This document shows positions 1 to 64,000 of a stretch of 64,000 nucleotides of DNA, piece after piece. The stretch comes from Xestospongia bergquistia (lineage: Eukaryota > Porifera > Demospongiae > Haplosclerida > Petrosiidae). Both the position numbers and the translations under genes were made by a program. Numbering within the stretch: position 1 is the first letter of the stretch; every line of letters starts with the position of its first letter. The stretch is from the NCBI GenBank assembly GCA_963965975.1, contig OZ014417.1:3887821-3951820 (forward strand), read 5' to 3'. The notes under the pieces are model-generated. The model was not told where the DNA came from. It did not search any database and saw only the letters and a program-made list of their open reading frames with translations.

Positions 1-314
1 TTCTCAATATGACACATGGCAACTTCATAACACTTTCCAACTAAAATGCACACCACCTAATTGTACTCCTGAGGAAATGGAAAAAGTTGAACAATTCTTT
101 CATGTAAATTTAACAACAATTAATCATGCTTTGTGTTGACAATTATATAGGATTTTCAAAAAGCTGCTTATCGTATCATTACATTTGAGAGTAATGGTGC
201 TTTGCTTTTCTAGACTCTTGTTTGACTCACTGTCATTCTATGAGTGACAAATCTTGGAATTCAATATAAGTAGAAGGTCCATGTGCCAGTAAGACTTTTA
301 GTAACTGGTACTTA
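1..314 (+). pseudogene. 3' end of a pectin-acetylesterase/Notum-like gene (PAE-1 relic)
   Basis: The window opens inside an exon reading NSQYDTWQLHNTFQL and PPNCTPEEMEKVEQ, the region before the catalytic histidine in PAE/Notum-family carboxylesterases. After a short intron (about 107-152), the last exon begins, with FLDSCLTHCHSMSDKSWNS at 212-268. Compared with the intact last exon at 60347-60565 it has in-frame stops. It also breaks off after SNWYL at about 312, where the minisatellite begins, so the conserved CPYPC end is missing. I read it as a dead 3' fragment of the same PAE family found three more times in the window. Confidence 0.75.
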
Positions 315-1275
315 AGTAAAGGACATCCTATGGCCTTCTCTAACATTGGCTTTAGTCCTGCTTATTCATCCCTCTCCCTTGCCCTAAGGGACTAATGAAC
401 AGTAAAGGACATCTTTTGGACTCCTTTAACACTGCCTTTAGTCCTGCTTGACCATTCCTTCCCCTTGTCCCTAATGTACTAATGGACATTAAGTGAAGGA
501 AATCCTATGGCCTCCTTCAACGTTGCCTTTAGTCCTGCTTGTCCATCCTTTCCCTTTGTCCATAAGGGACTAATGGACAGTAAAGGACATCTTTTGGACT
601 CCTTTAAAATTTCCTTTACTCCTGCTTGTCTATCCCTTCCCCTTGTCCCTAAGGGACTAATGCACAGTAAGTAAAGGACATCCTATGGCCTCCTTCAACA
701 TTGCCTTTAGTCCTGCTTGTCCATCCTTTCCCTTTGTCCATAAGGGACTAATGGACCGTAAAGGACATCCTTTGACTCCTTTAACACTGCCTTTAGTCCT
801 GCTTGTCCATCCCTTCTCTTTGTCCATAAGGGACTAATGAACAGTAAAGGACATCTTTTGGACTCCTTTAACACTGCCTTTAGTCCTGCTTGACCATCCC
901 TTCCTCTTGTCCCTAAGGGATTAAAGGACATCCTATGGCCTCCTTTAACATTACCTTTAGTCCTGCTTGACCATCCCTTCCTTTTGTCCCTAAAGGACTA
1001 ACGGACAGTATGTAAAGGACATCCTATGGCCTTCTTTAACATTGCCTTTAGTCCTGCTTGTCCATCCCTTCCCCTTGTCCCTAAGGGACTAATGGATAGC
1101 ATGTAAAAGACATCCTATGGCCTCCTTTAACATTGCCTTTAGTCCTGTTTGTCCATCCCTTCCCCTTGTCCCTAAGGGACTAATAGACAGTAAGTAAAGG
1201 ACTCCTATGGCCTCTTTTAACATTGCCTTTAGTCCTGCTTGTCCATGCCTTCCCTTTGTCCCCAAGAGACAAAAG
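315..1275. repeat. Minisatellite, ~87-91 bp unit, about 11 copies
   Basis: The array contains about eleven imperfect repeats of a unit that includes aaggacatcctatggcctc, tagtcctgcttgtccatccc and ccctaagggactaatgga. Units differ by small indels; the number of spacer bases after 'ggacag' varies. The array directly abuts the broken PAE exon on the left and decays into unique sequence after 1275. Open frames within it are an effect of the periodicity. It is similar, in inverted orientation, to the array at 15100-15560. Confidence 0.9.
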
Positions 1276-1584
1276 TTTGTCCAGTGAAATACCTAAATAT
1301 TTTCCTCTGTCCTGCTTGCCTTTGTCCTAAGCAACTAATGAACAACAAGTACATCCTATGAACTATCATAAAGTCTATATTTTGTACCATCTATTAAGAC
1401 CACTTTTACAATGAGTCTGTATGTATATATTATCATATTTTTATGTGACTTCATTTGTTACAATAGAGTATATACATTGGAAAAAAATCATTTTGTCCAA
1501 TTTCATATCACATAAAAGCAGCGTGAAGCAATTTCTTTTCCTCACGTATGGTCATACAAATTCAGCAAAAAGAACATAATGTGT

Positions 1585-2125
1585 GCTCACTCATCTTTTG
1601 TGATATGTGCTTATATTTTGAGAGCCACAGGAACACCTGTTCACAAACGTCTGTATCAACCTGATGTCATAGAGATCAAAGAAAAGTCGAAGGGTATTAC
1701 TTTGGTATAACGGTGTTCCAATTAGGCAGAGTCTTACCTTCTGTAATTGTAGAAAATTATGGGGTTCACAACTGTGTTTACACCACTTATCAGTGTGACC
1801 CCTCATTTGCATCTTATCAACTACAATTTTTATTGATGCTACTTGTTTTGTTTGTTCTGTAAGACCTACTCTTTTTTGCTCTCAGCAAACCTCTTCTGAT
1901 GGCAAGCATTGTCATAACAAATGAATTCTATTGAATGACACAAGCAAAATTTGATTGAATAAGGATAACTCAAGTGGCCATTAGTTACATACCAATAGAT
2001 TTTGCAACATCCCAATGCATAGCTGTGAAGGTATCCATAAACCTGTGTTTTTGATTCAGAAATAAAATGTTCTTCTATGAGCACAATTACTCCACAGGGC
2101 CTCATGCCAGCCAAAGCACCTACAA
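1585..2125 (-). pseudogene. KDZ-type transposase fragment (C-terminal part)
   Basis: On the minus strand, an exon at about 2114-1866 reads RPCGVIVLIEEHFISESK, TQVYGYLHS and YDNACHQKRFAESKK. Another at about 1812-1591 reads MRGHTDKWCKHSCEPHNF. This pattern (ESKTQVYG, then a D-x-x-CH-x-KRF block, then an H-D-K-W-C-x-x-x-C-P block) is what I associate with the C-terminal catalytic half of Kyakuja-Dileera-Zisupton transposases. The frame is lost after LQKV, and the expected continuation is absent. I see a decayed element, not a working gene. The family call rests on remembered motifs. Confidence 0.55.
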
Positions 2126-3015
2126 AATGTTTTGGTTAAACATGTAAATTAATGTGCAAATGTGCATAACTAACCAGCAGTCCTCAAGTTCAAACAATGT
2201 TTCTCCTTCTCAGTGTTACAAGATAATGCTTCATTATCATCTTCAGCATCAAATGCTCTACATTAAGTATGCATGTAGATTGTTGATTTAGTTTGGTAAT
2301 GGAGGGAGTGCATTAATTTAGTATAAACTATCACTAATGATATGTACTCTTTTGCATTGAGTACTGACACTATATTGATGATAGTAACGATGACAACCTA
2401 CCCAATATTGTTGTTGTGGTGACCGAGTGAAGAATTATAGATTTGTAGAACTAACAACCGACCCAATGACAAGAGTAATAATAATGATAACTATAACAAT
2501 TGTAGCAAATAATACAACTAATGACAACTCATGACAACTGACAAAATACTAAAAGCATGCGGTATTTATATCGATACATGACGTCATAATACGCAATTAT
2601 GAATATGTAATTATACATGTAGGTTCAATGTTTATCAAGTTACCTATATAGTATATCACAGTTGTGTATGTTTGGATGCTCTATTCTGGTCTTCTTTGGT
2701 GGGACATCTTGATCATTGTTGCTGTTATTGACGGAGAGAATACTTTTCTGGTGACCTGACCATACATATTCCACATCTGTATGTGTCACCACTTCAAGTC
2801 AAATACCCTCCTCAAACTCATTGATAATATCTGGAGATAGTGAGTCAGCTAACTCCCAGGTGACTTAAATATCTGGTTTAACTAACCACAGTACCTGTGT
2901 ATTGATATGTACATTCTTATAACTGCTTTGGCAAGCATCTTGAAATGCCTCTAAACACAAGTCTATTTACTATAAGTATGCATGCTATATAAAAAGAATA
3001 ACATTCACAGTCATT

Positions 3016-4230
3016 TTATAAGCCTTGTAAAATTGCTGCTTCTAATGGTCTTTTTTTCCAGAATAATTTCCACAACAGGATCACCCTCATCTGCAGGATA
3101 AGACATACATGCTTGCCTGTCATATTTCTGGCAGTATTGAGATTTATATTGTGGGGATGTGTGCAGCCTGATTTGATATGTCCTTGTAATTTGGGATATT
3201 GAATGTATCCAGCATCCTTTGCCATGGACACATCACGACGATTTTTCATATTACCATCAAACATTTTTGCAACCTGGATACTTGCATGTGTGTTCTATAG
3301 ACATGATTTTGATTTATTAACATTAATTTTTATAAAGAGTTACCTGAGTACTTTCTTTCAAAAGCTTCATAGAATATTGGAGTGAAACATTGTAGAGTTA
3401 AACCCAAGTCTGAATACATAGGGATTAATTTCTGGATAATGAGACAATGTGTTCAAAATAGAAAATCTGAGATGTGCTGATTCAAATCTTCTGCGATCAA
3501 GCTTAACACGTTTATGAAGTTGTTCAAATCTTATATTTTTAAAAATAAAACATTCACAACGAAGTATTGATATACCTTTCATCAGGTTGTTGATGCTTCT
3601 GTACTTCAAGAGAGGAGCATTTCTTTGGTTCTACTTCATAGTTGTTACTGTAATTGTAGATGTCAGCTTTTTGTTTGTATCTAATGTGACCTAAAAGTAG
3701 TTCTGCATCGAACTTCGAAAGCATTTTCATCTAAAATGCTGTTTCACTACTACATATAAAATAGTCCAATTGGTCCCAGTCAGTGTCATAGAATGTCACA
3801 GATTTATCTTCATCAGAATTGTATCCATAATATTGCCTGAAGGAAAACTCTTTCTGCTGATTTTGGCAATATTTGTGGTAGTGGGTACCTACTAAAGTTC
3901 CAAACAATTCAGTATACACTGTTACGTGGCTTAATCTGTCACTGCGAATGAGCAATCTACCTTGATATAATCCACATTTTTCATTTGATGACACCAGAAC
4001 TAATCCAAGTGGTTCATTAATACTATTAAGGCCATGGATTTCTTCCATCAATTGCTTATCAATGGCAAAAGCTGTGGGATTGAAGAGCTGGAGATTTTCT
4101 ATCATAGCTTTCATGGTAATAGGATCTATACCCTGGGTAATCATAGCAAACCGTGTAACAAGTGTCCAGTAGTTCATCCTGTGTAGATATACACTAGCAA
4201 ATAATAGCTGTTGATCCAAGAAGCAGAGAG
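3016..4230 (-). pseudogene. KDZ-associated cysteine-cluster protein remains (CxC5-like)
   Basis: The largest exon (4219-3731, minus) encodes LLFASVYLHRMNYWTLVTRF, NPTAFAIDKQLMEEI, a Cys-poor version of a treble-Cys cluster around KCGLYQGRLLI, and DWDQLDYFICSSETAFE. It is followed at about 3609-3367 by FEQLHKRVKLDRRRFESAH and at 3264-3016 by KDAGYIQYPKLQGHIKSGC. These blocks, in this order, resemble the N-terminal cysteine-cluster region linked to KDZ transposases. A frame change near 3090 (the other frame reads EGDPVVEIILEKK) and replaced cysteines show decay. It is probably one element with the fragment at 1585-2125. Confidence 0.45.
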
Positions 4231-5020
4231 ACTAGGCAGAAGTTAGAAAGTTGTTGGAGTATAGATATTGACTGGAATGTCATTCCTTCGATGCTAAAAG
4301 CTATCTGCTGCCCTACACATTCTCTTTAACGTGTATCCAAAGGATGAGTCTACCAATGAAGGTGATGAAATTCAATTACATATGAAACCACGGTTGCTGC
4401 TATTAACTTTGTTGATGTATGCTGTCAACAAACAGCATATATGGCTCGTTGAAGTGATATTAGAAAAGATATTCAGCTCAAGTGAGTAATGTATAAACAT
4501 ATGGGATTCTTCCAAAGTCCACAAGGATGTTGGAATAAGTGGATTCTCACTCTGCAACTGTGCACTCTCTCCAGTTTCCAAGAAAACAACTGTTCTTAAC
4601 ACCACTGCGTAACTATGGTAACAAGCAAGGTGCATTGGATGCCTGGGACGAATTAGAGCAATCTGGTCTTGGAAAATTGGAAAGAACAGATACAAGCAAA
4701 CTACATGGAATGGTTTGTTATAAACAAGTGTACACATACTTTTCACATAACTTTACATAGCAATATACGTTCATAAAGCAGGATTTTCCAGAGGAACAAG
4801 ACAAAATGACAGCATTCGCTAAGAAAAAAATGAAATTTGGAATCTCAAATGCCTGAATACTCTCATGCATTAACAAAGCCTGAGATACAATTGTAACTTA
4901 TGCGAAAATTCTTAGTTTATACATATGATATAGTGGGAAATTTTTGAGGGCAATTGTTTCCATTCTTTTTGTGGTTATATCCATTACTATCAAATTTAAT
5001 ACCATGACATTAACTATGTA
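4231..5020. other. No supported gene
   Basis: Open frames exist on both strands between 4372 and 4760, but none shows a recognisable domain, clean splice context or repeat relationship to other parts of the window. The last bases (5011-5020) are the left flank of the CACTA-like element. Confidence 0.5.
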
Positions 5021-5587
5021 CACTGCAAAAAAAATTAGTTAAAACAACCATTATTCTCGGGTTAAATCCATTGAAACTGAGATGACCTTATTTAAAGTTA
5101 ATTTAACCACATTAAATGTTAGGTAATTTAAATACAAAATAATTGGTTGCTTTGACCCAATTTCTGAAGTTAAAACAACTTTGTTATATTTTACTTGATA
5201 TAACTATTTGATGGATTGAAAATTACCTATTTTAAATTGTTTAATTTAGTTCAGGATATTGGTTAATACAACATAGTAGTTAGTTAAATTAACCATTATA
5301 GTTCCGGTAATTGTGTACTCTACTTAAGTTAAAATTGTTAATACATTAATGGTAATAATCTATTAAGAAAAATAGATACAATTGTGACCAAATACAGAAA
5401 TTATTTAGCACATAATAACTATACATGAATTAACAATATAATCATATTTTGACTACATGTCATGTTAGTAATTGTAAAAACAACAAATTACTAACCATAA
5501 CAATAATATCACACTTCCTATTAACAATTAAAAGAATAACAAACACAAAAAACCTAACCATAGCTATTTAAGATTGAGTTTTTCAAG
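5021..5587. repeat. Left terminal inverted repeat and subterminal region of the CACTA-like element
   Basis: The region starts with CACTGCAAAAAA and continues with repeated TTAAC/GTTAA motifs in both orientations, such as those near 5038, 5094, 5168, 5268 and 5285. No coding sequence is seen. Clustered short repeats next to the ends are where CACTA-type transposases usually bind; that role is inferred here. Confidence 0.6.
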
Positions 5588-7933
5588 TTAAACAACAAAC
5601 TTTTGTATGTCTGTAGTTACCATGAGGTATGTAGCATTTTTCTGTTTTTTCTCTTCAGCAGAAGCTGGTAGGTTCCATATAAATTCTTGAAAGAATAAGG
5701 CCACTTCTTTAACTTGCTTTTCATAGCGTAAGTTAAATATGTAGTGAGATATGAACCACAAATTCAGCCCTTTAGCAAAACCATCTGTCTGTGTTAAAAC
5801 AAGGTCATCCACAAAAACAAAATAATCAGTTGAGTCTTCATTTTCAAAACTGGCAAAGCGTGGGGCTGTTCTCCTTGGACTCCTTGTAGCAACATCTGAA
5901 GGATCATCAGTCATCTGGGAAGAGCAAACACATAATGAGTATTAATTAATTGCATTAATTGTTCCAATGAATGTCAAGAATAACTAATGGGTGCATTAAA
6001 TTTGCTTTTATACCATTCAATCTCATGAAGATAGCACATGCATGCATTTTCATAAAATTTCATCTAAAAACTCACCATACATTTTTCATATATATAAATT
6101 AGTACATCTTCACTCCCTTTTTTTGGTAAAAGCTTACATAACGCAAATAGAGCAACTTTCTGTTTCTGGTTATCATCACCTACAATTTAAAAATACCAGA
6201 TATTAATTTACCACTTCACTTCATAATATTAATTTAAAAATCACCTTTATATTTCATTTGCTCCATTAAAAGAGTTTCAGCTGGTTTTCCAGATAAACTA
6301 GTGTTACAGTATTCTATAATAGCTGGGACCCACTTATTTGTCCAACAATCAATGGCAGCTTTTAAGAGGCCTGTCCCTTCAAGAATGAGATCAACCTCTT
6401 GCTCAAGCCGTCAGTAAAAAAGAAAGAATATAAAATGAAATTGTAAGAAGTTAATCAATATTATTTTGCTAGCACTTAAAATATTTTTCTATAAACTAAA
6501 CATCTTTCATAACATATTAGGATCAGCTAAGAATAATGTATACTTAGTCTTACCACATAGCTTTTCTGTAGTTCATTATAAGTTTGTAATAGACTAGTTG
6601 CACTAATTTCATCAGAGTCAAGTAAAACATCTTCACGTCTCTTTGTGAATGTCTGTCGAGACAAAGACAACACAATCTCTTTGCGTGGATTTTCTTTTTC
6701 CAATTCCTTCTGTAACAATAACATATTTCGAGATACAGTAATACTATCATCAGCAGTGTCCCTGAGTGGAGGATAACGAGTTAGAAGTAAAGTCTTTTTT
6801 TTGGGCCTTCCACGTTTTGATTTTGGGGTTTGATCTCCTTCATTGTAACTATTCTGTGGGCTTTTTCGTGGAGTACCTTTCACATTATGGACTCGTTCAA
6901 TAATTTTTTTTTCCCAAGAGCCCTACAATCAAGTTAAAACGTGTGATTCACAAATTAAGAAACATATAAGCACTTCAATCAGTAAACAAAACCACATGGA
7001 AACCATAATAAAGTAGAAAACACCCTTTAACCACTAATTACTTCACAGTTTACACATTATAATAACATAACCTCTGTGAATATATTTATGCAGTAGGCTC
7101 TGGTTTGTAATAAATTATAATTATATTTAGGCAACTCACATATCCAGAAACTTTGTGTCCAATATCTTTCATAAAATCATATTTCTTCACCAGCATTTTT
7201 GCAACTTCAGTACAAAATTCTTTATTTGGCCTTGGATTAAATGAGTACATTTGAACCACAAGGTCACGAACTATTTCACAACGAACATCTCTCACCAGGG
7301 ATAGCTTTCGTTCTTCTTCAGTTGGTTTGTTAATACATTCCATAATAGATGGCCTCCATGTATCGGGTATTTTAAATTTATGCATCATTGCAGAGGCAGA
7401 AGAAGCAACAGAAACGTTATCAGATTCACTATAACTTGGAGACGACATTAGTGGAGAATATGGTATAGATTGAGGACTGTATGCTGAATATGGAGATTGT
7501 TCTGACGTTTGAGAGTGTTGTGAAGTCTGCATTGGAACATTTTCTGCTGATGCAGCTGCAATTACCTATACATAAATATTACAATATTTCTTGTATCCAT
7601 AAACATACAATTGAAGTATATTTATTCATTGGTCATCATAACTAAACAGCATACCTTAGCCTGTAATCTTAGTATTTTTTTTACCACACCAAGCTTGGAC
7701 ACGAGAGACTTCACTTCATCTTCTGTCAATTCTAAGAATGCTTCGCCATCAATATCATTACCTGTAACATCAACTCAGTATTCATATGTCAGTGTTTCTC
7801 GGTACTTACTTTCCAATACGTTACAAACGTCTGACGGTATGCCATTGTCCTGTAAAAATATAGCAAGATTCACGGGGTCGATATCACGGCTGAACTCAAC
7901 CAATTCTCCATCTGTTGTACCAGCTGTTGCCAT
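5588..7933 (-). CDS. SAM-domain protein (SAMD3-like), cargo of the CACTA-like element
   Basis: Seven exons on the minus strand join in frame to 537 aa: 7933-7810, 7761-7655, 7565-7140, 6922-6554, 6401-6245, 6179-6076 and 5914-5588. The start MATAGTTDGEL follows a promoter-like gap. Residues ~14-75 form a sterile alpha motif (VNLAIFLQDNGIPSDVC, NDIDGEAFLELTEDEVKSL, LGVVKKILRLQ). Next come a Ser/Pro/Tyr-rich linker, a conserved block (IPDTWRPSIMECI, then REIV-type helices ending YDFMKDIGHKVSGYGSWEKK), a GRPKKK basic patch, and RYPPLRDTADDS followed by helical sequence. This order matches proteins annotated in animals as 'SAM domain-containing protein 3-like', a group often found near transposons. 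No disruption is visible. It may be a captured host gene or an element-encoded accessory protein; the function is unknown. The acceptor of exon 5 (...gcttgag) is weak. Confidence 0.75.
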
Positions 7934-8222
7934 TACTAGCAAAGGTCTACACAACCAAAAACAAGGTGAACGTTTTCATAGCGTAACACGGGTCAAAACG
8001 GGCTTGTATATTCACAAGCGAATTCACAGTGTTAAGTAATAGAACGTTACGTTGACGCTTAACGATATCAATACGTGCATCGTTTCTATCAAGAATCCAT
8101 ATCGTAACGCTATGTTTTCGTTGATGTAATTATTAGGAAAGAAACTACATAGTAAAAAGACACTGCATCTAAAAATGATTTATAATCATTTATTTTTCTT
8201 GATATAGTTATTAAAACTAAAT

Positions 8223-9600
8223 TTATTTTTTCATAGCATATATATTTAATGAATAAATGTTATTAGAATTGTCATGATCATAAATTAATGCCAACCTAGG
8301 AGTTTCTTCTCTTTCTATTGTCTGTAGTTCTGTACTATCTCTGAAGACACATGTTTCAGTACATTCATGTACTATATTCACAATACGATTAATTCTTGAA
8401 GAGAGAACAGTTTCAAGTTTGTCTTCCAATTCCATTAGAGGACAATCAAATTCGTTTGTCAACTCTTCTCCAGATGGTGAAGTGATCTTTAAGAGACAAC
8501 GAATTAAACAAAAAGATAGACCTCTAATGTCGGTAGTCATGTAGCAACCAATCACAATACCATATTGATATGTCCCCTATGATAGAGAATAATTGAAAAA
8601 TTGTAGCATAAAAATATTCACATACCTCAGATACAACAATTTCTACAGCATTTCCTACATAAACAAGAGTTTTATGCTGATCAATGACTCCCCCATACTG
8701 TTTTACAGTAGTGTCATTTGATATACTTAATGTGTCACTATATTGAAAACTATCTTGTAGAGTTTTAATATACTGATTACCAGCATTGGGTAACATGATA
8801 ATAACATGACCAAACTCCTGCACTGGACAGTCTCGAACCTGTGTGTTATATGAATAAATATGAAACTAAGCTAAGAATCAACACTAACCAGTCTCAGAGT
8901 CCCTGGATTGTAAATTTGTTTGTGTGAATAAAGATCACGAGAGGATACAAAATTAAAAAATGCCTGAATAGCTGGGTTGGCCCACAGTTGAACCAAGCTC
9001 TTTCCACTACTAGTACAATAATTAAAACAATGTATTTTTAACATAATACTTACCTTCTTCCATCACTGAAATAACTTCCACTACACACATGTCTGATACT
9101 CTCTAATTTGGAAAACCTATTGGCAATATCACGACTTGGAGCCTGTTTATTACCATATATGTTTTGCATTCTCATCAAACCATTGAAAGACTCTGTCCTA
9201 GTATATAGAGTGAGACACAGTATTTAATACATGCACTAACCTTTCAGTGTTATATGCTGATGTAGCACCAAATTGTCGCATGCTGTCAACGATGTGTAAC
9301 ATCAGGTGGATCTTTGGTTTTTTTAACATTTCAGGAGAATGCTTCTTGATAAGATCTACAAAATCTTGACAAATCTGTCTAAGCTCTTCATCATGAGTTG
9401 GATTATAAAATGTGCAATATGTCATTTTGAAGATCTAAAATATTATGATAGTGAAGTTATAGTATTTTAACCACTTGTCACCTTTGAAAGAGTAAACCAA
9501 ATAGCTTTCATCTCAGCTGACAGGTATGGAGCAATAACAAACATGCATATTTGGGCCCAGGCTTTGTAGTCTCGGCCTAAGAAAGATTTGTGATATCTAT
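8223..9600 (-). CDS. Plavaka/CACTA-like transposase, C-terminal half
   Basis: At least six clean minus-strand exons join in frame: 9600-9481 (RYHKSFLGRDYKAWAQ), ~9435-9243 (HSPEMLKKPKIHLMLHIVD, RQFGATSAYNTER), ~9199-9055 (ESFNGLMRMQNIYGNKQAPS, RDIANRF), ~9009-8889, ~8840-8625 and ~8578-8223. The block of E-x-FN, R, Y-x-N-x-QAPSRDIA matches the end of the transposase core in Plavaka-type CACTA relatives. The C-terminal ~250 residues have no recognised domain. I cannot find the N-terminal catalytic half (the region seen separately at 54.6-54.97 kb) upstream. The gene is therefore either truncated, starts in an unrecognised exon near 9.8 kb, or acts as an accessory protein. No stop codons or frameshifts appear in these exons. 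Confidence 0.55.
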
Positions 9601-9976
9601 GAAGAAATTGTAAGTAAAAAAGATTATTAGTGTCAGTATTGCAACACTTACCGACATATATTTCCACGTAATTTAATATATACATACATGAGTGTAATGT
9701 ATGCATAGATTTGTTATGGGTACAAATAACAAAGTACTTACCAGTGGGTGAAGATATTCTTTGTTTGTATCACATGATATAGGCTGAATTTGACAGAGAA
9801 GTGGGAAGATTATTCTCAACAACCCTCACTAGAGAACCCAGTTCCTCTGCAGTTGGAGTGAGTACCTTGCAGTTACTTAACACTTTACTTATACCATATT
9901 GTAACATAGTTTAACACTTTTTTCCATGGAAAAGAGTGTTAATGTATGTTAAATATTGCTGTATTTATTTTTACAA

Positions 9977-10596
9977 GGAAGTTATAGTGAAATGTCTAAA
10001 AGAACAATCCAAAGACACAGATAAATATAAAAAGGCAAAGAAGTACTGCTCTGAGAGATTGACTCGTGCTAGATGTGATGAAAGGAGAAGGGTATTTTTA
10101 ATAAATCTCAATTTTACAAACTAACTTCCACTTGTAGATATTTGGAAAACAACATTATGAACAGTTCAAAAAAATGTCGACCAAGGATCTGGCTAATTCC
10201 TTAATAAGAACATTGAAGGCACCAGAAGAATGCATACAGATTTACACCAAAAATTTAGCAATTTTGGTGAGTGATTTAAATAAAGATTTAACTTTGCAAA
10301 GTGACTGGACTGTTTGACTTACAATTTTTGTACATTAGAGAAAGTACTGCCGGGATGAATACCCGCAGTCTTTAAAAGACACATACGGAAACTTTAAATC
10401 GTGGTTGGCACTTAATTATAAAGATGGTGTGCCAACGGATGAGGAATTCACTGATGTAATTATAGATGATAATGTATATGACTATAGTGGACAAACTGAG
10501 ATCATGGATGAAATTGTTAAGGATGATTATGGAGAAGTGAATAATGAGGAAGAAGAGTATGATAACGAAGATGTTGACTACAGTGATGGCGATTAG
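9977..10596 (+). CDS. Small helical/acidic-tail protein in the CACTA-like element
   Basis: Three exons (about 9977-10092, 10139-10267 and 10339-10596) join in frame through good gt/ag sites. The protein runs KCLKEQSKDTDKYKKAKKY, ERLTRARCDERRR, IFGKQHYEQFKKMSTKDLAN, RKYCRDEYPQSLKDTYGNF and ends in a long Asp/Glu/Tyr-rich tail (NNEEEEYDNEDVDYSDGD). The front half looks alpha-helical with paired basic and Cys residues. I do not recognise the family. The 5' exon is uncertain; an upstream exon around 9790-9860 is possible. Its position inside the element and its own strand suggest an accessory gene. Confidence 0.5.
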
Positions 10597-10815
10597 AGTC
10601 TATATGTAATCAGTGTTATGGTATCATTGATTTAATTAATAATCACTTATTTGAGTTAATCCTAATTTTGTCAATTCAATTCAATCAGTACTCATTATTG
10701 TCAATGTAAATCATTATTGCATAAATGAGGTTGATACAGGACACAAAATGTAAAAGAGATATGATAATAGATATATGAAACAATATGCTCATTGTATATA
10801 TTGAAAAATTAATAG

Positions 10816-11484
10816 TTATTTGAATAGTTCTTTTTTACTATTGACCTTCTTTTTTTTACGTACTCTTCTCCAACCTGGTGGAGTGTATGACACACCCCTC
10901 TTATATAAGCATGGCTGAGAGGGGTAAATGGGCCCAGTATACTCATCTTCCCACTCATATTCTTCCTCAACCTCCAATTCTTCCTCCCCCTCACTGGGAC
11001 TCTCTTCGTTATCTCGAAAATCTGCAAACTCAGTTTGAGTTGCTTTGGAATCTAGCTTTGGCTGGTCAGTTTGCACACCAACATCTACCTGTTCATTAAC
11101 ACATGCTTTCATTGTTGACATCACATGACATCATATGCTAACCTTTGTAGAAAGAACAACCCTTTTCTTAGTATTGACATAGATCCTTTATGACAAATAT
11201 GTACAATTATGAACCAATGTATATATATAGTAAAATACTTCATATACCTTTTATACCATCCATCTTCGAAAATGTAGGTTTTTAGTTGCCTTGTACTTTC
11301 ATCTTCTTTATTCACACTGTTGAGTAGCAACAATTTAAAAATCGAATTTTAAGAAAAGTCATACCTTTCCTTACTCTTACTATCATTCAACACCATATCA
11401 ACTAGGCATGGAAGTGGAAAATGCTCAAAATAGAAGTCATTATGTTACCTTCTAGATCTTTCTTGGCCATTTATATACAATGTT
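10816..11484 (-). CDS. Small acidic protein, multi-exon, unrecognised
   Basis: The minus-strand start MAKKDLE at 11484, followed by a gt donor, leads to exons reading VDMVLNDSKSKES and VNKEDESTRQLKTYIFEDGW, YKR. The last exon (about 11100-10816) has QVDVGVQTDQPKLDSKATQT, EGEEELEVEEEYEWEDEY and a basic end RRVRKKKKVNSKKEL. The splice between the third and last exons is not resolved: simple joins give a stop. The last exon is open over 100 codons with strong composition bias. It could be an accessory gene of the element. No function is proposed. Confidence 0.35.
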
Positions 11485-11796
11485 CCAATGACGTATTTTG
11501 CACAATAACGTTTCCATATCAAAACGTTTCTTGGTTGTAGAATCAATATTGTATCGACTACTTTCTACGTACACGGATTTATAACTTAAATAGTGCATTG
11601 TCGTTACGCTCGAGTATTTTATAACGTATCGCTAGCGATAGCCGTTCGATATGATTACGTCATCGAACACTTTTGGTTGTGTAGTGATCTCTGGAATAGC
11701 TTGATCTGTTAGGCTTAAAAAAATGAAGTTGGCGCTAGTTTCATTAGTTATATAAAGGAAATTATTTAATAGTTATGTAGAGGAAATTAATGATGG
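11485..11796. promoter_or_regulatory. Bidirectional upstream region between divergent element genes
   Basis: The ~300 bp between the start of the minus-strand acidic gene and the plus-strand transposase gene is less AT-rich than its surroundings. It carries several CG-containing motifs (tacgtacacgg, gttacgctcgag, cgtatcgctagcgatagccg). A similar CG-rich patch precedes the SAM gene at about 7960-8140. Divergent start positions make a shared promoter likely. No exact start site can be assigned. Confidence 0.35.
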
Positions 11797-14426
11797 CAAG
11801 TGAAACATCTCCAATTGTTGAATGCGTGTGGCTACTTCTCGCCGAGTTTGACATTTCATATAAGTCATCTACGCTTGGTGCATTCCAAGGATTCATCTTT
11901 CTGCATTGTATGTAATATCGAAGGATGCAGACACGTATTTAAGACATTCACTGCCTACAACAGCCACATATACCGTCATCATAGAACAGCACTTGGACTA
12001 GACAAGCATATTGAGGAGTCAAATATGCAATCAAGTAATGCACTTCAACCTTCAGCTACAGCTAATGATCTTGACATATTTGGTGATGAAGCTCCTGTTA
12101 GCTCATATGATGACCCTAATTCAACCTTAACAGATTACAGAACCACTCAACTATGTGGTCATACTATTAAAGCTGCTAAGTTCCTTCTTCATCTTCGAGA
12201 AGGTCGTAACATCTCTCAAGCTGCTTTAATTGATGTAATGGACAGTTGTAGTATTATGTGTACACAACAAGTTAATAATATGAAACTTGAAGTACGTCAA
12301 AAGTTGATTAAAGCTAATATTGACATTAGCAGTATTAGTGGATTGGAAGATGTTTTAAATGAACAACCATCTCATCCATTTGAAGGCATTGATACTATGT
12401 ATTTATTCGAGAAGTACTGTACAGATCATTTGGGCTGTATAGTAAGTGAACAACTATTGCATGAATTACATTTATTTGGTCATCAGAATTTATTGTTATT
12501 AAATGTAATTGTATATCTTATGTTGTGTTATTAGCTTTCTTATCATAGGAACCTCAAGAAATTTCATTTAAACAAACAAGTTGGATTAATCAGTTTGGGG
12601 GTTACAAACGAAGAAAGGTATTGAAAAAGGACAAATTTTATTACATTTCTTTGCTGGATAGTCTTACCAATATCCTTAAGCTAGTGGATTTTCAAACTGA
12701 AGTCTTAAATCCTCACAACAGCCATATTGACGAGCAATTAAATGACTTTTGCGATGGTACAATATTTCACTCACACCCATTGTTTAACTCGGATCCACAT
12801 ACTTTGCAAATAGTGGCTTATTACGATGAAATAGAGGTGGTAAATCCTCTTGGTTCATATGTCCGAAAGCACAAACTTGGGTGCATGTTTTATTTTCTAG
12901 CTAATGTAAGGCCAAAATATCGTTCCACTCTAAAAACAATACAACTTCTTGCTGTTGGAAAGTATGAGGACATTCAGAAACATGGAATTGATGAGTTTAT
13001 GGCACCATTTGTTGATGACATAAAGACATTGTACTGCGATGGAATAAAAGTGTCAATAGCTGGCACAGACCGTGTTTTACATGGTGGACTTTTGGCTTTC
13101 TTAGCAGATAACCTTGCTGCTCATTTAGTAGGTGGATTCAAACAAAGCATGTCCTTTGCACTAAGAATATGTCGGGGGTGCATGATTACACGTGAACAAT
13201 CACAAAGTCTTTTTTTGGAAAGAGATTGTGTACTACGCACACCAGACACCCATTTTGAGCAGTGTGCATTATTAAGAGGCTCACTTTTCGAACATTATTC
13301 AACATGTTATGGAATTACTAGGCTCTCAATACTAGAAGAAATCCCCAGTTTCTCTGTCACTAGTGGACTACCGCATGATATAATGCATGACTTATATGAA
13401 GGAGTTGTACCATATCACTTGTCACTTCTTCTTAATTATTGTGTTCGTGAAAAGTTTATTAAACTTGAAGAATTAAATCAGAGAATTACATCTACTGACT
13501 TTTTAAATAACAAGCCTTGTCTCATTGACCCTAACATATGCCATACTGAATCTAAAGTGAAACAGTCAGCTTCCCAAATGATGGCTCTCTGTCGTGAATT
13601 TCCACTTTTAATTGCAGACAAGATCCCTGAAAGTGATCCACACTGGCAAGTGTTCCTGTTACTTCTCAAAATATGCAGTATTGCTATTGCACCCACATGT
13701 ACCTATGACCTTATAGCTTATCTTAGAATAATTATTGATGAGTACTTAAGTACATTCTGTCGCCTTTATCCCCATAAGACTTTAATACCAAAACAACACT
13801 ATATGATTCATTATCCTTCACAAATGGAGAAGTTTGGCCCACTAATTAATTCATGGACTATGCGTCAAGAGTCTAAGCTAAGCTTTGTCAAAAGAGTATC
13901 TCGTTTTAGCAATTATAAGAATGTTCCTAAAACAATAGCACGAAGACATCAATTTTGGCTTTGCTATCAAATGCATTATAATCCCTTCATGCTTACACCT
14001 CAAATGGAAACAAGTCCAAAACATTCTTCTAATACTTTATCATGTGAAGACGACTACACTCAATGTGAACTGAAACGAATAGTTCCAGGTCTACGTGATG
14101 ATTCAATTCTTTATCATCCAGAATGGGTGAATCTTCAAAGCTCACATTTTCACAAAGGTTTGTACATACTAGTTAAGTATGACATAATGACTCCAGTTTT
14201 TGGTAAAATTATTGACCTAGTTACTATTGACAACATACTTATTATATGTGTGTTAGAGTATTATGGTCATTTCTTCAGTTCTCACTACAACGCATTTGCA
14301 ATTAAAACTAAAGGTGTTGTTTCAGCCATTTATGTTTCTTCATTAGCAGATCATCGTCCATTCCATGCTCGGTTTAATTTTTCATCAGAAAAAAATTTAT
14401 ATATAACACTGCCATACTATTATTAA
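11797..14426 (+). CDS. CACTA-like transposase with N-terminal C2H2 finger
   Basis: Two exons (to 12504, and 12549-14426) join across a 44-nt intron: LLLLN then EPQEISFKQTSW. The total is about 860 aa. The N-terminus carries a C2H2-like region (FHISHLRLVH, CNIEGCRHVFKTFTAYNSH, IYRHH). The core has IVAYYDEIEVVNPLGSYVRK, LGCMFYFLANVRPKYRSTLK, a Cys pair RICRGCM, LPHDIMHDLYEGVVPYHL, and a C-terminal PKQHYMIHYPSQMEKFGPL with WTMRQESKLSFVK. The D, D and E positions and the 'HYP...FGPL...E' block resemble the CACTA transposase/DUF4218 layout. It sits closest to one end of the element and is uninterrupted. The start is unclear: the frame opens after a TGA at 11791-11793, with only a GTG at 11800, so a short 5' exon is probable. 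This is the best candidate for the element's active transposase. Confidence 0.7.
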
Positions 14427-14941
14427 TATTGTTATGTGATGATAGTTATTTGCTTATTTGTTTCACTTTGAAAAATAATATTTTATATTGTAATTTGATC
14501 ATAAACTTAATAAACATAAATAAGTCAGAGGTCAGTACTATATAGATCTAGACGAGGGATTCCTTTAAAAATTAACCTGAAAATTATTAACTAATTATTA
14601 TAATAATCAGATAAGATGTTAATTCTACATTAATTTTTGATTTTAAGGAATATCTAGATTGTTTTAACCTTCATGGTATTGAAATAACAATATTAAGTGA
14701 TTATTATCACTATTTTTGCTGAGGAAGATATGACTTGATATATGTGTTGTTGTTTTTACCTTATGATTATTTAAAATTTAATTTTCTTATTGATTATTAT
14801 AACATAGAATGTTTATTTTAAATAACAAGGTTAGAAATAATCTTTGATTGTCCTTTTCATATTAAGACTGGTTATTATAGCTGAGGAAAATGTAATTAAA
14901 AAAACTACATAAAGTTAATTTAACATTTATTTTTTGCAGTG
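14427..14941. repeat. Right subterminal region and terminal inverted repeat of the CACTA-like element
   Basis: AT-rich non-coding sequence with repeated TTAA-type motifs ends in GTTAATTTAACATTTATTTT followed by TTGCAGTG, the inverse of the left end. Polyadenylation-like AATAAA signals for the upstream transposase gene lie around 14508-14520. Confidence 0.6.
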
Positions 14942-15099
14942 TACCTATGAATGTGTTTTAAGTCTTTCGGTTGATGTTTGCAAGAACCTGTATAAGTGAC
15001 TTGTGGTCATATTTCTGTACAATTGATGATTTATGTACATTTATTGTTGAGTTAGTATCTACTAAGTACATTTACCAAATAAGACAATTATATATAATT

Positions 15100-15565
15100 G
15101 CCATTATTATCACAGGAGTCCAAAGGATGTCCTTAATGTCCACACATCCCTTGAGGACTAAGGGACAGGATGGACAATTACATATAATGGCTAGTATTAT
15201 CACAGGAGCCCTAGGAATGTCCTTAATGTCCACACATCCCTTGGGGACTAAGAGATGGGATGGACAATTATATATAGTGGTCAATATTATCATAGACGTC
15301 CAAGGGATGTCCTTGATGTCCACACATCTCTTAGGGACTAAGGGATTGGATGTTAATTATATATAGTGGTCAGTATTATCATAGTAGTCCAAAGGATGGA
15401 CATCTACTGACAGGGGGTAGTATTATCATAGGAGTTCAAGAGTTGTCCTTAATGCCCACACATCCCATGGAGACTAAGGGATGAGATGGACATTTATTGA
15501 CAAGGGGTGGTATTATCATAGGAGTTCAAGGGATGTCCTGGGATGTCCTTAATGTCCATGTGTCC
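15100..15565. repeat. Minisatellite related to the 315-1275 array, inverted
   Basis: About five to six units of ~90 bp contain ccaaaggatgtccttaatgt, cacacatcccttgaggacta and agggacaggatggacaatta, separated by 'tattatcacaggag'. Read on the opposite strand, the left array shows matching blocks (cataggatgtcctttactgt; gggatggacaag). The two arrays are therefore homologous and point in opposite directions. Confidence 0.75.
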
Positions 15566-15602
15566 TCTGATATGAAGAACAGCTAGCGATAATCAATTAG
15601 GA

Positions 15603-15821
15603 TGGGATGTATTCCCCAAATCCCCATGGACAGTCTATGGCAAAACTGAACATGTTGCAAAATGTAACAAAGCTAGATGTTGGTACTGCTGGAATGTTAA
15701 TAAAATGAGACTTGGAACCAGACTAAAATGTAAAGCATGTGATGTTCCTCTTTGTATTTATGCTAATGATGAAGATGATTGCTGCTTTGAAAAGTATCAT
15801 ATAAATCCACAACTGCATTAG
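15603..15821 (+). pseudogene. piggyBac-type transposase C-terminal cysteine-rich tail
   Basis: An open segment reads HVAKCNKARCWYCWNVNKMR, LGTRLKCKACDVPLC and CCFEKYH before a TAG at 15819. The C-x4-C-x2-C ... C-x2-C-x4-C ... CF-x-x-YH pattern is the C-terminal cysteine-rich domain of piggyBac transposases. Nothing of the catalytic core is present. It is a short remnant just after the minisatellite. Confidence 0.6.
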
Positions 15822-16249
15822 ACAGTACTTACTAACTATCATTATCATTTCACTTACTATCTTTATGTTATCACTCATGTAATGTGTATTCATTTTATCA
15901 CTCATGTTTCTATACCTAAAACTGTGTAATAATAAAACAATAAAATAGCTTACTTACAGACACAGGTAGTTTAGCTTTGACACAAACACCTTCTACAAAT
16001 TTAATAAAACATAACGACTCACTTAGAGTAGTATAAATAAAGAAATGGCAAATCAATCTCCTCAGTGGGGAGACCAACTTGTGAAACATCGTAAAACAAA
16101 CACTTTATACAAAACTAGTGATAACACAGACACAAAAATGACCTCTTTTTCCACTGGAGTACTTCAGGTGAGCTTATGATCTTGTTCTTTTGCTAAAAAA
16201 CGAAGAAAAAAGCACACACAAACAATGCGTTTTTAACTAAAATGTTATG

Positions 16250-19070
16250 GTCAAGAGCATATAATGTTCATGCATGAATGGTTGGTAAATGGGTAGTTGG
16301 CATACAACAAAGGTATATACAAGTGAGTGGGATTTGTGCCCTGTCTGTGGTTTCTCTTCATTTCTTTGCCACCGTTGTGTCTTTGTGGTTTTGTTACTGT
16401 GTTTGCTTGTAAGTTTTATTATGGAGTTACTTCCACTCTTTGGAGTCAGCTGTGAGTTACTGATGGAAGAGTTTGTGAAAAAGTTGAGATTCAAAAGCTC
16501 AGATAAGTTTGGAGACTTGAGAAAATCTTTGTTCCTGGATGCTGTAAGTAGGAACCTAGCTGACCCTGGGGATGTGTTAGTGTCAAGACAGAAAGTTGGA
16601 GTAGGGAAGACAGTGTAAGAAAAGCACATTGAAGATATCTGGATGTTACCTAGTGCTATAAGGAGGTGTGATTCCATTCCACGCACTCTACTGAAGAATG
16701 GAAAATGAGGAGTTTGCTAGGAGCCAGGCTAAACAAAGGAGAATTAAGGTATAAGTGTTGTAGACTGTGCCATGGCAGATGTTCTGTTGCTAGGCGGGGG
16801 AGGGGGGAATGGCTGCATGGATCCAGAGTGTAAATTGACTGGCTTGAAAGATTTGGTCCTGCAGAGGGGCCACTGAAGAGAAGAATAGAATGTGGAGGGC
16901 TGTGAGGAAATGAGTGCAATGGTGTGCTGCCAGATCAGAGAGATTACGAGTGCAAAAGAGAGACAGTTTGTTTGTTGCCCAGGATAGTAGACCCCATAAA
17001 CGAAGAAGTCTAGATGCTCCAAGCTGGTTGTAAGGGAAGAAACAATACAGGATCCTGAGACACTCCTAAAGTATGGGCAGAGCATTTCCAAAAGCTGGGT
17101 GAATTGTGGTTGGAAGATACTCCCAATATGTTTTCTCAGAAAGACAAGATGCGACTATTGGAAGTACAATCTTGTAAGAATGAGGTGTTTCTATTTGATG
17201 TTCACTTCACTGCAAAGGAGATGTCAAGGGCTGTCAACAGGCTAAAGAGGAGGAAAGCACTGGGCCTTGATGGGCTGATGGCAAAGCACCTGAAGGCTGG
17301 TGGAGATGCTGTGATCACACGGTTAATAAAGATCCTAAATGATGTTGTTGTTTTGGAAGTTGTACCTGAAGTATCGAAGAGTGATGTCACAGTGCGCATC
17401 TATAAGAGAGGTTGGAGGGATCCTTTGAAGGTCAACAGCTACAGAAGGATTACACTCACATCTATGGTCTCCAAAGTTCTGGAATTCTTGCTATTAGAAC
17501 GTCTCGATTTGCTTTTTATGGAAGCAGGTCTGCCACATGTTAACCAATCCGCTTATAGGAAAGCAGTCTCTTGATCTGATGCCATTTTTGCTACACAAGA
17601 GGTTGTTGTCAAATACGTTAGAGGTGGAAGTTGTGTCTATATGTGTCTGTATGGCTTGCAGAAAGCTTTCAACTCTGTTGAATATCCAGTGTTGTTAGAG
17701 AAGCTGTTTGATGTTGGAGTGAATGGTAAGATGTGGAGACTCTTGAAGAGCTAGTATGATGGAGGCTCCTGCAAAGTGAGGATGGATGAGATGCTCTCTG
17801 AGCATTTCCTGGTGGAGAGAGGTATGAAGCAGGGGTCGGTGCTGTCCCCAGCACTCTTTCTGTTGGTGATGGAGCCCCTTCTTAGGCAGTTGCAGGTATC
17901 TGGTGTTTGTTTGTCAACAAATTCTATGCTGGAGGTTTCCTTCATGCTGATGATGTCAGAACTTTGGCAACAAGTGAGGAATCATTGTAGTATCAGGTAG
18001 CTTTCATGAAAGTGTTTCCTGAGGAAAACCTTTTCAAATTGAATGTTAGTGAATGCGAGATTGTACTTTTCTCAAGTCAAAAGGGTTTTGAATTTCCTGT
18101 CTATGAGGTGAATGGTCTGTCATGCCAACTGGGTACGTAGGAAAATGTCTGGGTTACTGGAAGAGGGAAGACCTATTGGCATCTACATCTATTGATGAGA
18201 GCATCAGGAAAGCCTGTCATGCCTTTTTCCATTTTTGTAGCATTGGTGTGTTTCAGGGTGATGTTAGTCCACTGTCTTCAAGAGCTATGCTGGAGTCATG
18301 TGTTATACTGATTTTGTTGTTTGGATGTGAGAATTGGATCTTGACGAAGACCTTACGGCAGAAACTAGAGGCCTTTCGGGGAGAGCTAGTGAAGCGAGTA
18401 CTAAAGTGGCCATGACATAACTCTAATACTGCAGCTATTACGGCTTTGGAGGTTCCAACCATGAGGTACATAATTTTGGTAGGAAATTAGGCTTTCTCCA
18501 TCGTGTTGTTGTGAGTAACCCTGTCAGCCTGACTGGACATGTGATACTGGCACTCAGTGATGATGCTGATTCGTCATATCTGGTGAAGGAGTGCAAGGAG
18601 CTGGAGGAGTGGTTTGGATTGACTTTCACAGATATCATCCTCAGTGGGAGTCTTGGCTCTATCAGGGACATGAAGAAGGAAATGCTTGCACTCGATAAGA
18701 AGCATGCAGACAAATGCTATGGTTGCAGAGGTGTCGAGACGGATTGGTTGGTCCCGGCTCTGGGATGCAGCTCTGTATTTTGGATGGAAGACAGTGAAAG
18801 GCCTGCAGCTGCTGAGTAGAGCTTTGACTCATCACAGAAGAGGCAATCACCCATGTCAGATGCCACTCCACTCCCTGAGTTATCAGTGTTGGATCACATC
18901 TTGGTCTCACATTGCGAAAAGCTCCATCTGGATCGCGAGCTGGACTACAAGAAGTCGATGAACTTATTAGAAAAACTCCATTTAGATAAGTTTAGTAACA
19001 TATTTATTACATAATGATTTTATTCCAAATCGTGCCCACTGGGGCTATCGAATAAACTTTGACTTTGACG
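16250..19070 (+). mobile_element. Decayed non-LTR retrotransposon (LINE)
   Basis: Broken reading frames on the plus strand keep reverse-transcriptase signatures. These include MSRAVNRLKRRKALGLDGL (the G-x-D entry block), VNSYRRITLTSMVSKVLE, then ERGMKQGSVLSPALFLLVME, and, in a shifted frame, AGGFLHADDVRTLATS (Y/F-x-DD-type active site). At least four frame changes and several stops separate these blocks. The 3' end (about 18850-19060) encodes a Leu/Lys-rich C-terminus ending near TTTACATAATGATTTTATTC. This segment is less AT-rich than the rest of the window, consistent with a foreign or older insertion. It ends about 100 bp before PRDM9-like copy 1. Confidence 0.7.
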
Positions 19071-19089
19071 TTGACTTGTAAAGGGTTAA

Positions 19090-19163
19090 ATTTTAGAGGG
19101 AGTTGCTAATATTTTTAACGGAAATATAGTCGTCTGTTATCAAGTTAGACTTAGGCGTTCGAA
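19090..19163 (+). promoter_or_regulatory. Shared upstream box of the PRDM9-like genes (copy 1)
   Basis: GGGAGTTGCTAATATTTTTA followed by ACGGAAATATAG lies 35-70 bp before the ATG. The same box precedes copies 2 (27015-27060), 4 (45860-45895) and 6 (55420-55460). Altered forms precede copies 3 (42200-42240) and 5 (50900-50945), where TAACGG has become TAACAA. The core TAACGG fits the animal MYB consensus (YAACNG). That the box is promoter sequence is inferred from its position and conservation. Confidence 0.45.
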
Positions 19164-21535
19164 ATGGCAGGTATAATGCAAGAATTGTGTGACTACGAGA
19201 AGGGAAGACTAGGGAATATTAAAAAGAATATTGAACTCACGAAAACTTTAAGTAAAATACTATTAAATGGTAAATAAAAAGTCATAAAGATTGTGTGTAG
19301 GTTTAGATGTTAAGTCCCAAAACAAGAGTAGATTTAGGAAAAAGAGAAGGAGACGGTATAGTAATTGTAGTAATAGTAGCAGTGATAGTGGAGATGAATG
19401 GACACCTGCTCTAGAGACTTGTGTGATGAAGAAAAAAAGTGATATCACAAGAGGTAATAAATTTTTAAATTAAATATGAATGTTATTTTATTGTGTTTAG
19501 TTCCAGTAGTTGAGAATGCAGTGAGAGATCCTCTGTGTGATATAGCAGAACATGTGGTAAGTGTTTGATACAACTGTAATGTTGGGCTATCGCTCTCAAT
19601 AATGTTAGGATTATCCACATGCGAGTGTCTTGAAGCAGCAAAAACCACACCAAAAGAAATATTACCAATCTGTAGAGGTGGAGGAGCCTTCATTTGAGAG
19701 CCATAATTGCAACTTGTTGAAGGAGTTTTTCGAGTTATTTGGAAATGATAATACTGAAGAATATGAAGACTTTGAAGGATTTGATATTGAAGATGTGTAA
19801 GTTAGATTATATCAGTATTTCTCATGTTATTTTCTTAATACAGTGGTGATGTACCTCAGTTTCCAGTTAGTGAACGATATCCTAAAAGATTAATTCAACA
19901 AAAACAATACAGAGAAGATGAACTATCTGATGAAGATGAATATCTCTGTAAGTTCAGTATCAACATGGTTACTTCTACAACCTTTGTTACTAGTTTGTGA
20001 TAACTGTGAGGAAATTCATCATGGTGACTGTCCTGTTCATGGACCCTTACTAACTCTAGATCCTTCTAGTGGTCATGATGAAGCATCTCTACAATACACT
20101 AGCATATTTGTTCCATCTGAATTAACTGTTAAACCTTCTAAGATACCCAATGCTGGACTGGGTGTTTTTGCTACGCAGTTTATACCTCGTAGAGTTAGAT
20201 TTGGTCCTTATGAAGGAAGGAGAGTATTAAAAGAAGAGCTCACTGAAGGAGAAGATACTAACTACATGTGGGAGGTACTGTAGTAATGTAATAAAAAGTA
20301 TTAATTATTTTAATTTATTCAGGTAAAACATTTTGGAGAGTCATATTATATTGATGGTCAATCAGATAAGGAAAGTAATTGGTTACGATTTATTAACTGT
20401 GCTCGTAATGAAGATGAGCAGAATTTAGTAGCTTTTCAATATCATGGTAACATCTATTATCGTTCATTCAAGCATATATATCCTGGTAATGAACTCTATA
20501 TATGGTATGGTGAACAATATGCATTAGAACTTGGGATTACAACTAGTTTTGAAGAAGGTAGAGTAATTGTTTTGACAGAAATAACTTTACTATAAATTTG
20601 TAGATGATTATCAATTTTATAATTGCAAAAACTGTGGAAGTAGTTTTGTTTTGAAATCTAATTTTGATTTGCATCTTCAACGTAACCCTAACTGTCTTTC
20701 TGCTAATCCTCAATGTTTTACTTGTCAAAAGTGTCAAGAAAGCTTTTGTGAATTGTATCAGTTACAAGACCACATTCGTAAACATGAGCTATTTAATGTA
20801 AAAGAAGAAAAGCAAAAAAAGGGGCTCATTTCCAATGATAAACTGGTAGTTGGAAATCCAGATAACACTTGTGATTACTGTGGAAAGAAATTTTCGTTTC
20901 AGTCATTGTTAAAGAGACATCTTCGTATTCACACTGGTAATAAACCTTACCAATGTCAGTACTGTAGAAAAGGATTTAATCAAAGCAGTAGTCTCAAAAC
21001 TCATCTTCGTATACACACTGGTAATAAACCTTACCAATGTCAGTACTGTAGAAAAGGATTTAATCAAAGCAGTAGTCTCAAAACTCATCTTCGTATACAC
21101 ACTGGTTATAAACCTTACCAATGTCAGTACTGTGGAAAAGAATTTAATCAGAATAGTAGTCTCCAAACTCATCTTCGTATACACACTGGTGATAAACCTT
21201 ACCAATGTCAGTACTGTGGAAAAGGATTTAATCAAACCGGTCATCTCCAAATTCATCTTCGTATACACACTGGTGATAAACCTTACCAATGTCAGTACTG
21301 TGGAAAAGAATTTAGTCGTAATGCTAATCTTAAAAGTCATCTTCGGATACACACTGGTGATAAACCTCACCAATGTCAGTACTGTAGAAAAGGATCTATT
21401 CAAAAGGGTCATCTCCAAACTCATCTTCGTATACACACTGGTTATAAACCTTACCAATTTCAGTGCTGTGGAAAAGGATTTATTCAGAACGGTAGTGTCC
21501 AAAGTCATCTTGGTATTCATCTCAAAAATAGTTAA
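19164..21535 (+). CDS. PRDM9-like histone methyltransferase/zinc-finger protein, copy 1 (intact)
   Basis: Eight exons (19164-19251, 19301-19453, 19501-19556, 19609-19796, 19844-19947, 19994-20274, 20323-20557 and 20604-21535) join in frame to 678 aa. Residues ~9-30 (CDYEKGRLGNIKKNIELTK) match the KRAB-like helix of PRDM9; a basic run and DSGDEWTPAL follow. Exon 5 gives an SSXRD-like segment (ERYPKRL...LSDEDEYL) leading into a zinc knuckle CDNC-x7-C-x2-H (198-212). The PR/SET domain (~230-368) has GLGVFATQFIPRRVRFGPYE, NCARNEDEQNLVAFQYHGNI and ELYIWYGEQYALELGI, keeping the Tyr residues that are catalytic in mammalian PRDM9. A C2HC-like and a C2H2 finger precede an array of eight 84-bp fingers with TG(D/N/Y)KP linkers. 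The last finger has lost its first Cys. Expected role: H3K4/K36 methylation at sites chosen by the fingers; unproven here. Confidence 0.9.
20880..21535 (+). repeat. C2H2 finger minisatellite, copy 1 (8 fingers x 84 bp)
   Basis: 28-codon units encode [10 protein letters not shown], a variable helix, L-x-x-HLRIH and TGDKP. Helix residues -1 to 6 read FQSLLKR, QSSSLKT (twice), QNSSLQT, QTGHLQI, RNANLKS, QKGHLQT and QNGSVQS. Two successive units are identical in protein and nearly so in DNA, showing recent duplication. Outside the helix positions the units are almost invariant. Confidence 0.85.
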
Positions 21536-22175
21536 CTATTTTTTCTAATCATTATTCATTATCACTTTATTAAATTACCATAGTAACAACACTACACAAA
21601 TATAGTTCTAGATAAGTTAAAGCAGTTCCGGGGCGACTAATCACAAGTTCCTGTGCACCGTAATAACAAAATACAATGTCACTGTAGCTAGTGGAGTAAG
21701 TGAAGTCAACACCTCTAACCAGTGATAGCAGTGCTTCTTATACAATTAAAGTGGATGTAAATTGTTTTGTTATGACAATTATTATCCTACTTAAAATTCG
21801 TCCCACTGTACAAAATATTACAAAATTATTTTATCCTAGAATAAAATATTGCTTCAGGATTTTGTCCTACCATCACAAAATTTATCGTAAGACAAAAAAA
21901 TTTTGGCTTGCAACATTTTATCCTAAGGTAATAAATTGCTTGCCAACATTCTATCCCAGGACAATAGATGGCTTGCTATATTTTAGTCTCTGAAAAAATA
22001 ACGTGTTATATTTCATTCTATAGACTAATAATAATATTCTAGGATAGCATGATTATTATTTTGTTTATATTGGAGAGCTGATAATGCTAGTATATTTCAA
22101 AAACTCTAAACTTTTGAACTAGAACATTATCCAGAAATTTTATCACACAGGTTATAAACCAAATTTAATTTGCAC
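21536..22175. repeat. Conserved 3' block of the PRDM9-like duplication, copy 1
   Basis: This block follows each PRDM9-like copy (also 29446-29995, 48811-49365, 57950-58375 and 62260-62805). It contains 'aacagaatacaatgtcactg', 'accagtgatagcagtg' and an AT-rich part built from short palindromes such as ttatcctaggataa and tgtcctaggacaaa. It then leads into a fragment of finger sequence ('tatcacacaggttataaacc' here). No gene is seen. The palindromic part may be a small non-autonomous transposon inserted into a formerly longer finger array. Confidence 0.6.
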
Positions 22176-22261
22176 TGTACCACCCACTATTAATTTATTA
22201 GAAGTCACAACCACCACTAGTCTCACATATGCATAGCCAGCCAGCCACAAGTCTTGCATAG

Positions 22262-22360
22262 CCAACCCTCTTTATATTAGTATACTTATCCTTACATCTC
22301 TAGTCCAGTATTTGCATTAAATTATCAATACGACACATGGCAACTTCATAACATTAGGCA
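22262..22360 (+). pseudogene. PAE/Notum-like exon relic
   Basis: The sequence ttagtatacttatccttaca ... caatacgacacatggcaact is a copy of the PAE exon encoding the SPIFVLNSQYDTWQLHN region (compare 25860-25945 and 60150-60225). It is isolated and cut short. Confidence 0.6.
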
Positions 22361-24159
22361 CCATGAAACTGGATAGCCCTCACCATGTAATAGTATATCA
22401 GTATAATTATAGGCCTGCTTTTCAAGATCTCATCAAGATCCATGTGATATAACCTGAAGTAATTGTATTTCGTTGTCATCACTTGTACATCCTACAAGGA
22501 GTCATCAATCTTGTACCACCTTTTGTTGTTTAAAGTGTACAAAACATAATGATCTTGTGTAGAAAATGGTCCAATGTGCTCTATCATTACCACCATGTCA
22601 AACATAACTGTAGCTCCCTAAATTGTATGTGTTATGATAACTTGTAATTTTGCTTTAAGCACCTGTGCACCACAATGATGTAATTCTTTAGAAAAGGTAC
22701 TAGTGATATACATTTTGTGCTTGGCCATTCTTCCAAAGGAATCAATATATGTAATTTGCTCTTCATAAAATTATCGTCAAACAATGAGAAGAGTATACTT
22801 TCATAATTGAAGTTTTAAAATGGATAGCAATTAATGTAGATCTTGTTTTACAGTTTTACGAATTTCTTTGTCACATCTATTTTTGGTAATACAACTAATT
22901 ATATCAGACTAGTTGAAAATGTATTAATCATAATACCCCCTCTTTTTCAGATGACATCACTTTTTGATTGCATCTTCTATGTTAGCTCCCTACCTGATAT
23001 ATGTAATATATTATCAACACATTAATAGTTTTGTTATACCTGCACAGTGATTTGTAAATTTGATTCCTTACTTTCATAAGATGTGGATGATCCACATTTT
23101 AGAGATTCAATTATATTATGGAAAATATACATTTTATGTACATTATGTCTTCTTACTAGTACTAGGTATTTGGAGTTTCAGTTAATTTGTGTACACTGGT
23201 ATCACTTATGATTAAATTATAAAAAGTTGGTGCTCTTTCACAATAAACAAGAAGTTTTTTGTCTAGATGACTCACCTCCAGGCTTATATTTTAGTCAAAG
23301 TTAGTCTGATAGCAAAGTATTGGCTGGCTATGTATATGCAACACACTTTTCCTCGTTTGCTTATATGTAACTTGTCCTAGTAAATGTAGTATTCATTTGG
23401 AAGGTGGAGAGTACTGTGGTGTCATATATGATGAAGGAGGTTGTTTAGGTTGAAGTAAATCAAGTCTTGGATCATCAAAATCCTGGCCAACTATTGCTGT
23501 GTTCTCTGGTTTCTTTCTGACAATCAAGACACTAATCTTGACTTTTATAATTGGAATCTAGCTTTTATTAACTATTGTGATGGAGCATCATTTAGTGACA
23601 ATGTGTAAGTTATAATATAACATCAATGATTGTGTATACATGTATTATACTATAGTGACCATCCAGTTGATGTAGAAGGAACTCCAATCTATTTTAGAGG
23701 CTTCAAAATACTTCAATCAATACTGGGTGGACTAATGATAGCTGGAATGGATAAATCTGAGGAAGTGATTCTAACTGGTTGTTCAGGTTGTAAATTATAT
23801 TTCAGTACATACAGTAGCAACCCCTTTCTTTTTTAATAAATTTTGTTATAATATTTATAACATATATTAACTAGTACTTTATACTGTCAATTCCAAAATA
23901 CTATAATAATTATAATAAAAATAGTTATTATATCTTTTATTATTTTAGCTTGTGATTTAGCCACTTATTTTTATATTGATCATCCACTAAGTATAAAACT
24001 ATGTATGGCTGATGCTGGGTAAGTCATCTGTATATAAATAAATGCTATGCTTTATTGTAAATGCATGATTTTTGTTATTTGATAGATATATTATCGATGT
24101 TATAAACATTACTGGTCAAATGCACTTTGTCAGTATGGTTTAGCCTTCAATTACAGCTA

Positions 24160-24420
24160 CCATATCCTCTCACGATATCTCTATCCGAAGCCTCAGGTTC
24201 CCACCGCTAAAGGATACATCAAAGCACTGCACACGTGCAGCCCACCCACGCAACGCTTGCAGGAATGCAGAATGTTTATAAAGTTTTGAACTTTGTGTGT
24301 ACTATAAATAGAATGCTTTTTACTTTTACTTTTCATTATTTAAGCCACTGATGAAGATAGTGGCTCTGACTATTGAAACGTTTGGCGTTAATATGTTTTT
24401 TGTTTGGTGAAATAAGAAAT
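24160..24420 (+). mobile_element. Possible retroelement 3' tail
   Basis: A less AT-rich patch within the PAE-2 insertion ends in ctgatgaagatagtggctct followed by gactattgaaacgttt. Phrases of the form 'tgaagat...gaaacgttt' are common at the 3' ends of several retroelement families in animals. No coding domain is visible, so this is weak. Confidence 0.3.
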
Positions 24421-24464
24421 GAATATTAAAACATTAATACGAACCCTTTTCTGACTATATGGTG

Positions 24465-24976
24465 ATATAATTAAGATGTATTGTTGTAATAGATTAGTTC
24501 TATTAAGTAATTGCTGGTCACTCATCAGGTGCATACATGTCTACAAACTACATTTATTTCTAGCATTCTATAGTTACTCCATGTAAATAGATACAGCTGC
24601 CTATGTTCCCATCTTTATAACTCCACAGTTCAATGTAAGTCATTTTTTTAATTTTGTTATTTAATGTGACTATATAGTAAAGTCAATGCATAAAACATTT
24701 TTTGGGCATATAATTAAGATGTATTGTTGTAATAGATTAGTTCTTTTAAGTAATTGCTGGTCACTCATCAGGTGCATACATGTCTACAAAGTACATTTAT
24801 CATTTGAAAACTTAATCTGTTTTGATTACTAATTACTATAGAATTTACAAATCATATAGTTTCAACACATGCAATGAATCTAGAGCTCATACTGACAAAA
24901 TTTACTACAAGATTTGTCAAATAGTATATTAATTTAAAAATGGCTTGTATCCCATCATGTATTATTGTAGCTCAAC

Positions 24977-25014
<38 letters not shown>

Positions 25015-25260
25015 TTGAATAAGTAATACTTTTATATAGTGATATATGTATGCATGCATGCTAAGCGCTATATATAATATATTAGGTTCATTTATACAAA
25101 GGCTTGAAGCTTCTTTTAAATTATTTCTAGCATTCTATAGTCACTCCATGTAAATAGATACAGCTGCCTATGTTCCCATCTTTATAACTCCATATAAGTC
25201 ATTTTTTTAATTTTGTTATTTAATGTGACTATATAGTAAAGTCAATGCATAAAACAAATT
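24465..25260. repeat. Interspersed direct duplications and a (TA)n microsatellite
   Basis: A ~90-bp block (taattaagatgtattgttgt ... gtgcatacatgtctacaaa) occurs at 24469-24550 and 24712-24800. A ~130-bp block (tctagcattctatagt ... caatgcataaaaca) occurs at 24560-24693 and 25128-25256. A pure TA run lies at about 24979-25011. No gene is seen in this stretch. Confidence 0.75.
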
Positions 25261-26679
25261 TTGGCCATTGACTACCAATGTAATGTGCTGATACACACTA
25301 TATTGGTAATAAGTAGGCATCCTATACATGTGATGACTTTATATAAAGTGGTCCATGATTGTTCTGGTCTACATGTATAATTTATACTTTGTATATCCAA
25401 ATGGTGATACCAATTAATGGATATTGTCCAATGTAACCACAACTTTCAATTCTGTAATTCTATATATCCAAAGGTCACACAAGTTAATGGGATTATCAAG
25501 CATAACCACAACTTTCAATTCTGTAATCAATCTTCTTGATGTTCTATAGAGATAACGCACTTCTTAGAAAAATCATAATTTAGATGAATTTTTTATTCTT
25601 CTTAAACTAGTAGTTGACAGTAACATTACCTCATAAAGGCAATTATTTACAATCAAAATGCTGATACAATAATAATAACAAAATGTTACTTACTTATTTG
25701 TTTCTCAGTATTTAAGATGCAGAACTGCACTAATGGAGTCAATCAGAAATGTATCATGGCTAACAGGAATGAAGTCTGGAAGTGTATTATGGCTCAGGTA
25801 CATAGAACATTACTGTTGATGGAATATTAGTACCACATGAAAACACTTCCTTTTCTTCCGTTAGTATACTTATCCTTATATCTTCTCTATAGTCCAATAT
25901 TTGTACTAAATTCTCAATATGACCTATGGCAACTTCATAACACTCTCCAACTAAAATGCACACCACCTTGTTGTACTCCTGAGGAGATGGAAAAAGTTGA
26001 ACAAACATTATTTAGGAGTTTCAACAAGCTGCTTATCCTATCATTACATTTGAGAGTAATGGAGCTTTTTTAGACTCTTGTTTGACTCACTGTCAATCTC
26101 TGAGTGACAAATCCATGTAATAAATCTTGCTGAATATAATTTTTTGCTTTATCTATAAAAGTACCGATTGTAAACTGATTTTGAATTCAAATTTGTTTCT
26201 TTTAGTTGTGGGGCATGACAATCTGAAGGAGGCTCTTTCATTCATGGGAGGCAGTCATCATCTGTTAACATTAAAATAGTTGCTACATATCTCCTCAGTC
26301 CATTCACAATTTTTATAATGTTCAAAACTACCTATTTTTTAGTCTGTCAAGCAGATACAGCAAGAGATGCTAACCAAGTGCATTTTCCGTCTGATGGCTT
26401 CACGATCAAAATCATCAACTAACAGGCGTTGTTTCAGAGATCTTTAGTCTGTTTACACCTGTTGAGTTCTTTGAATAGTCATAGACACTCACAATAACCT
26501 CCTTTGTAATTGATCTTAGTCTCTCAGGCGAACACGAGAGAAAACGTGGTCAGTTCGCATGATATGCACGTGAACAAATAATGAATAAACTTAAAATGTA
26601 CTTCAGTGCTAATTGTATTTAGTAGGAAAGGAAATTCCTCACCACTATGTATAAAACACCTTTTTTTAATAAAGGGCTA

Positions 26680-26970
26680 TTCTCAACTCGGACATGCTAT
26701 AACAGGATGAACATGGATAGACAAATGTGTAGGAATTTCAGAAGTTAAAAGCTAAAATAAAATGTTTCCACAAAAAAAACTTTTAAACAGTTGTGGCGAC
26801 TTGTATAAGTTGACAACTGAGAGAGAATTCCAAATCTTAATTGAAATAAAGAAGTTAATATGTTTGTTGTAGGAAAGAGTGTATTTTAGATCAGGCCAGG
26901 TTGTAGATGTAAGAGAGCAAAACTATCACAACCTACAATTTAAACAAATGATCTAAATTTTAATTAAAAC
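26680..26970 (-). mobile_element. LINE 3' fragment plus NSRP1-like tail remnant
   Basis: The block aacaggatgaacatggatag ... gaattccaaatcttaat is repeated at 33955-34110 and 55030-55180. In antisense it keeps the aromatic W/F-NS-x-P-like C-terminus of the LINE reverse transcriptases seen elsewhere in the window. It fuses at about 26915 to gagagcaaaactatcacaac, the last bases of the NSRP1-like exon, which here is almost completely lost. Confidence 0.45.
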
Positions 26971-27095
26971 TAATAGTAGTTATTATTAATAAATTTATTT
27001 TTAACAAAAACCATTAGGGGGAGTTGCTAATATTTTTAACGGAAATATAGTGGTTGTTTACCAGCTAGACTTAGGCGCTCAAAAGGGCGGATATA

Positions 27096-29445
27096 ATGCA
27101 AGAATTATTGTGTGACTACAAGAAAAGAAGACTAGAGAATATTAAAAAGAATATTGAACTCACGAAAACTTTACGTAAAATACTATTACATGTTAAATAA
27201 AAAGTCATGAAGATTGTGTATAGGTTTAGATGACAAGTCCCAAAAGAAGATAAAAGGAGACGATATAGTAATTGTAGTAATAGTAGCAGTGATAGTGGAG
27301 ATGAATGGATACCTGCTCTAGAGAATTGTGTGATGAAGAAAAAACCAATTAATATCACAAGAGGTAATAAACTTTAAATTAAATATGAATGTCATTTTAT
27401 TGTGTTTAGTTCCAGTAGTTGAGACTGCAGTGAGAGATCCTCTGTGTTATATAGCAGAACATGTGGTAAGTGTTTGATACAACTGTAATGTTGGGCTATC
27501 CCTCTCAATAATATTAGGATCATCAAGTTACAAGTGTCTTGAAGCAACGACAAAAGAAATATTACCAACCTGTAGAAGGGGAGGAGCCTTCATTTGAGAG
27601 CCTTGATTGCAAGTTGTCTAACGAGTTTTTTAAGTTATTTGGAGATGATAATATTGAAGAATGTGAAGACTTTGAAGGATTTGATATTGAAGATGTGTAT
27701 GTTAGATTATAAGAAAAAGCCAAATAATATCACGAGAAGTACTAAAATTTTAAATTAAATATGAATGTCATTTTATTGTGTTTAGTTCCAGTATTGCTCA
27801 TGTTATTTTCTTAATACAGTGGTGATGTATCTCAGTGTCCAGTTAGTAAAAGATATCCTAATAGATTAAGTCACCAAAAAGAACACAGAGAAGATCATGA
27901 ACTATCTGATGAAGATGAATATCTCTGTAAGTTGAGAATGAATATGGTTACTTCTACAACTCTCTAACTAGTTTGTCAGGACTGTGAGGAATTTCATCAT
28001 GGTGATTGTCCTACTCATGGACCCTTACTGACTCTAGATCCTTCTAGTGGTCATGATGAAGAATCTCTACAATACACTAATGTATTTGTTCCAGTTGAAT
28101 TAACTGTTAAACCTTCTAAGATAGCCAATGCTGGTCTGGGTGTTTTTGCTACACAATTTATACCTTGTAGAGTTAGATTTGGTCCTTATGAAGGAAGGAG
28201 AGTGTTAAAAGAAGAGCTCAATGAAGGAGAAGATACTAGCTACATGTGGGAGGTACTGTAATAAAATAATAAAAAGTATTAATTATTTTAATTTATTCAG
28301 GTAAAGCGTTTTGGAAAGGAGTCATATTATATTGATGGTCAATCAGATAAGGGAAGTAACTGGTTACGATTTATTAACTGTGCTCGCAATGAAAATGAGC
28401 AGAATTTAGTAGCTTTTCAATATCATGGTAACATCTATTATCGCTCATTCAAGCATATCTATCCTGGTAATGAACTCTATGTATGGTATGGTGAACAATA
28501 TGCAAGAGAACTTGGGATTACAACTAGTTTTGAAGAAGGTAAGGTAACTCTTTTGACAGTAATAACTTTACTAATTATAACTATTTAGATGATTGTCAAC
28601 TTTATAATTGCAAAAACTGTGGAAGTAGCTTTGTTTTGAAATCTAATTTTGATTTGCATCTTCGACATAATCCTAATTGTCTTGCTGCTAATCCTCAATG
28701 TTTTAGTGTAGAAGAAGAAAAGCAAAAAATGGGGCTCATTTCCAATGATAAACTGGTAGTGCGAAATCCAGATAACACTAGTGATTATTATAGAAAGAAA
28801 ATTTCGCGTCAGTCATCAATGAGGTATCATCTTCGTATCCACACTAGTGACAAACCTTACCAATGTCAGTACTGTCGAAAAGGATTTAGTCAGAATGGTG
28901 ATCTTCAAACTCATGTTCATATACACACTGGTGATAAACTTTACCAATGTCAGTACTCTGGAAAAGGATTCAAACAAAGCAGTTATCTCCAAACTCATCT
29001 TCATGTACACATTGGTGATAAACCTTACCAATGTCACTACTGTGGAAAAGGATTTAGTCAGAATTGTAATCTTCAAACTCATCTTCGTATACACACTGGT
29101 GATAAACCTTACCAATGTCAGTACTGTTTAAAAAGATTTAATCAAAGCAGTCATCTCCAAACGCATCTTCGTATACACACTGGTGATAAACCTTACCAAT
29201 GTCAGTACTGTGGAAAAGAATTTAGTCAGAATGGTAGTCTCCAAAATCATTTTCGTATACACACTGGTGATAAACCTTACCAGTGTCACTACTGTGGGAA
29301 AAGATTTAATCAAAGCAGTCCTCTCAAAACTCATCTTCGTATACATACTGGTGATAAACCTTACCAATGTCAACACTGTGGAAAAGAATTTAGTCAGAAT
29401 GGCAGTCTCCAAAGTCATCTTCGTGTTCATCGTAAAATAAATTAA
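27096..29445 (+). pseudogene. PRDM9-like gene copy 2 (disrupted)
   Basis: The usual exons can be traced: 27096-27174, 27224-27363, 27410-27465, 27518-27696, 27820-27926, 27972-28252, 28301-28538 and 28588-29445. The family's normal start ATG is changed to AGG, leaving an ATG four codons later. Exon 2 has lost about 16 bp in the basic run, which shifts the frame before DSGDEW. An ~80-bp copy of the exon 2/intron 2 segment is inserted in the intron before exon 5. The PR/SET exons stay open and complete (FGPYEGRRVLK, NCARNENEQNLVAFQYH, VWYGEQYARELGI). The second fixed finger is deleted and the first array finger has lost its cysteines. Seven array fingers follow, one of them with Cys to Ser. It could still give a SET-finger protein from an internal start, but the full-length form is broken. 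Confidence 0.8.
28770..29445 (+). repeat. C2H2 finger array, copy 2
   Basis: There are eight 84-bp units. Helices include QNGDLQT, QSSYLQT, QNCNLQT, QSSHLQT, QNGSLQN, QSSPLKT and QNGSLQS. Position -1 is always Gln here, while positions 2 and 3 change from unit to unit. The set differs from copy 1. Confidence 0.85.
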
Positions 29446-29995
29446 CTATTTTTGCTAATCATTATTCATTATCACTTTATTAAGGTACTATTGTAACAAC
29501 ACTACACACACATTGGACAATATAGATCTAAAGGTCCAGAGCACTGTAACAGAATACAATGTCACTGTAGCTAGTGAAGGAAGTAAATTCAACACCTCTA
29601 ACCAGTAATAGCAGTGTTTCTTATACAATTAAAGTGGATGTAAATTGTTTTGTCATAACAATTATTGTCCTACCTAAATTTGTCCCACCTGATAAAATAT
29701 TGCAAAATTATTATATACTAGGATAAAATATTGTTGTAAGGTTTTTTTTGTCCTACCAGCACAAAATTTATCCTAGGACAAAAATACTTTGGCTTGCAAT
29801 ATTATATCCTAGGGCAATAAATGACTTGCTACATTTTAGTCTATAAAAAATACAACTTGTTATATTTCATTCTATAATAATATTCAAGGATAGCATGATT
29901 ATTATTTTGTCTATGTTAGAGGGCCAATAATGCTAGTATATTTCAAAAACTGTAATAAAATTTTGTGTTTAACTAGAACATTACACAAAAATTAT

Positions 29996-30175
29996 ATCAT
30001 GCTGGTGATAAACCTTACCAATGTCAGAACTGTGGAAGACTATTCAGTAATAATAGTCATCTCCAAACTCATCTTTGCATACACACTGGTGATAAACCTT
30101 ACCAATGTCAGAACTGTGGAAAACTATTTAGTAATAATAGTCATTTCAAAACTCATCTTTGTATACACACCGGTT
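29996..30175 (+). pseudogene. Orphan finger fragment downstream of copy 2
   Basis: Two complete fingers, [20 protein letters not shown] and [20 protein letters not shown], with TGDKPYQ linkers, stand about 550 bp after the copy 2 stop. A poorer fragment follows at 30424-30545. Equivalent fragments follow copies 6 (58385-58610) and 7 (62810-62950). They carry CQNC or CQIC rather than CQYC, so they form a distinct subgroup. Confidence 0.7.
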
Positions 30176-31019
30176 GTAATGAACTAGAAATTTGTTTGTT
30201 TATTACGGTAAACACATATATTTGTATTTGTTTATTTATTGTAGTAATCTCTGTGTACACATATATTGTTATCTTCTAGAATCTTATCACATATATAATT
30301 CTAGAACCTTCTATGTCACATGTTGTGTAATATATAAAAAAGATTATTTTTTGGTAAGGACAGAGTTCCTCCAATTCTCTCATAAATTAAATTAATAAAT
30401 TACCAGTCAGGAATTCTTTCACATTGGTGATAAATCAATATCAGTACTGTGGAAAAGGATTTAATCAAAGCAGTCATCTCCATGTTTGTATACATATCTG
30501 TGATAAACCTTACCAATGTCAGTATCATAAGGATTTAGTCAAATATATACTACAAAACTGGTATTATATATTATTAAGTTGATAGAGTAATTGTGTAATT
30601 AGTCCTCTAATATATCATTGTAAAAATAAATTGGTTGGTTTAACCAAGTGAATTGTCATTTTTGTTGCATATAATACCATATATGTCTAGAATATTTTAC
30701 ATCAGAATATTTTTGCAAATTGTAGGGCATTCCTATTTTCACTGTACCACCCACTATTAATTTATTAGAATTCACAACCACCACTAGTCTCACATAGCCA
30801 GCCTTCCTTAAAAGAGGGGCTGACTATCTGAAACTATCTTTTTTAAATGAAAAGTTGTGTTGATAATAATAACCATGGGACATTTACATAGTGAGAACTA
30901 ATAAGATGAAATGCCTTTGTAAGAAAAAGTTGATATGGTATTTATAATATTACAATTATTTAAATAAATAATTTAGATTTAAAAGATGTCAAGATTGCTT
31001 TATTTGGGATTCACTCATG

Positions 31020-32120
31020 ATCAATAGATTCCCTTGTCTAACAGTTGCTGGATAAATGAGTTATAATATGTGCTAGTGGAAGAGAAAAGTTAGTGATCTG
31101 AAAGAACAAAATTCATAATGGTAATTCTTCTTTAAGTGTTTTATCCCATGCACCACTTGAAATAAATCATTTCATTCACTATTTTAAAGATTAAAGACAG
31201 CATACATTGCGTTTTGATATATTTACTGATAGATAGTTTGCTTATACAACCTGTCTATGGATGAAATATCATTTTGAACAAAAGTAAAGTCATCAACTGA
31301 GGAGATCCTCTGATACAACAACAAGTCATCTGCCAGAGTGTCAACTTTCCATTGAGTGTTAATTCATTTATGTTATTAATATAAACAAAAAATAGTATTA
31401 GATCCAAAATTGATCCCTGAGGAACTCCTGAAAGAACTAGTGCAGTATCTGTTTTACTACTATATTAACTACAACAACCTGTCTTCTGTTTCTGAGGTAG
31501 TTGGTAATCCACTTAATAATGCCATTATTTAACTCAATGAATCATATTATGCTGAGTAGTGGAGCATGACATTGGACAGAGTGAAAAGCCTTTTTAAAGT
31601 CAAAGAAATAGCACAAACTTCATCTCTATTTTTTAAGTGTCTGTAACTATTCATCAGTTATAGACAGTAATGTAGTAACAGTGGATTGATCTTTCATAAA
31701 TCCACATTGAAAGTAAGAGAGTGAGAGGTGAGTTGATACAAAGATTTCTAATAGTAGTGTATCATATGTCACATTCCAACACATTACTTATAATTCTTAA
31801 AAATGACACAGGTCAATAATCATTTGGTGAATTGATGTAAGGAGACTTTTAAATGGGCACAATATGACTAAGTTTCCATTCATTTGGTATATGAAGTGAT
31901 CTTCATGATAAATATTTTGTAATTGATGAAGTTAAAAAACCATGCATTTGTGTGTTTAAACATTCTAGTTGAAATGTCATCAGGGCCACTGGCTTTGGAT
32001 GTCTCCAAGAACTTAAGATTAGACAAACTTCACCTTTAGTACAATAGGCTTCAACATCTGACAATGAATATTAATCTGTCTGATTCACATGATATTCAAG
32101 TAATGAACATGATTGATTAA
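31020..32120 (-). mobile_element. LINE reverse transcriptase remnant
   Basis: On the minus strand the sequence reads FDFKKAFHSVQCHAPLL, IIKWITNYLRNRRQVVVV, then VLSGVPQGSILDPILFFVYI and, after a frame change, LADDLLLYQRISSVDDFTFV. These are the reverse-transcriptase palm motifs of a jockey/CR1-like non-LTR element. Stops and frame changes make it dead. Confidence 0.65.
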
Positions 32121-32639
32121 AATATGATAACAAATGTATTTAGTAAATTTGCCTTTTCAAAGTCTGTCCTGGGAATAGTACTATTTCCATCAGCTAATTT
32201 AGGTATAGAAAATTACCTTTTTTATATATTTAATTGGCTTTCAAACACTTTAGAAATCCTTAGGATTAAACTACAGGAAAACAAAAACCAAAATTGGTCA
32301 AACATTAATAATAACGATGTAATTAACAGATGTAATATAGGAAGTCAGGTAAAAAAAAACATAATAATAACATTAGTACAACAAAGAACACATTCAACAA
32401 TCTCTTAAACATTTCACTTATAATTATGTCAGTTCAAATATTTTCATTCCTTAGTACTCAGTACAAGTCTTAAGCTTAACATGTTAAGATACAGATGATG
32501 AAAGATAATTTTGAACTACTTTCAAATTGAACCAATGTTTTTCATTAATCTGCCACAACTTTATTAGCAAATTTGATCGTGATATACTGTCAAAGTAAAT
32601 GCCCTTCTATAGTCTAGTATACTATGTTTGCGTTGCTTA

Positions 32640-32930
32640 TATTATGATTACAAATATTACTTACTGTATATAGTTGAAATGTAGGTAATAATTGTTTCAA
32701 ACACAATCTTCCTGCCCTTCATGAAACCAAATTGACTAGCAGAAAGTGATGGTAGCACAAATTTACAAATTGCATCAAATATAATTATTTCAATGATGTT
32801 AGATATTGAGCAAAGTAATGATACTGGATGGTTGGCAATGTTAACTTCATCTTCTCCACCTTTAGGATAGTAGTAATTAAATGATTTGTTTATGTGCATT
32901 AGTACATATAGACAAATCATTTACTGTTCA
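32640..32930 (-). mobile_element. LINE reverse transcriptase fragment
   Basis: The minus strand encodes YPKGGEDEVNIANHPVSLLC, SISNIIEIIIFDAICKFV and SASQFGFMKGRKIVFETI, the 'YRPISLL ... QFGF' fingers region of a LINE reverse transcriptase. It is probably a neighbouring part of, or a second copy of, the element at 31020-32120. Confidence 0.65.
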
Positions 32931-33004
32931 TATCTAAGCTTAGTAATTGATAAACTGATAATCTGAGACCTTGATGATTACATATGTGGAGAGTACATCC
33001 AGTT

Positions 33005-33075
33005 GCATGTACCTCTCTGGCTGTAAGCATGTTACAATGGGTCTTACTATTGTAACATGCTTACAACTTACATTA
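33005..33075. repeat. Short inverted repeat (hairpin)
   Basis: tgtaagcatgttacaat and attgtaacatgcttaca flank a 10-bp loop. The 17-bp arms are perfect. They may be the ends of a small inverted-repeat element; no coding sequence is nearby. Confidence 0.7.
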
Positions 33076-33424
33076 ATGTGTTCTTTACATGCACAGTAAA
33101 AGTTGATTGGTTGATTTAACCACTATATTGTTATCCAGGTTACATGATACAAACTGTTTACAAAATGTTAGAACTAAAAATGAATTTTTTAAAGAAATAA
33201 AAACAATTTCAATTGATAAACAATCAATTCATGTACAATAGTAATTAAAACAGTATTATGTTTACTTACAGTTTGCTACATGCAAACTGTTTAATAGTTA
33301 AATCAACCAATCAGTTTTTATAATGTACATTAAGGCTAACAAACTTTCATGGGAGGCAGTCATCATCTTCTGTTAATATTTTGGTCCATTGACAATTATT
33401 ATACTGTTCACAACTACCTTATTT

Positions 33425-33640
33425 TTAAGCATGTCAAGCAGATACAGTGCTAAAGCCACAAACCACCTTTAGTAGACAAACACTTATCACTAGAAGAACT
33501 CAAAACGTATCTTTTAAGATGATTCCATCAGCTAATGGCTCAACTTGATATTGCCAGATCATTTGATGATGTTAAGCAGAAAGTGTACAATCAAAGTAGA
33601 GACTCTTGTCAATCACTATTTCTATAATTATAAGTTGCCC
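33425..33640 (+). pseudogene. Relic of a helical domain (FHQLMxQLDIAxSFDDV)
   Basis: One frame reads LSLEELKTYLLR, a stop, FHQLMAQLDIARSFDDVKQK. The same block, better kept, lies at 40490-40690 (DLQTCLLRLFHQLMPQLDIA, SSFDDVMDIREVYDNQINVA, YLENVVNHYF), with a scrap at 60935-60995. The spacing of hydrophobic residues suggests a small all-helical (death-fold-like) domain, but I cannot name the family securely. Confidence 0.35.
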
Positions 33641-33954
33641 AAAACTTTTTTGTTAACTGACTCCCTATAACTAATGACTTTCAGTGTCAACTCTCCTTCA
33701 TTGTTTCTTTTAGTACTTTCTAGTGTCATCTCATGATTCAAAAAGTCATGTTACTGGCACCTCATCAACACCTGTCCTTGTAATATTGTGTAGTCTTTCC
33801 ACAAATTATTAATCTGTCATTCTTTATAGGCTTTCACTAGTTGAAGGCCATCCTACAAACTCTCAAGCCCACAGAGCATATATACAAGTGACTGAATATG
33901 TAATTATAATTATGTAAATTGGATCAGCCAAAGTTTGCTGGAATTTGGCAGAGA

Positions 33955-35000
33955 CCAACAGGATGAACATGAACAGAAAAAAAAGGTACAGGGATTTGAG
34001 GAGGTTAAAAGCTACAATAAAATGGTTCCATAAAAAGGACATTTTGAACAGTAGTTGGGAATAATGTAAGTTGACAATTGGAAGAGTTCCAATTTTGATA
34101 ACAACTTAATTAGAAAACTTAAGATGGCTGTTGTAGGATATGATACCATTAGGCTTGTGCCCAGGCATTTTAACTGGTGCAGTGTCTGATCTGTTATCAT
34201 TGGCTACAACAGCCTGTCTTCTGTTTGTGAAGTAGTTGGTAATCCACATAATAATCCAATTATTTAATCCACTGTGTAGTGGAGCATGGGGGGACAGTCA
34301 AAACTTAAAGTCAAAGAAAATAGCACAGATTTTATCTCTATTTTCAAGTGTCTTTAACTATTATCAGCTATAGACAGTATTGCAGTAGCAGTGGATCAAC
34401 CATTTATAAATCTTCATTGAAAGCCAGAGAGTGGGTAGTTAGCATTAAATGTTCTAATAGTAGCAAATATATGTCATATTCCAGCACTTTATTAATTTTA
34501 GAATACATAACAATTTCACAACTTGATAATCAATTTTGTGAATTAATGTTAGGTGACTTTGAAATGGGCACAAAATGGCCAAATTTCCATTCTTCTGCTA
34601 TATGATTATGATCTCAATGATAAATTAAATAGTTTGGTAATTGATGAAGTTATAAATCAACTGTATGTTTTAACATTCTAGATAAACTTAACTTTCAATA
34701 CAACAGGGTTCAGCATCGACAATGAATTCTCCTAATTCACATGATATTCAAGTAGTGGACATGATTTATTAAAATATGGTCAAAAAATATATCTAATAAA
34801 TTTGCCTTTTCCAGGTCTGTCTTGGCATTAGTACCATTTCCAAATTGTTCAGTGTTTGTTTCTCTAAATCTTGTACTTGGATTAGTCACCAGTAAATATT
34901 GCAAGGCAAAATACAGTCTATTTCTTTTCCTCATATCTTTAATTAAGAATTCATTTGGCCATGGAAGATTTGACATCTTTGACATGACTTTGTTAGGATT
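33955..35000 (-). mobile_element. LINE remnant
   Basis: A second degraded copy of the 31-kb element: the antisense of 34200-34330 matches the NYLTNRRQAVVA region, and 34985-34737 reads MSNLPWPNEFLIKDMRKRNR followed by ALQYLLVTNPSTRFRE, upstream endonuclease/RT linker-type sequence. Frames are broken throughout. Confidence 0.5.
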
Positions 35001-35800
35001 ACTTCAAACATAAATATTCCAAAATTGATTGAACAATTAAATCAGATTCAGCAATTAAATCACAAGGTCTTTCCAGTTTACATAATCATATCTCCAAATA
35101 AGTCTGGGCTTAGTGGAAATTAGTTATTTGTACATGATGAGATACTGAGGGGTATAGTAAACTTGACTCTGTTCTCATTACTAATATAATAATAACCAGT
35201 CATTTAGTTGTTTTTCAGAATTATAAGATTTTGTATAAGATCTCAATAGACAATAGCTATGCATGGCCACTTTAATCTTTATGTACTATACAATCTATCT
35301 CCTTGTTATGTTTACACATACATTGTAGTTACAAGAAAAGGCATACATCTGTTGCTTTCTCTTAATAGGGAAATCTGTTGCCTACATCTGTTTAATTACA
35401 CCATTACTATCACTAATGTTTGGTCAATTGTGGTTTTTGTTTTAGCATCAAATAAATGCACATCAAACAAGTGGTATTTTATATTTATCACAGGTGTACT
35501 CTTTGTAGTTTTATATCCTGCCACAAAATCCTCCAGCACTATATATTATCCACACTGTACAAGTGAACAATACTTGATTGTTTGCTGGTGAAGTTTTAAT
35601 GAAAAGTAATTGTAATAGATTACTTTATACGGTATAGAAAATTTATTAAGATAAACTTTATACTGTATAGAAAATTTATTAAGCTAACATCTATAGCAAG
35701 TAAACTACTATGTAATAAAGCAAGCAAAATAGGAAATGCAGATACTATAATAATCATGATTGCAATACAAAGTAAATTCATTCATCATTTTCTGATTCTG
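35001..35800. other. No supported gene
   Basis: AT-rich sequence with a 110-codon open frame at 35259 that shows no domain, no splice logic and a hydrophobic composition typical of random AT-rich frames. A 37-bp near-duplicate (tttatac.gtatagaaaattt) occurs at about 35623 and 35657. Confidence 0.5.
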
Positions 35801-35805
35801 TTCCT

Positions 35806-36889
35806 TCAATTAATTATATATTGGGTTATGATGGCATTAGTTGATGCAGTGGTATATTTTGTGTAAACTGCTGTATCTGCTTCTAATCTGTTGACAGAGG
35901 AAGGATGATTCATCTGATAATTATGAGGTTTCCGTAGAAAAGTGATATGAACTAGAAGTGCTAGTCTAGAGAAAAATCCTAGCAGCCAATATGTCACTAA
36001 ATGAGCCATTGCTAAATTATAGCTCCCATGTGAAGATATAGCTCCATAGATCCGATCAATTAAGGGAAAGAGAACTAGCATATAGAACACAATTGGATAT
36101 GCTAGCAATGGTAGGAGTTGTTTTAAAGCAGTCTTGTTACGATTTTGTTCTTGGTTAATTATCAGTGGTTCAGCCTCTGCTTCGTGGTGTCTACATGATC
36201 TATAAGTTAAAACAAAAAGGATGCTAATGACCACAAACAAACAGACAGTAAGAGAGACAACAAGAGGTCCATACCACAATGTAAATTGTTCTATAATTCC
36301 TTCCTTGTACTTCCTATTAGGACAGTTGTCATTCCAATTTCGTATGCAACACCATGCATTTGATATGCCATATGAGTTGTTAATAAATGGAATCCAGACA
36401 TGAAGTAAAGGAAACAGCACAGATAGCAAAATGTAGATGACTTCTAGTTTCACAAAGTTTTACCCACGTTGTATATTGGATAAGAAAAGCTGTTGCCTTG
36501 CAGGCAATAGAATAAAATAGATTGCTTCTATAGTTTATATTTAATATAACCAGACATTCAGTCATACTAAACAATAACGCAGCGACAACTTGGTAAATTG
36601 CCAATCGATAAACAAAATATTTGTATAACTTTAGACAAAGAACTATTGCTATTGTCACAATACACATCAGAGTTGATACAGCACTAGTACTTGTCATTGC
36701 TATCAGCAAATGGTTCATTTGACTCTTGGTAAAAGATCCATTGCAATGATTGGAAAACGAATTAGAAGGTAAGGACTCCATTTCAGCAACGATCCAAACT
36801 CCTCCTACCGGATGCAAACCGTAATGTCTAAACATACCTATTTTTTGCTGAATGTCTGATAGGTCTATACAAAGTAGTATTAATTTCAC
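35806..36889 (-). CDS. 7TM G-protein-coupled receptor-like gene, one frameshift
   Basis: Two overlapping minus-strand frames, 36889-36380 and 36453-35806, form one protein of about 360 aa if joined near 36450. Seven hydrophobic segments can be counted, including LLIAMTSTSAVSTLMCIVTI (TM1), YQVVAALLFSMTECLVIL (TM2), TAFLIQYTTWVKLC (TM3), VIYILLSVLFPLLHVWIPF (TM4), LWYGPLVVSLTVCLFVVISI (TM5), LLPLLAYPIVFYMLVLFPL (TM6) and YWLLGFFSRLALLVHITF (TM7). The loop before TM5 has NAWCCIRNWNDNC, similar to the WCxI loop of cAMP-receptor-like 7TM proteins. No class is certain. The frames join by a single-base shift; no plausible intron fits, so it is either a recent pseudogene or a sequence error. Confidence 0.6.
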
Positions 36890-37519
36890 ATTAAACTGTT
36901 GTGTTTTCTATAAATTGGTAATAAAGTATTTTCATTTGCCATTATTGTAATTTGTGATCAGGTAAGTGGCATTTAATAAGACATAATTATTTATTTTATT
37001 TTATTATAGCTAATTTCACATCAAAATGTGGCTTTATTCTGCTAGCATCTAGCCATATTATAAACATTAACTTTTGAGTCTTCAACACAAATGAAGGTCT
37101 AGACCACAGTACTGATTTTCTGTATGCTTGTGTTGTTGCTCTGGAAACAATAATTGATTGAGAAACTTGTACAGGCTAGGAAACAAAAATGTACCATTTT
37201 TATGCTACAATAGATATTTATGATGCTACTTAGAAATATGATAAGCATCCATAGTCTATCAACCCTAAATGTTTTAAAATTTCATTGATTTATATACCCC
37301 AACAAGTTGCAACTGTATCATTCTAGTTCAGTCATACAATTTATTTCCTAGTTACAATGCTAAAAGTGATGAAATAATATGACCGAATCTGCAGACAGAC
37401 ATATCTGTCCTTATAAACGATCTTACATACTAAAGAGGCGGAGCCTGTAGAATTAGGACAGCTTCTGTAGGGCGTTCCATATTCTTGGTAGAGATGAAGA
37501 ACGCTTTTCTCTTTATAGT

Positions 37520-40205
37520 CCTTGCTTTGCACAATTTTGATAGCTGTACATGTATATATTGAACCAGCGAAATTGGTGCTCTTATTGGTGCTCTTACAAG
37601 ATGAACAAGAAGCTTTGTGTCTAGATGGCTCACCTCCAGGATATTATTTTAGGCAAGGTTAGTTGTGATATTGCAAAGGATGGGCTGGCTATATATAATA
37701 TATAAATGTGACACATTTTTCCACATTTTTCCACAATACCAGGAACTGGTGCTGTTAAATGGATTATTCATTTGGAAGGTGGAGGATGGTGTTATGATGA
37801 AGGAGCTTGTTTAGATCGAAGTAAATCCAGACTTGGATTGTCAAAGTCCTGGCCAGCTACTGCTTCGTTCTCTGGTTTTCTTTCTGATAATCAAGACACT
37901 AATCCTGACTTTTATAATTGGAATCTAGCTTTTATTAACTATTGTGATGTAGCATCATTTAGTGGCAATGTGTAAGTTATAATATAACATCAATGATTGT
38001 GTATACATGTATTATACTATAGTGACCATCCAGTTGATGTACAAGGGACATCAATCTATTTTAGAGGTTTCAGAATACTTCAATCAATACTGGGTGGACT
38101 AATGATAGCTGGAATGAATAAAACTGAAGAAGTGATTTTAACTGGTTGTTCAGGTATACAATGTTCTAATTGATTTTATCATAATAGGTATTAGACAATA
38201 GCAATGCCTTTCTTTTTTATTTAATTATTCTGTAATTATATTAGAGCAAGCTATTATTATTCATATAGAATCATGTAAGACATACATATAATATAATATA
38301 GGACATACTGGATAGAATAAAAGCACAACATTTTAATAATCAATATATTTTCAACAATAGTAATGGAACTAATACAAATCTTCTTTATAAAAATATCTAG
38401 TGCTAAACATTTTAACAAGTCAGTGTTTAGAGTTCCACTAATAGAATACCACACTTTTAGTTTCAGTGTTTGGAATTGTAGTGGTGTGTAAACAATGAAA
38501 ATAGCAATATATACCAGAAATGCGTGCTATTTACTATTGTATACAAAGAAATATCGGTAAACGTTTTATAAAAGAATTGCATCCACTGTTACTAATTTTA
38601 TCCTTTGTATCTCTGTATAATTCCTTTAATGTTAGGGTCATGATTAAGGATCTAAATTATATTGATTTCCCATTAAAGTATGGTGTTTCGATATAGGCAC
38701 TTTAAACCTAATAATCATGAAACTGGTATTCTATATCTGACAAATTGAGATCTAAATCACTTAAATTATATCAGTGATATATTATTGCATTTTGTTCCTA
38801 GTCCCTACATTGATGCTATTGACAAGTATGTCTTTTTGTGATTTGTTTAGACATACAGAGAGTTTTGAAACTGACATTATGATGTATCATAACTGCTTTA
38901 AGTACTGATTATATTCATTACCAATTAAATATTATGTTTCTATACGTGTTAAGACAATATCATATATTATTAATATAAATATAATTGATATTATTGTTTA
39001 TCCATTAATTTTTGTGTTCATTATTATAGCTGGTGGATTAGCTACTTATCTTCATGCTGACTATGTCCAAAGCATTCTTCCATCCTCAACTAAATATCAT
39101 GCTATGGCTGATGCTGGGTAAGTCATGATTCAATGATGTCATAATCTTGAGAGCCTAATATTATATAGTATATTCATTAATTATTGGTATGTTTCATAGG
39201 TTTTTGTTATTTGATAGATATTTTATTGATGCTCCAAATGTTTTTAATATGGTTAGTATCTTTATCTGATGGCATACTTTGCCTGCTAGGATTACACATA
39301 ATGTAATATTTGTAATGTAATTAACATGTTGCCATAGATCAATGAATGTGACTAGTGAAGACAATGAAGACATCATACTTCACCCATAGACTGCTAATGT
39401 ATATATACCAATGCAATAAATAGGCACACTATTTGTTTTTTATCACAAACACAATAATTTTGGATATACTTATTAATGATTTGAAACTATGTATGACTCC
39501 TGCAGTGTCAGTATTACTTTATACATGTCACTGTATTTTCTACTGATATTGAAATGTCTTAATTAATATATGAATATGTGAACATGCAGGGTCCCTTACC
39601 AGTGATAGGCTCTAGATTTGATCTCTTTAGTTTGTCTAGAATAAAGTAAGCTTTAGCAATTATAGCATAAGTTTTTATGCCTAGCTCCTAATTTAGTCTT
39701 TGGTTTTATTCACCTTCTCATTGCTCTAAAAACAATCACAAGATATATATAAGACATTTAGAGTCTAAATGTCTTATATATATATCTTGTGATTGTTTTT
39801 TAGAGCAATGAGAAGGTGAATAAAACCAAAGACTAAATTATCTTGTGATTGTTTTAAATATGTCTGCTTTGTTCAAATTAATTGCCTTACACTAAAGCAC
39901 TTGGCAGTTGCCAACAATCTTTATAATATTATTTTTTCAATTAATATTGACTATATACTTTCTATTGTATTCAATTTCAGTATATAAATATGCAGAATTG
40001 TACTGATGGAGTTAATCAGAATTGCATCAAGGCTAATGGAAATGAAACTTGGAAATGTTTCATGGCTCAGGTATAGTGGATCTATATAGTCCAATCAAAC
40101 AATTTCTATTGCTCTTTTAGTATACATATCCTCGTGTATCCAGTCCAATATTCATATTAAATTCTCAATATGACACATGGCAACTCGATAATTATATTAC
40201 ACATA
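37520..40205 (+). pseudogene. PAE/Notum-like carboxylesterase, best copy but 3' truncated (PAE-3)
   Basis: Exons are ~37540-37661 (hydrophobic KLVLLLVLLQDEQEA, then CLDGSPPGYYFR), 37743-37971 (VKWIIHLEGGGWCYDEGACL, with the GGGWC oxyanion motif), 38023-38153 (ending GCS), 39030-39117 (starting AGGLATYLHADYV), 39218-39251 (GYFIDAPNVFNM), 39981-40070 (CTDGVNQNCIKANGNETW) and 40121 on (YTYPRVSSPIFILNSQYDTW). Splicing joins GCS to AGG to give the nucleophile motif GCSAGG, and MADAGYF supplies the catalytic Asp. The family removes acyl groups; Notum acts on Wnt palmitoleate, plant PAEs on pectin acetyl groups. The final exon with the catalytic His and CPYPC (seen at 60347) is missing: sequence after QLDNY diverges. 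No initiator ATG in frame is visible for the first exon. Confidence 0.75.
39691..39838. repeat. Near-perfect 148-bp palindrome
   Basis: A left arm of ~72 bp starting atttagtctttggttttatt and a right arm ending aataaaaccaaagactaaat are inverse copies with only two small length differences (one A, one TA) and a 1-bp centre at about 39763. It lies in the intron between PAE-3 exons 5 and 6. A further partial copy of the arm (atcttgtgattgtttt) follows at 39839. It could extrude as a cruciform or be a foldback element. Confidence 0.85.
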
Positions 40206-40429
40206 TAGTTATAGACCATCTATGTTCCAAGTTTTATAGGATCTATTATGTTAAATTTCCATAACAACAACTGTGTATTGACATAACAACATCTATTTTG
40301 ATATATTATATAGTATAAGATTAGCAAATAAAACTTGAACAAAAGATTATCATTATAAGATCACCATTTTACTGGTCTTTGGAATTAACACAATTTCAAT
40401 TAGGAAATTCTAATCTTATACATAATTAA

Positions 40430-40700
40430 GATTAATCTTATAGCCTGTCAAGAAGATACAGTGCAAGAGTCACAAACCAAGTGCATCATTAGTAGACAAA
40501 TGTCCACAAGTAAAAGATCTCCAAACATGTCTTCTAAGATTATTCCATCAGCTAATGCCTCAACTTGATATTGCCAGTTCATTTGATGATGTTATGGATA
40601 TTAGAGAAGTGTACGATAATCAAATCAATGTTGCTTACTTAGAGAATGTTGTCAATCACTATTTCTATCATCATAAGTTGCCCAAAACTTTTTTGTTAAC
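40430..40700 (+). pseudogene. Helical-domain relic, second copy
   Basis: Frame: DLQTCLLRLFHQLMPQLDIA, SSFDDVMDIREVYDNQINVA, YLENVVNHYFYHHKLPKTF. It is the best-kept copy of the block also found at 33425 and 60935. Open for about 65 codons with no start codon. It is probably a fragment of a larger lineage-specific gene family carried along by the segmental duplications. Confidence 0.35.
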
Positions 40701-40857
40701 TAATTCCCTTTAAGTAATGACTTTCAGGGTCAACTCTTCTTTTACTGCTTTTGGTAATTTTTTGTGTCATTATCTCATCATTCAGAAAATCATGAAACTG
40801 GCACCTCATCAACTACTACTGATAATTATTAACAAATTTGAGAAACCAATTAAATTG

Positions 40858-40915
40858 TAGTGAGCGAGGTTAGTATTTTTAATTGAAATAGTGGACTGTT
40901 ATCTATGGTGGCCCA
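40858..40915 (+). promoter_or_regulatory. Orphan copy of the PRDM9-like upstream box
   Basis: gtgagcgaggttagtatttt followed by taattgaaatagtggactgt matches the box upstream of the PRDM9-like starts (TAACGG here changed to TAATTG), but no PRDM9-like exon 1 follows. It marks a lost copy or a duplication breakpoint. Confidence 0.4.
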
Positions 40916-41199
40916 GAAGGACAATCCGTTGACTGGTTCGTTGACTGGTCCGTTCTGAAATCCGCCCAGATACGTCGAAAAATACGTCAAAAAAAGAGTT
41001 GAGATCTAATATAATTAATAACCATTACACGAATGAGTAGACTACTGGTAATGATTAATACTAAGTAATCATTGTTGTATATATTCAACTGTTTCACCAA
41101 TTTCCTTTTTTCCCTTAGAGATCATTCAAATACTATTTTTTCACTCATTGACCACACCCTAAATTAACCCCAGTGGATGCTGTCAAAATGTTTAAGCAC

Positions 41200-41690
41200 A
41201 ATTATTATATGTTGTAATATGATTATATTACATAAATTGTTGTCATTTCCAAGGTTTTTTTACAATATTATATTATAGTCATATTATTCATGTATATAAA
41301 CTGTTTGATTTTTGTTTTATATAATTAATTACAAATACACAATGTGAAAATTTACAATGTTAATACAATGGTATAAATACAGTGATATTATGGATGAAAT
41401 ATTTAAGATAATTTTACAATCATGACAAAAGGATTGTAATATATAAATTGTATAAACAACAATTGTTTTAATAATGTATATATTACAACAATGTTACAAT
41501 TGTTGTAAAAAGAGTTGTAATATATACATTGTATAAATGACAGTGGTATTAATAATGTATATATTACAACAATGTTACAATTGTTGTACAAAATATGTAA
41601 TATATCATGTATATATACGACATCTAAAAAAATACATGGCACATTTTTGTTGGTATATTTATAATTGTAATTACACAAAATACCGATACA
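41200..41690. repeat. AT-rich tandem/palindromic repeat
   Basis: Two ~93-bp tandem units (ttgtataaa...aataatgtatatattacaac, aatgttacaattgttgta) occur at about 41446-41535 and 41536-41620. They contain the self-complementary core acaattgt and ttgtaac/gttacaa pairs. No gene is seen. Confidence 0.65.
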
Positions 41691-41733
41691 TTTTCAACAT
41701 AAAAACAATGAATGTATTCAATATATTTTTCCT

Positions 41734-42138
41734 GTGATGATGGGTAAGGAATTTAGAGATGGAGGTCGTAAAGAAGGTGATGTTTGCCTCTGTCAACAAA
41801 CTGAAATAAAAAAGGAGGACAAACAAAGCATAAAAACAATAGAATTTTCTCAAGATGAGGATGACACTCAAAATGATGTTATAGATAATGTAGTAGATAA
41901 TGAAGAATCTAGAAAACTGTCATCAGATTTATCACCTGAACATGATGAAAAACAACTCATGGTGGATCATAGTAATAATCTTCGTGAAAGTGTTGTTGAG
42001 GAGAGTCAAGAGGATAAAAGACAACGTTTGTTTGCTAAAAGAACAAATGAAGATACTGGTATGTCTGCTAAAGAAAGATATTTAGCTCGTAAGAGAGCAA
42101 ACCTATTACAACCTACGATTTCAACAGATGATGATTGA
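41734..42138 (+). CDS. NSRP1-like C-terminal exon (partial gene)
   Basis: This 134-aa frame is rich in Asp/Glu/Lys and ends in RLFAKRTNEDTGMSAKERYL, ARKRANLLQP and TDDD. The end matches what I recall of the C-terminus of nuclear speckle splicing regulatory protein 1 (FAKR-x-NEE...SA-x-x-RYLAR). Only this C-terminal part is present; the coiled-coil N-terminal region is not. Copies or scraps stand before PRDM9-like copy 4 (45545-45810, broken), copy 5 (50429-50838, broken), copy 2 (~26915) and copy 6 (~55300). It is probably a hitch-hiking fragment, perhaps not expressed as such. Confidence 0.5.
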   Translation: MMMGKEFRDGGRKEGDVCLCQQTEIKKEDKQSIKTIEFSQDEDDTQNDVIDNVVDNEESRKLSSDLSPEHDEKQLMVDHSNNLRESVVEESQEDKRQRLFAKRTNEDTGMSAKERYLARKRANLLQPTISTDDD

Positions 42139-42513
42139 AACTTCTCAATTTTTAATTTAAAAAATTATTATTATTTTTGATAAGAACCAATAAAATTTTA
42201 GTAAGAGGGGCTAGTATTTTTAACAAAAATGGTGTTCTGTTAAATTTGTTTATTTGATTTCTTGCAGAACAATGAAATTGTTTATGTCATGTGATTGTAA
42301 GGGACCACACGACAATCTAATTAAAATAAAACTAATTAAGATACAAGCAGACTGGAAAGTGTTATAAAAAAGGATTACAATTTTATCACAAGTCATGTGA
42401 TCTTTAAATATAATAATATTCATAGTTGTCCAGACTTGAGTGCAAGTTGTCGAGATATTCCCTCCCCTTGCAATGCCTCTGGCCTCGAAACTAGCTAGTC
42501 TGATGAATTCAAA

Positions 42514-45124
42514 ATGGCAGATGTAATGCAAGAATTATGTGACTATGAGAAGAGAAGACTAGAGAATGTTGAAAAGAATATTGAGCACATGAAAACTTTA
42601 GGTAAAATACTATATTGTATGGTAAATATAAAGTCATTAAGATTGTGTGTAGGTTTAGATGTTAAGTCCAAAAAGAAGAGTAGAGTTAGAAAAAGGAGAA
42701 GGAGACGATATAGTAATTGTAGTAATAGTAGCAGTGATAGTGGAGATGAATGGATACCTGCTCTAGAGACTTGTGTGATGAAGAAAAAAACAAATGTCAT
42801 GAAAGGTAATAGACTTGTAAATAAAATATGGACATCGTTCTTTTGTGTTTAATTCACTAAGTTACAAGAGCCTTAAAGCGAAAAAAACCACAACAGAAGA
42901 AATATTACAAACCTGTAGAGGGGGAGGAGCCTTCATTTGAGAGCCTTGATTGCAAGTTGTCTAATAAGTTTTTCAAGTTATTTGGAGATGATAATAATGA
43001 AGAATATAAAGACTTTGAAGGATTTGATATTGAAGATGTGTAAGTTAGATAATATCAATATTGATGATATATTTATCTTAATACAGTGGTGATGTACCTC
43101 AGTGTGCAGTTAGTGAACGATATCCTAAGAGATTAAGTCACCAAAAAGAATACAGAGAAGATGAACTATCTGATGAAGATGAATATCTCTGTAAGTTTAG
43201 TATCAATATAGTTACTTCTACAACTTTCATTATTAGTCTGTGACAACTGTGAGGAAATTCATCTTGGTAACTGTCCTGTTCATGGACCCTTACTAACTCT
43301 AGATCCTTCTAGTGGTCATGATGAAGCATCTCTACAATACACTACTTTATTTGTTCCATCTGAATTAACTGTTAAACCTTCTAAGTTAGCCAATGCTGGA
43401 CTGGGTGTTTTTGCTAAGCAGTTTATACCTCGTGGAGTTAGGTTTGGTCCTTATGAAGGAAGGAGAGTGTTAAAAGAAGAGCTCACTAAAGGAGAAGATT
43501 CTAGCTACATGTGGGAGGTACTGTAATAAAATAATAAAAAAGGATTACTTTTTAAAATTATTTAGGTGAAGCGTATTGGAAAGAGGTCATATTATATTGA
43601 TGGTCGATCAGATAAGCAAAGTAATTGGTTACGATTTATTAACTGTGCTCGCAATGTAGATGAACAGAATTTGATAGCTTTTCAGTATCATGGTAACATC
43701 TATTATCGCTCATTCAAGCATATCTATCCTGGTAATGAACTCTATGTATGGTATGGTGAACAATATGCGAGAGAACTTGGGATCATAACTAGTTTTGAAG
43801 AAGGTAGGGTAATTCTTTTGGCAGAAATAAAATTTACTATTTATTTTTAGATGATTGTCAACTTTATAAATGCAAAAATTGTGGAAGTAGTTTTGTTTTG
43901 AAAGCTAATTTTGATTTGCATATTCGACATAATCCTAATTGTCTGCTTGCTAATCCTCAATGTTTTACTTGTCAAAAATGTCAAGAAAGTTTTTGTGAAT
44001 TGTATCAGTTACAAGACCACATTCGTAAACATGAGCAACTTAATGTAAATGGAAGAAATCATAAGAAAGAACTCATTTCCGATGATAAACTGCTAGTTGA
44101 GAATCCAGATAATATGTGTGATCATTGTGGAAAGAAATTTTCTTGTCAGTCATCATTGAGGATTCATCTTCGTAGACACACTGGTGGTAAATCTTACCAA
44201 TGTCAGTATTGTGGAAAAGGATTTAGTCATAATGGTAGTCTCCGAAAACATCTTCTTATACACATGGGTGATAAATCTTACCAATGTCATTACTGTAGAA
44301 AAGGATTTAATCGGAATGGTGATCTCCAAAAACATCTTCGTATACACACTTGTGATAAACGTTACAAATGTCAGTACTGTGGAAAAGGATTTAGTCAGAA
44401 TTGTAATCTCCAAACTCATCTTCGTATACACACTGGTGATAAACCTTACCAATGTGAGTACTGTGGAAAAGGATTTAGTAAGAATGGTAATCTCCAAACT
44501 CATCTTCGTATACACACTGGTGATAAACCTTACCAATGTGAGTACTGTGGAAAAGGATTTAGTAAGAATGGTAATCTCCAAACTCATCTTCGTATACACA
44601 CTGGTGATAAACCTTACCAATGTGAGTATTGTGGAAAAGGATTTAGTGTGAATAGTAATCTCCAAACTCATCTTCGTATACACACTGGTAATAAACCTTA
44701 CCAATGTCAGTACTGTGGAAAAGGATTTTGTTCGAGTGGTGATCTCCAAAGACATCTTCGCACACACACTGGTGATAAACCTTTCCGATGTCAGTACTGT
44801 GGAAAAGGATTTAGTGTGAATAGTAATCTCCAAACTCATGTTCGTATACACACTGGTGATAGACCTTACCAATGTCAGTACTGTGGAAAAGGATTTTATC
44901 AAAGCAGTAATCTCCAAACTCATCTTCATACACACACTGGTGATAAACCTTACCAATGTCTGTACTGTGCGAAAGGATTTAGTCAAAGCTGTTATCTCCA
45001 AACTCATCTTCGTATACACACTGGTGATAAACCTTACCAATGTCAGTACTGTGGTAAACGATTTAGTCAAAGCTGTCATCTCCAAGCTCATGTTCATATA
45101 CACACTGGTGATAAACCTTACTAA
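42514..45124 (+). CDS. PRDM9-like histone methyltransferase/zinc-finger protein, copy 3 (open)
   Basis: Seven exons (42514-42601, 42653-42805, 42862-43039, 43087-43190, 43237-43517, 43566-43803 and 43851-45124) join in frame to 771 aa. The acceptor of family exon 3 is mutated (ttag to ttaa) and exon 3 is gone, yet exon 2 joins exon 4 in the correct phase using an AG at 42860-42861. The N-terminus has CDYEKRRLENVEKNIEHMK, a basic run and DSGDEWIPAL. Next come SSXRD-like RYPKRLSHQKEYREDELSDE, the zinc knuckle CDNC...C..H, and a full PR/SET domain (GVRFGPYEGRRVLK, NCARNVDEQNLIAFQYHGNI, VWYGEQYARELGI). Two fixed fingers and twelve array fingers follow. A TAA after GDKPY ends the protein inside what was a thirteenth finger. 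It is the longest open array in the window. Confidence 0.88.
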
Positions 45125-45175
45125 TGGAAAACGATTTAATCAGAATGGTTGTCTATCTTTGTATTCAATCTAAAA
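44125..45175 (+). repeat. C2H2 finger array, copy 3 (12 fingers)
   Basis: Helices -1 to 6 read [35 protein letters not shown] (twice), VNSNLQT, SSGDLQR, VNSNLQT, QSSNLQT, QSCYLQT and QSCHLQA. Position -1 takes seven different residues (C, H, R, Q, K, V, S). Units five and six are identical. VNSNLQT occurs twice, non-adjacent, which suggests local conversion. Confidence 0.88.
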
Positions 45176-45394
45176 ACTAATTATTTTGTCTAAACATTAT
45201 TTGTTAGCGCTTTATTAAGTTACCATAGTGACAACATTACACAAACAATGGTCAATGCAGATCTAGAGAAGTTAAAATACGTCCAGGGTGAGTAGTCTCA
45301 AAGTTCCAAAGCCCTTTAACAGAATACATTGTCACTGTAGCTGGTGGACTAAGTAAACACTTCTAACCAGTGATAGCAGTGTTTCTTTTTTATT

Positions 45395-45560
45395 GACATC
45401 ATAAAGATTGTGTAGGTTTAGATGTTAAGGCCCAAATTAAAACAAGAATAGAGTTTAAAAAAAGAGAAGGAGACAATATAGTAATTGTAGTAATAATAGC
45501 AGTGATAGTGGAGATGAATAATAGCATGATAGTGGAGATGAATGGACACCTGCATAATGA
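45395..45560 (+). pseudogene. Relic exon 2 of another PRDM9-like copy, fused to an NSRP1-like tail
   Basis: gattgtgtaggtttagatgt ... agtgatagtggagatgaatg is the acceptor and body of PRDM9-like exon 2 (LDVK, basic run, DSGDE). It contains a duplicated 'atagtggagatgaat' block. At about 45562 it runs directly into catctagagaactgtcatca, the middle of the NSRP1-like exon. It is a deletion-fusion scar lying between copies 3 and 4. Confidence 0.65.
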
Positions 45561-45812
45561 AGCATCTAGAGAACTGTCATCAGATTTATCACCTGAACAT
45601 GATGACAAACTACTCAAGAATAGATGGATCATAGTGATAATCTTCATGAAAGTGTAGCTAGTGTTGTTGAGGAGAGTCAAGAGGAGAAAAGACGACGTTT
45701 GTTTGCTAACAAATGAAGATACTGCTATGTCTGCTAAAGAAAGATATTTAGTTCGTAAAAGAGCAAAACTATCACAACCTACCATTTTAACAGATGATCC
45801 TCTTAACTTGTA
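45545..45812 (+). pseudogene. NSRP1-like C-terminal exon, broken copy upstream of PRDM9-like copy 4
   Basis: This keeps SSDLSPEHDDK, SVVEESQEEKRRRLFA, then a 5-bp loss before TNEDTAMSAKERYL. It ends near TILTDD. Frame breaks at about 45615 and 45708 make it a pseudogene. Confidence 0.55.
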
Positions 45813-45924
45813 ATTAAAAATAATTATTATTACTTTTTTGGTAAGACCAATATAATTTTAGTGGGAGGGGCTAGTTATCTTAACGGAAATAGTGGCTGTT
45901 ATTTTGTTTATCAGCTAGTCTGAG

Positions 45925-48810
<2,886 letters not shown>

Positions 48811-49559
48811 TTATTTTTCCTAATCATTATTCATTATCACTTGATTAAATTACCATAGCAACAACACTAATTGACAATAGAGAAAAGTTTCAGGATGACT
48901 AGTCTCCAAGTTCCAGAGCACAGTAACAGAATACAATGACAATGTAGCTAGTGGAGTGAGTGAAGTCAAGTAACAACTCTAACTAGTGATAGCAGTGTTG
49001 CCATGACAACTATTGTCCTAAAATTTGTTCCACCAGATAAAATATATCAAACTATTTTTTATCCTAGGATAAAATATTGTGCAGAATTTTGTCACAAAAT
49101 TTATCAAAAAAATTGACTTGCAATATTTATCCTAGTATATAAAAAATGGTTTGCAATATTTTATCCCAGGACAATAAATGTCTTGCTATATGTATTTCAA
49201 TTTATAAAAAATATAACTTGTTTAATTTCATTCTATAATAATATTCTAGGATATCATGATTATCATTTTGTCAAGTTATAATTAGAAGACTGATAATGCT
49301 AATATATTTTAAAAACTGTAATACACTTTTGAAATTAACTAGAACATTGTACAGAAAGTTTAACACACAGTACTAGTTGTCACAAACCAAACAGATGATC
49401 TTTGATGATCTCTTCCGAGACTTGTATGCAGGTATCATTAATATAGTACCACTCAGAACATGTACTGCACTGAATAATCTTTAAATCTTTGATCTCTAGC
49501 ATCAGACTTTTGCAGTATATATAGGTAATGTTGGTGATTTTATAGATTTTTCAACCAAC

Positions 49560-50241
49560 ATAACTTGTAGGAAAATTGAAAAAAAGTTTCTTTATTTAAG
49601 CAGCTGTGTAAGTAGTCTATCATTATGTTGCTTGAATGTATATCTGCCTGGATCATCTCCCATAGCAATCACTGACACAAAAGCCAGAGCAAAGAGACCA
49701 CAATCAGATGAGCCAACTTGTGACTGGCAATATCTATATCTATAAAGATAAAATGAAAGTTAGTGAATAAAAACAGATAAGACATATATACCTGAAATTG
49801 ATTTCTCTATGAGTGGATGGCAAACAAACAATTCAAGAATTTCTCTTTGAAGTAATGAACTCATTGTTGGTGGTAAGCTGTCGTAAATATCAACAAATCC
49901 AAGGTCACATCCATATGTGGAGATATAGTCACCCAATGATGTATGTAACACTTGAACAAATGGAAACCTTTGAATATCAAATGCTAGAGTTTTTCCAAGA
50001 TTGGTATCTTGTAACTATTGCAAAGAGGAAAAGATATTGCTATAAGTCTTTGTGATGAATTCACAATGCTATCATTCAACCACTCCCTAGATAATAGAAA
50101 ATGTTCATTAGTCTTCGATAGTTCCTGCAACCACATAGACTCTACATTTACTGTGTCTTGTAGAGCATCAACATCAACCCTATTAATCTGTTCAATGTTA
50201 TTTGCTACCTCTGTCAGATTTGTTAGCAAGATATTTGACAT
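49560..50241 (-). pseudogene. Ulp1-like (C48) cysteine protease fragment
   Basis: Minus-strand pieces read HFLLSREWLNDSIVNSSQRL, FVQVLHTSLGDYISTYGCDL, FVDIYDSLPPTMSSLLQREI and, after an intron-like gap (~49800-49740), CQSQVGSSDCGLFALAFVSV followed by MGDDPGRYTF. This is the WLND ... H ... D ... Q-x5-DCG order of Ulp1/SENP-type SUMO proteases as found in transposon-borne relatives. The Trp normally next to the catalytic His is absent (HTSLGDY), and a frame change occurs around 50000. A second, shorter copy lies at 53735-54240. Confidence 0.6.
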
Positions 50242-50289
50242 GAATGTTTTATGAAGACTGTGATGATGAAGTGATAGGTACAGAATTAA

Positions 50290-50838
50290 GGAGCTGAATT
50301 AGTAAAGAGGGTTGCACCATGACAGGTAAAAAAGTCACAGGTTGTGATAATGAAGAAGGTTGAGAAAAAGCAGCTAGAGGTACAGAAACAAGAAGTTGAG
50401 ATGATACTAAAGGTTACAATGATAAAGTGATGGGTGAAGAATTTAGAGATGGAAGTGGTGATGTTTGCCTTTGTCAACAAACTGAAATAAAAATAAGAAA
50501 AGGAGGACAAACAAAGTATAAAAACAATAGAATTAACTCAAGATATAGAAGAAGACACTACAAACAATGTTATAGATAATGTAGTAGATAATGAAGAATC
50601 TAGAGAACTGTCATCAGATTTATCACCTGAACATGATAACAAACAACTCAAGGTGGATCATAGTGACAATCTTCCTGAAAATGTAGCCAGTGTTGTTGAG
50701 GAGAGTCAACAGGAGAAAAGACAATGTTTGTTTGCTAAAAGAACAAATGAAGATACTGCTATGTCTGCTAAAGAAAGATATTTAGCTCGTAAGAGAGCAA
50801 ACCTATTACAACCTATGATTTCAACAGATGATGATTGA
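50290..50838 (+). pseudogene. NSRP1-like C-terminal exon, copy upstream of PRDM9-like copy 5
   Basis: The first part (EEFRDGSGDVCLCQQTEIK) is out of frame with the second (VVEESQQEKRQCLFAKRTNE, AMSAKERYLARKRAN, STDDD), which stays open to 50838. About 90% of the bases match the copy at 41734-42138. The sequence upstream (50290-50430) is repeated at 54250-54390, after the second Ulp1-like copy. Confidence 0.55.
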
Positions 50839-51220
50839 ACCTTCTTAATTTTTAATTTAAGAAATTATTATTATTTTTGATAAGAACCAATAAAATTTTA
50901 GTAAGAGAGTCTAGTATTTTTATTAACAAAAATGGTGTTCTGTTAATTTGTTTTAGTTGGTGTTCTGAACTGATTTCTTGAAGAACAATGAAATTGTTTA
51001 TGTCATGTGATTGTAAGGGACCACACGACGATCTAATTAAAATAAAACTAATTAAGATACAAGCAGACTGAGAGTGTTATAAAAAAAGGATTACAAATGT
51101 ATCACAAGTCATGTGATCTTTAAATATAATGATATTCATAGTTGCCCAGACTTGAGTGCAGACATTCCCTCCCCTTGCAAAACCTCTGGCCTCGAAACTA
51201 GCTACTCTGAAGAATTCAAA

Positions 51221-53660
51221 ATGGCAGATGTAATGCAAGAATTATGTGACTATGAGAAGAGAAGACTACAGAATGTTGAAAAGAATATCGAGCACATGAA
51301 AACTTTAGGTAAAATAATATTGTATGGTAAATAAAAAGTCATAAAGATTGTGTAGGTTTAGATGTTAAGTCCCAAAAGAAGAGTAAAGTTAGAAAAAGGA
51401 GAAGGAGACGATATAGTAATTGTAGTAATAGTAGCAGTGATAGTGGAGATGAATGGACACCTGCTCTAGAGACTTGTGTGATGAAGAAAAAAACAAATGA
51501 TGTCACAAAAGGTAATAAATATGTAAATTAAAGATGGACATTATTCTTTGTGTTTAGATCACCAACTTACAAAAGTCTTGAAGCTGAAAAACCACAGAAG
51601 AAGAAATATTATCAACCTATATATGGGAAGGAGCCTTCATATAAGAGCCTTGACTACATGTACAAGTTGTCTAATAAGTTTATTGAGTTATTTGGAAATG
51701 ATAATAATGAAGAATATGAAGACTTTGAAGGATTTGACATTGAAGATGTGTAAGTTAGATTATATCAGTATTGCTGATGTTTTTTTTTTCATAATACAGT
51801 GGTGATATACCTCAATGTCTAGTTAGTGAAAAATATCCTAAGAGATTAAGTCATAAAAAAGAATACAGAGAAGATGAACTATCTTATGAAGAGGAATATC
51901 TCTGTAAGTTCAGCATCAATATCGATACTTATTTATATATAACTTTCATTATTAGTTTGTGACAACTGTGAGGAGATTCATCATGGTGACTGTCCTGTTC
52001 ATGGACCTTTAATAACTCTAGATCCTTCTAGAGGTCATGATGAAGCATCTCTACAATACACTACTGTATTTGTTCCATCAGAACTAACTGTTAAACCTTC
52101 TAAGATACCCAATGGTAGTCTGGGTGTTTTTGCTGCACAATTTATACCTCGTAGAGTTAGGTTTGGTCCTTATGAAGGAAAGAGAGTGTCAAAACAAGAC
52201 CTCACTAAAGGAGAAGATACTAGCTACATGTGGGAGGTATTGTAATAAAATAATCAAAAGTATTAATTATTATAATTTATTCAGGTGAAGCATCTTGGTG
52301 AGGAGTCATTTTATATTGATGGTCAATCAGATAAGCAAAGTAATTGGTTACAATTTGTTAAGTGTGCTCACAATGAAGATGAACAGAATTTAGTAGCTTT
52401 TCAGTATCATGGTAACATCTATTATCACACATTCAAGCATATCTATCCTGGTAATGAACTCTATGTATGGTAATTGTGAACAATATGCAAGAGAACTTGG
52501 GATTACAGCTAGTTTTGAAGAAGGTAGTGTAATTCTTTTGGCAGAAATAAAATTTAGTATTTATTTTTAGATGATAGTCAACTTTATAATTGCAAAAATT
52601 GTGGAAGTAGATTTGTTTTAAAAGCCAATTTTGATTTGCATCTTCGACATAATCCTAATTGTCTTGCTGCTAGTCCTCAATGTTTTACTTGTCAAAAATG
52701 TCAAAAAAGTTTTTGTGAATTGTATCAGCTACAAGGCCACATTCGTAAACATGAGCTATTTGATGTAACAGGAAAAAAACAAAAGAAAGGGCTCATTTCT
52801 AATGATAAACTGGTGGTTGGAAATCCAGATAATATGTGTGATTATTGTGGAAAGAAACTTTCTAGTAAGTCATCATTGAGAACTCATCTTCGTATACACA
52901 CTGGTGATAAACCTTACCAATGTCAGTACTGTGGAAAAGGATTTACTCTTAATAGTAGTCTCCAAAGGCATCTTCATATACACACTGGTGATAAACCTTA
53001 CCAATGTCATTACTGTGAAAAAGGATTTAATAATAAGAGTAATCTCCAAAAACATCTTTGTATACACACTGGTGATAAACCTTACCAATGTCAGTACTGT
53101 GGAAAAGGATTAAGGGATAATGGTTGTCTCCAAACACATCTTCGTGTACATACTGGTGATAAACCTTACAAATGTCAGTACTGTGGAAAAGGATTTAGTC
53201 ATAATGGTAATCTCCAAACACATCTTCATATACACACTGGTGATAAACTTTACCAATGTGAGTACTGTGGAAAAGGATTTATTAATAATAGTAATCTCCA
53301 AACTCACCTTCATATGCACACTGATGATAAACTTTTCAAATGTCAGTATTGTGGAAAAGGATTTAATCAAAGCTATAGTCTCCAAGATCATGTTTGTATA
53401 CACACTGGTGATAAACCTTACCAATGTGAGTACTGTGGAAGAGGATTTAGTAATGATAGTAATCATCAAATTCATCTTCGTATGCACACTGGTGATAAAC
53501 CTTACCAATATCAGTACTGTGGAAAAAGATTTAATCAAAGCAATCATCTCCAAACTCATCTTTGTATACACCGGTGATAAACCTTACCAATGTCAGTAGT
53601 GTGGGAAAGGATTTAGTAATAATATTAATGTCCAAACTTATTTTTATATTCATTTATAAT
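51221..53660 (+). pseudogene. PRDM9-like gene copy 5 (SET domain frameshifted)
   Basis: Exons: 51221-51308, 51356-51511, ~51556-51749, 51800-51903, 51956-52236, 52285-52523 and 52571-53577. The start and N-terminal helix are intact (CDYEKRRLQNVEKNIEHMK). Exon 3 is missing as in copy 3, but a 1-bp loss in exon 4 (gaagctgaaaaacc) puts the exon 2-4 join out of frame unless a weak AG at ~51589 is used. A 1-bp insertion at ~52472 turns VWYGE into VW-stop, removing the last catalytic Tyr of the SET domain. The finger exon is open for nine array units and then loses frame at ~53573 through a 2-bp deletion. It could produce only truncated products. Confidence 0.82.
52835..53655 (+). repeat. C2H2 finger array, copy 5
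   Basis: Helices read SKSSLRT, LNSSLQR, NKSNLQK, DNGCLQT, HNGNLQT, NNSNLQT, QSYSLQD, NDSNHQI and QSNHLQT, followed by a frameshifted unit NNINVQT. Position -1 takes S, L, N, D, H and Q. This is the most divergent set of arrays in the window. Confidence 0.85.
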
Positions 53661-53719
53661 AATAAATTATTTTTGCTAATAATTATTTATTATCATGTTA
53701 TGTTACCATAGTAACAACA

Positions 53720-54240
53720 CTACACAAACAATGAACAATGCAGATTTAGAGAGTAGTTCCAGGATGACAATTCAAGAATTTCTCTTTGAAGTAACGAACT
53801 CATTGTTGGTGGTAAGCTGTCGTAAATATCAACAAATCCAAGGTCACATCCATATGTGGAGATATAGTCACCCAATGATGTATGTAACACTTGAACAAAT
53901 GGAAACCTTTGAATATCAAATACTAGAGTTTGTCCAAGATTGGTATCTTGTAACCCATTGCAAAGAGTAAAAGATATTGCTATAAGTCTTTGTGATGAAT
54001 TCACAATGCTATCATTCAACCACTCCCCAGATAATAGAAAATGTTCATTAGTCTTTGATAGTTTCTACACCCACATACACTCTACCTTTACTGTCTCTTG
54101 TAGAGCATCAACATCAACCCTATTAATCTGTTCAATGTTATTTGTTACCTCTTTCAGATTTACTAGCTTAGCTTTTAGTTTCATCTTTTATAGCAAGATG
54201 TTTGACATTAATGTTTTATGAAGGCTGTGATGATATGTGT
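53720..54240 (-). pseudogene. Second Ulp1-like protease fragment
   Basis: It matches 49813-50255 closely (EWLNDSIVNSSQRLIAISF, FVQVLHTSLGDYISTYGCDL, FVDIYDSLPPTMSSL). It stops before the exon with the catalytic Cys; the sequence joins directly to the 3' block of PRDM9-like copy 5 at about 53770. It contains a 21-bp insertion near 54170. Confidence 0.6.
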
Positions 54241-54413
54241 TATTTACAGAACCAAGAGGCTGAGATGGTAAAGAGGGTTGCACCATGACAGGTAAAAAAG
54301 TCACAGGTTGTGATAATGAAGAAGGTTGAGAAAAAGTAGCTAGAGATACAGAAACAAGAAGTTGAAATGATACTAAAAGGTTACAATGATAAAGTGATAT
54401 TTGTCCACGTGAG

Positions 54414-54970
54414 ATGAAAGGTGATCCTAGAAATCAGTCAATTCTTATCCACATAGAAGGATGGAATCCACAGTCAACTTCAGCTAAGCATTCTATAGCT
54501 GAAATAGCAATATCTCATGGCACAATGTGGAAAGCTAATCGAGCTAATGGTAAAAACACTCCAATTTCTTCATTTATACCAACTCACCAGCTGCCTCAAA
54601 AGTTACCTCATAAATTTGATGCTTTCTTGAGCCTTTGCTAAAAGAAATAGAAAAATGTATATATTAATGGAATGGAAGTTTTTTTTCTAAATCAGTTGAA
54701 GGCTACAGTCAACCAAATGACAATGCATTACTTAGAGTAGTACCACTTCTGTTTGCTGGTGACATGATACCACACTCTGAAATAGGCCTTGTAACTCACA
54801 GTGGTTACAAAGGATGTAGATACTGTTATGTAACTGGTACATACTATGCAAATAGCTGGAGATTTGGGCAGTTCCAGCAAAGATATAGATTCCCAACTAA
54901 AAGTAGAGATGCTCAGAGTAATCGTAATCATGGGAAAGATGTAGAAGGAAATGAACCAATCCAGAAATGA
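54414..54970 (+). pseudogene. Plavaka/CACTA-like transposase fragment
   Basis: Plus-strand frames read GWNPQSTSAKHSIAEI, PTHQLPQKLPHKFDAFLSL, then (shifted) VEGYSQPNDNALLRVVPLLF, AGDMIPHSEIGLVTHSGYKG, CRYCYVTGTYYANSW and FQQRYRFPTKSRDAQSN. The order K-x-P-x-KFD-x-FL ... D ... GCR-x-C ... RYRFP matches the catalytic N-terminal half of Plavaka-like transposases. It therefore supplies the half that is missing from the minus-strand gene at 8.2-9.6 kb. A frameshift at about 54640 and a stop after NEPIQK show it is dead. Confidence 0.55.
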
Positions 54971-55019
54971 GTTATGGTAATGAACAATCAGTGTGTTATT
55001 TTTATTAAATCATTTTAAC

Positions 55020-55330
55020 ACATACAGTCAGGACTAACAGGATGAACATGGACAGACAAAGAATTATGTGTAGGAATTTGAGAAGTTAAAAGCTAAAAAA
55101 TAGTTCCATAAAAAAAAATTAAAAAGTCATGAGGACTCGCCTAAGTCGACATGTGGGAATGAATTCCAAATCTTAATAACAAGTTGATTGAAATGAAGAA
55201 GTTAATATAGTTTTGTAGGAAAGAAAGAGAGTGTATTTTCGAGAGAAAGATCAGATTAGGTTGTAGATGTAACGAACATTGTACGAACATTCCTTGTAAG
55301 AGAGCAAAGTATCACAACCTACTATTTCAA
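55020..55330 (-). mobile_element. LINE 3' fragment joined to NSRP1-like tail scrap
   Basis: Nearly the same block as 26680-26970: aacaggatgaacatggacag ... ggaatgaattccaaatctta, then gagagcaaagtatcacaacc from the NSRP1-like exon end. That the same junction precedes copies 2 and 6 shows these two copies share a more recent ancestor. Confidence 0.5.
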
Positions 55331-55496
55331 CAAATGATTATTAAACATTCTAAATCTTGAATTTTAACTAATAGTAACTATTATTAATAAATTTATTTTT
55401 GATAAAAAACAATTAAGTTCTAGGGGAGGGACTAACATTTTTAACGGAAATATAATGGTCTATTATCTTGTTTACCAGCTAGACAAGATCTTCAAA

Positions 55497-57930
55497 ATGG
55501 CAGATACAACCCAAGAATTATGCGATTACGAGAAGAGAAGAGTAGAGAATATTAAAAGGAATTTTGAACTCATGAAAACTTTGGGTAAATTACTATTACA
55601 TGGTATATAAAAGTCATAAGATTGTGTAAGTTTAGATGTTAAATCCCAAAACAAGACTAGAGTCAGAAGTAGGAGACGATATAGTAATTGTAGTAATAGT
55701 AGCAGTGATAGTGGAGATGAATGGTTACTTGGTCTAGAGACTTGTGTGATGAAGAAAAAACCAAATGATATCACAAAAGGTAATAAACTTTAAAATTAAA
55801 TATGAAAATCATTTTATTGTGTTTAGTTCCAGTAGTTGAGACTGCAGTGAGAGACCCTCTATGTGATGTAGTAGAACATGTGGTAAGCAGTTGATAGAAC
55901 TGTAATATTGGTCTATCCCTCCTAATAATGTTAGGATCATCAACATACGAGTGTCTCGAGGCAACAGAAACCACAACAAAAGAAATATTATCAACCCGTA
56001 GTGGGGGAGGAGGCTTCATTTCTGAGCTATGGTTGCAAGTTACCTAAGGAGTTTTTCAAGTTATTTGGAGATGATAATGTTAAAGAATATGAAGACTTTG
56101 AAGGATTTGATATTAAAGATGTGTAAGTTAAATTATATCAGTATTGGTAATGTTGTTTTCTTAATACAGTGGTGATATACCTCAGTGTCCAGTTAATGAA
56201 AGATACCCTAAGAAATTAAGTCAACAAAAAGAATATGGAGGAGATGAACTATCTGATGAAGATGAATATCTCTGTAAGTTCATTATAAATATAATTACTT
56301 TTATAACATTTGTTACTAGTTTGTGAGGACTGTAACGAATTTCATCATGGTGATTGTCCTGTTCATGGACAATTACTGACTCTAGATCCTTCTAGTGGTC
56401 ATGATGAAGCATCTCTACAATACACTACAGTATTTGTTCCAGCTGAATTAACTGTTAAACCTTCTAAGATTCCAAATGCTGGTCTGGGTGTTTTTGCTAC
56501 ACAGTTTATACCTCGTAGAGTTAGATTTGGTCCTTATGAAGGAAGGAGAGTGTTAAAAGAAGACCTCACTAAAAGAGAAGATACTAGCTACATGTGGGAG
56601 GTAGTGTAATAATATAATAAAAATTATTAATTATTATTTAATTTATTTAGGTAAAGCGTTTTAGATTATATTGATGGTCAATCAGATGAGGAAAGTAATT
56701 GGTTACGATATATTAACTGTGCTCGCAATGAAGATGAACAGAATTTAGTAGCTTTTCAGTATCATGGTAACATTTATTATCGATCATTTAAGCATATCTA
56801 TCCTGGTAATGAACTCTATGTATGGTATGGTGAACAATATGCAAGAGAACTTGGGATTACAACTAATTTTGAAGAAGGTAAAGTAATTCTTTTAGCAGAA
56901 ATAACTTTACTATCTAGTTTTAGATGATTGTCAACTTTATAATTGCAAAAATTGTGGAAGTAGTTTTGTTTTGAAATCTAATTTTGATTTGCATCTTCGA
57001 CATAATCCAAATTGTCTTTCTGCTAATCCTCAATGTTTTACTTGTCAAAAATGTCAAGAAAGCTTTTGTGAATTGTATCAGTTACAACACCACATTTGTA
57101 AACATGAGCTATCTAATGTAAAAGAAGAAAATCAAGAAAAGAGGCTCATTTCCAAAGATAAAGTGGTAGTTGGAAATCCAGATAACACTTGTGATTATTG
57201 TGGAAAGAAATTTTCGTATACATCATCATTGAGGAATCATCTTCGTATACACACTGGTGATAAACCTTACCAATGTCAGTCCAGTGGAATAGGAGTCAAT
57301 CAAAGCAGTTCTCTCCAAATTCATCTTGGTATGCACACTGGCAATAAATCTTACCAATGTCAGTACTGTGGAAAAGGATTTAGTTGTAATAGTAATCTTC
57401 AAGCTCATCTTCGTATACACACTGGTGATAAACCTTACCAATGTCAATACTGTGGAAAAAGATTTACTCAGAGTAGTGAACTCAAAACTCATATTCGTAT
57501 ACACACTGGTGATAAACCTTACCAATGTCAGTACTGTGGAAAAGAGTTCAATCAAAGCAGTTCTCTCCATACTCATCTTCGTATACACACTGGCGATAGA
57601 CCTTACAAATGTCAGTACTGTGGAAAAGGATTTAGTCATAGTGGTAATCTTCAAGCTCATCTTCGTATACACACTGGTGACAAACCATACCAATGTCAGT
57701 ACTGTAGCAAAAGATTTAGTCGTAATGGTAGTCTTCAAACTCATGTTCGTATACACACTGGTGATAAACCTTACCAATGTCAGTACTGTGGCAAAAGATT
57801 TAGTCGTAATTATAGTCTTAAAACTCATGTTCGTATACACACTGGTGATAAACCTTACCAATGTCAGTACTGTGGAAAACGATTTAATCAAAGCACTCAT
57901 CACCAAACTCATCTTCGTGTTCATCTTTAA
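55497..57930 (+). pseudogene. PRDM9-like gene copy 6 (SET domain and splice site damaged)
   Basis: Exons: 55497-55584, 55631-55779, 55827-55882, 55935-56122, 56170-56273, 56320-56600, 56651-56877 and 56934-57930. All eight family exons exist, with exon 3 present as in copies 1 and 2. The acceptor of exon 2 is mutated (gtag|gttta to gtaag|ttta), which forces a one-base shift. Exon 7 has lost 11 bp after VKRF, so the second half of the SET domain is out of frame. The finger exon is fully open: two fixed fingers and nine array fingers ending HLRVHL. The second array finger is degenerate (CQSSGIGV). If transcribed, only a partial protein could be made from the upstream start. Confidence 0.82.
57175..57930 (+). 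repeat. C2H2 finger array, copy 6
   Basis: Helices read YTSSLRN, QSSSLQI, CNSNLQA, QSSELKT, QSSSLHT, HSGNLQA, RNGSLQT, RNYSLKT and QSTHHQT. The fixed framework YQCQYCGK is kept in seven of nine. Confidence 0.85.
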
Positions 57931-58379
57931 AATAGTTAACTATTTTTTGCTATTTTACAGAGCACCGTAACAGAATACAGTCTCACTGTAGCTAGTGAAG
58001 GAAGTGAATTCAACACTTCTAACCAGTGATAGCAGTGCTTCTTATTCAATTAAAGTGGATGTAAATTGTTTTGTCATGACAATTATTATCCTACCTAAAA
58101 TTTGTCCCACCTGAAAAACATTGGAAAATTATTTTATCCTAGGATAAAATATTGCTGTAGGATTTTGTCTTACTTAGCACAAAGCTTATCCTAGGACAAA
58201 ACGTTTTGGCTTGCAATATTTATTCTAAGACAATTAATGGCTTTCTATATCTTAGTCTATAGAAAAACTTGTTATATTTAATAATAATATTCTAGGTAGC
58301 ATGATTATTAATTTGTTTATGTTAAAGACTGATAGTGCTAGTATTTTTCAAAAAATGTAATGAACTTGCACATTATCCA

Positions 58380-58625
58380 GAAATTTTATCACACTGGTGA
58401 TAAGCCTTACCAACGTCAGAACTGTGGAATAGGATTTAATAATAATAGTAATTTTCTGAACTCATCTTCGTATACACACTGAATATAAACCTTACCAATG
58501 CCAGATTTGTGGAGAAGGATTTAGTAATAATAGTAATCTTCAAACTCATGCTCATATACACACTGGTGATAAATCTTACCAATGTCAGTATCAAGGATTT
58601 AGTCAAATATATACTGCAAAATTTA
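58380..58625 (+). pseudogene. Orphan finger fragment downstream of copy 6
   Basis: tcacactggtgataagcctt starts a broken finger (CGIGFNNNSNF, frame lost). It is followed by [40 protein letters not shown]. It corresponds in position and in the CQxC(G)xxFSNNS type to 29996-30175 and 62806-62955. Confidence 0.65.
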
Positions 58626-58979
58626 CATTATATATATATATATTATTAAGTTATTAGAGTTATTGTGTAATTAGTTCTCTAATATATCATTGTAAAAATG
58701 AATTTGTTAGTTTAACCAAGTCAATAGTCATTTTTGTTGTATATAATACAATATACCAGTATTTTTCCCAGCAGAAAAACATTTTTACAAGGCATTCCCA
58801 AAGTTAATTTTCGTTAAAGTTTCCAAAGTTAATTATTTTAATAGAAGTCGCACCCAACACTAGTCTTATACATAGCCAGCCCTGTGTTTTAAATCAAAAT
58901 TTGTGTTGATAATAATAAGCACAGGACATTTACCTATTAACTATTAACTGAAATGCCTTAATAAGGAAAATTAATATGC

Positions 58980-59840
58980 TACTTAAAATATTACAATTAC
59001 ATAAATAATAATTTAGATTTAAAAATATCAATATACTATTGTTTTATTTGAAATTCACTCAATACATTCCCTATTTAGCAGGTGTTGGATAAACGAGTTA
59101 TACCATGTACTAGTGGAAAAGAAAAGTGGTTTAAAAGAACAAAATTAATATGGTAATTCCTCTTTAAGTTTTATTCCACAACTTGACAAAATATTATTTC
59201 ATTCATTATTTTAAACATTCAAGACATATATTTGCATTTTGATGTATTTACTGATAGATACTTTACTTCATACCATCTCTCCATGGATAAAATATTATTT
59301 TAAACAAAAGTAAAGTCATCAACTGATAAAATCCTCTGATATAATGACAAATCATCTGCTGTAGTGTCAACTTTCCATTGACTATTAATTCATTTATCTC
59401 ATTAATATAAACAGAAAAATAGTATTAGATCCAAAACTGATCCCTGAGGAACTCCTGAAAAAACTAGTGCAGTGTCTGTTTTACTACTATATTGACTACA
59501 ACAGCCTCTGTTTTTGAGGTAGTTGATATAATCCAAGCAATTATTTAACACAATGAATCATATTATGCTGAGTAGTGGAACATAGGGGTCGACAGAGTGA
59601 AAATCTTTTTTAAAGTCGAAGAAAACAACACAAAAATCATTTCATAAATTCCCATTGAAAATAAGAGAAAGAGGGGAGTTGATATAAAGATTTCCAATAG
59701 TAGTGTATTATATATCAGGTAACAACACATTACTTAAAAATTACACAAGTCGATAATCATTTGGTGAATTGATGTTAGGAGACTTTGAAATGGACACAAT
59801 ATGACTAAGTTTCTATTCATCTGGTATTTGATCTGATCTT
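58980..59840 (-). mobile_element. LINE reverse transcriptase remnant
   Basis: Same element and orientation as 31020-32120. The block gatccctgaggaactcctga with attgactacaacagcctctg is the antisense of the SGVPQGSILD / VVV-x-NG region. Many indels. It forms part of the block between a PRDM9-like copy and a PAE gene. Confidence 0.6.
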
Positions 59841-59994
59841 CATAATAAATAGTTCTTCTTAGAAAAATCATAATTAGATGAAACTTTTGTTCTTCTGAAA
59901 CTAGTAATCTACAGAAACATTACCACAAAAAGGCAATTATTTACTGTTAAAACTTTGCTACGATAATAATAACAACATGTTTTCTATTTGTTTT

Positions 59995-60565
59995 CGATGT
60001 TTAAGATGGAGAATTGTACTAGTGGAGTCAATCAGAAATGTATTATGGCTGTCTGGAATGATACTTGGAAGTATATTAGAGCTCAGGTACATAGAAATTT
60101 AGTTTTGACGGAATATTGGTACCACTTGAAAGTACTTCTTTTTCTTCCATTAGTATACTTATCCTTACATTTCTATAGTCCAATATTTGTACTAAATTCT
60201 CAATATGACACACGGCAATTTCATAACACTCTCCAACTAAAATGCACACACCTTATTGTACTCCTGAGTAAATGGAAAGAGTTGAACAATTCTTTCATGT
60301 AAGTTTAATAACAATTAATCATGTTTTGTGTTGACAAATTATATAGGTGTTTGAAGAAGCTGCTTATCCTATCATTACATCTGAGAGTAATGGTGCTTTC
60401 TTAGACTCTTGTTTGACTCACTGTCAATCTCTGAGTGACAAATCTTGGAATTCAATAGAAGTAGGAGGTCAAAGTGCTAGTAAGACTTTTAGTAACTGGT
60501 ACTTGAAGACTTCTGGAAAATTAAAAGAAGTTGACTGTCCCTATCCATGTAATAAATCCTGCTGA
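59995..60565 (+). pseudogene. PAE/Notum-like gene, last three exons (PAE-4)
   Basis: Exons at ~60006-60086 (MENCTSGVNQKCIMAVWNDT), ~60150-60297 (SPIFVLNSQYDTRQFHN) and 60347-60565 (VFEEAAYPIITSESNGAFLD, SCLTHCQSLSDKSWNSIEVG, then SNWYLKTSGKLKEVDCPYPC and NKSC). The last exon holds the conserved catalytic His (THCQS) and the C-terminal CPYPC of the family. It is the only complete 3' end in the window. The first five exons, including GGGWC and GCSAGG, are absent upstream, where LINE sequence stands. A frame change in the middle exon (ECTHLIVLLSKW) supports a pseudogene. Confidence 0.65.
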
Positions 60566-61114
60566 ACATAATAAAAATTATATTATAAAAATTATTGCTT
60601 TGTCTATAAAGTGATAACTGTAAACTGGTTATTAATTCAAGTTAGTTTGTTTTGGTTGTTGGATGATAATATGTAGGAGACTTCATGTACCATAATTATT
60701 AAATCACTAGAATATCAGGAGTGTAAATAATATATTACAAGGATAATTTGTAAGCGTGTAAAAATAGGTTGTACTAATTAGCTGTGTTTTTACATACATT
60801 AAGGCCAGTAATCTTTCATGGAAGACACTCAACATCTATAACATTAAAATAGTTGCTATATCTCTTCGTTCCATTCAGAATTATTATACTGTACCTTATT
60901 TTTTAATATGTCAAGTAAATACAGTGCAAGAGCCACAAACCAAGTGCATCTTTAGTAGACAAATGTCAAAAGTGAAAGAACTCAAAATATGCCTATGTCT
61001 TCTGTCTATTTTCCACAAATCATTATACCATCTAGGTTTTAGCCAGTTAAAGACCATCCCACAAGCTCTGGAGGAGCACATAAAGCATAAATACAAGTGA
61101 CTGTTAACATAATT

Positions 61115-62262
61115 ACAAGTTGTCTAATGAGTTTTTCGAGTTATTAGGAGATTATAATAATGAAGAATATGAAGACTTTGAAGGATTTGATATTAAAGAT
61201 GTGTAAGTTATATTATATCAGTATTGGTATAATGTTGTTTTCTTAAAACAGTGGTGATATACCACATTGTCCAGTTAGTGAAAGATAGCCTAAGAAATTA
61301 AGTCAACAAAAAGAATATGAAGGAGATGAACTATCTGATGAAGATGAATATCTCTGTAAGTTCATTATGAATATAATTACTTTTATAACATTTGTTACTA
61401 GTTTGTGAGGACTGTAACGAATTTCATCATGGTGATTGTCCTGTTCATGGACCCTTACTGACTCTAGGTCCTTCTGATGGTCATGATGAAGCATCTCTAC
61501 AATACACTACTGTATTTGTTCCAGATGAATTAACTGTTAAACCTTTTAAGATACGCAATGCTATTCTAAGTGTTTTTGCTACACAGTTTATACCTCGTAG
61601 AGTTAGATTTGGTCCTTATGAAGGAAGGAGAGTGTTAAAAGACCTCACTAAAGGAGAAGATACTAGCTACATGTGGGAGGTTCTGTAATGAAATAATAAA
61701 AAGTATCAAGTATTTTAATTTATTCAGATAAAGCGTTTTGGAGAGGGGTCATATTATATTGATGGTCAATCAGCTGAGGAAAGAAATTGGTTACAATTTA
61801 TTAACTGTGCTTGCAATGAAAATGAGCAGAATTTAGTAGCTTTTCAGTATCATGGTAACATCTATTATCGTTCATTCAAGCATATCTATCCTGGTAATGA
61901 ACTCTATATATGGTAGTGTGAACAATTAGCAAAAGAACTTGTTATTGCATTGTCAGTACTGTAGAAAAGGATTTAATCGTGATCTAAAAAATCATCTTCG
62001 TATGCACAGTGGTGATAAACCTTACTGTAGAATAGGATTTATTCAAAACAGTCACCTCCAAACTCATCTTTGTATACATACTGGTAATAAACCTTATCAA
62101 TGTCAGTACTATGGAAAAGATTTAATCAAAGCATTCATCTCCAAAATCATCTTCGTATACACGCTGGTGATAAACCTTACTAATGTCAAGACTGTGGAAA
62201 AGAATTTAGTCAGAATGTTAGTCTTCAAAGTCATCTTGTTATTCATCTTAGAAATAGTTAAC
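61115..62262 (+). pseudogene. PRDM9-like gene copy 7 (5' truncated, broken)
   Basis: It begins inside exon 4 (YEDFEGFDIKDV, to 61202). Exon 5 (61252-61355) has a stop (ERYPK changed to ER-stop). Exon 6 (61402-61679) is open with knuckle CEDCNEF...C..H and RVRFGPYEGRRVLK, minus one codon. Exon 7 (61728 on) reads NCACNENEQNLVAFQYHGNI and ends ELYIW-stop. After a deletion that removes intron 7 and both fixed fingers, the sequence runs into three broken array fingers (61950-62262). The 5' junction at about 61115 joins the helical-domain relic/LINE block, so exons 1-3 and the promoter are lost. Confidence 0.82.
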
Positions 62263-62805
62263 TACATTTGCTAATCACATTAATCGTTATTCATTATCAC
62301 TTTAATAAGTTACTACACTACACAAACAATGGGCAACATTTGTCTAGAGCAGCTCCTGGGCAACTAGTTAAAAAATTCCAGAGCACCGTAACAGAATGCA
62401 GTGTCACTGTGGCTATAGTAGAGTAGGTGAAGTCAACACCTCTAACCAGTTATAGCAGTGGATGTGATTTGTTTTGTCATGATAATTATTATCCAAAGTA
62501 AAATTTGTCCTACCTGATAAAATATTTCCAAATAATTTTATCCTAGAATAAAATGTTGCTGCAGGATTTTGTCCTATCAGCACAAAATTTATCCTAGGAC
62601 AAAAAATTTTGGCTTGCAATTTTTATCTTAAGATAATTAATGATTTGGTATATTTTAGTCTATAAAAATATAACTTGTTATATTTCATTCTATAACAGTA
62701 ATATTCTAGATAGCATGATTATTAATTCATCTATGTTAAAGGGCCGATAATGCTAATATTTTCAAAAACTGTAATAAACTTTTGAACTAGAACATTATCG
62801 AGATA

Positions 62806-62960
62806 TTTTATCACACTGATGATAAACCTTACCAATGCCAGATCTGTAAAAAAAGGATTTAGTAATAATAGTAATCTCCAAAGTCATGCTCATATACACA
62901 CTGATCATAAACCTTGCCAATGTCTGTATCATAAGGATTTAGTCAAATATATACTGCAAA
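62806..62960 (+). pseudogene. Orphan finger fragment downstream of copy 7
   Basis: tcacactgatgataaacctt opens a finger [21 protein letters not shown] (1-bp shift inside), then HKPCQCLYHKDLVKYI. It is followed by the same tail (agtcaaatatatactgcaaa) as at 30534 and 58610. It confirms that the duplicated unit extends past the orphan fingers. Confidence 0.6.
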
Positions 62961-64000
62961 ACTTGTATTATAATATTATTAAGTTATTAAAGTTATTGTG
63001 TAATTAGATCACTAATATATCATTAGTTGGTTGGTTTAACAAGTCAGTAATCATTTTTGTTGCATATAGTAGTACAATATGCCAGAAATAGCAGAAGAAT
63101 ATTTTCACAAAAGTCCGGGGCATTTCCAAATTTAATTCTCTCTGCACCACCCATACACTATTAGAAGTCACAACAACCACTAGTCTCACATAGCCAGCCC
63201 CACAAGCCCTGTGTTGCCAACTCTTCTTAACGGAGTGGCTGACTATGTGAGACTATTTTTCTTTTTTTTAATGAAAATTTGTTTTGATAATAATAAGCAC
63301 AGGACATTTATATAGTATTAACTAATGAGATGAAATGACCTAGAAAGGAAAAATTAATATTGTACTTGTAATATTACAATTATTTAAATAGATTTAATAT
63401 AGATTGCTTTGTTAGGGATTCACTCAATAGAATCCCTTTTGTAAAAGTTGTTGGATAAGTGAATAACAATGTGTACTAGTGGAAGAGAAAAGTTAGTGAT
63501 CTGAAAGAACAAAATTATACGGAAGCCGCAGACGGACATTGAGAAGAGAGTCAAGATGTGTATGTGTATACTCATGTATATAAACATTGTATTCCTTGCA
63601 TCATAATTGGCAATTTTGACAAATTGTTTGTTGTTCCTGATGGTGTAGTGGTTTTCAGGCTTTGATATAGAGGTAACTGTCCATTCATTATACCGAGTTT
63701 CTATTACAGCTTGTATTGAAAGCTTTATACTATCTACATGTGTGTTGTTAATGATACTTATTCATTAAGATGTCTTTCCTTTCTCTAATTTTATTACTCT
63801 TTCAAAAGCTTTGTCTTTTGTATCTTCACAAGCACATCAACACATTTATTAACACATAGATTGATTTTGACTTTCATGTTTGTATATGAAAAGCAAAATG
63901 TTGTGCACTCTTGTTATTGTCAATACATGTCATAATTTTGTTTAAAAGTAGTTCAAAATTCTCTTTGTCAAGAAGTGTGTGGAGAGTGTGGTATAGATTT
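62961..64000. other. Distal part of the duplicated block; no gene recognised
   Basis: 63120-63500 repeats the sequences after copies 2 and 6 (cccac...ctattagaagtcacaac, tagtctcacatagccagcc, then gtgtactagtggaagagaaa). It breaks off at about 63515 into unique sequence (cggaagccgcagacggacat). I see no coding sequence in 63515-64000. Confidence 0.5.

Follow-up and report, generated by a model that had tools for sequence, protein, structure and literature searches.

A large family of PRDM9-like genes with diversified zinc fingers in a demosponge genome

Introduction

In vertebrates, PRDM9 sets where chromosomes recombine. What, then, should we make of a run of PRDM9-like genes lying side by side in the demosponge Xestospongia bergquistia? 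The role has been traced to the ancestor of the Euteleostomi, and the relevant passage of PMC13186367 states that its retention since the animal ancestor is unknown. The same passage refers to sponge PRDM9 homologues already published as full-length and with all the needed domains, citing Oliver 2009 and Ponting 2011. As far as that passage goes, sponge PRDM9 itself is known, and what we add is a large amplified family. Amplification goes unmentioned there, and the family described here differs in that half of the KRAB domain and the SSXRD were not found. Among the papers listed in searches of the open-licence PMC literature, none describes a sponge PRDM9 family of large size.

Results

The window, that is, the whole stretch of 64,000 nucleotides analysed (its position 1 is C7:3887821), holds seven SET-bearing copies:

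19164..21535, plus strand: copy 1, intact; SET at 20155-20511; 8 regular C2H2 matches in the last exon
27087..29445, plus strand: copy 2, doubtful; SET at 28133-28492; 6 regular C2H2 matches
42514..45124, plus strand: copy 3, intact given an alternative acceptor; SET at 43398-43757; 13 regular C2H2 matches
45925..48820 (end approximate), plus strand: copy 4, pseudogene; partial SET at 46996-47250
51221..53577, plus strand: copy 5, broken; SET at 52120-52470; 9 regular C2H2 matches
55497..57930, plus strand: copy 6, broken; SET at 56481-56831; 9 regular C2H2 matches
61108..62262 (end as in the initial annotation), plus strand: copy 7, truncated pseudogene; SET at 61572-61913

Copy 1 has eight exons (19164-19251, 19301-19453, 19501-19556, 19609-19796, 19844-19947, 19994-20274, 20323-20557 and 20604-21535), which splice into an open frame of 678 amino acids containing a half-KRAB, an EWTP motif, a zinc knuckle, a PR/SET domain and a C2H2 array. 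The initial annotation had described seven same-strand copies, and indeed all seven lie on the plus strand and have the same order of exons, of which copy 7 shows a part. As a count of intact genes the description shrinks to two of the seven, copies 1 and 3, judged by criteria that do not cover the splice junctions flanking exons 3 and 4. In copy 3 the alternative acceptor before the acidic exon was picked by eye, the initially chosen one leading to a stop. Copy 2 keeps open SET exons, with the ATG gone and about 25 residues missing C-terminal of the SET. The second SET exon is frameshifted in copy 5 and damaged at its 5' end in copy 6, the last exon being open in both. In copy 4 the first SET exon is frameshifted and the C2H2 array is interrupted by stops. 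Of copy 7 the first exons are missing, and what remains has stops and remnant fingers.

Seven is also a product of where the window was cut. At least 68 places in the 146-Mb genome carry the family's SET domain, a lower bound that counts fragments and was merged from part of the listed matches; among the matches listed, four contigs hold 58, 8, 1 and 1 of them. By the same criteria, 25 of the 48 modelled copies are intact and 23 fail. Among the other modelled copies having the exon, protein identity to copy 1 is 44-97% in exon 1, 70-96% in exon 2, 82-98% in exon 6 and 79-99% in exon 7, which rules out chance resemblance. The clusters are tandem and partly inverted, with many broken copies. One derivative, cp26, has lost the SET in frame; it is open in the exons examined and has 8 regular C2H2 matches. 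Four candidates were set aside as members: L029 (KMT5A-like by eye), L033 (SUV39-like by eye) and L032 (a SET match) have no match to the family exons, and C11:5644139 belongs to another PRDM, with PRDM14 as its best match. No relative of the family was found in the viral contigs searched. That the genome is sponge-like, as first proposed, fits a silicatein-like exon at C9:3186390, which reads CGCSYAF and has a serine where the catalytic cysteine would stand, a replacement characteristic of silicateins.

Among PDB chains, copy 1 scores 153 bits against PRDM9, 95 against PRDM12, 93 against PRDM14 and 81 against PRDM11, so that by score the best solved relative of its SET domain is PRDM9. In the 34 copies with clean SET exons, the catalytic tyrosines are kept at Y341 in 34, at Y357 in 33 and at Y276 in 30 (phenylalanine in the other four), and G278 in all. 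The pre-SET zinc knuckle of these copies retains C205, C208 and H219 throughout and C216 in 33; its best matches are PRDM9 and PRDM11. Measured by dN/dS (0.39 over 561 pairs), the SET domain is under constraint. The initial annotation had held that SET domains falling outside the PRDM7/9 clade would speak against it, an outcome that did not arise. In a tree including the pre-SET region, the sponge genes group with PRDM9 and PRDM11 at 83/90, a placement in which we have moderate confidence; the SET core alone gives a weak tree, in which this support drops to 54/84 and five of six alternative groupings are not rejected, the best being that with PRDM14 (AU p 0.151).

The N-terminus matches the second half of the PRDM9 KRAB together with the EWTP motif. 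The PRDM9 N-terminal and SSXRD sequences used in these comparisons are provisional references. From residue 42 of the reference PRDM9 onward the score is 82, whereas shuffled sequences reach 24±4.4 and none of 2000 does as well; hhalign gives a probability of 93.7 with an E value of 2e-7. Among the matches listed genome-wide, this N-terminus occurs only inside the family's clusters. Pfam KRAB and Pfam SSXRD have no match in the family proteins, and the first KRAB helix was not found upstream of the ATG in the intact copies, an in-frame stop lying within 90 bases before the ATG in all 24 of the 25 that have upstream sequence. A whole-genome KRAB search gave a single weak match, with stops, on another contig; searched against the PDB, exons 1 and 2 had no match, and NCBIfam gave one sub-threshold match. 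The match to the provisional SSXRD sequence depends on the knuckle: once this is removed, 185 and 108 of 2000 shuffles equal the score. The whole-genome SSXRD profile search found no match in any genome, and since this includes the control genome, the result carries no weight.

The zinc-finger arrays are all different (36/36), and the contact positions -1, 2, 3 and 6 are the most variable of the 21 finger positions. Over all fingers, pN/pS is 1.27 at contact sites (1.85 against overall pS) and 0.11 at structural ones, and pN is 0.46 at contact sites and 0.19 at the remaining non-structural ones. In nine recent pairs, contact pN/pS is 1.93 and that of other positions 0.52 (Fisher 5e-9), contact pN being 3.7-fold that of other positions, structural ones included. 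Sequence comparison thus comes close to demonstrating that the contact residues have changed under positive selection while the SET domain was constrained. It had been suggested that neighbouring copies hold several DNA specificities; the repertoire turns out larger than claimed, and the specificities are predicted ones. Fingers within one array resemble each other no more closely (0.204) than do those from separate arrays (0.204), with 222 of 500 permutations as low; array-wise concerted evolution is therefore not seen. Per array of at least five fingers, contact sites account for 0.30-0.61 of amino-acid diversity, below the human value of 0.687 from a published table (its Table 1), whose set of sites may differ. 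Given the sequence score, the catalytic residues, the zinc knuckle, the half-KRAB/EWTP N-terminus and the evolution of the fingers, we are highly confident that these genes belong to the PRDM9 family, as their PRDM9-like label implied.

The genome also has a gene that joins CW and PWWP, like the PRDM9 partner ZCWPW1. Its CW part alone is closer to MORC3 (41 bits) than to ZCWPW1 (31 bits), and its place is not among the matches listed from the whole-genome PWWP search. A second CW gene lies at C6:96582 (L044).

Discussion

We propose that amplification of a PRDM9 orthologue gave this demosponge a multigene family of at least 68 SET-bearing places, with 25 of 48 modelled copies intact. With near certainty, the intact copies are predicted to encode a C2H2 array preceded by a knuckle and a PR/SET domain in which the catalytic tyrosines of PRDM9 are kept (phenylalanine in a few copies). 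Each protein would bind its own DNA motif and write H3K4me3/H3K36me3 there, and in germ-line cells those marks would be recognised by a ZCWPW-like CW-PWWP reader. Recombination sites would then be set by a repertoire of paralogues and not by the alleles of one gene. We consider the chances of such a meiotic role evenly balanced. Counting against it are the closeness of the CW part to MORC3 and the gene's absence from the PWWP matches listed; the lack of Pfam KRAB and SSXRD matches and of the first KRAB helix; and the missing array-wise homogenisation, the contact share below the human one and the weak SET-core tree. The same holds for the vertebrate PRDM9s without KRAB, which passages of PMC5519329 and PMC8892340 describe as having fingers that do not evolve fast and as thought not to direct recombination.

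The main competing explanation, unlikely in our judgement though a serious contender, is a birth-and-death repertoire like that of the KRAB-ZNF genes, targeting transposons or other repeats that the methyltransferase would mark or regulate. The layout of the clusters, tandem and in part inverted, the many broken copies in them, positive selection on contact residues, the absence of array-wise homogenisation and the SET-deleted cp26 would all be at home there. KRAB-ZNF proteins have a complete KRAB-A that recruits TRIM28 and no SET, whereas the sponge family has the SET and no Pfam KRAB match. Moreover, its SET tyrosines are conserved and its SET constrained, and H3K4/K36 marks are activating, not silencing; its N-terminal and knuckle modules match those of PRDM9. 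Known KRAB-ZNF clusters, the subject of PMC4592553, likewise form a clustered and fast-changing C2H2 repertoire; the sponge family differs in its SET and in that a full KRAB was not found.

It is improbable that these are non-meiotic PRDM transcription factors amplified by segmental duplication, their fingers diversified by relaxed constraint. The 23 failing copies and a SET-only tree that leaves room for other PRDMs would suit this account, yet under relaxed constraint the non-structural positions should all change to the same extent, whereas contact pN exceeds that elsewhere both over all fingers and in the recent pairs, and the SET is constrained. Uncollapsed haplotypes or misassembly could inflate the copy number: window copies 1-3 have their best matches (94-97.5%) in mirrored order in a cluster on the other strand, some 0.23-0.33 Mb distant, the C1 copies form two groups on opposite strands, and at 5% SET distance single linkage joins all copies into one cluster. 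At 3%, however, the 34 clean SET copies form 21 clusters and the 25 intact copies 15, the family is spread over four contigs, and the mirrored pairs diverge by unequal amounts; we regard such inflation as very improbable.

Returning to the amplified PRDM9 family, the likeness to vertebrate PRDM9/PRDM7 extends to the zinc knuckle, Y276, Y341 and Y357 of the PR/SET, the C2H2 array in the last exon, positive selection at contact sites and, against the provisional reference sequence, the second half of the KRAB with the EWTP motif. In contrast, vertebrates have one to a few copies and the sponge dozens, and the sponge family shows no array-wise homogenisation, with the first KRAB helix not found and SSXRD undetected. 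Ruminant PRDM9 duplicates also form several copies with variable arrays, but three copies (part of PMC5351255). Among invertebrates, section 9 of PMC2779102, on Prdm9 of Nematostella, Capitella and Lottia, describes an early animal with contact-site positive selection like that seen here, at -1, 3 and 6 in the Nematostella Prdm9 fingers, and calls concerted evolution within PRDM9 arrays typical, not universal; three Capitella sequences, perhaps alleles, are given, and no family as large appears in that section.

To our knowledge, hotspot-decay models consider the alleles of a single locus. A genome with dozens of PRDM9 copies diversified at their contact positions, and with a ZCWPW-like reader, would offer a natural test of such models and of the functional retention of PRDM9. 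It would also give a direct way to ask if the system operates beyond vertebrates, and in what manner. Within vertebrates, ZCWPW1/2 are coupled to PRDM9 (PMC8892340). It is tempting to speculate, with rather less than even confidence, that dozens of PRDM9 paralogues form a standing repertoire setting meiotic sites, the hotspot Red Queen running through the birth, death and finger change of neighbours and not through allele replacement. In the same tentative scheme, SET-deleted members such as cp26 would independently replay the route by which KRAB-ZNF-type repressors have been proposed to arise from PRDM9. Already now, the sponge fingers strain the rule drawn for vertebrates in those passages of PMC5519329 and PMC8892340, that PRDM9s without a complete KRAB lack fast-evolving fingers.

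A family of PRDM9-like genes

The genome (146,460,797 bases in 21 contigs) carries a family of PRDM9-like genes that is diverse, under selection and conserved in its catalytic residues. SET-bearing places, fragments counted, number at least 68 (at least 58 on contig C7, at least 8 on C1, and at least 1 each on C14 and C4). Of the 48 copies modelled, 45 lie at these 68 places, the remaining 23 places being outside the modelled set; the other three copies are cp19, a fragment without SET exons, and the SET-deleted cp26 and cp32. As the initial annotation proposed, the copies have one exon order in common.

Exon order of the family
e1: half-KRAB
e2: basic stretch and DSGDEWTP
e3: variable
e4: acidic
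e5: fifth exon, between acidic e4 and e6
e6: zinc knuckle and first half of PR/SET
e7: second half of PR/SET
e8: post-SET fingers and C2H2 array

We called a copy intact when each of seven exons was matched without stop or split, with an ATG, the e6 donor, the e7 and e8 splice dinucleotides (the e7 acceptor leniently) and at least five regular C2H2 matches. By these criteria, which cover neither the e1-e5 junctions nor exon 3, 25 of the 48 modelled copies are intact. The window spans C7:3887821-3951820. The seven same-strand genes annotated in it correspond to seven SET domains, all on the forward strand, but only two of the seven copies are intact; copy 1, the most 5', has an open frame of 678 amino acids from ATG to stop. 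Copies cp26 and cp32 have in common a deletion of most of the SET domain, which fuses exon 6 to exon 8, in frame, at a short shared sequence.

SET-deleted copies
cp26, C1:1743267 (loci L026-L027): open in the examined exons, 8 regular C2H2 matches
cp32, C1:1679767 (locus L020): first exons broken

At five places (loci L010, L016, L017, L031:3053-3118), finger arrays are followed downstream by short remnants of SET exons covering query residues 59-80 or 65-80; four of these places have a stop.

Taking a serine in place of the cathepsin cysteine as the mark of a silicatein, we found a silicatein-like exon (translation CGCSYAFAAVGALEG), which supports a demosponge origin, in line with the sponge-like genome originally recognised.

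Cluster arrangement

The window cluster is mirrored by an opposite-strand cluster on C7.

Counterparts of window copies
Copy 1: C7:3.68 Mb, 97.5% over 3.1 kb
Copy 2: C7:3.67 Mb, 93.9% over 1.5 kb
Copy 3: C7:3.60 Mb, 96.1% over 2.7 kb

Near pairs could in some cases be uncollapsed haplotypes; however, by single linkage on SET distance the intact copies form 15 clusters at 3% (all joined at 5%), which haplotypes could hardly produce. Because the SET DNA tree needs 11 cluster changes (minimum 4, shuffled mean 18.3, 0 of 200 shuffles as low), copies move between clusters, and those on C1 form one group (100/98). Three neighbouring features were recognised by eye within the window (window positions).

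12549-14426, +: transposase-like long ORF adjoining the cluster
17059-17574, +: reverse-transcriptase-like fragment adjoining the cluster
35806-36907, -: between copies 2 and 3, a pair of overlapping ORFs that carry receptor-like transmembrane stretches

Relationship to PRDM9

The top solved relative is PRDM9 (153 bits; PRDM12, 95 bits). In a tree including the pre-SET region, the sponge genes joined PRDM9 and PRDM11 with support of 83/90, which fell to 54/84 on the SET core; PRDM4, 10 and 16 were left out of the trees. Among seven groupings tested on the core, with sponge, PRDM9 and PRDM11 already together in the best tree, sponge with PRDM2 was rejected at 0.05 (p 0.039) and five were not rejected, including PRDM14 (p 0.151) and sponge with PRDM9 without PRDM11 (p 0.074). 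The same genome holds another, single PRDM-like SET half (locus L046, C11:5644139), whose best match is PRDM14.

The N-terminus appears to give independent support to the PRDM9 identity. The alignment references were provisional human and mouse PRDM9 N-terminal sequences. Against human PRDM9 from residue 42, the e1-e2 consensus scored 82 (shuffles 24±4.4, 0 of 2000 as high), and hhalign gave a probability of 93.7 (E 2e-7); in this reference, the match spans the latter half of the KRAB box together with the DSDEEWTP motif. No first KRAB helix was found: an in-frame stop lies within 90 bases 5' of the ATG in 24 of 24 intact copies (24 of the 25 were covered upstream, cp44 being left out). Pfam matched neither KRAB nor SSXRD. 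Among the best genomic matches listed, this N-terminus occurs only inside the family's clusters.

Catalytic residues were compared, in presumed human PRDM9 numbering, across 34 copies picked for stop-free, split-free SET exons, some of them broken elsewhere. Y341 and G278 are kept in 34/34, Y357 in 33/34 and Y276 in 30/34 (F in four), while the zinc knuckle keeps C205, C208 and H219 in 34/34 and C216 in 33/34. A passage of PMC5519329 names Y276, Y341 and Y357 as three PRDM9 tyrosines. SET dN/dS is 0.39 over 561 pairs (median dS 0.11).

Diversity and selection in the finger arrays

Across 315 tandem fingers from 36 arrays, broken copies counted, all 36 contact strings are distinct, as are all 25 among intact copies. 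Heterozygosity peaks at -1, 2, 3 and 6 (0.79, 0.69, 0.70 and 0.71; next position 0.57), and pN/pS over all fingers reaches 1.27 for contacts (1.85 when overall pS is the divisor), compared with 0.89 for the remaining non-structural positions and 0.11 for structural ones. In nine close pairs, hand-picked by SET similarity and with one array entering twice, pN/pS reaches 1.93 at contacts and 0.52 elsewhere (Fisher 5e-9, sites treated as independent; three pairs include a copy failing intactness, cp29, cp45 or cp05, the last outside the SET list); 74 fingers aligned and 14 were gained or lost. Unlike the classical PRDM9 pattern of fingers alike within an array, likeness here is 0.204 both within and between arrays (a value this low arose in 222 of 500 label permutations).

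Possible function

Each family protein would place H3K4me3/H3K36me3 at a DNA motif of its own, and these marks might then direct where meiotic breaks form or how they are repaired. The main rival is a role like that of KRAB-ZNF clusters against repeats, and cp26, SET-deleted yet open in its examined exons, illustrates how a protein of that kind can arise. What speaks most strongly against a meiotic role is the incomplete KRAB, because in vertebrates, according to passages in PMC5519329 and PMC8892340, KRAB loss accompanies slow fingers and absent hotspot control. In the sponge family, half a KRAB occurs together with fast contact residues. Other sponges may retain the parts missing here, since a passage of PMC13186367 describes sponge PRDM9 homologues as full-length with all needed domains. 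The presence of PRDM9 in sponges is thus already published, as, in PMC2779102, is the rapid evolution of Nematostella Prdm9 fingers, whose positions -1, 3 and 6 are under positive selection; among the matches listed in a limited literature search, we found no report of a large sponge PRDM9 family.

A CW and PWWP pairing is that of ZCWPW1/2. At C9:911 kb, three pieces joined by eye give a gene with CW then PWWP (Pfam 2.4e-13 and 9.4e-13), which was absent among the matches listed in a whole-genome PWWP search; its CW part alone scores higher with MORC3 (41 bits) than with ZCWPW1 (31 bits). PMC8892340 describes a coupling, in vertebrates, between the presence of ZCWPW1/2 and PRDM9. The same contig carries a separate tandem cluster.

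C9:1502856-1522658: tandem cathepsin-L/silicatein-like exons
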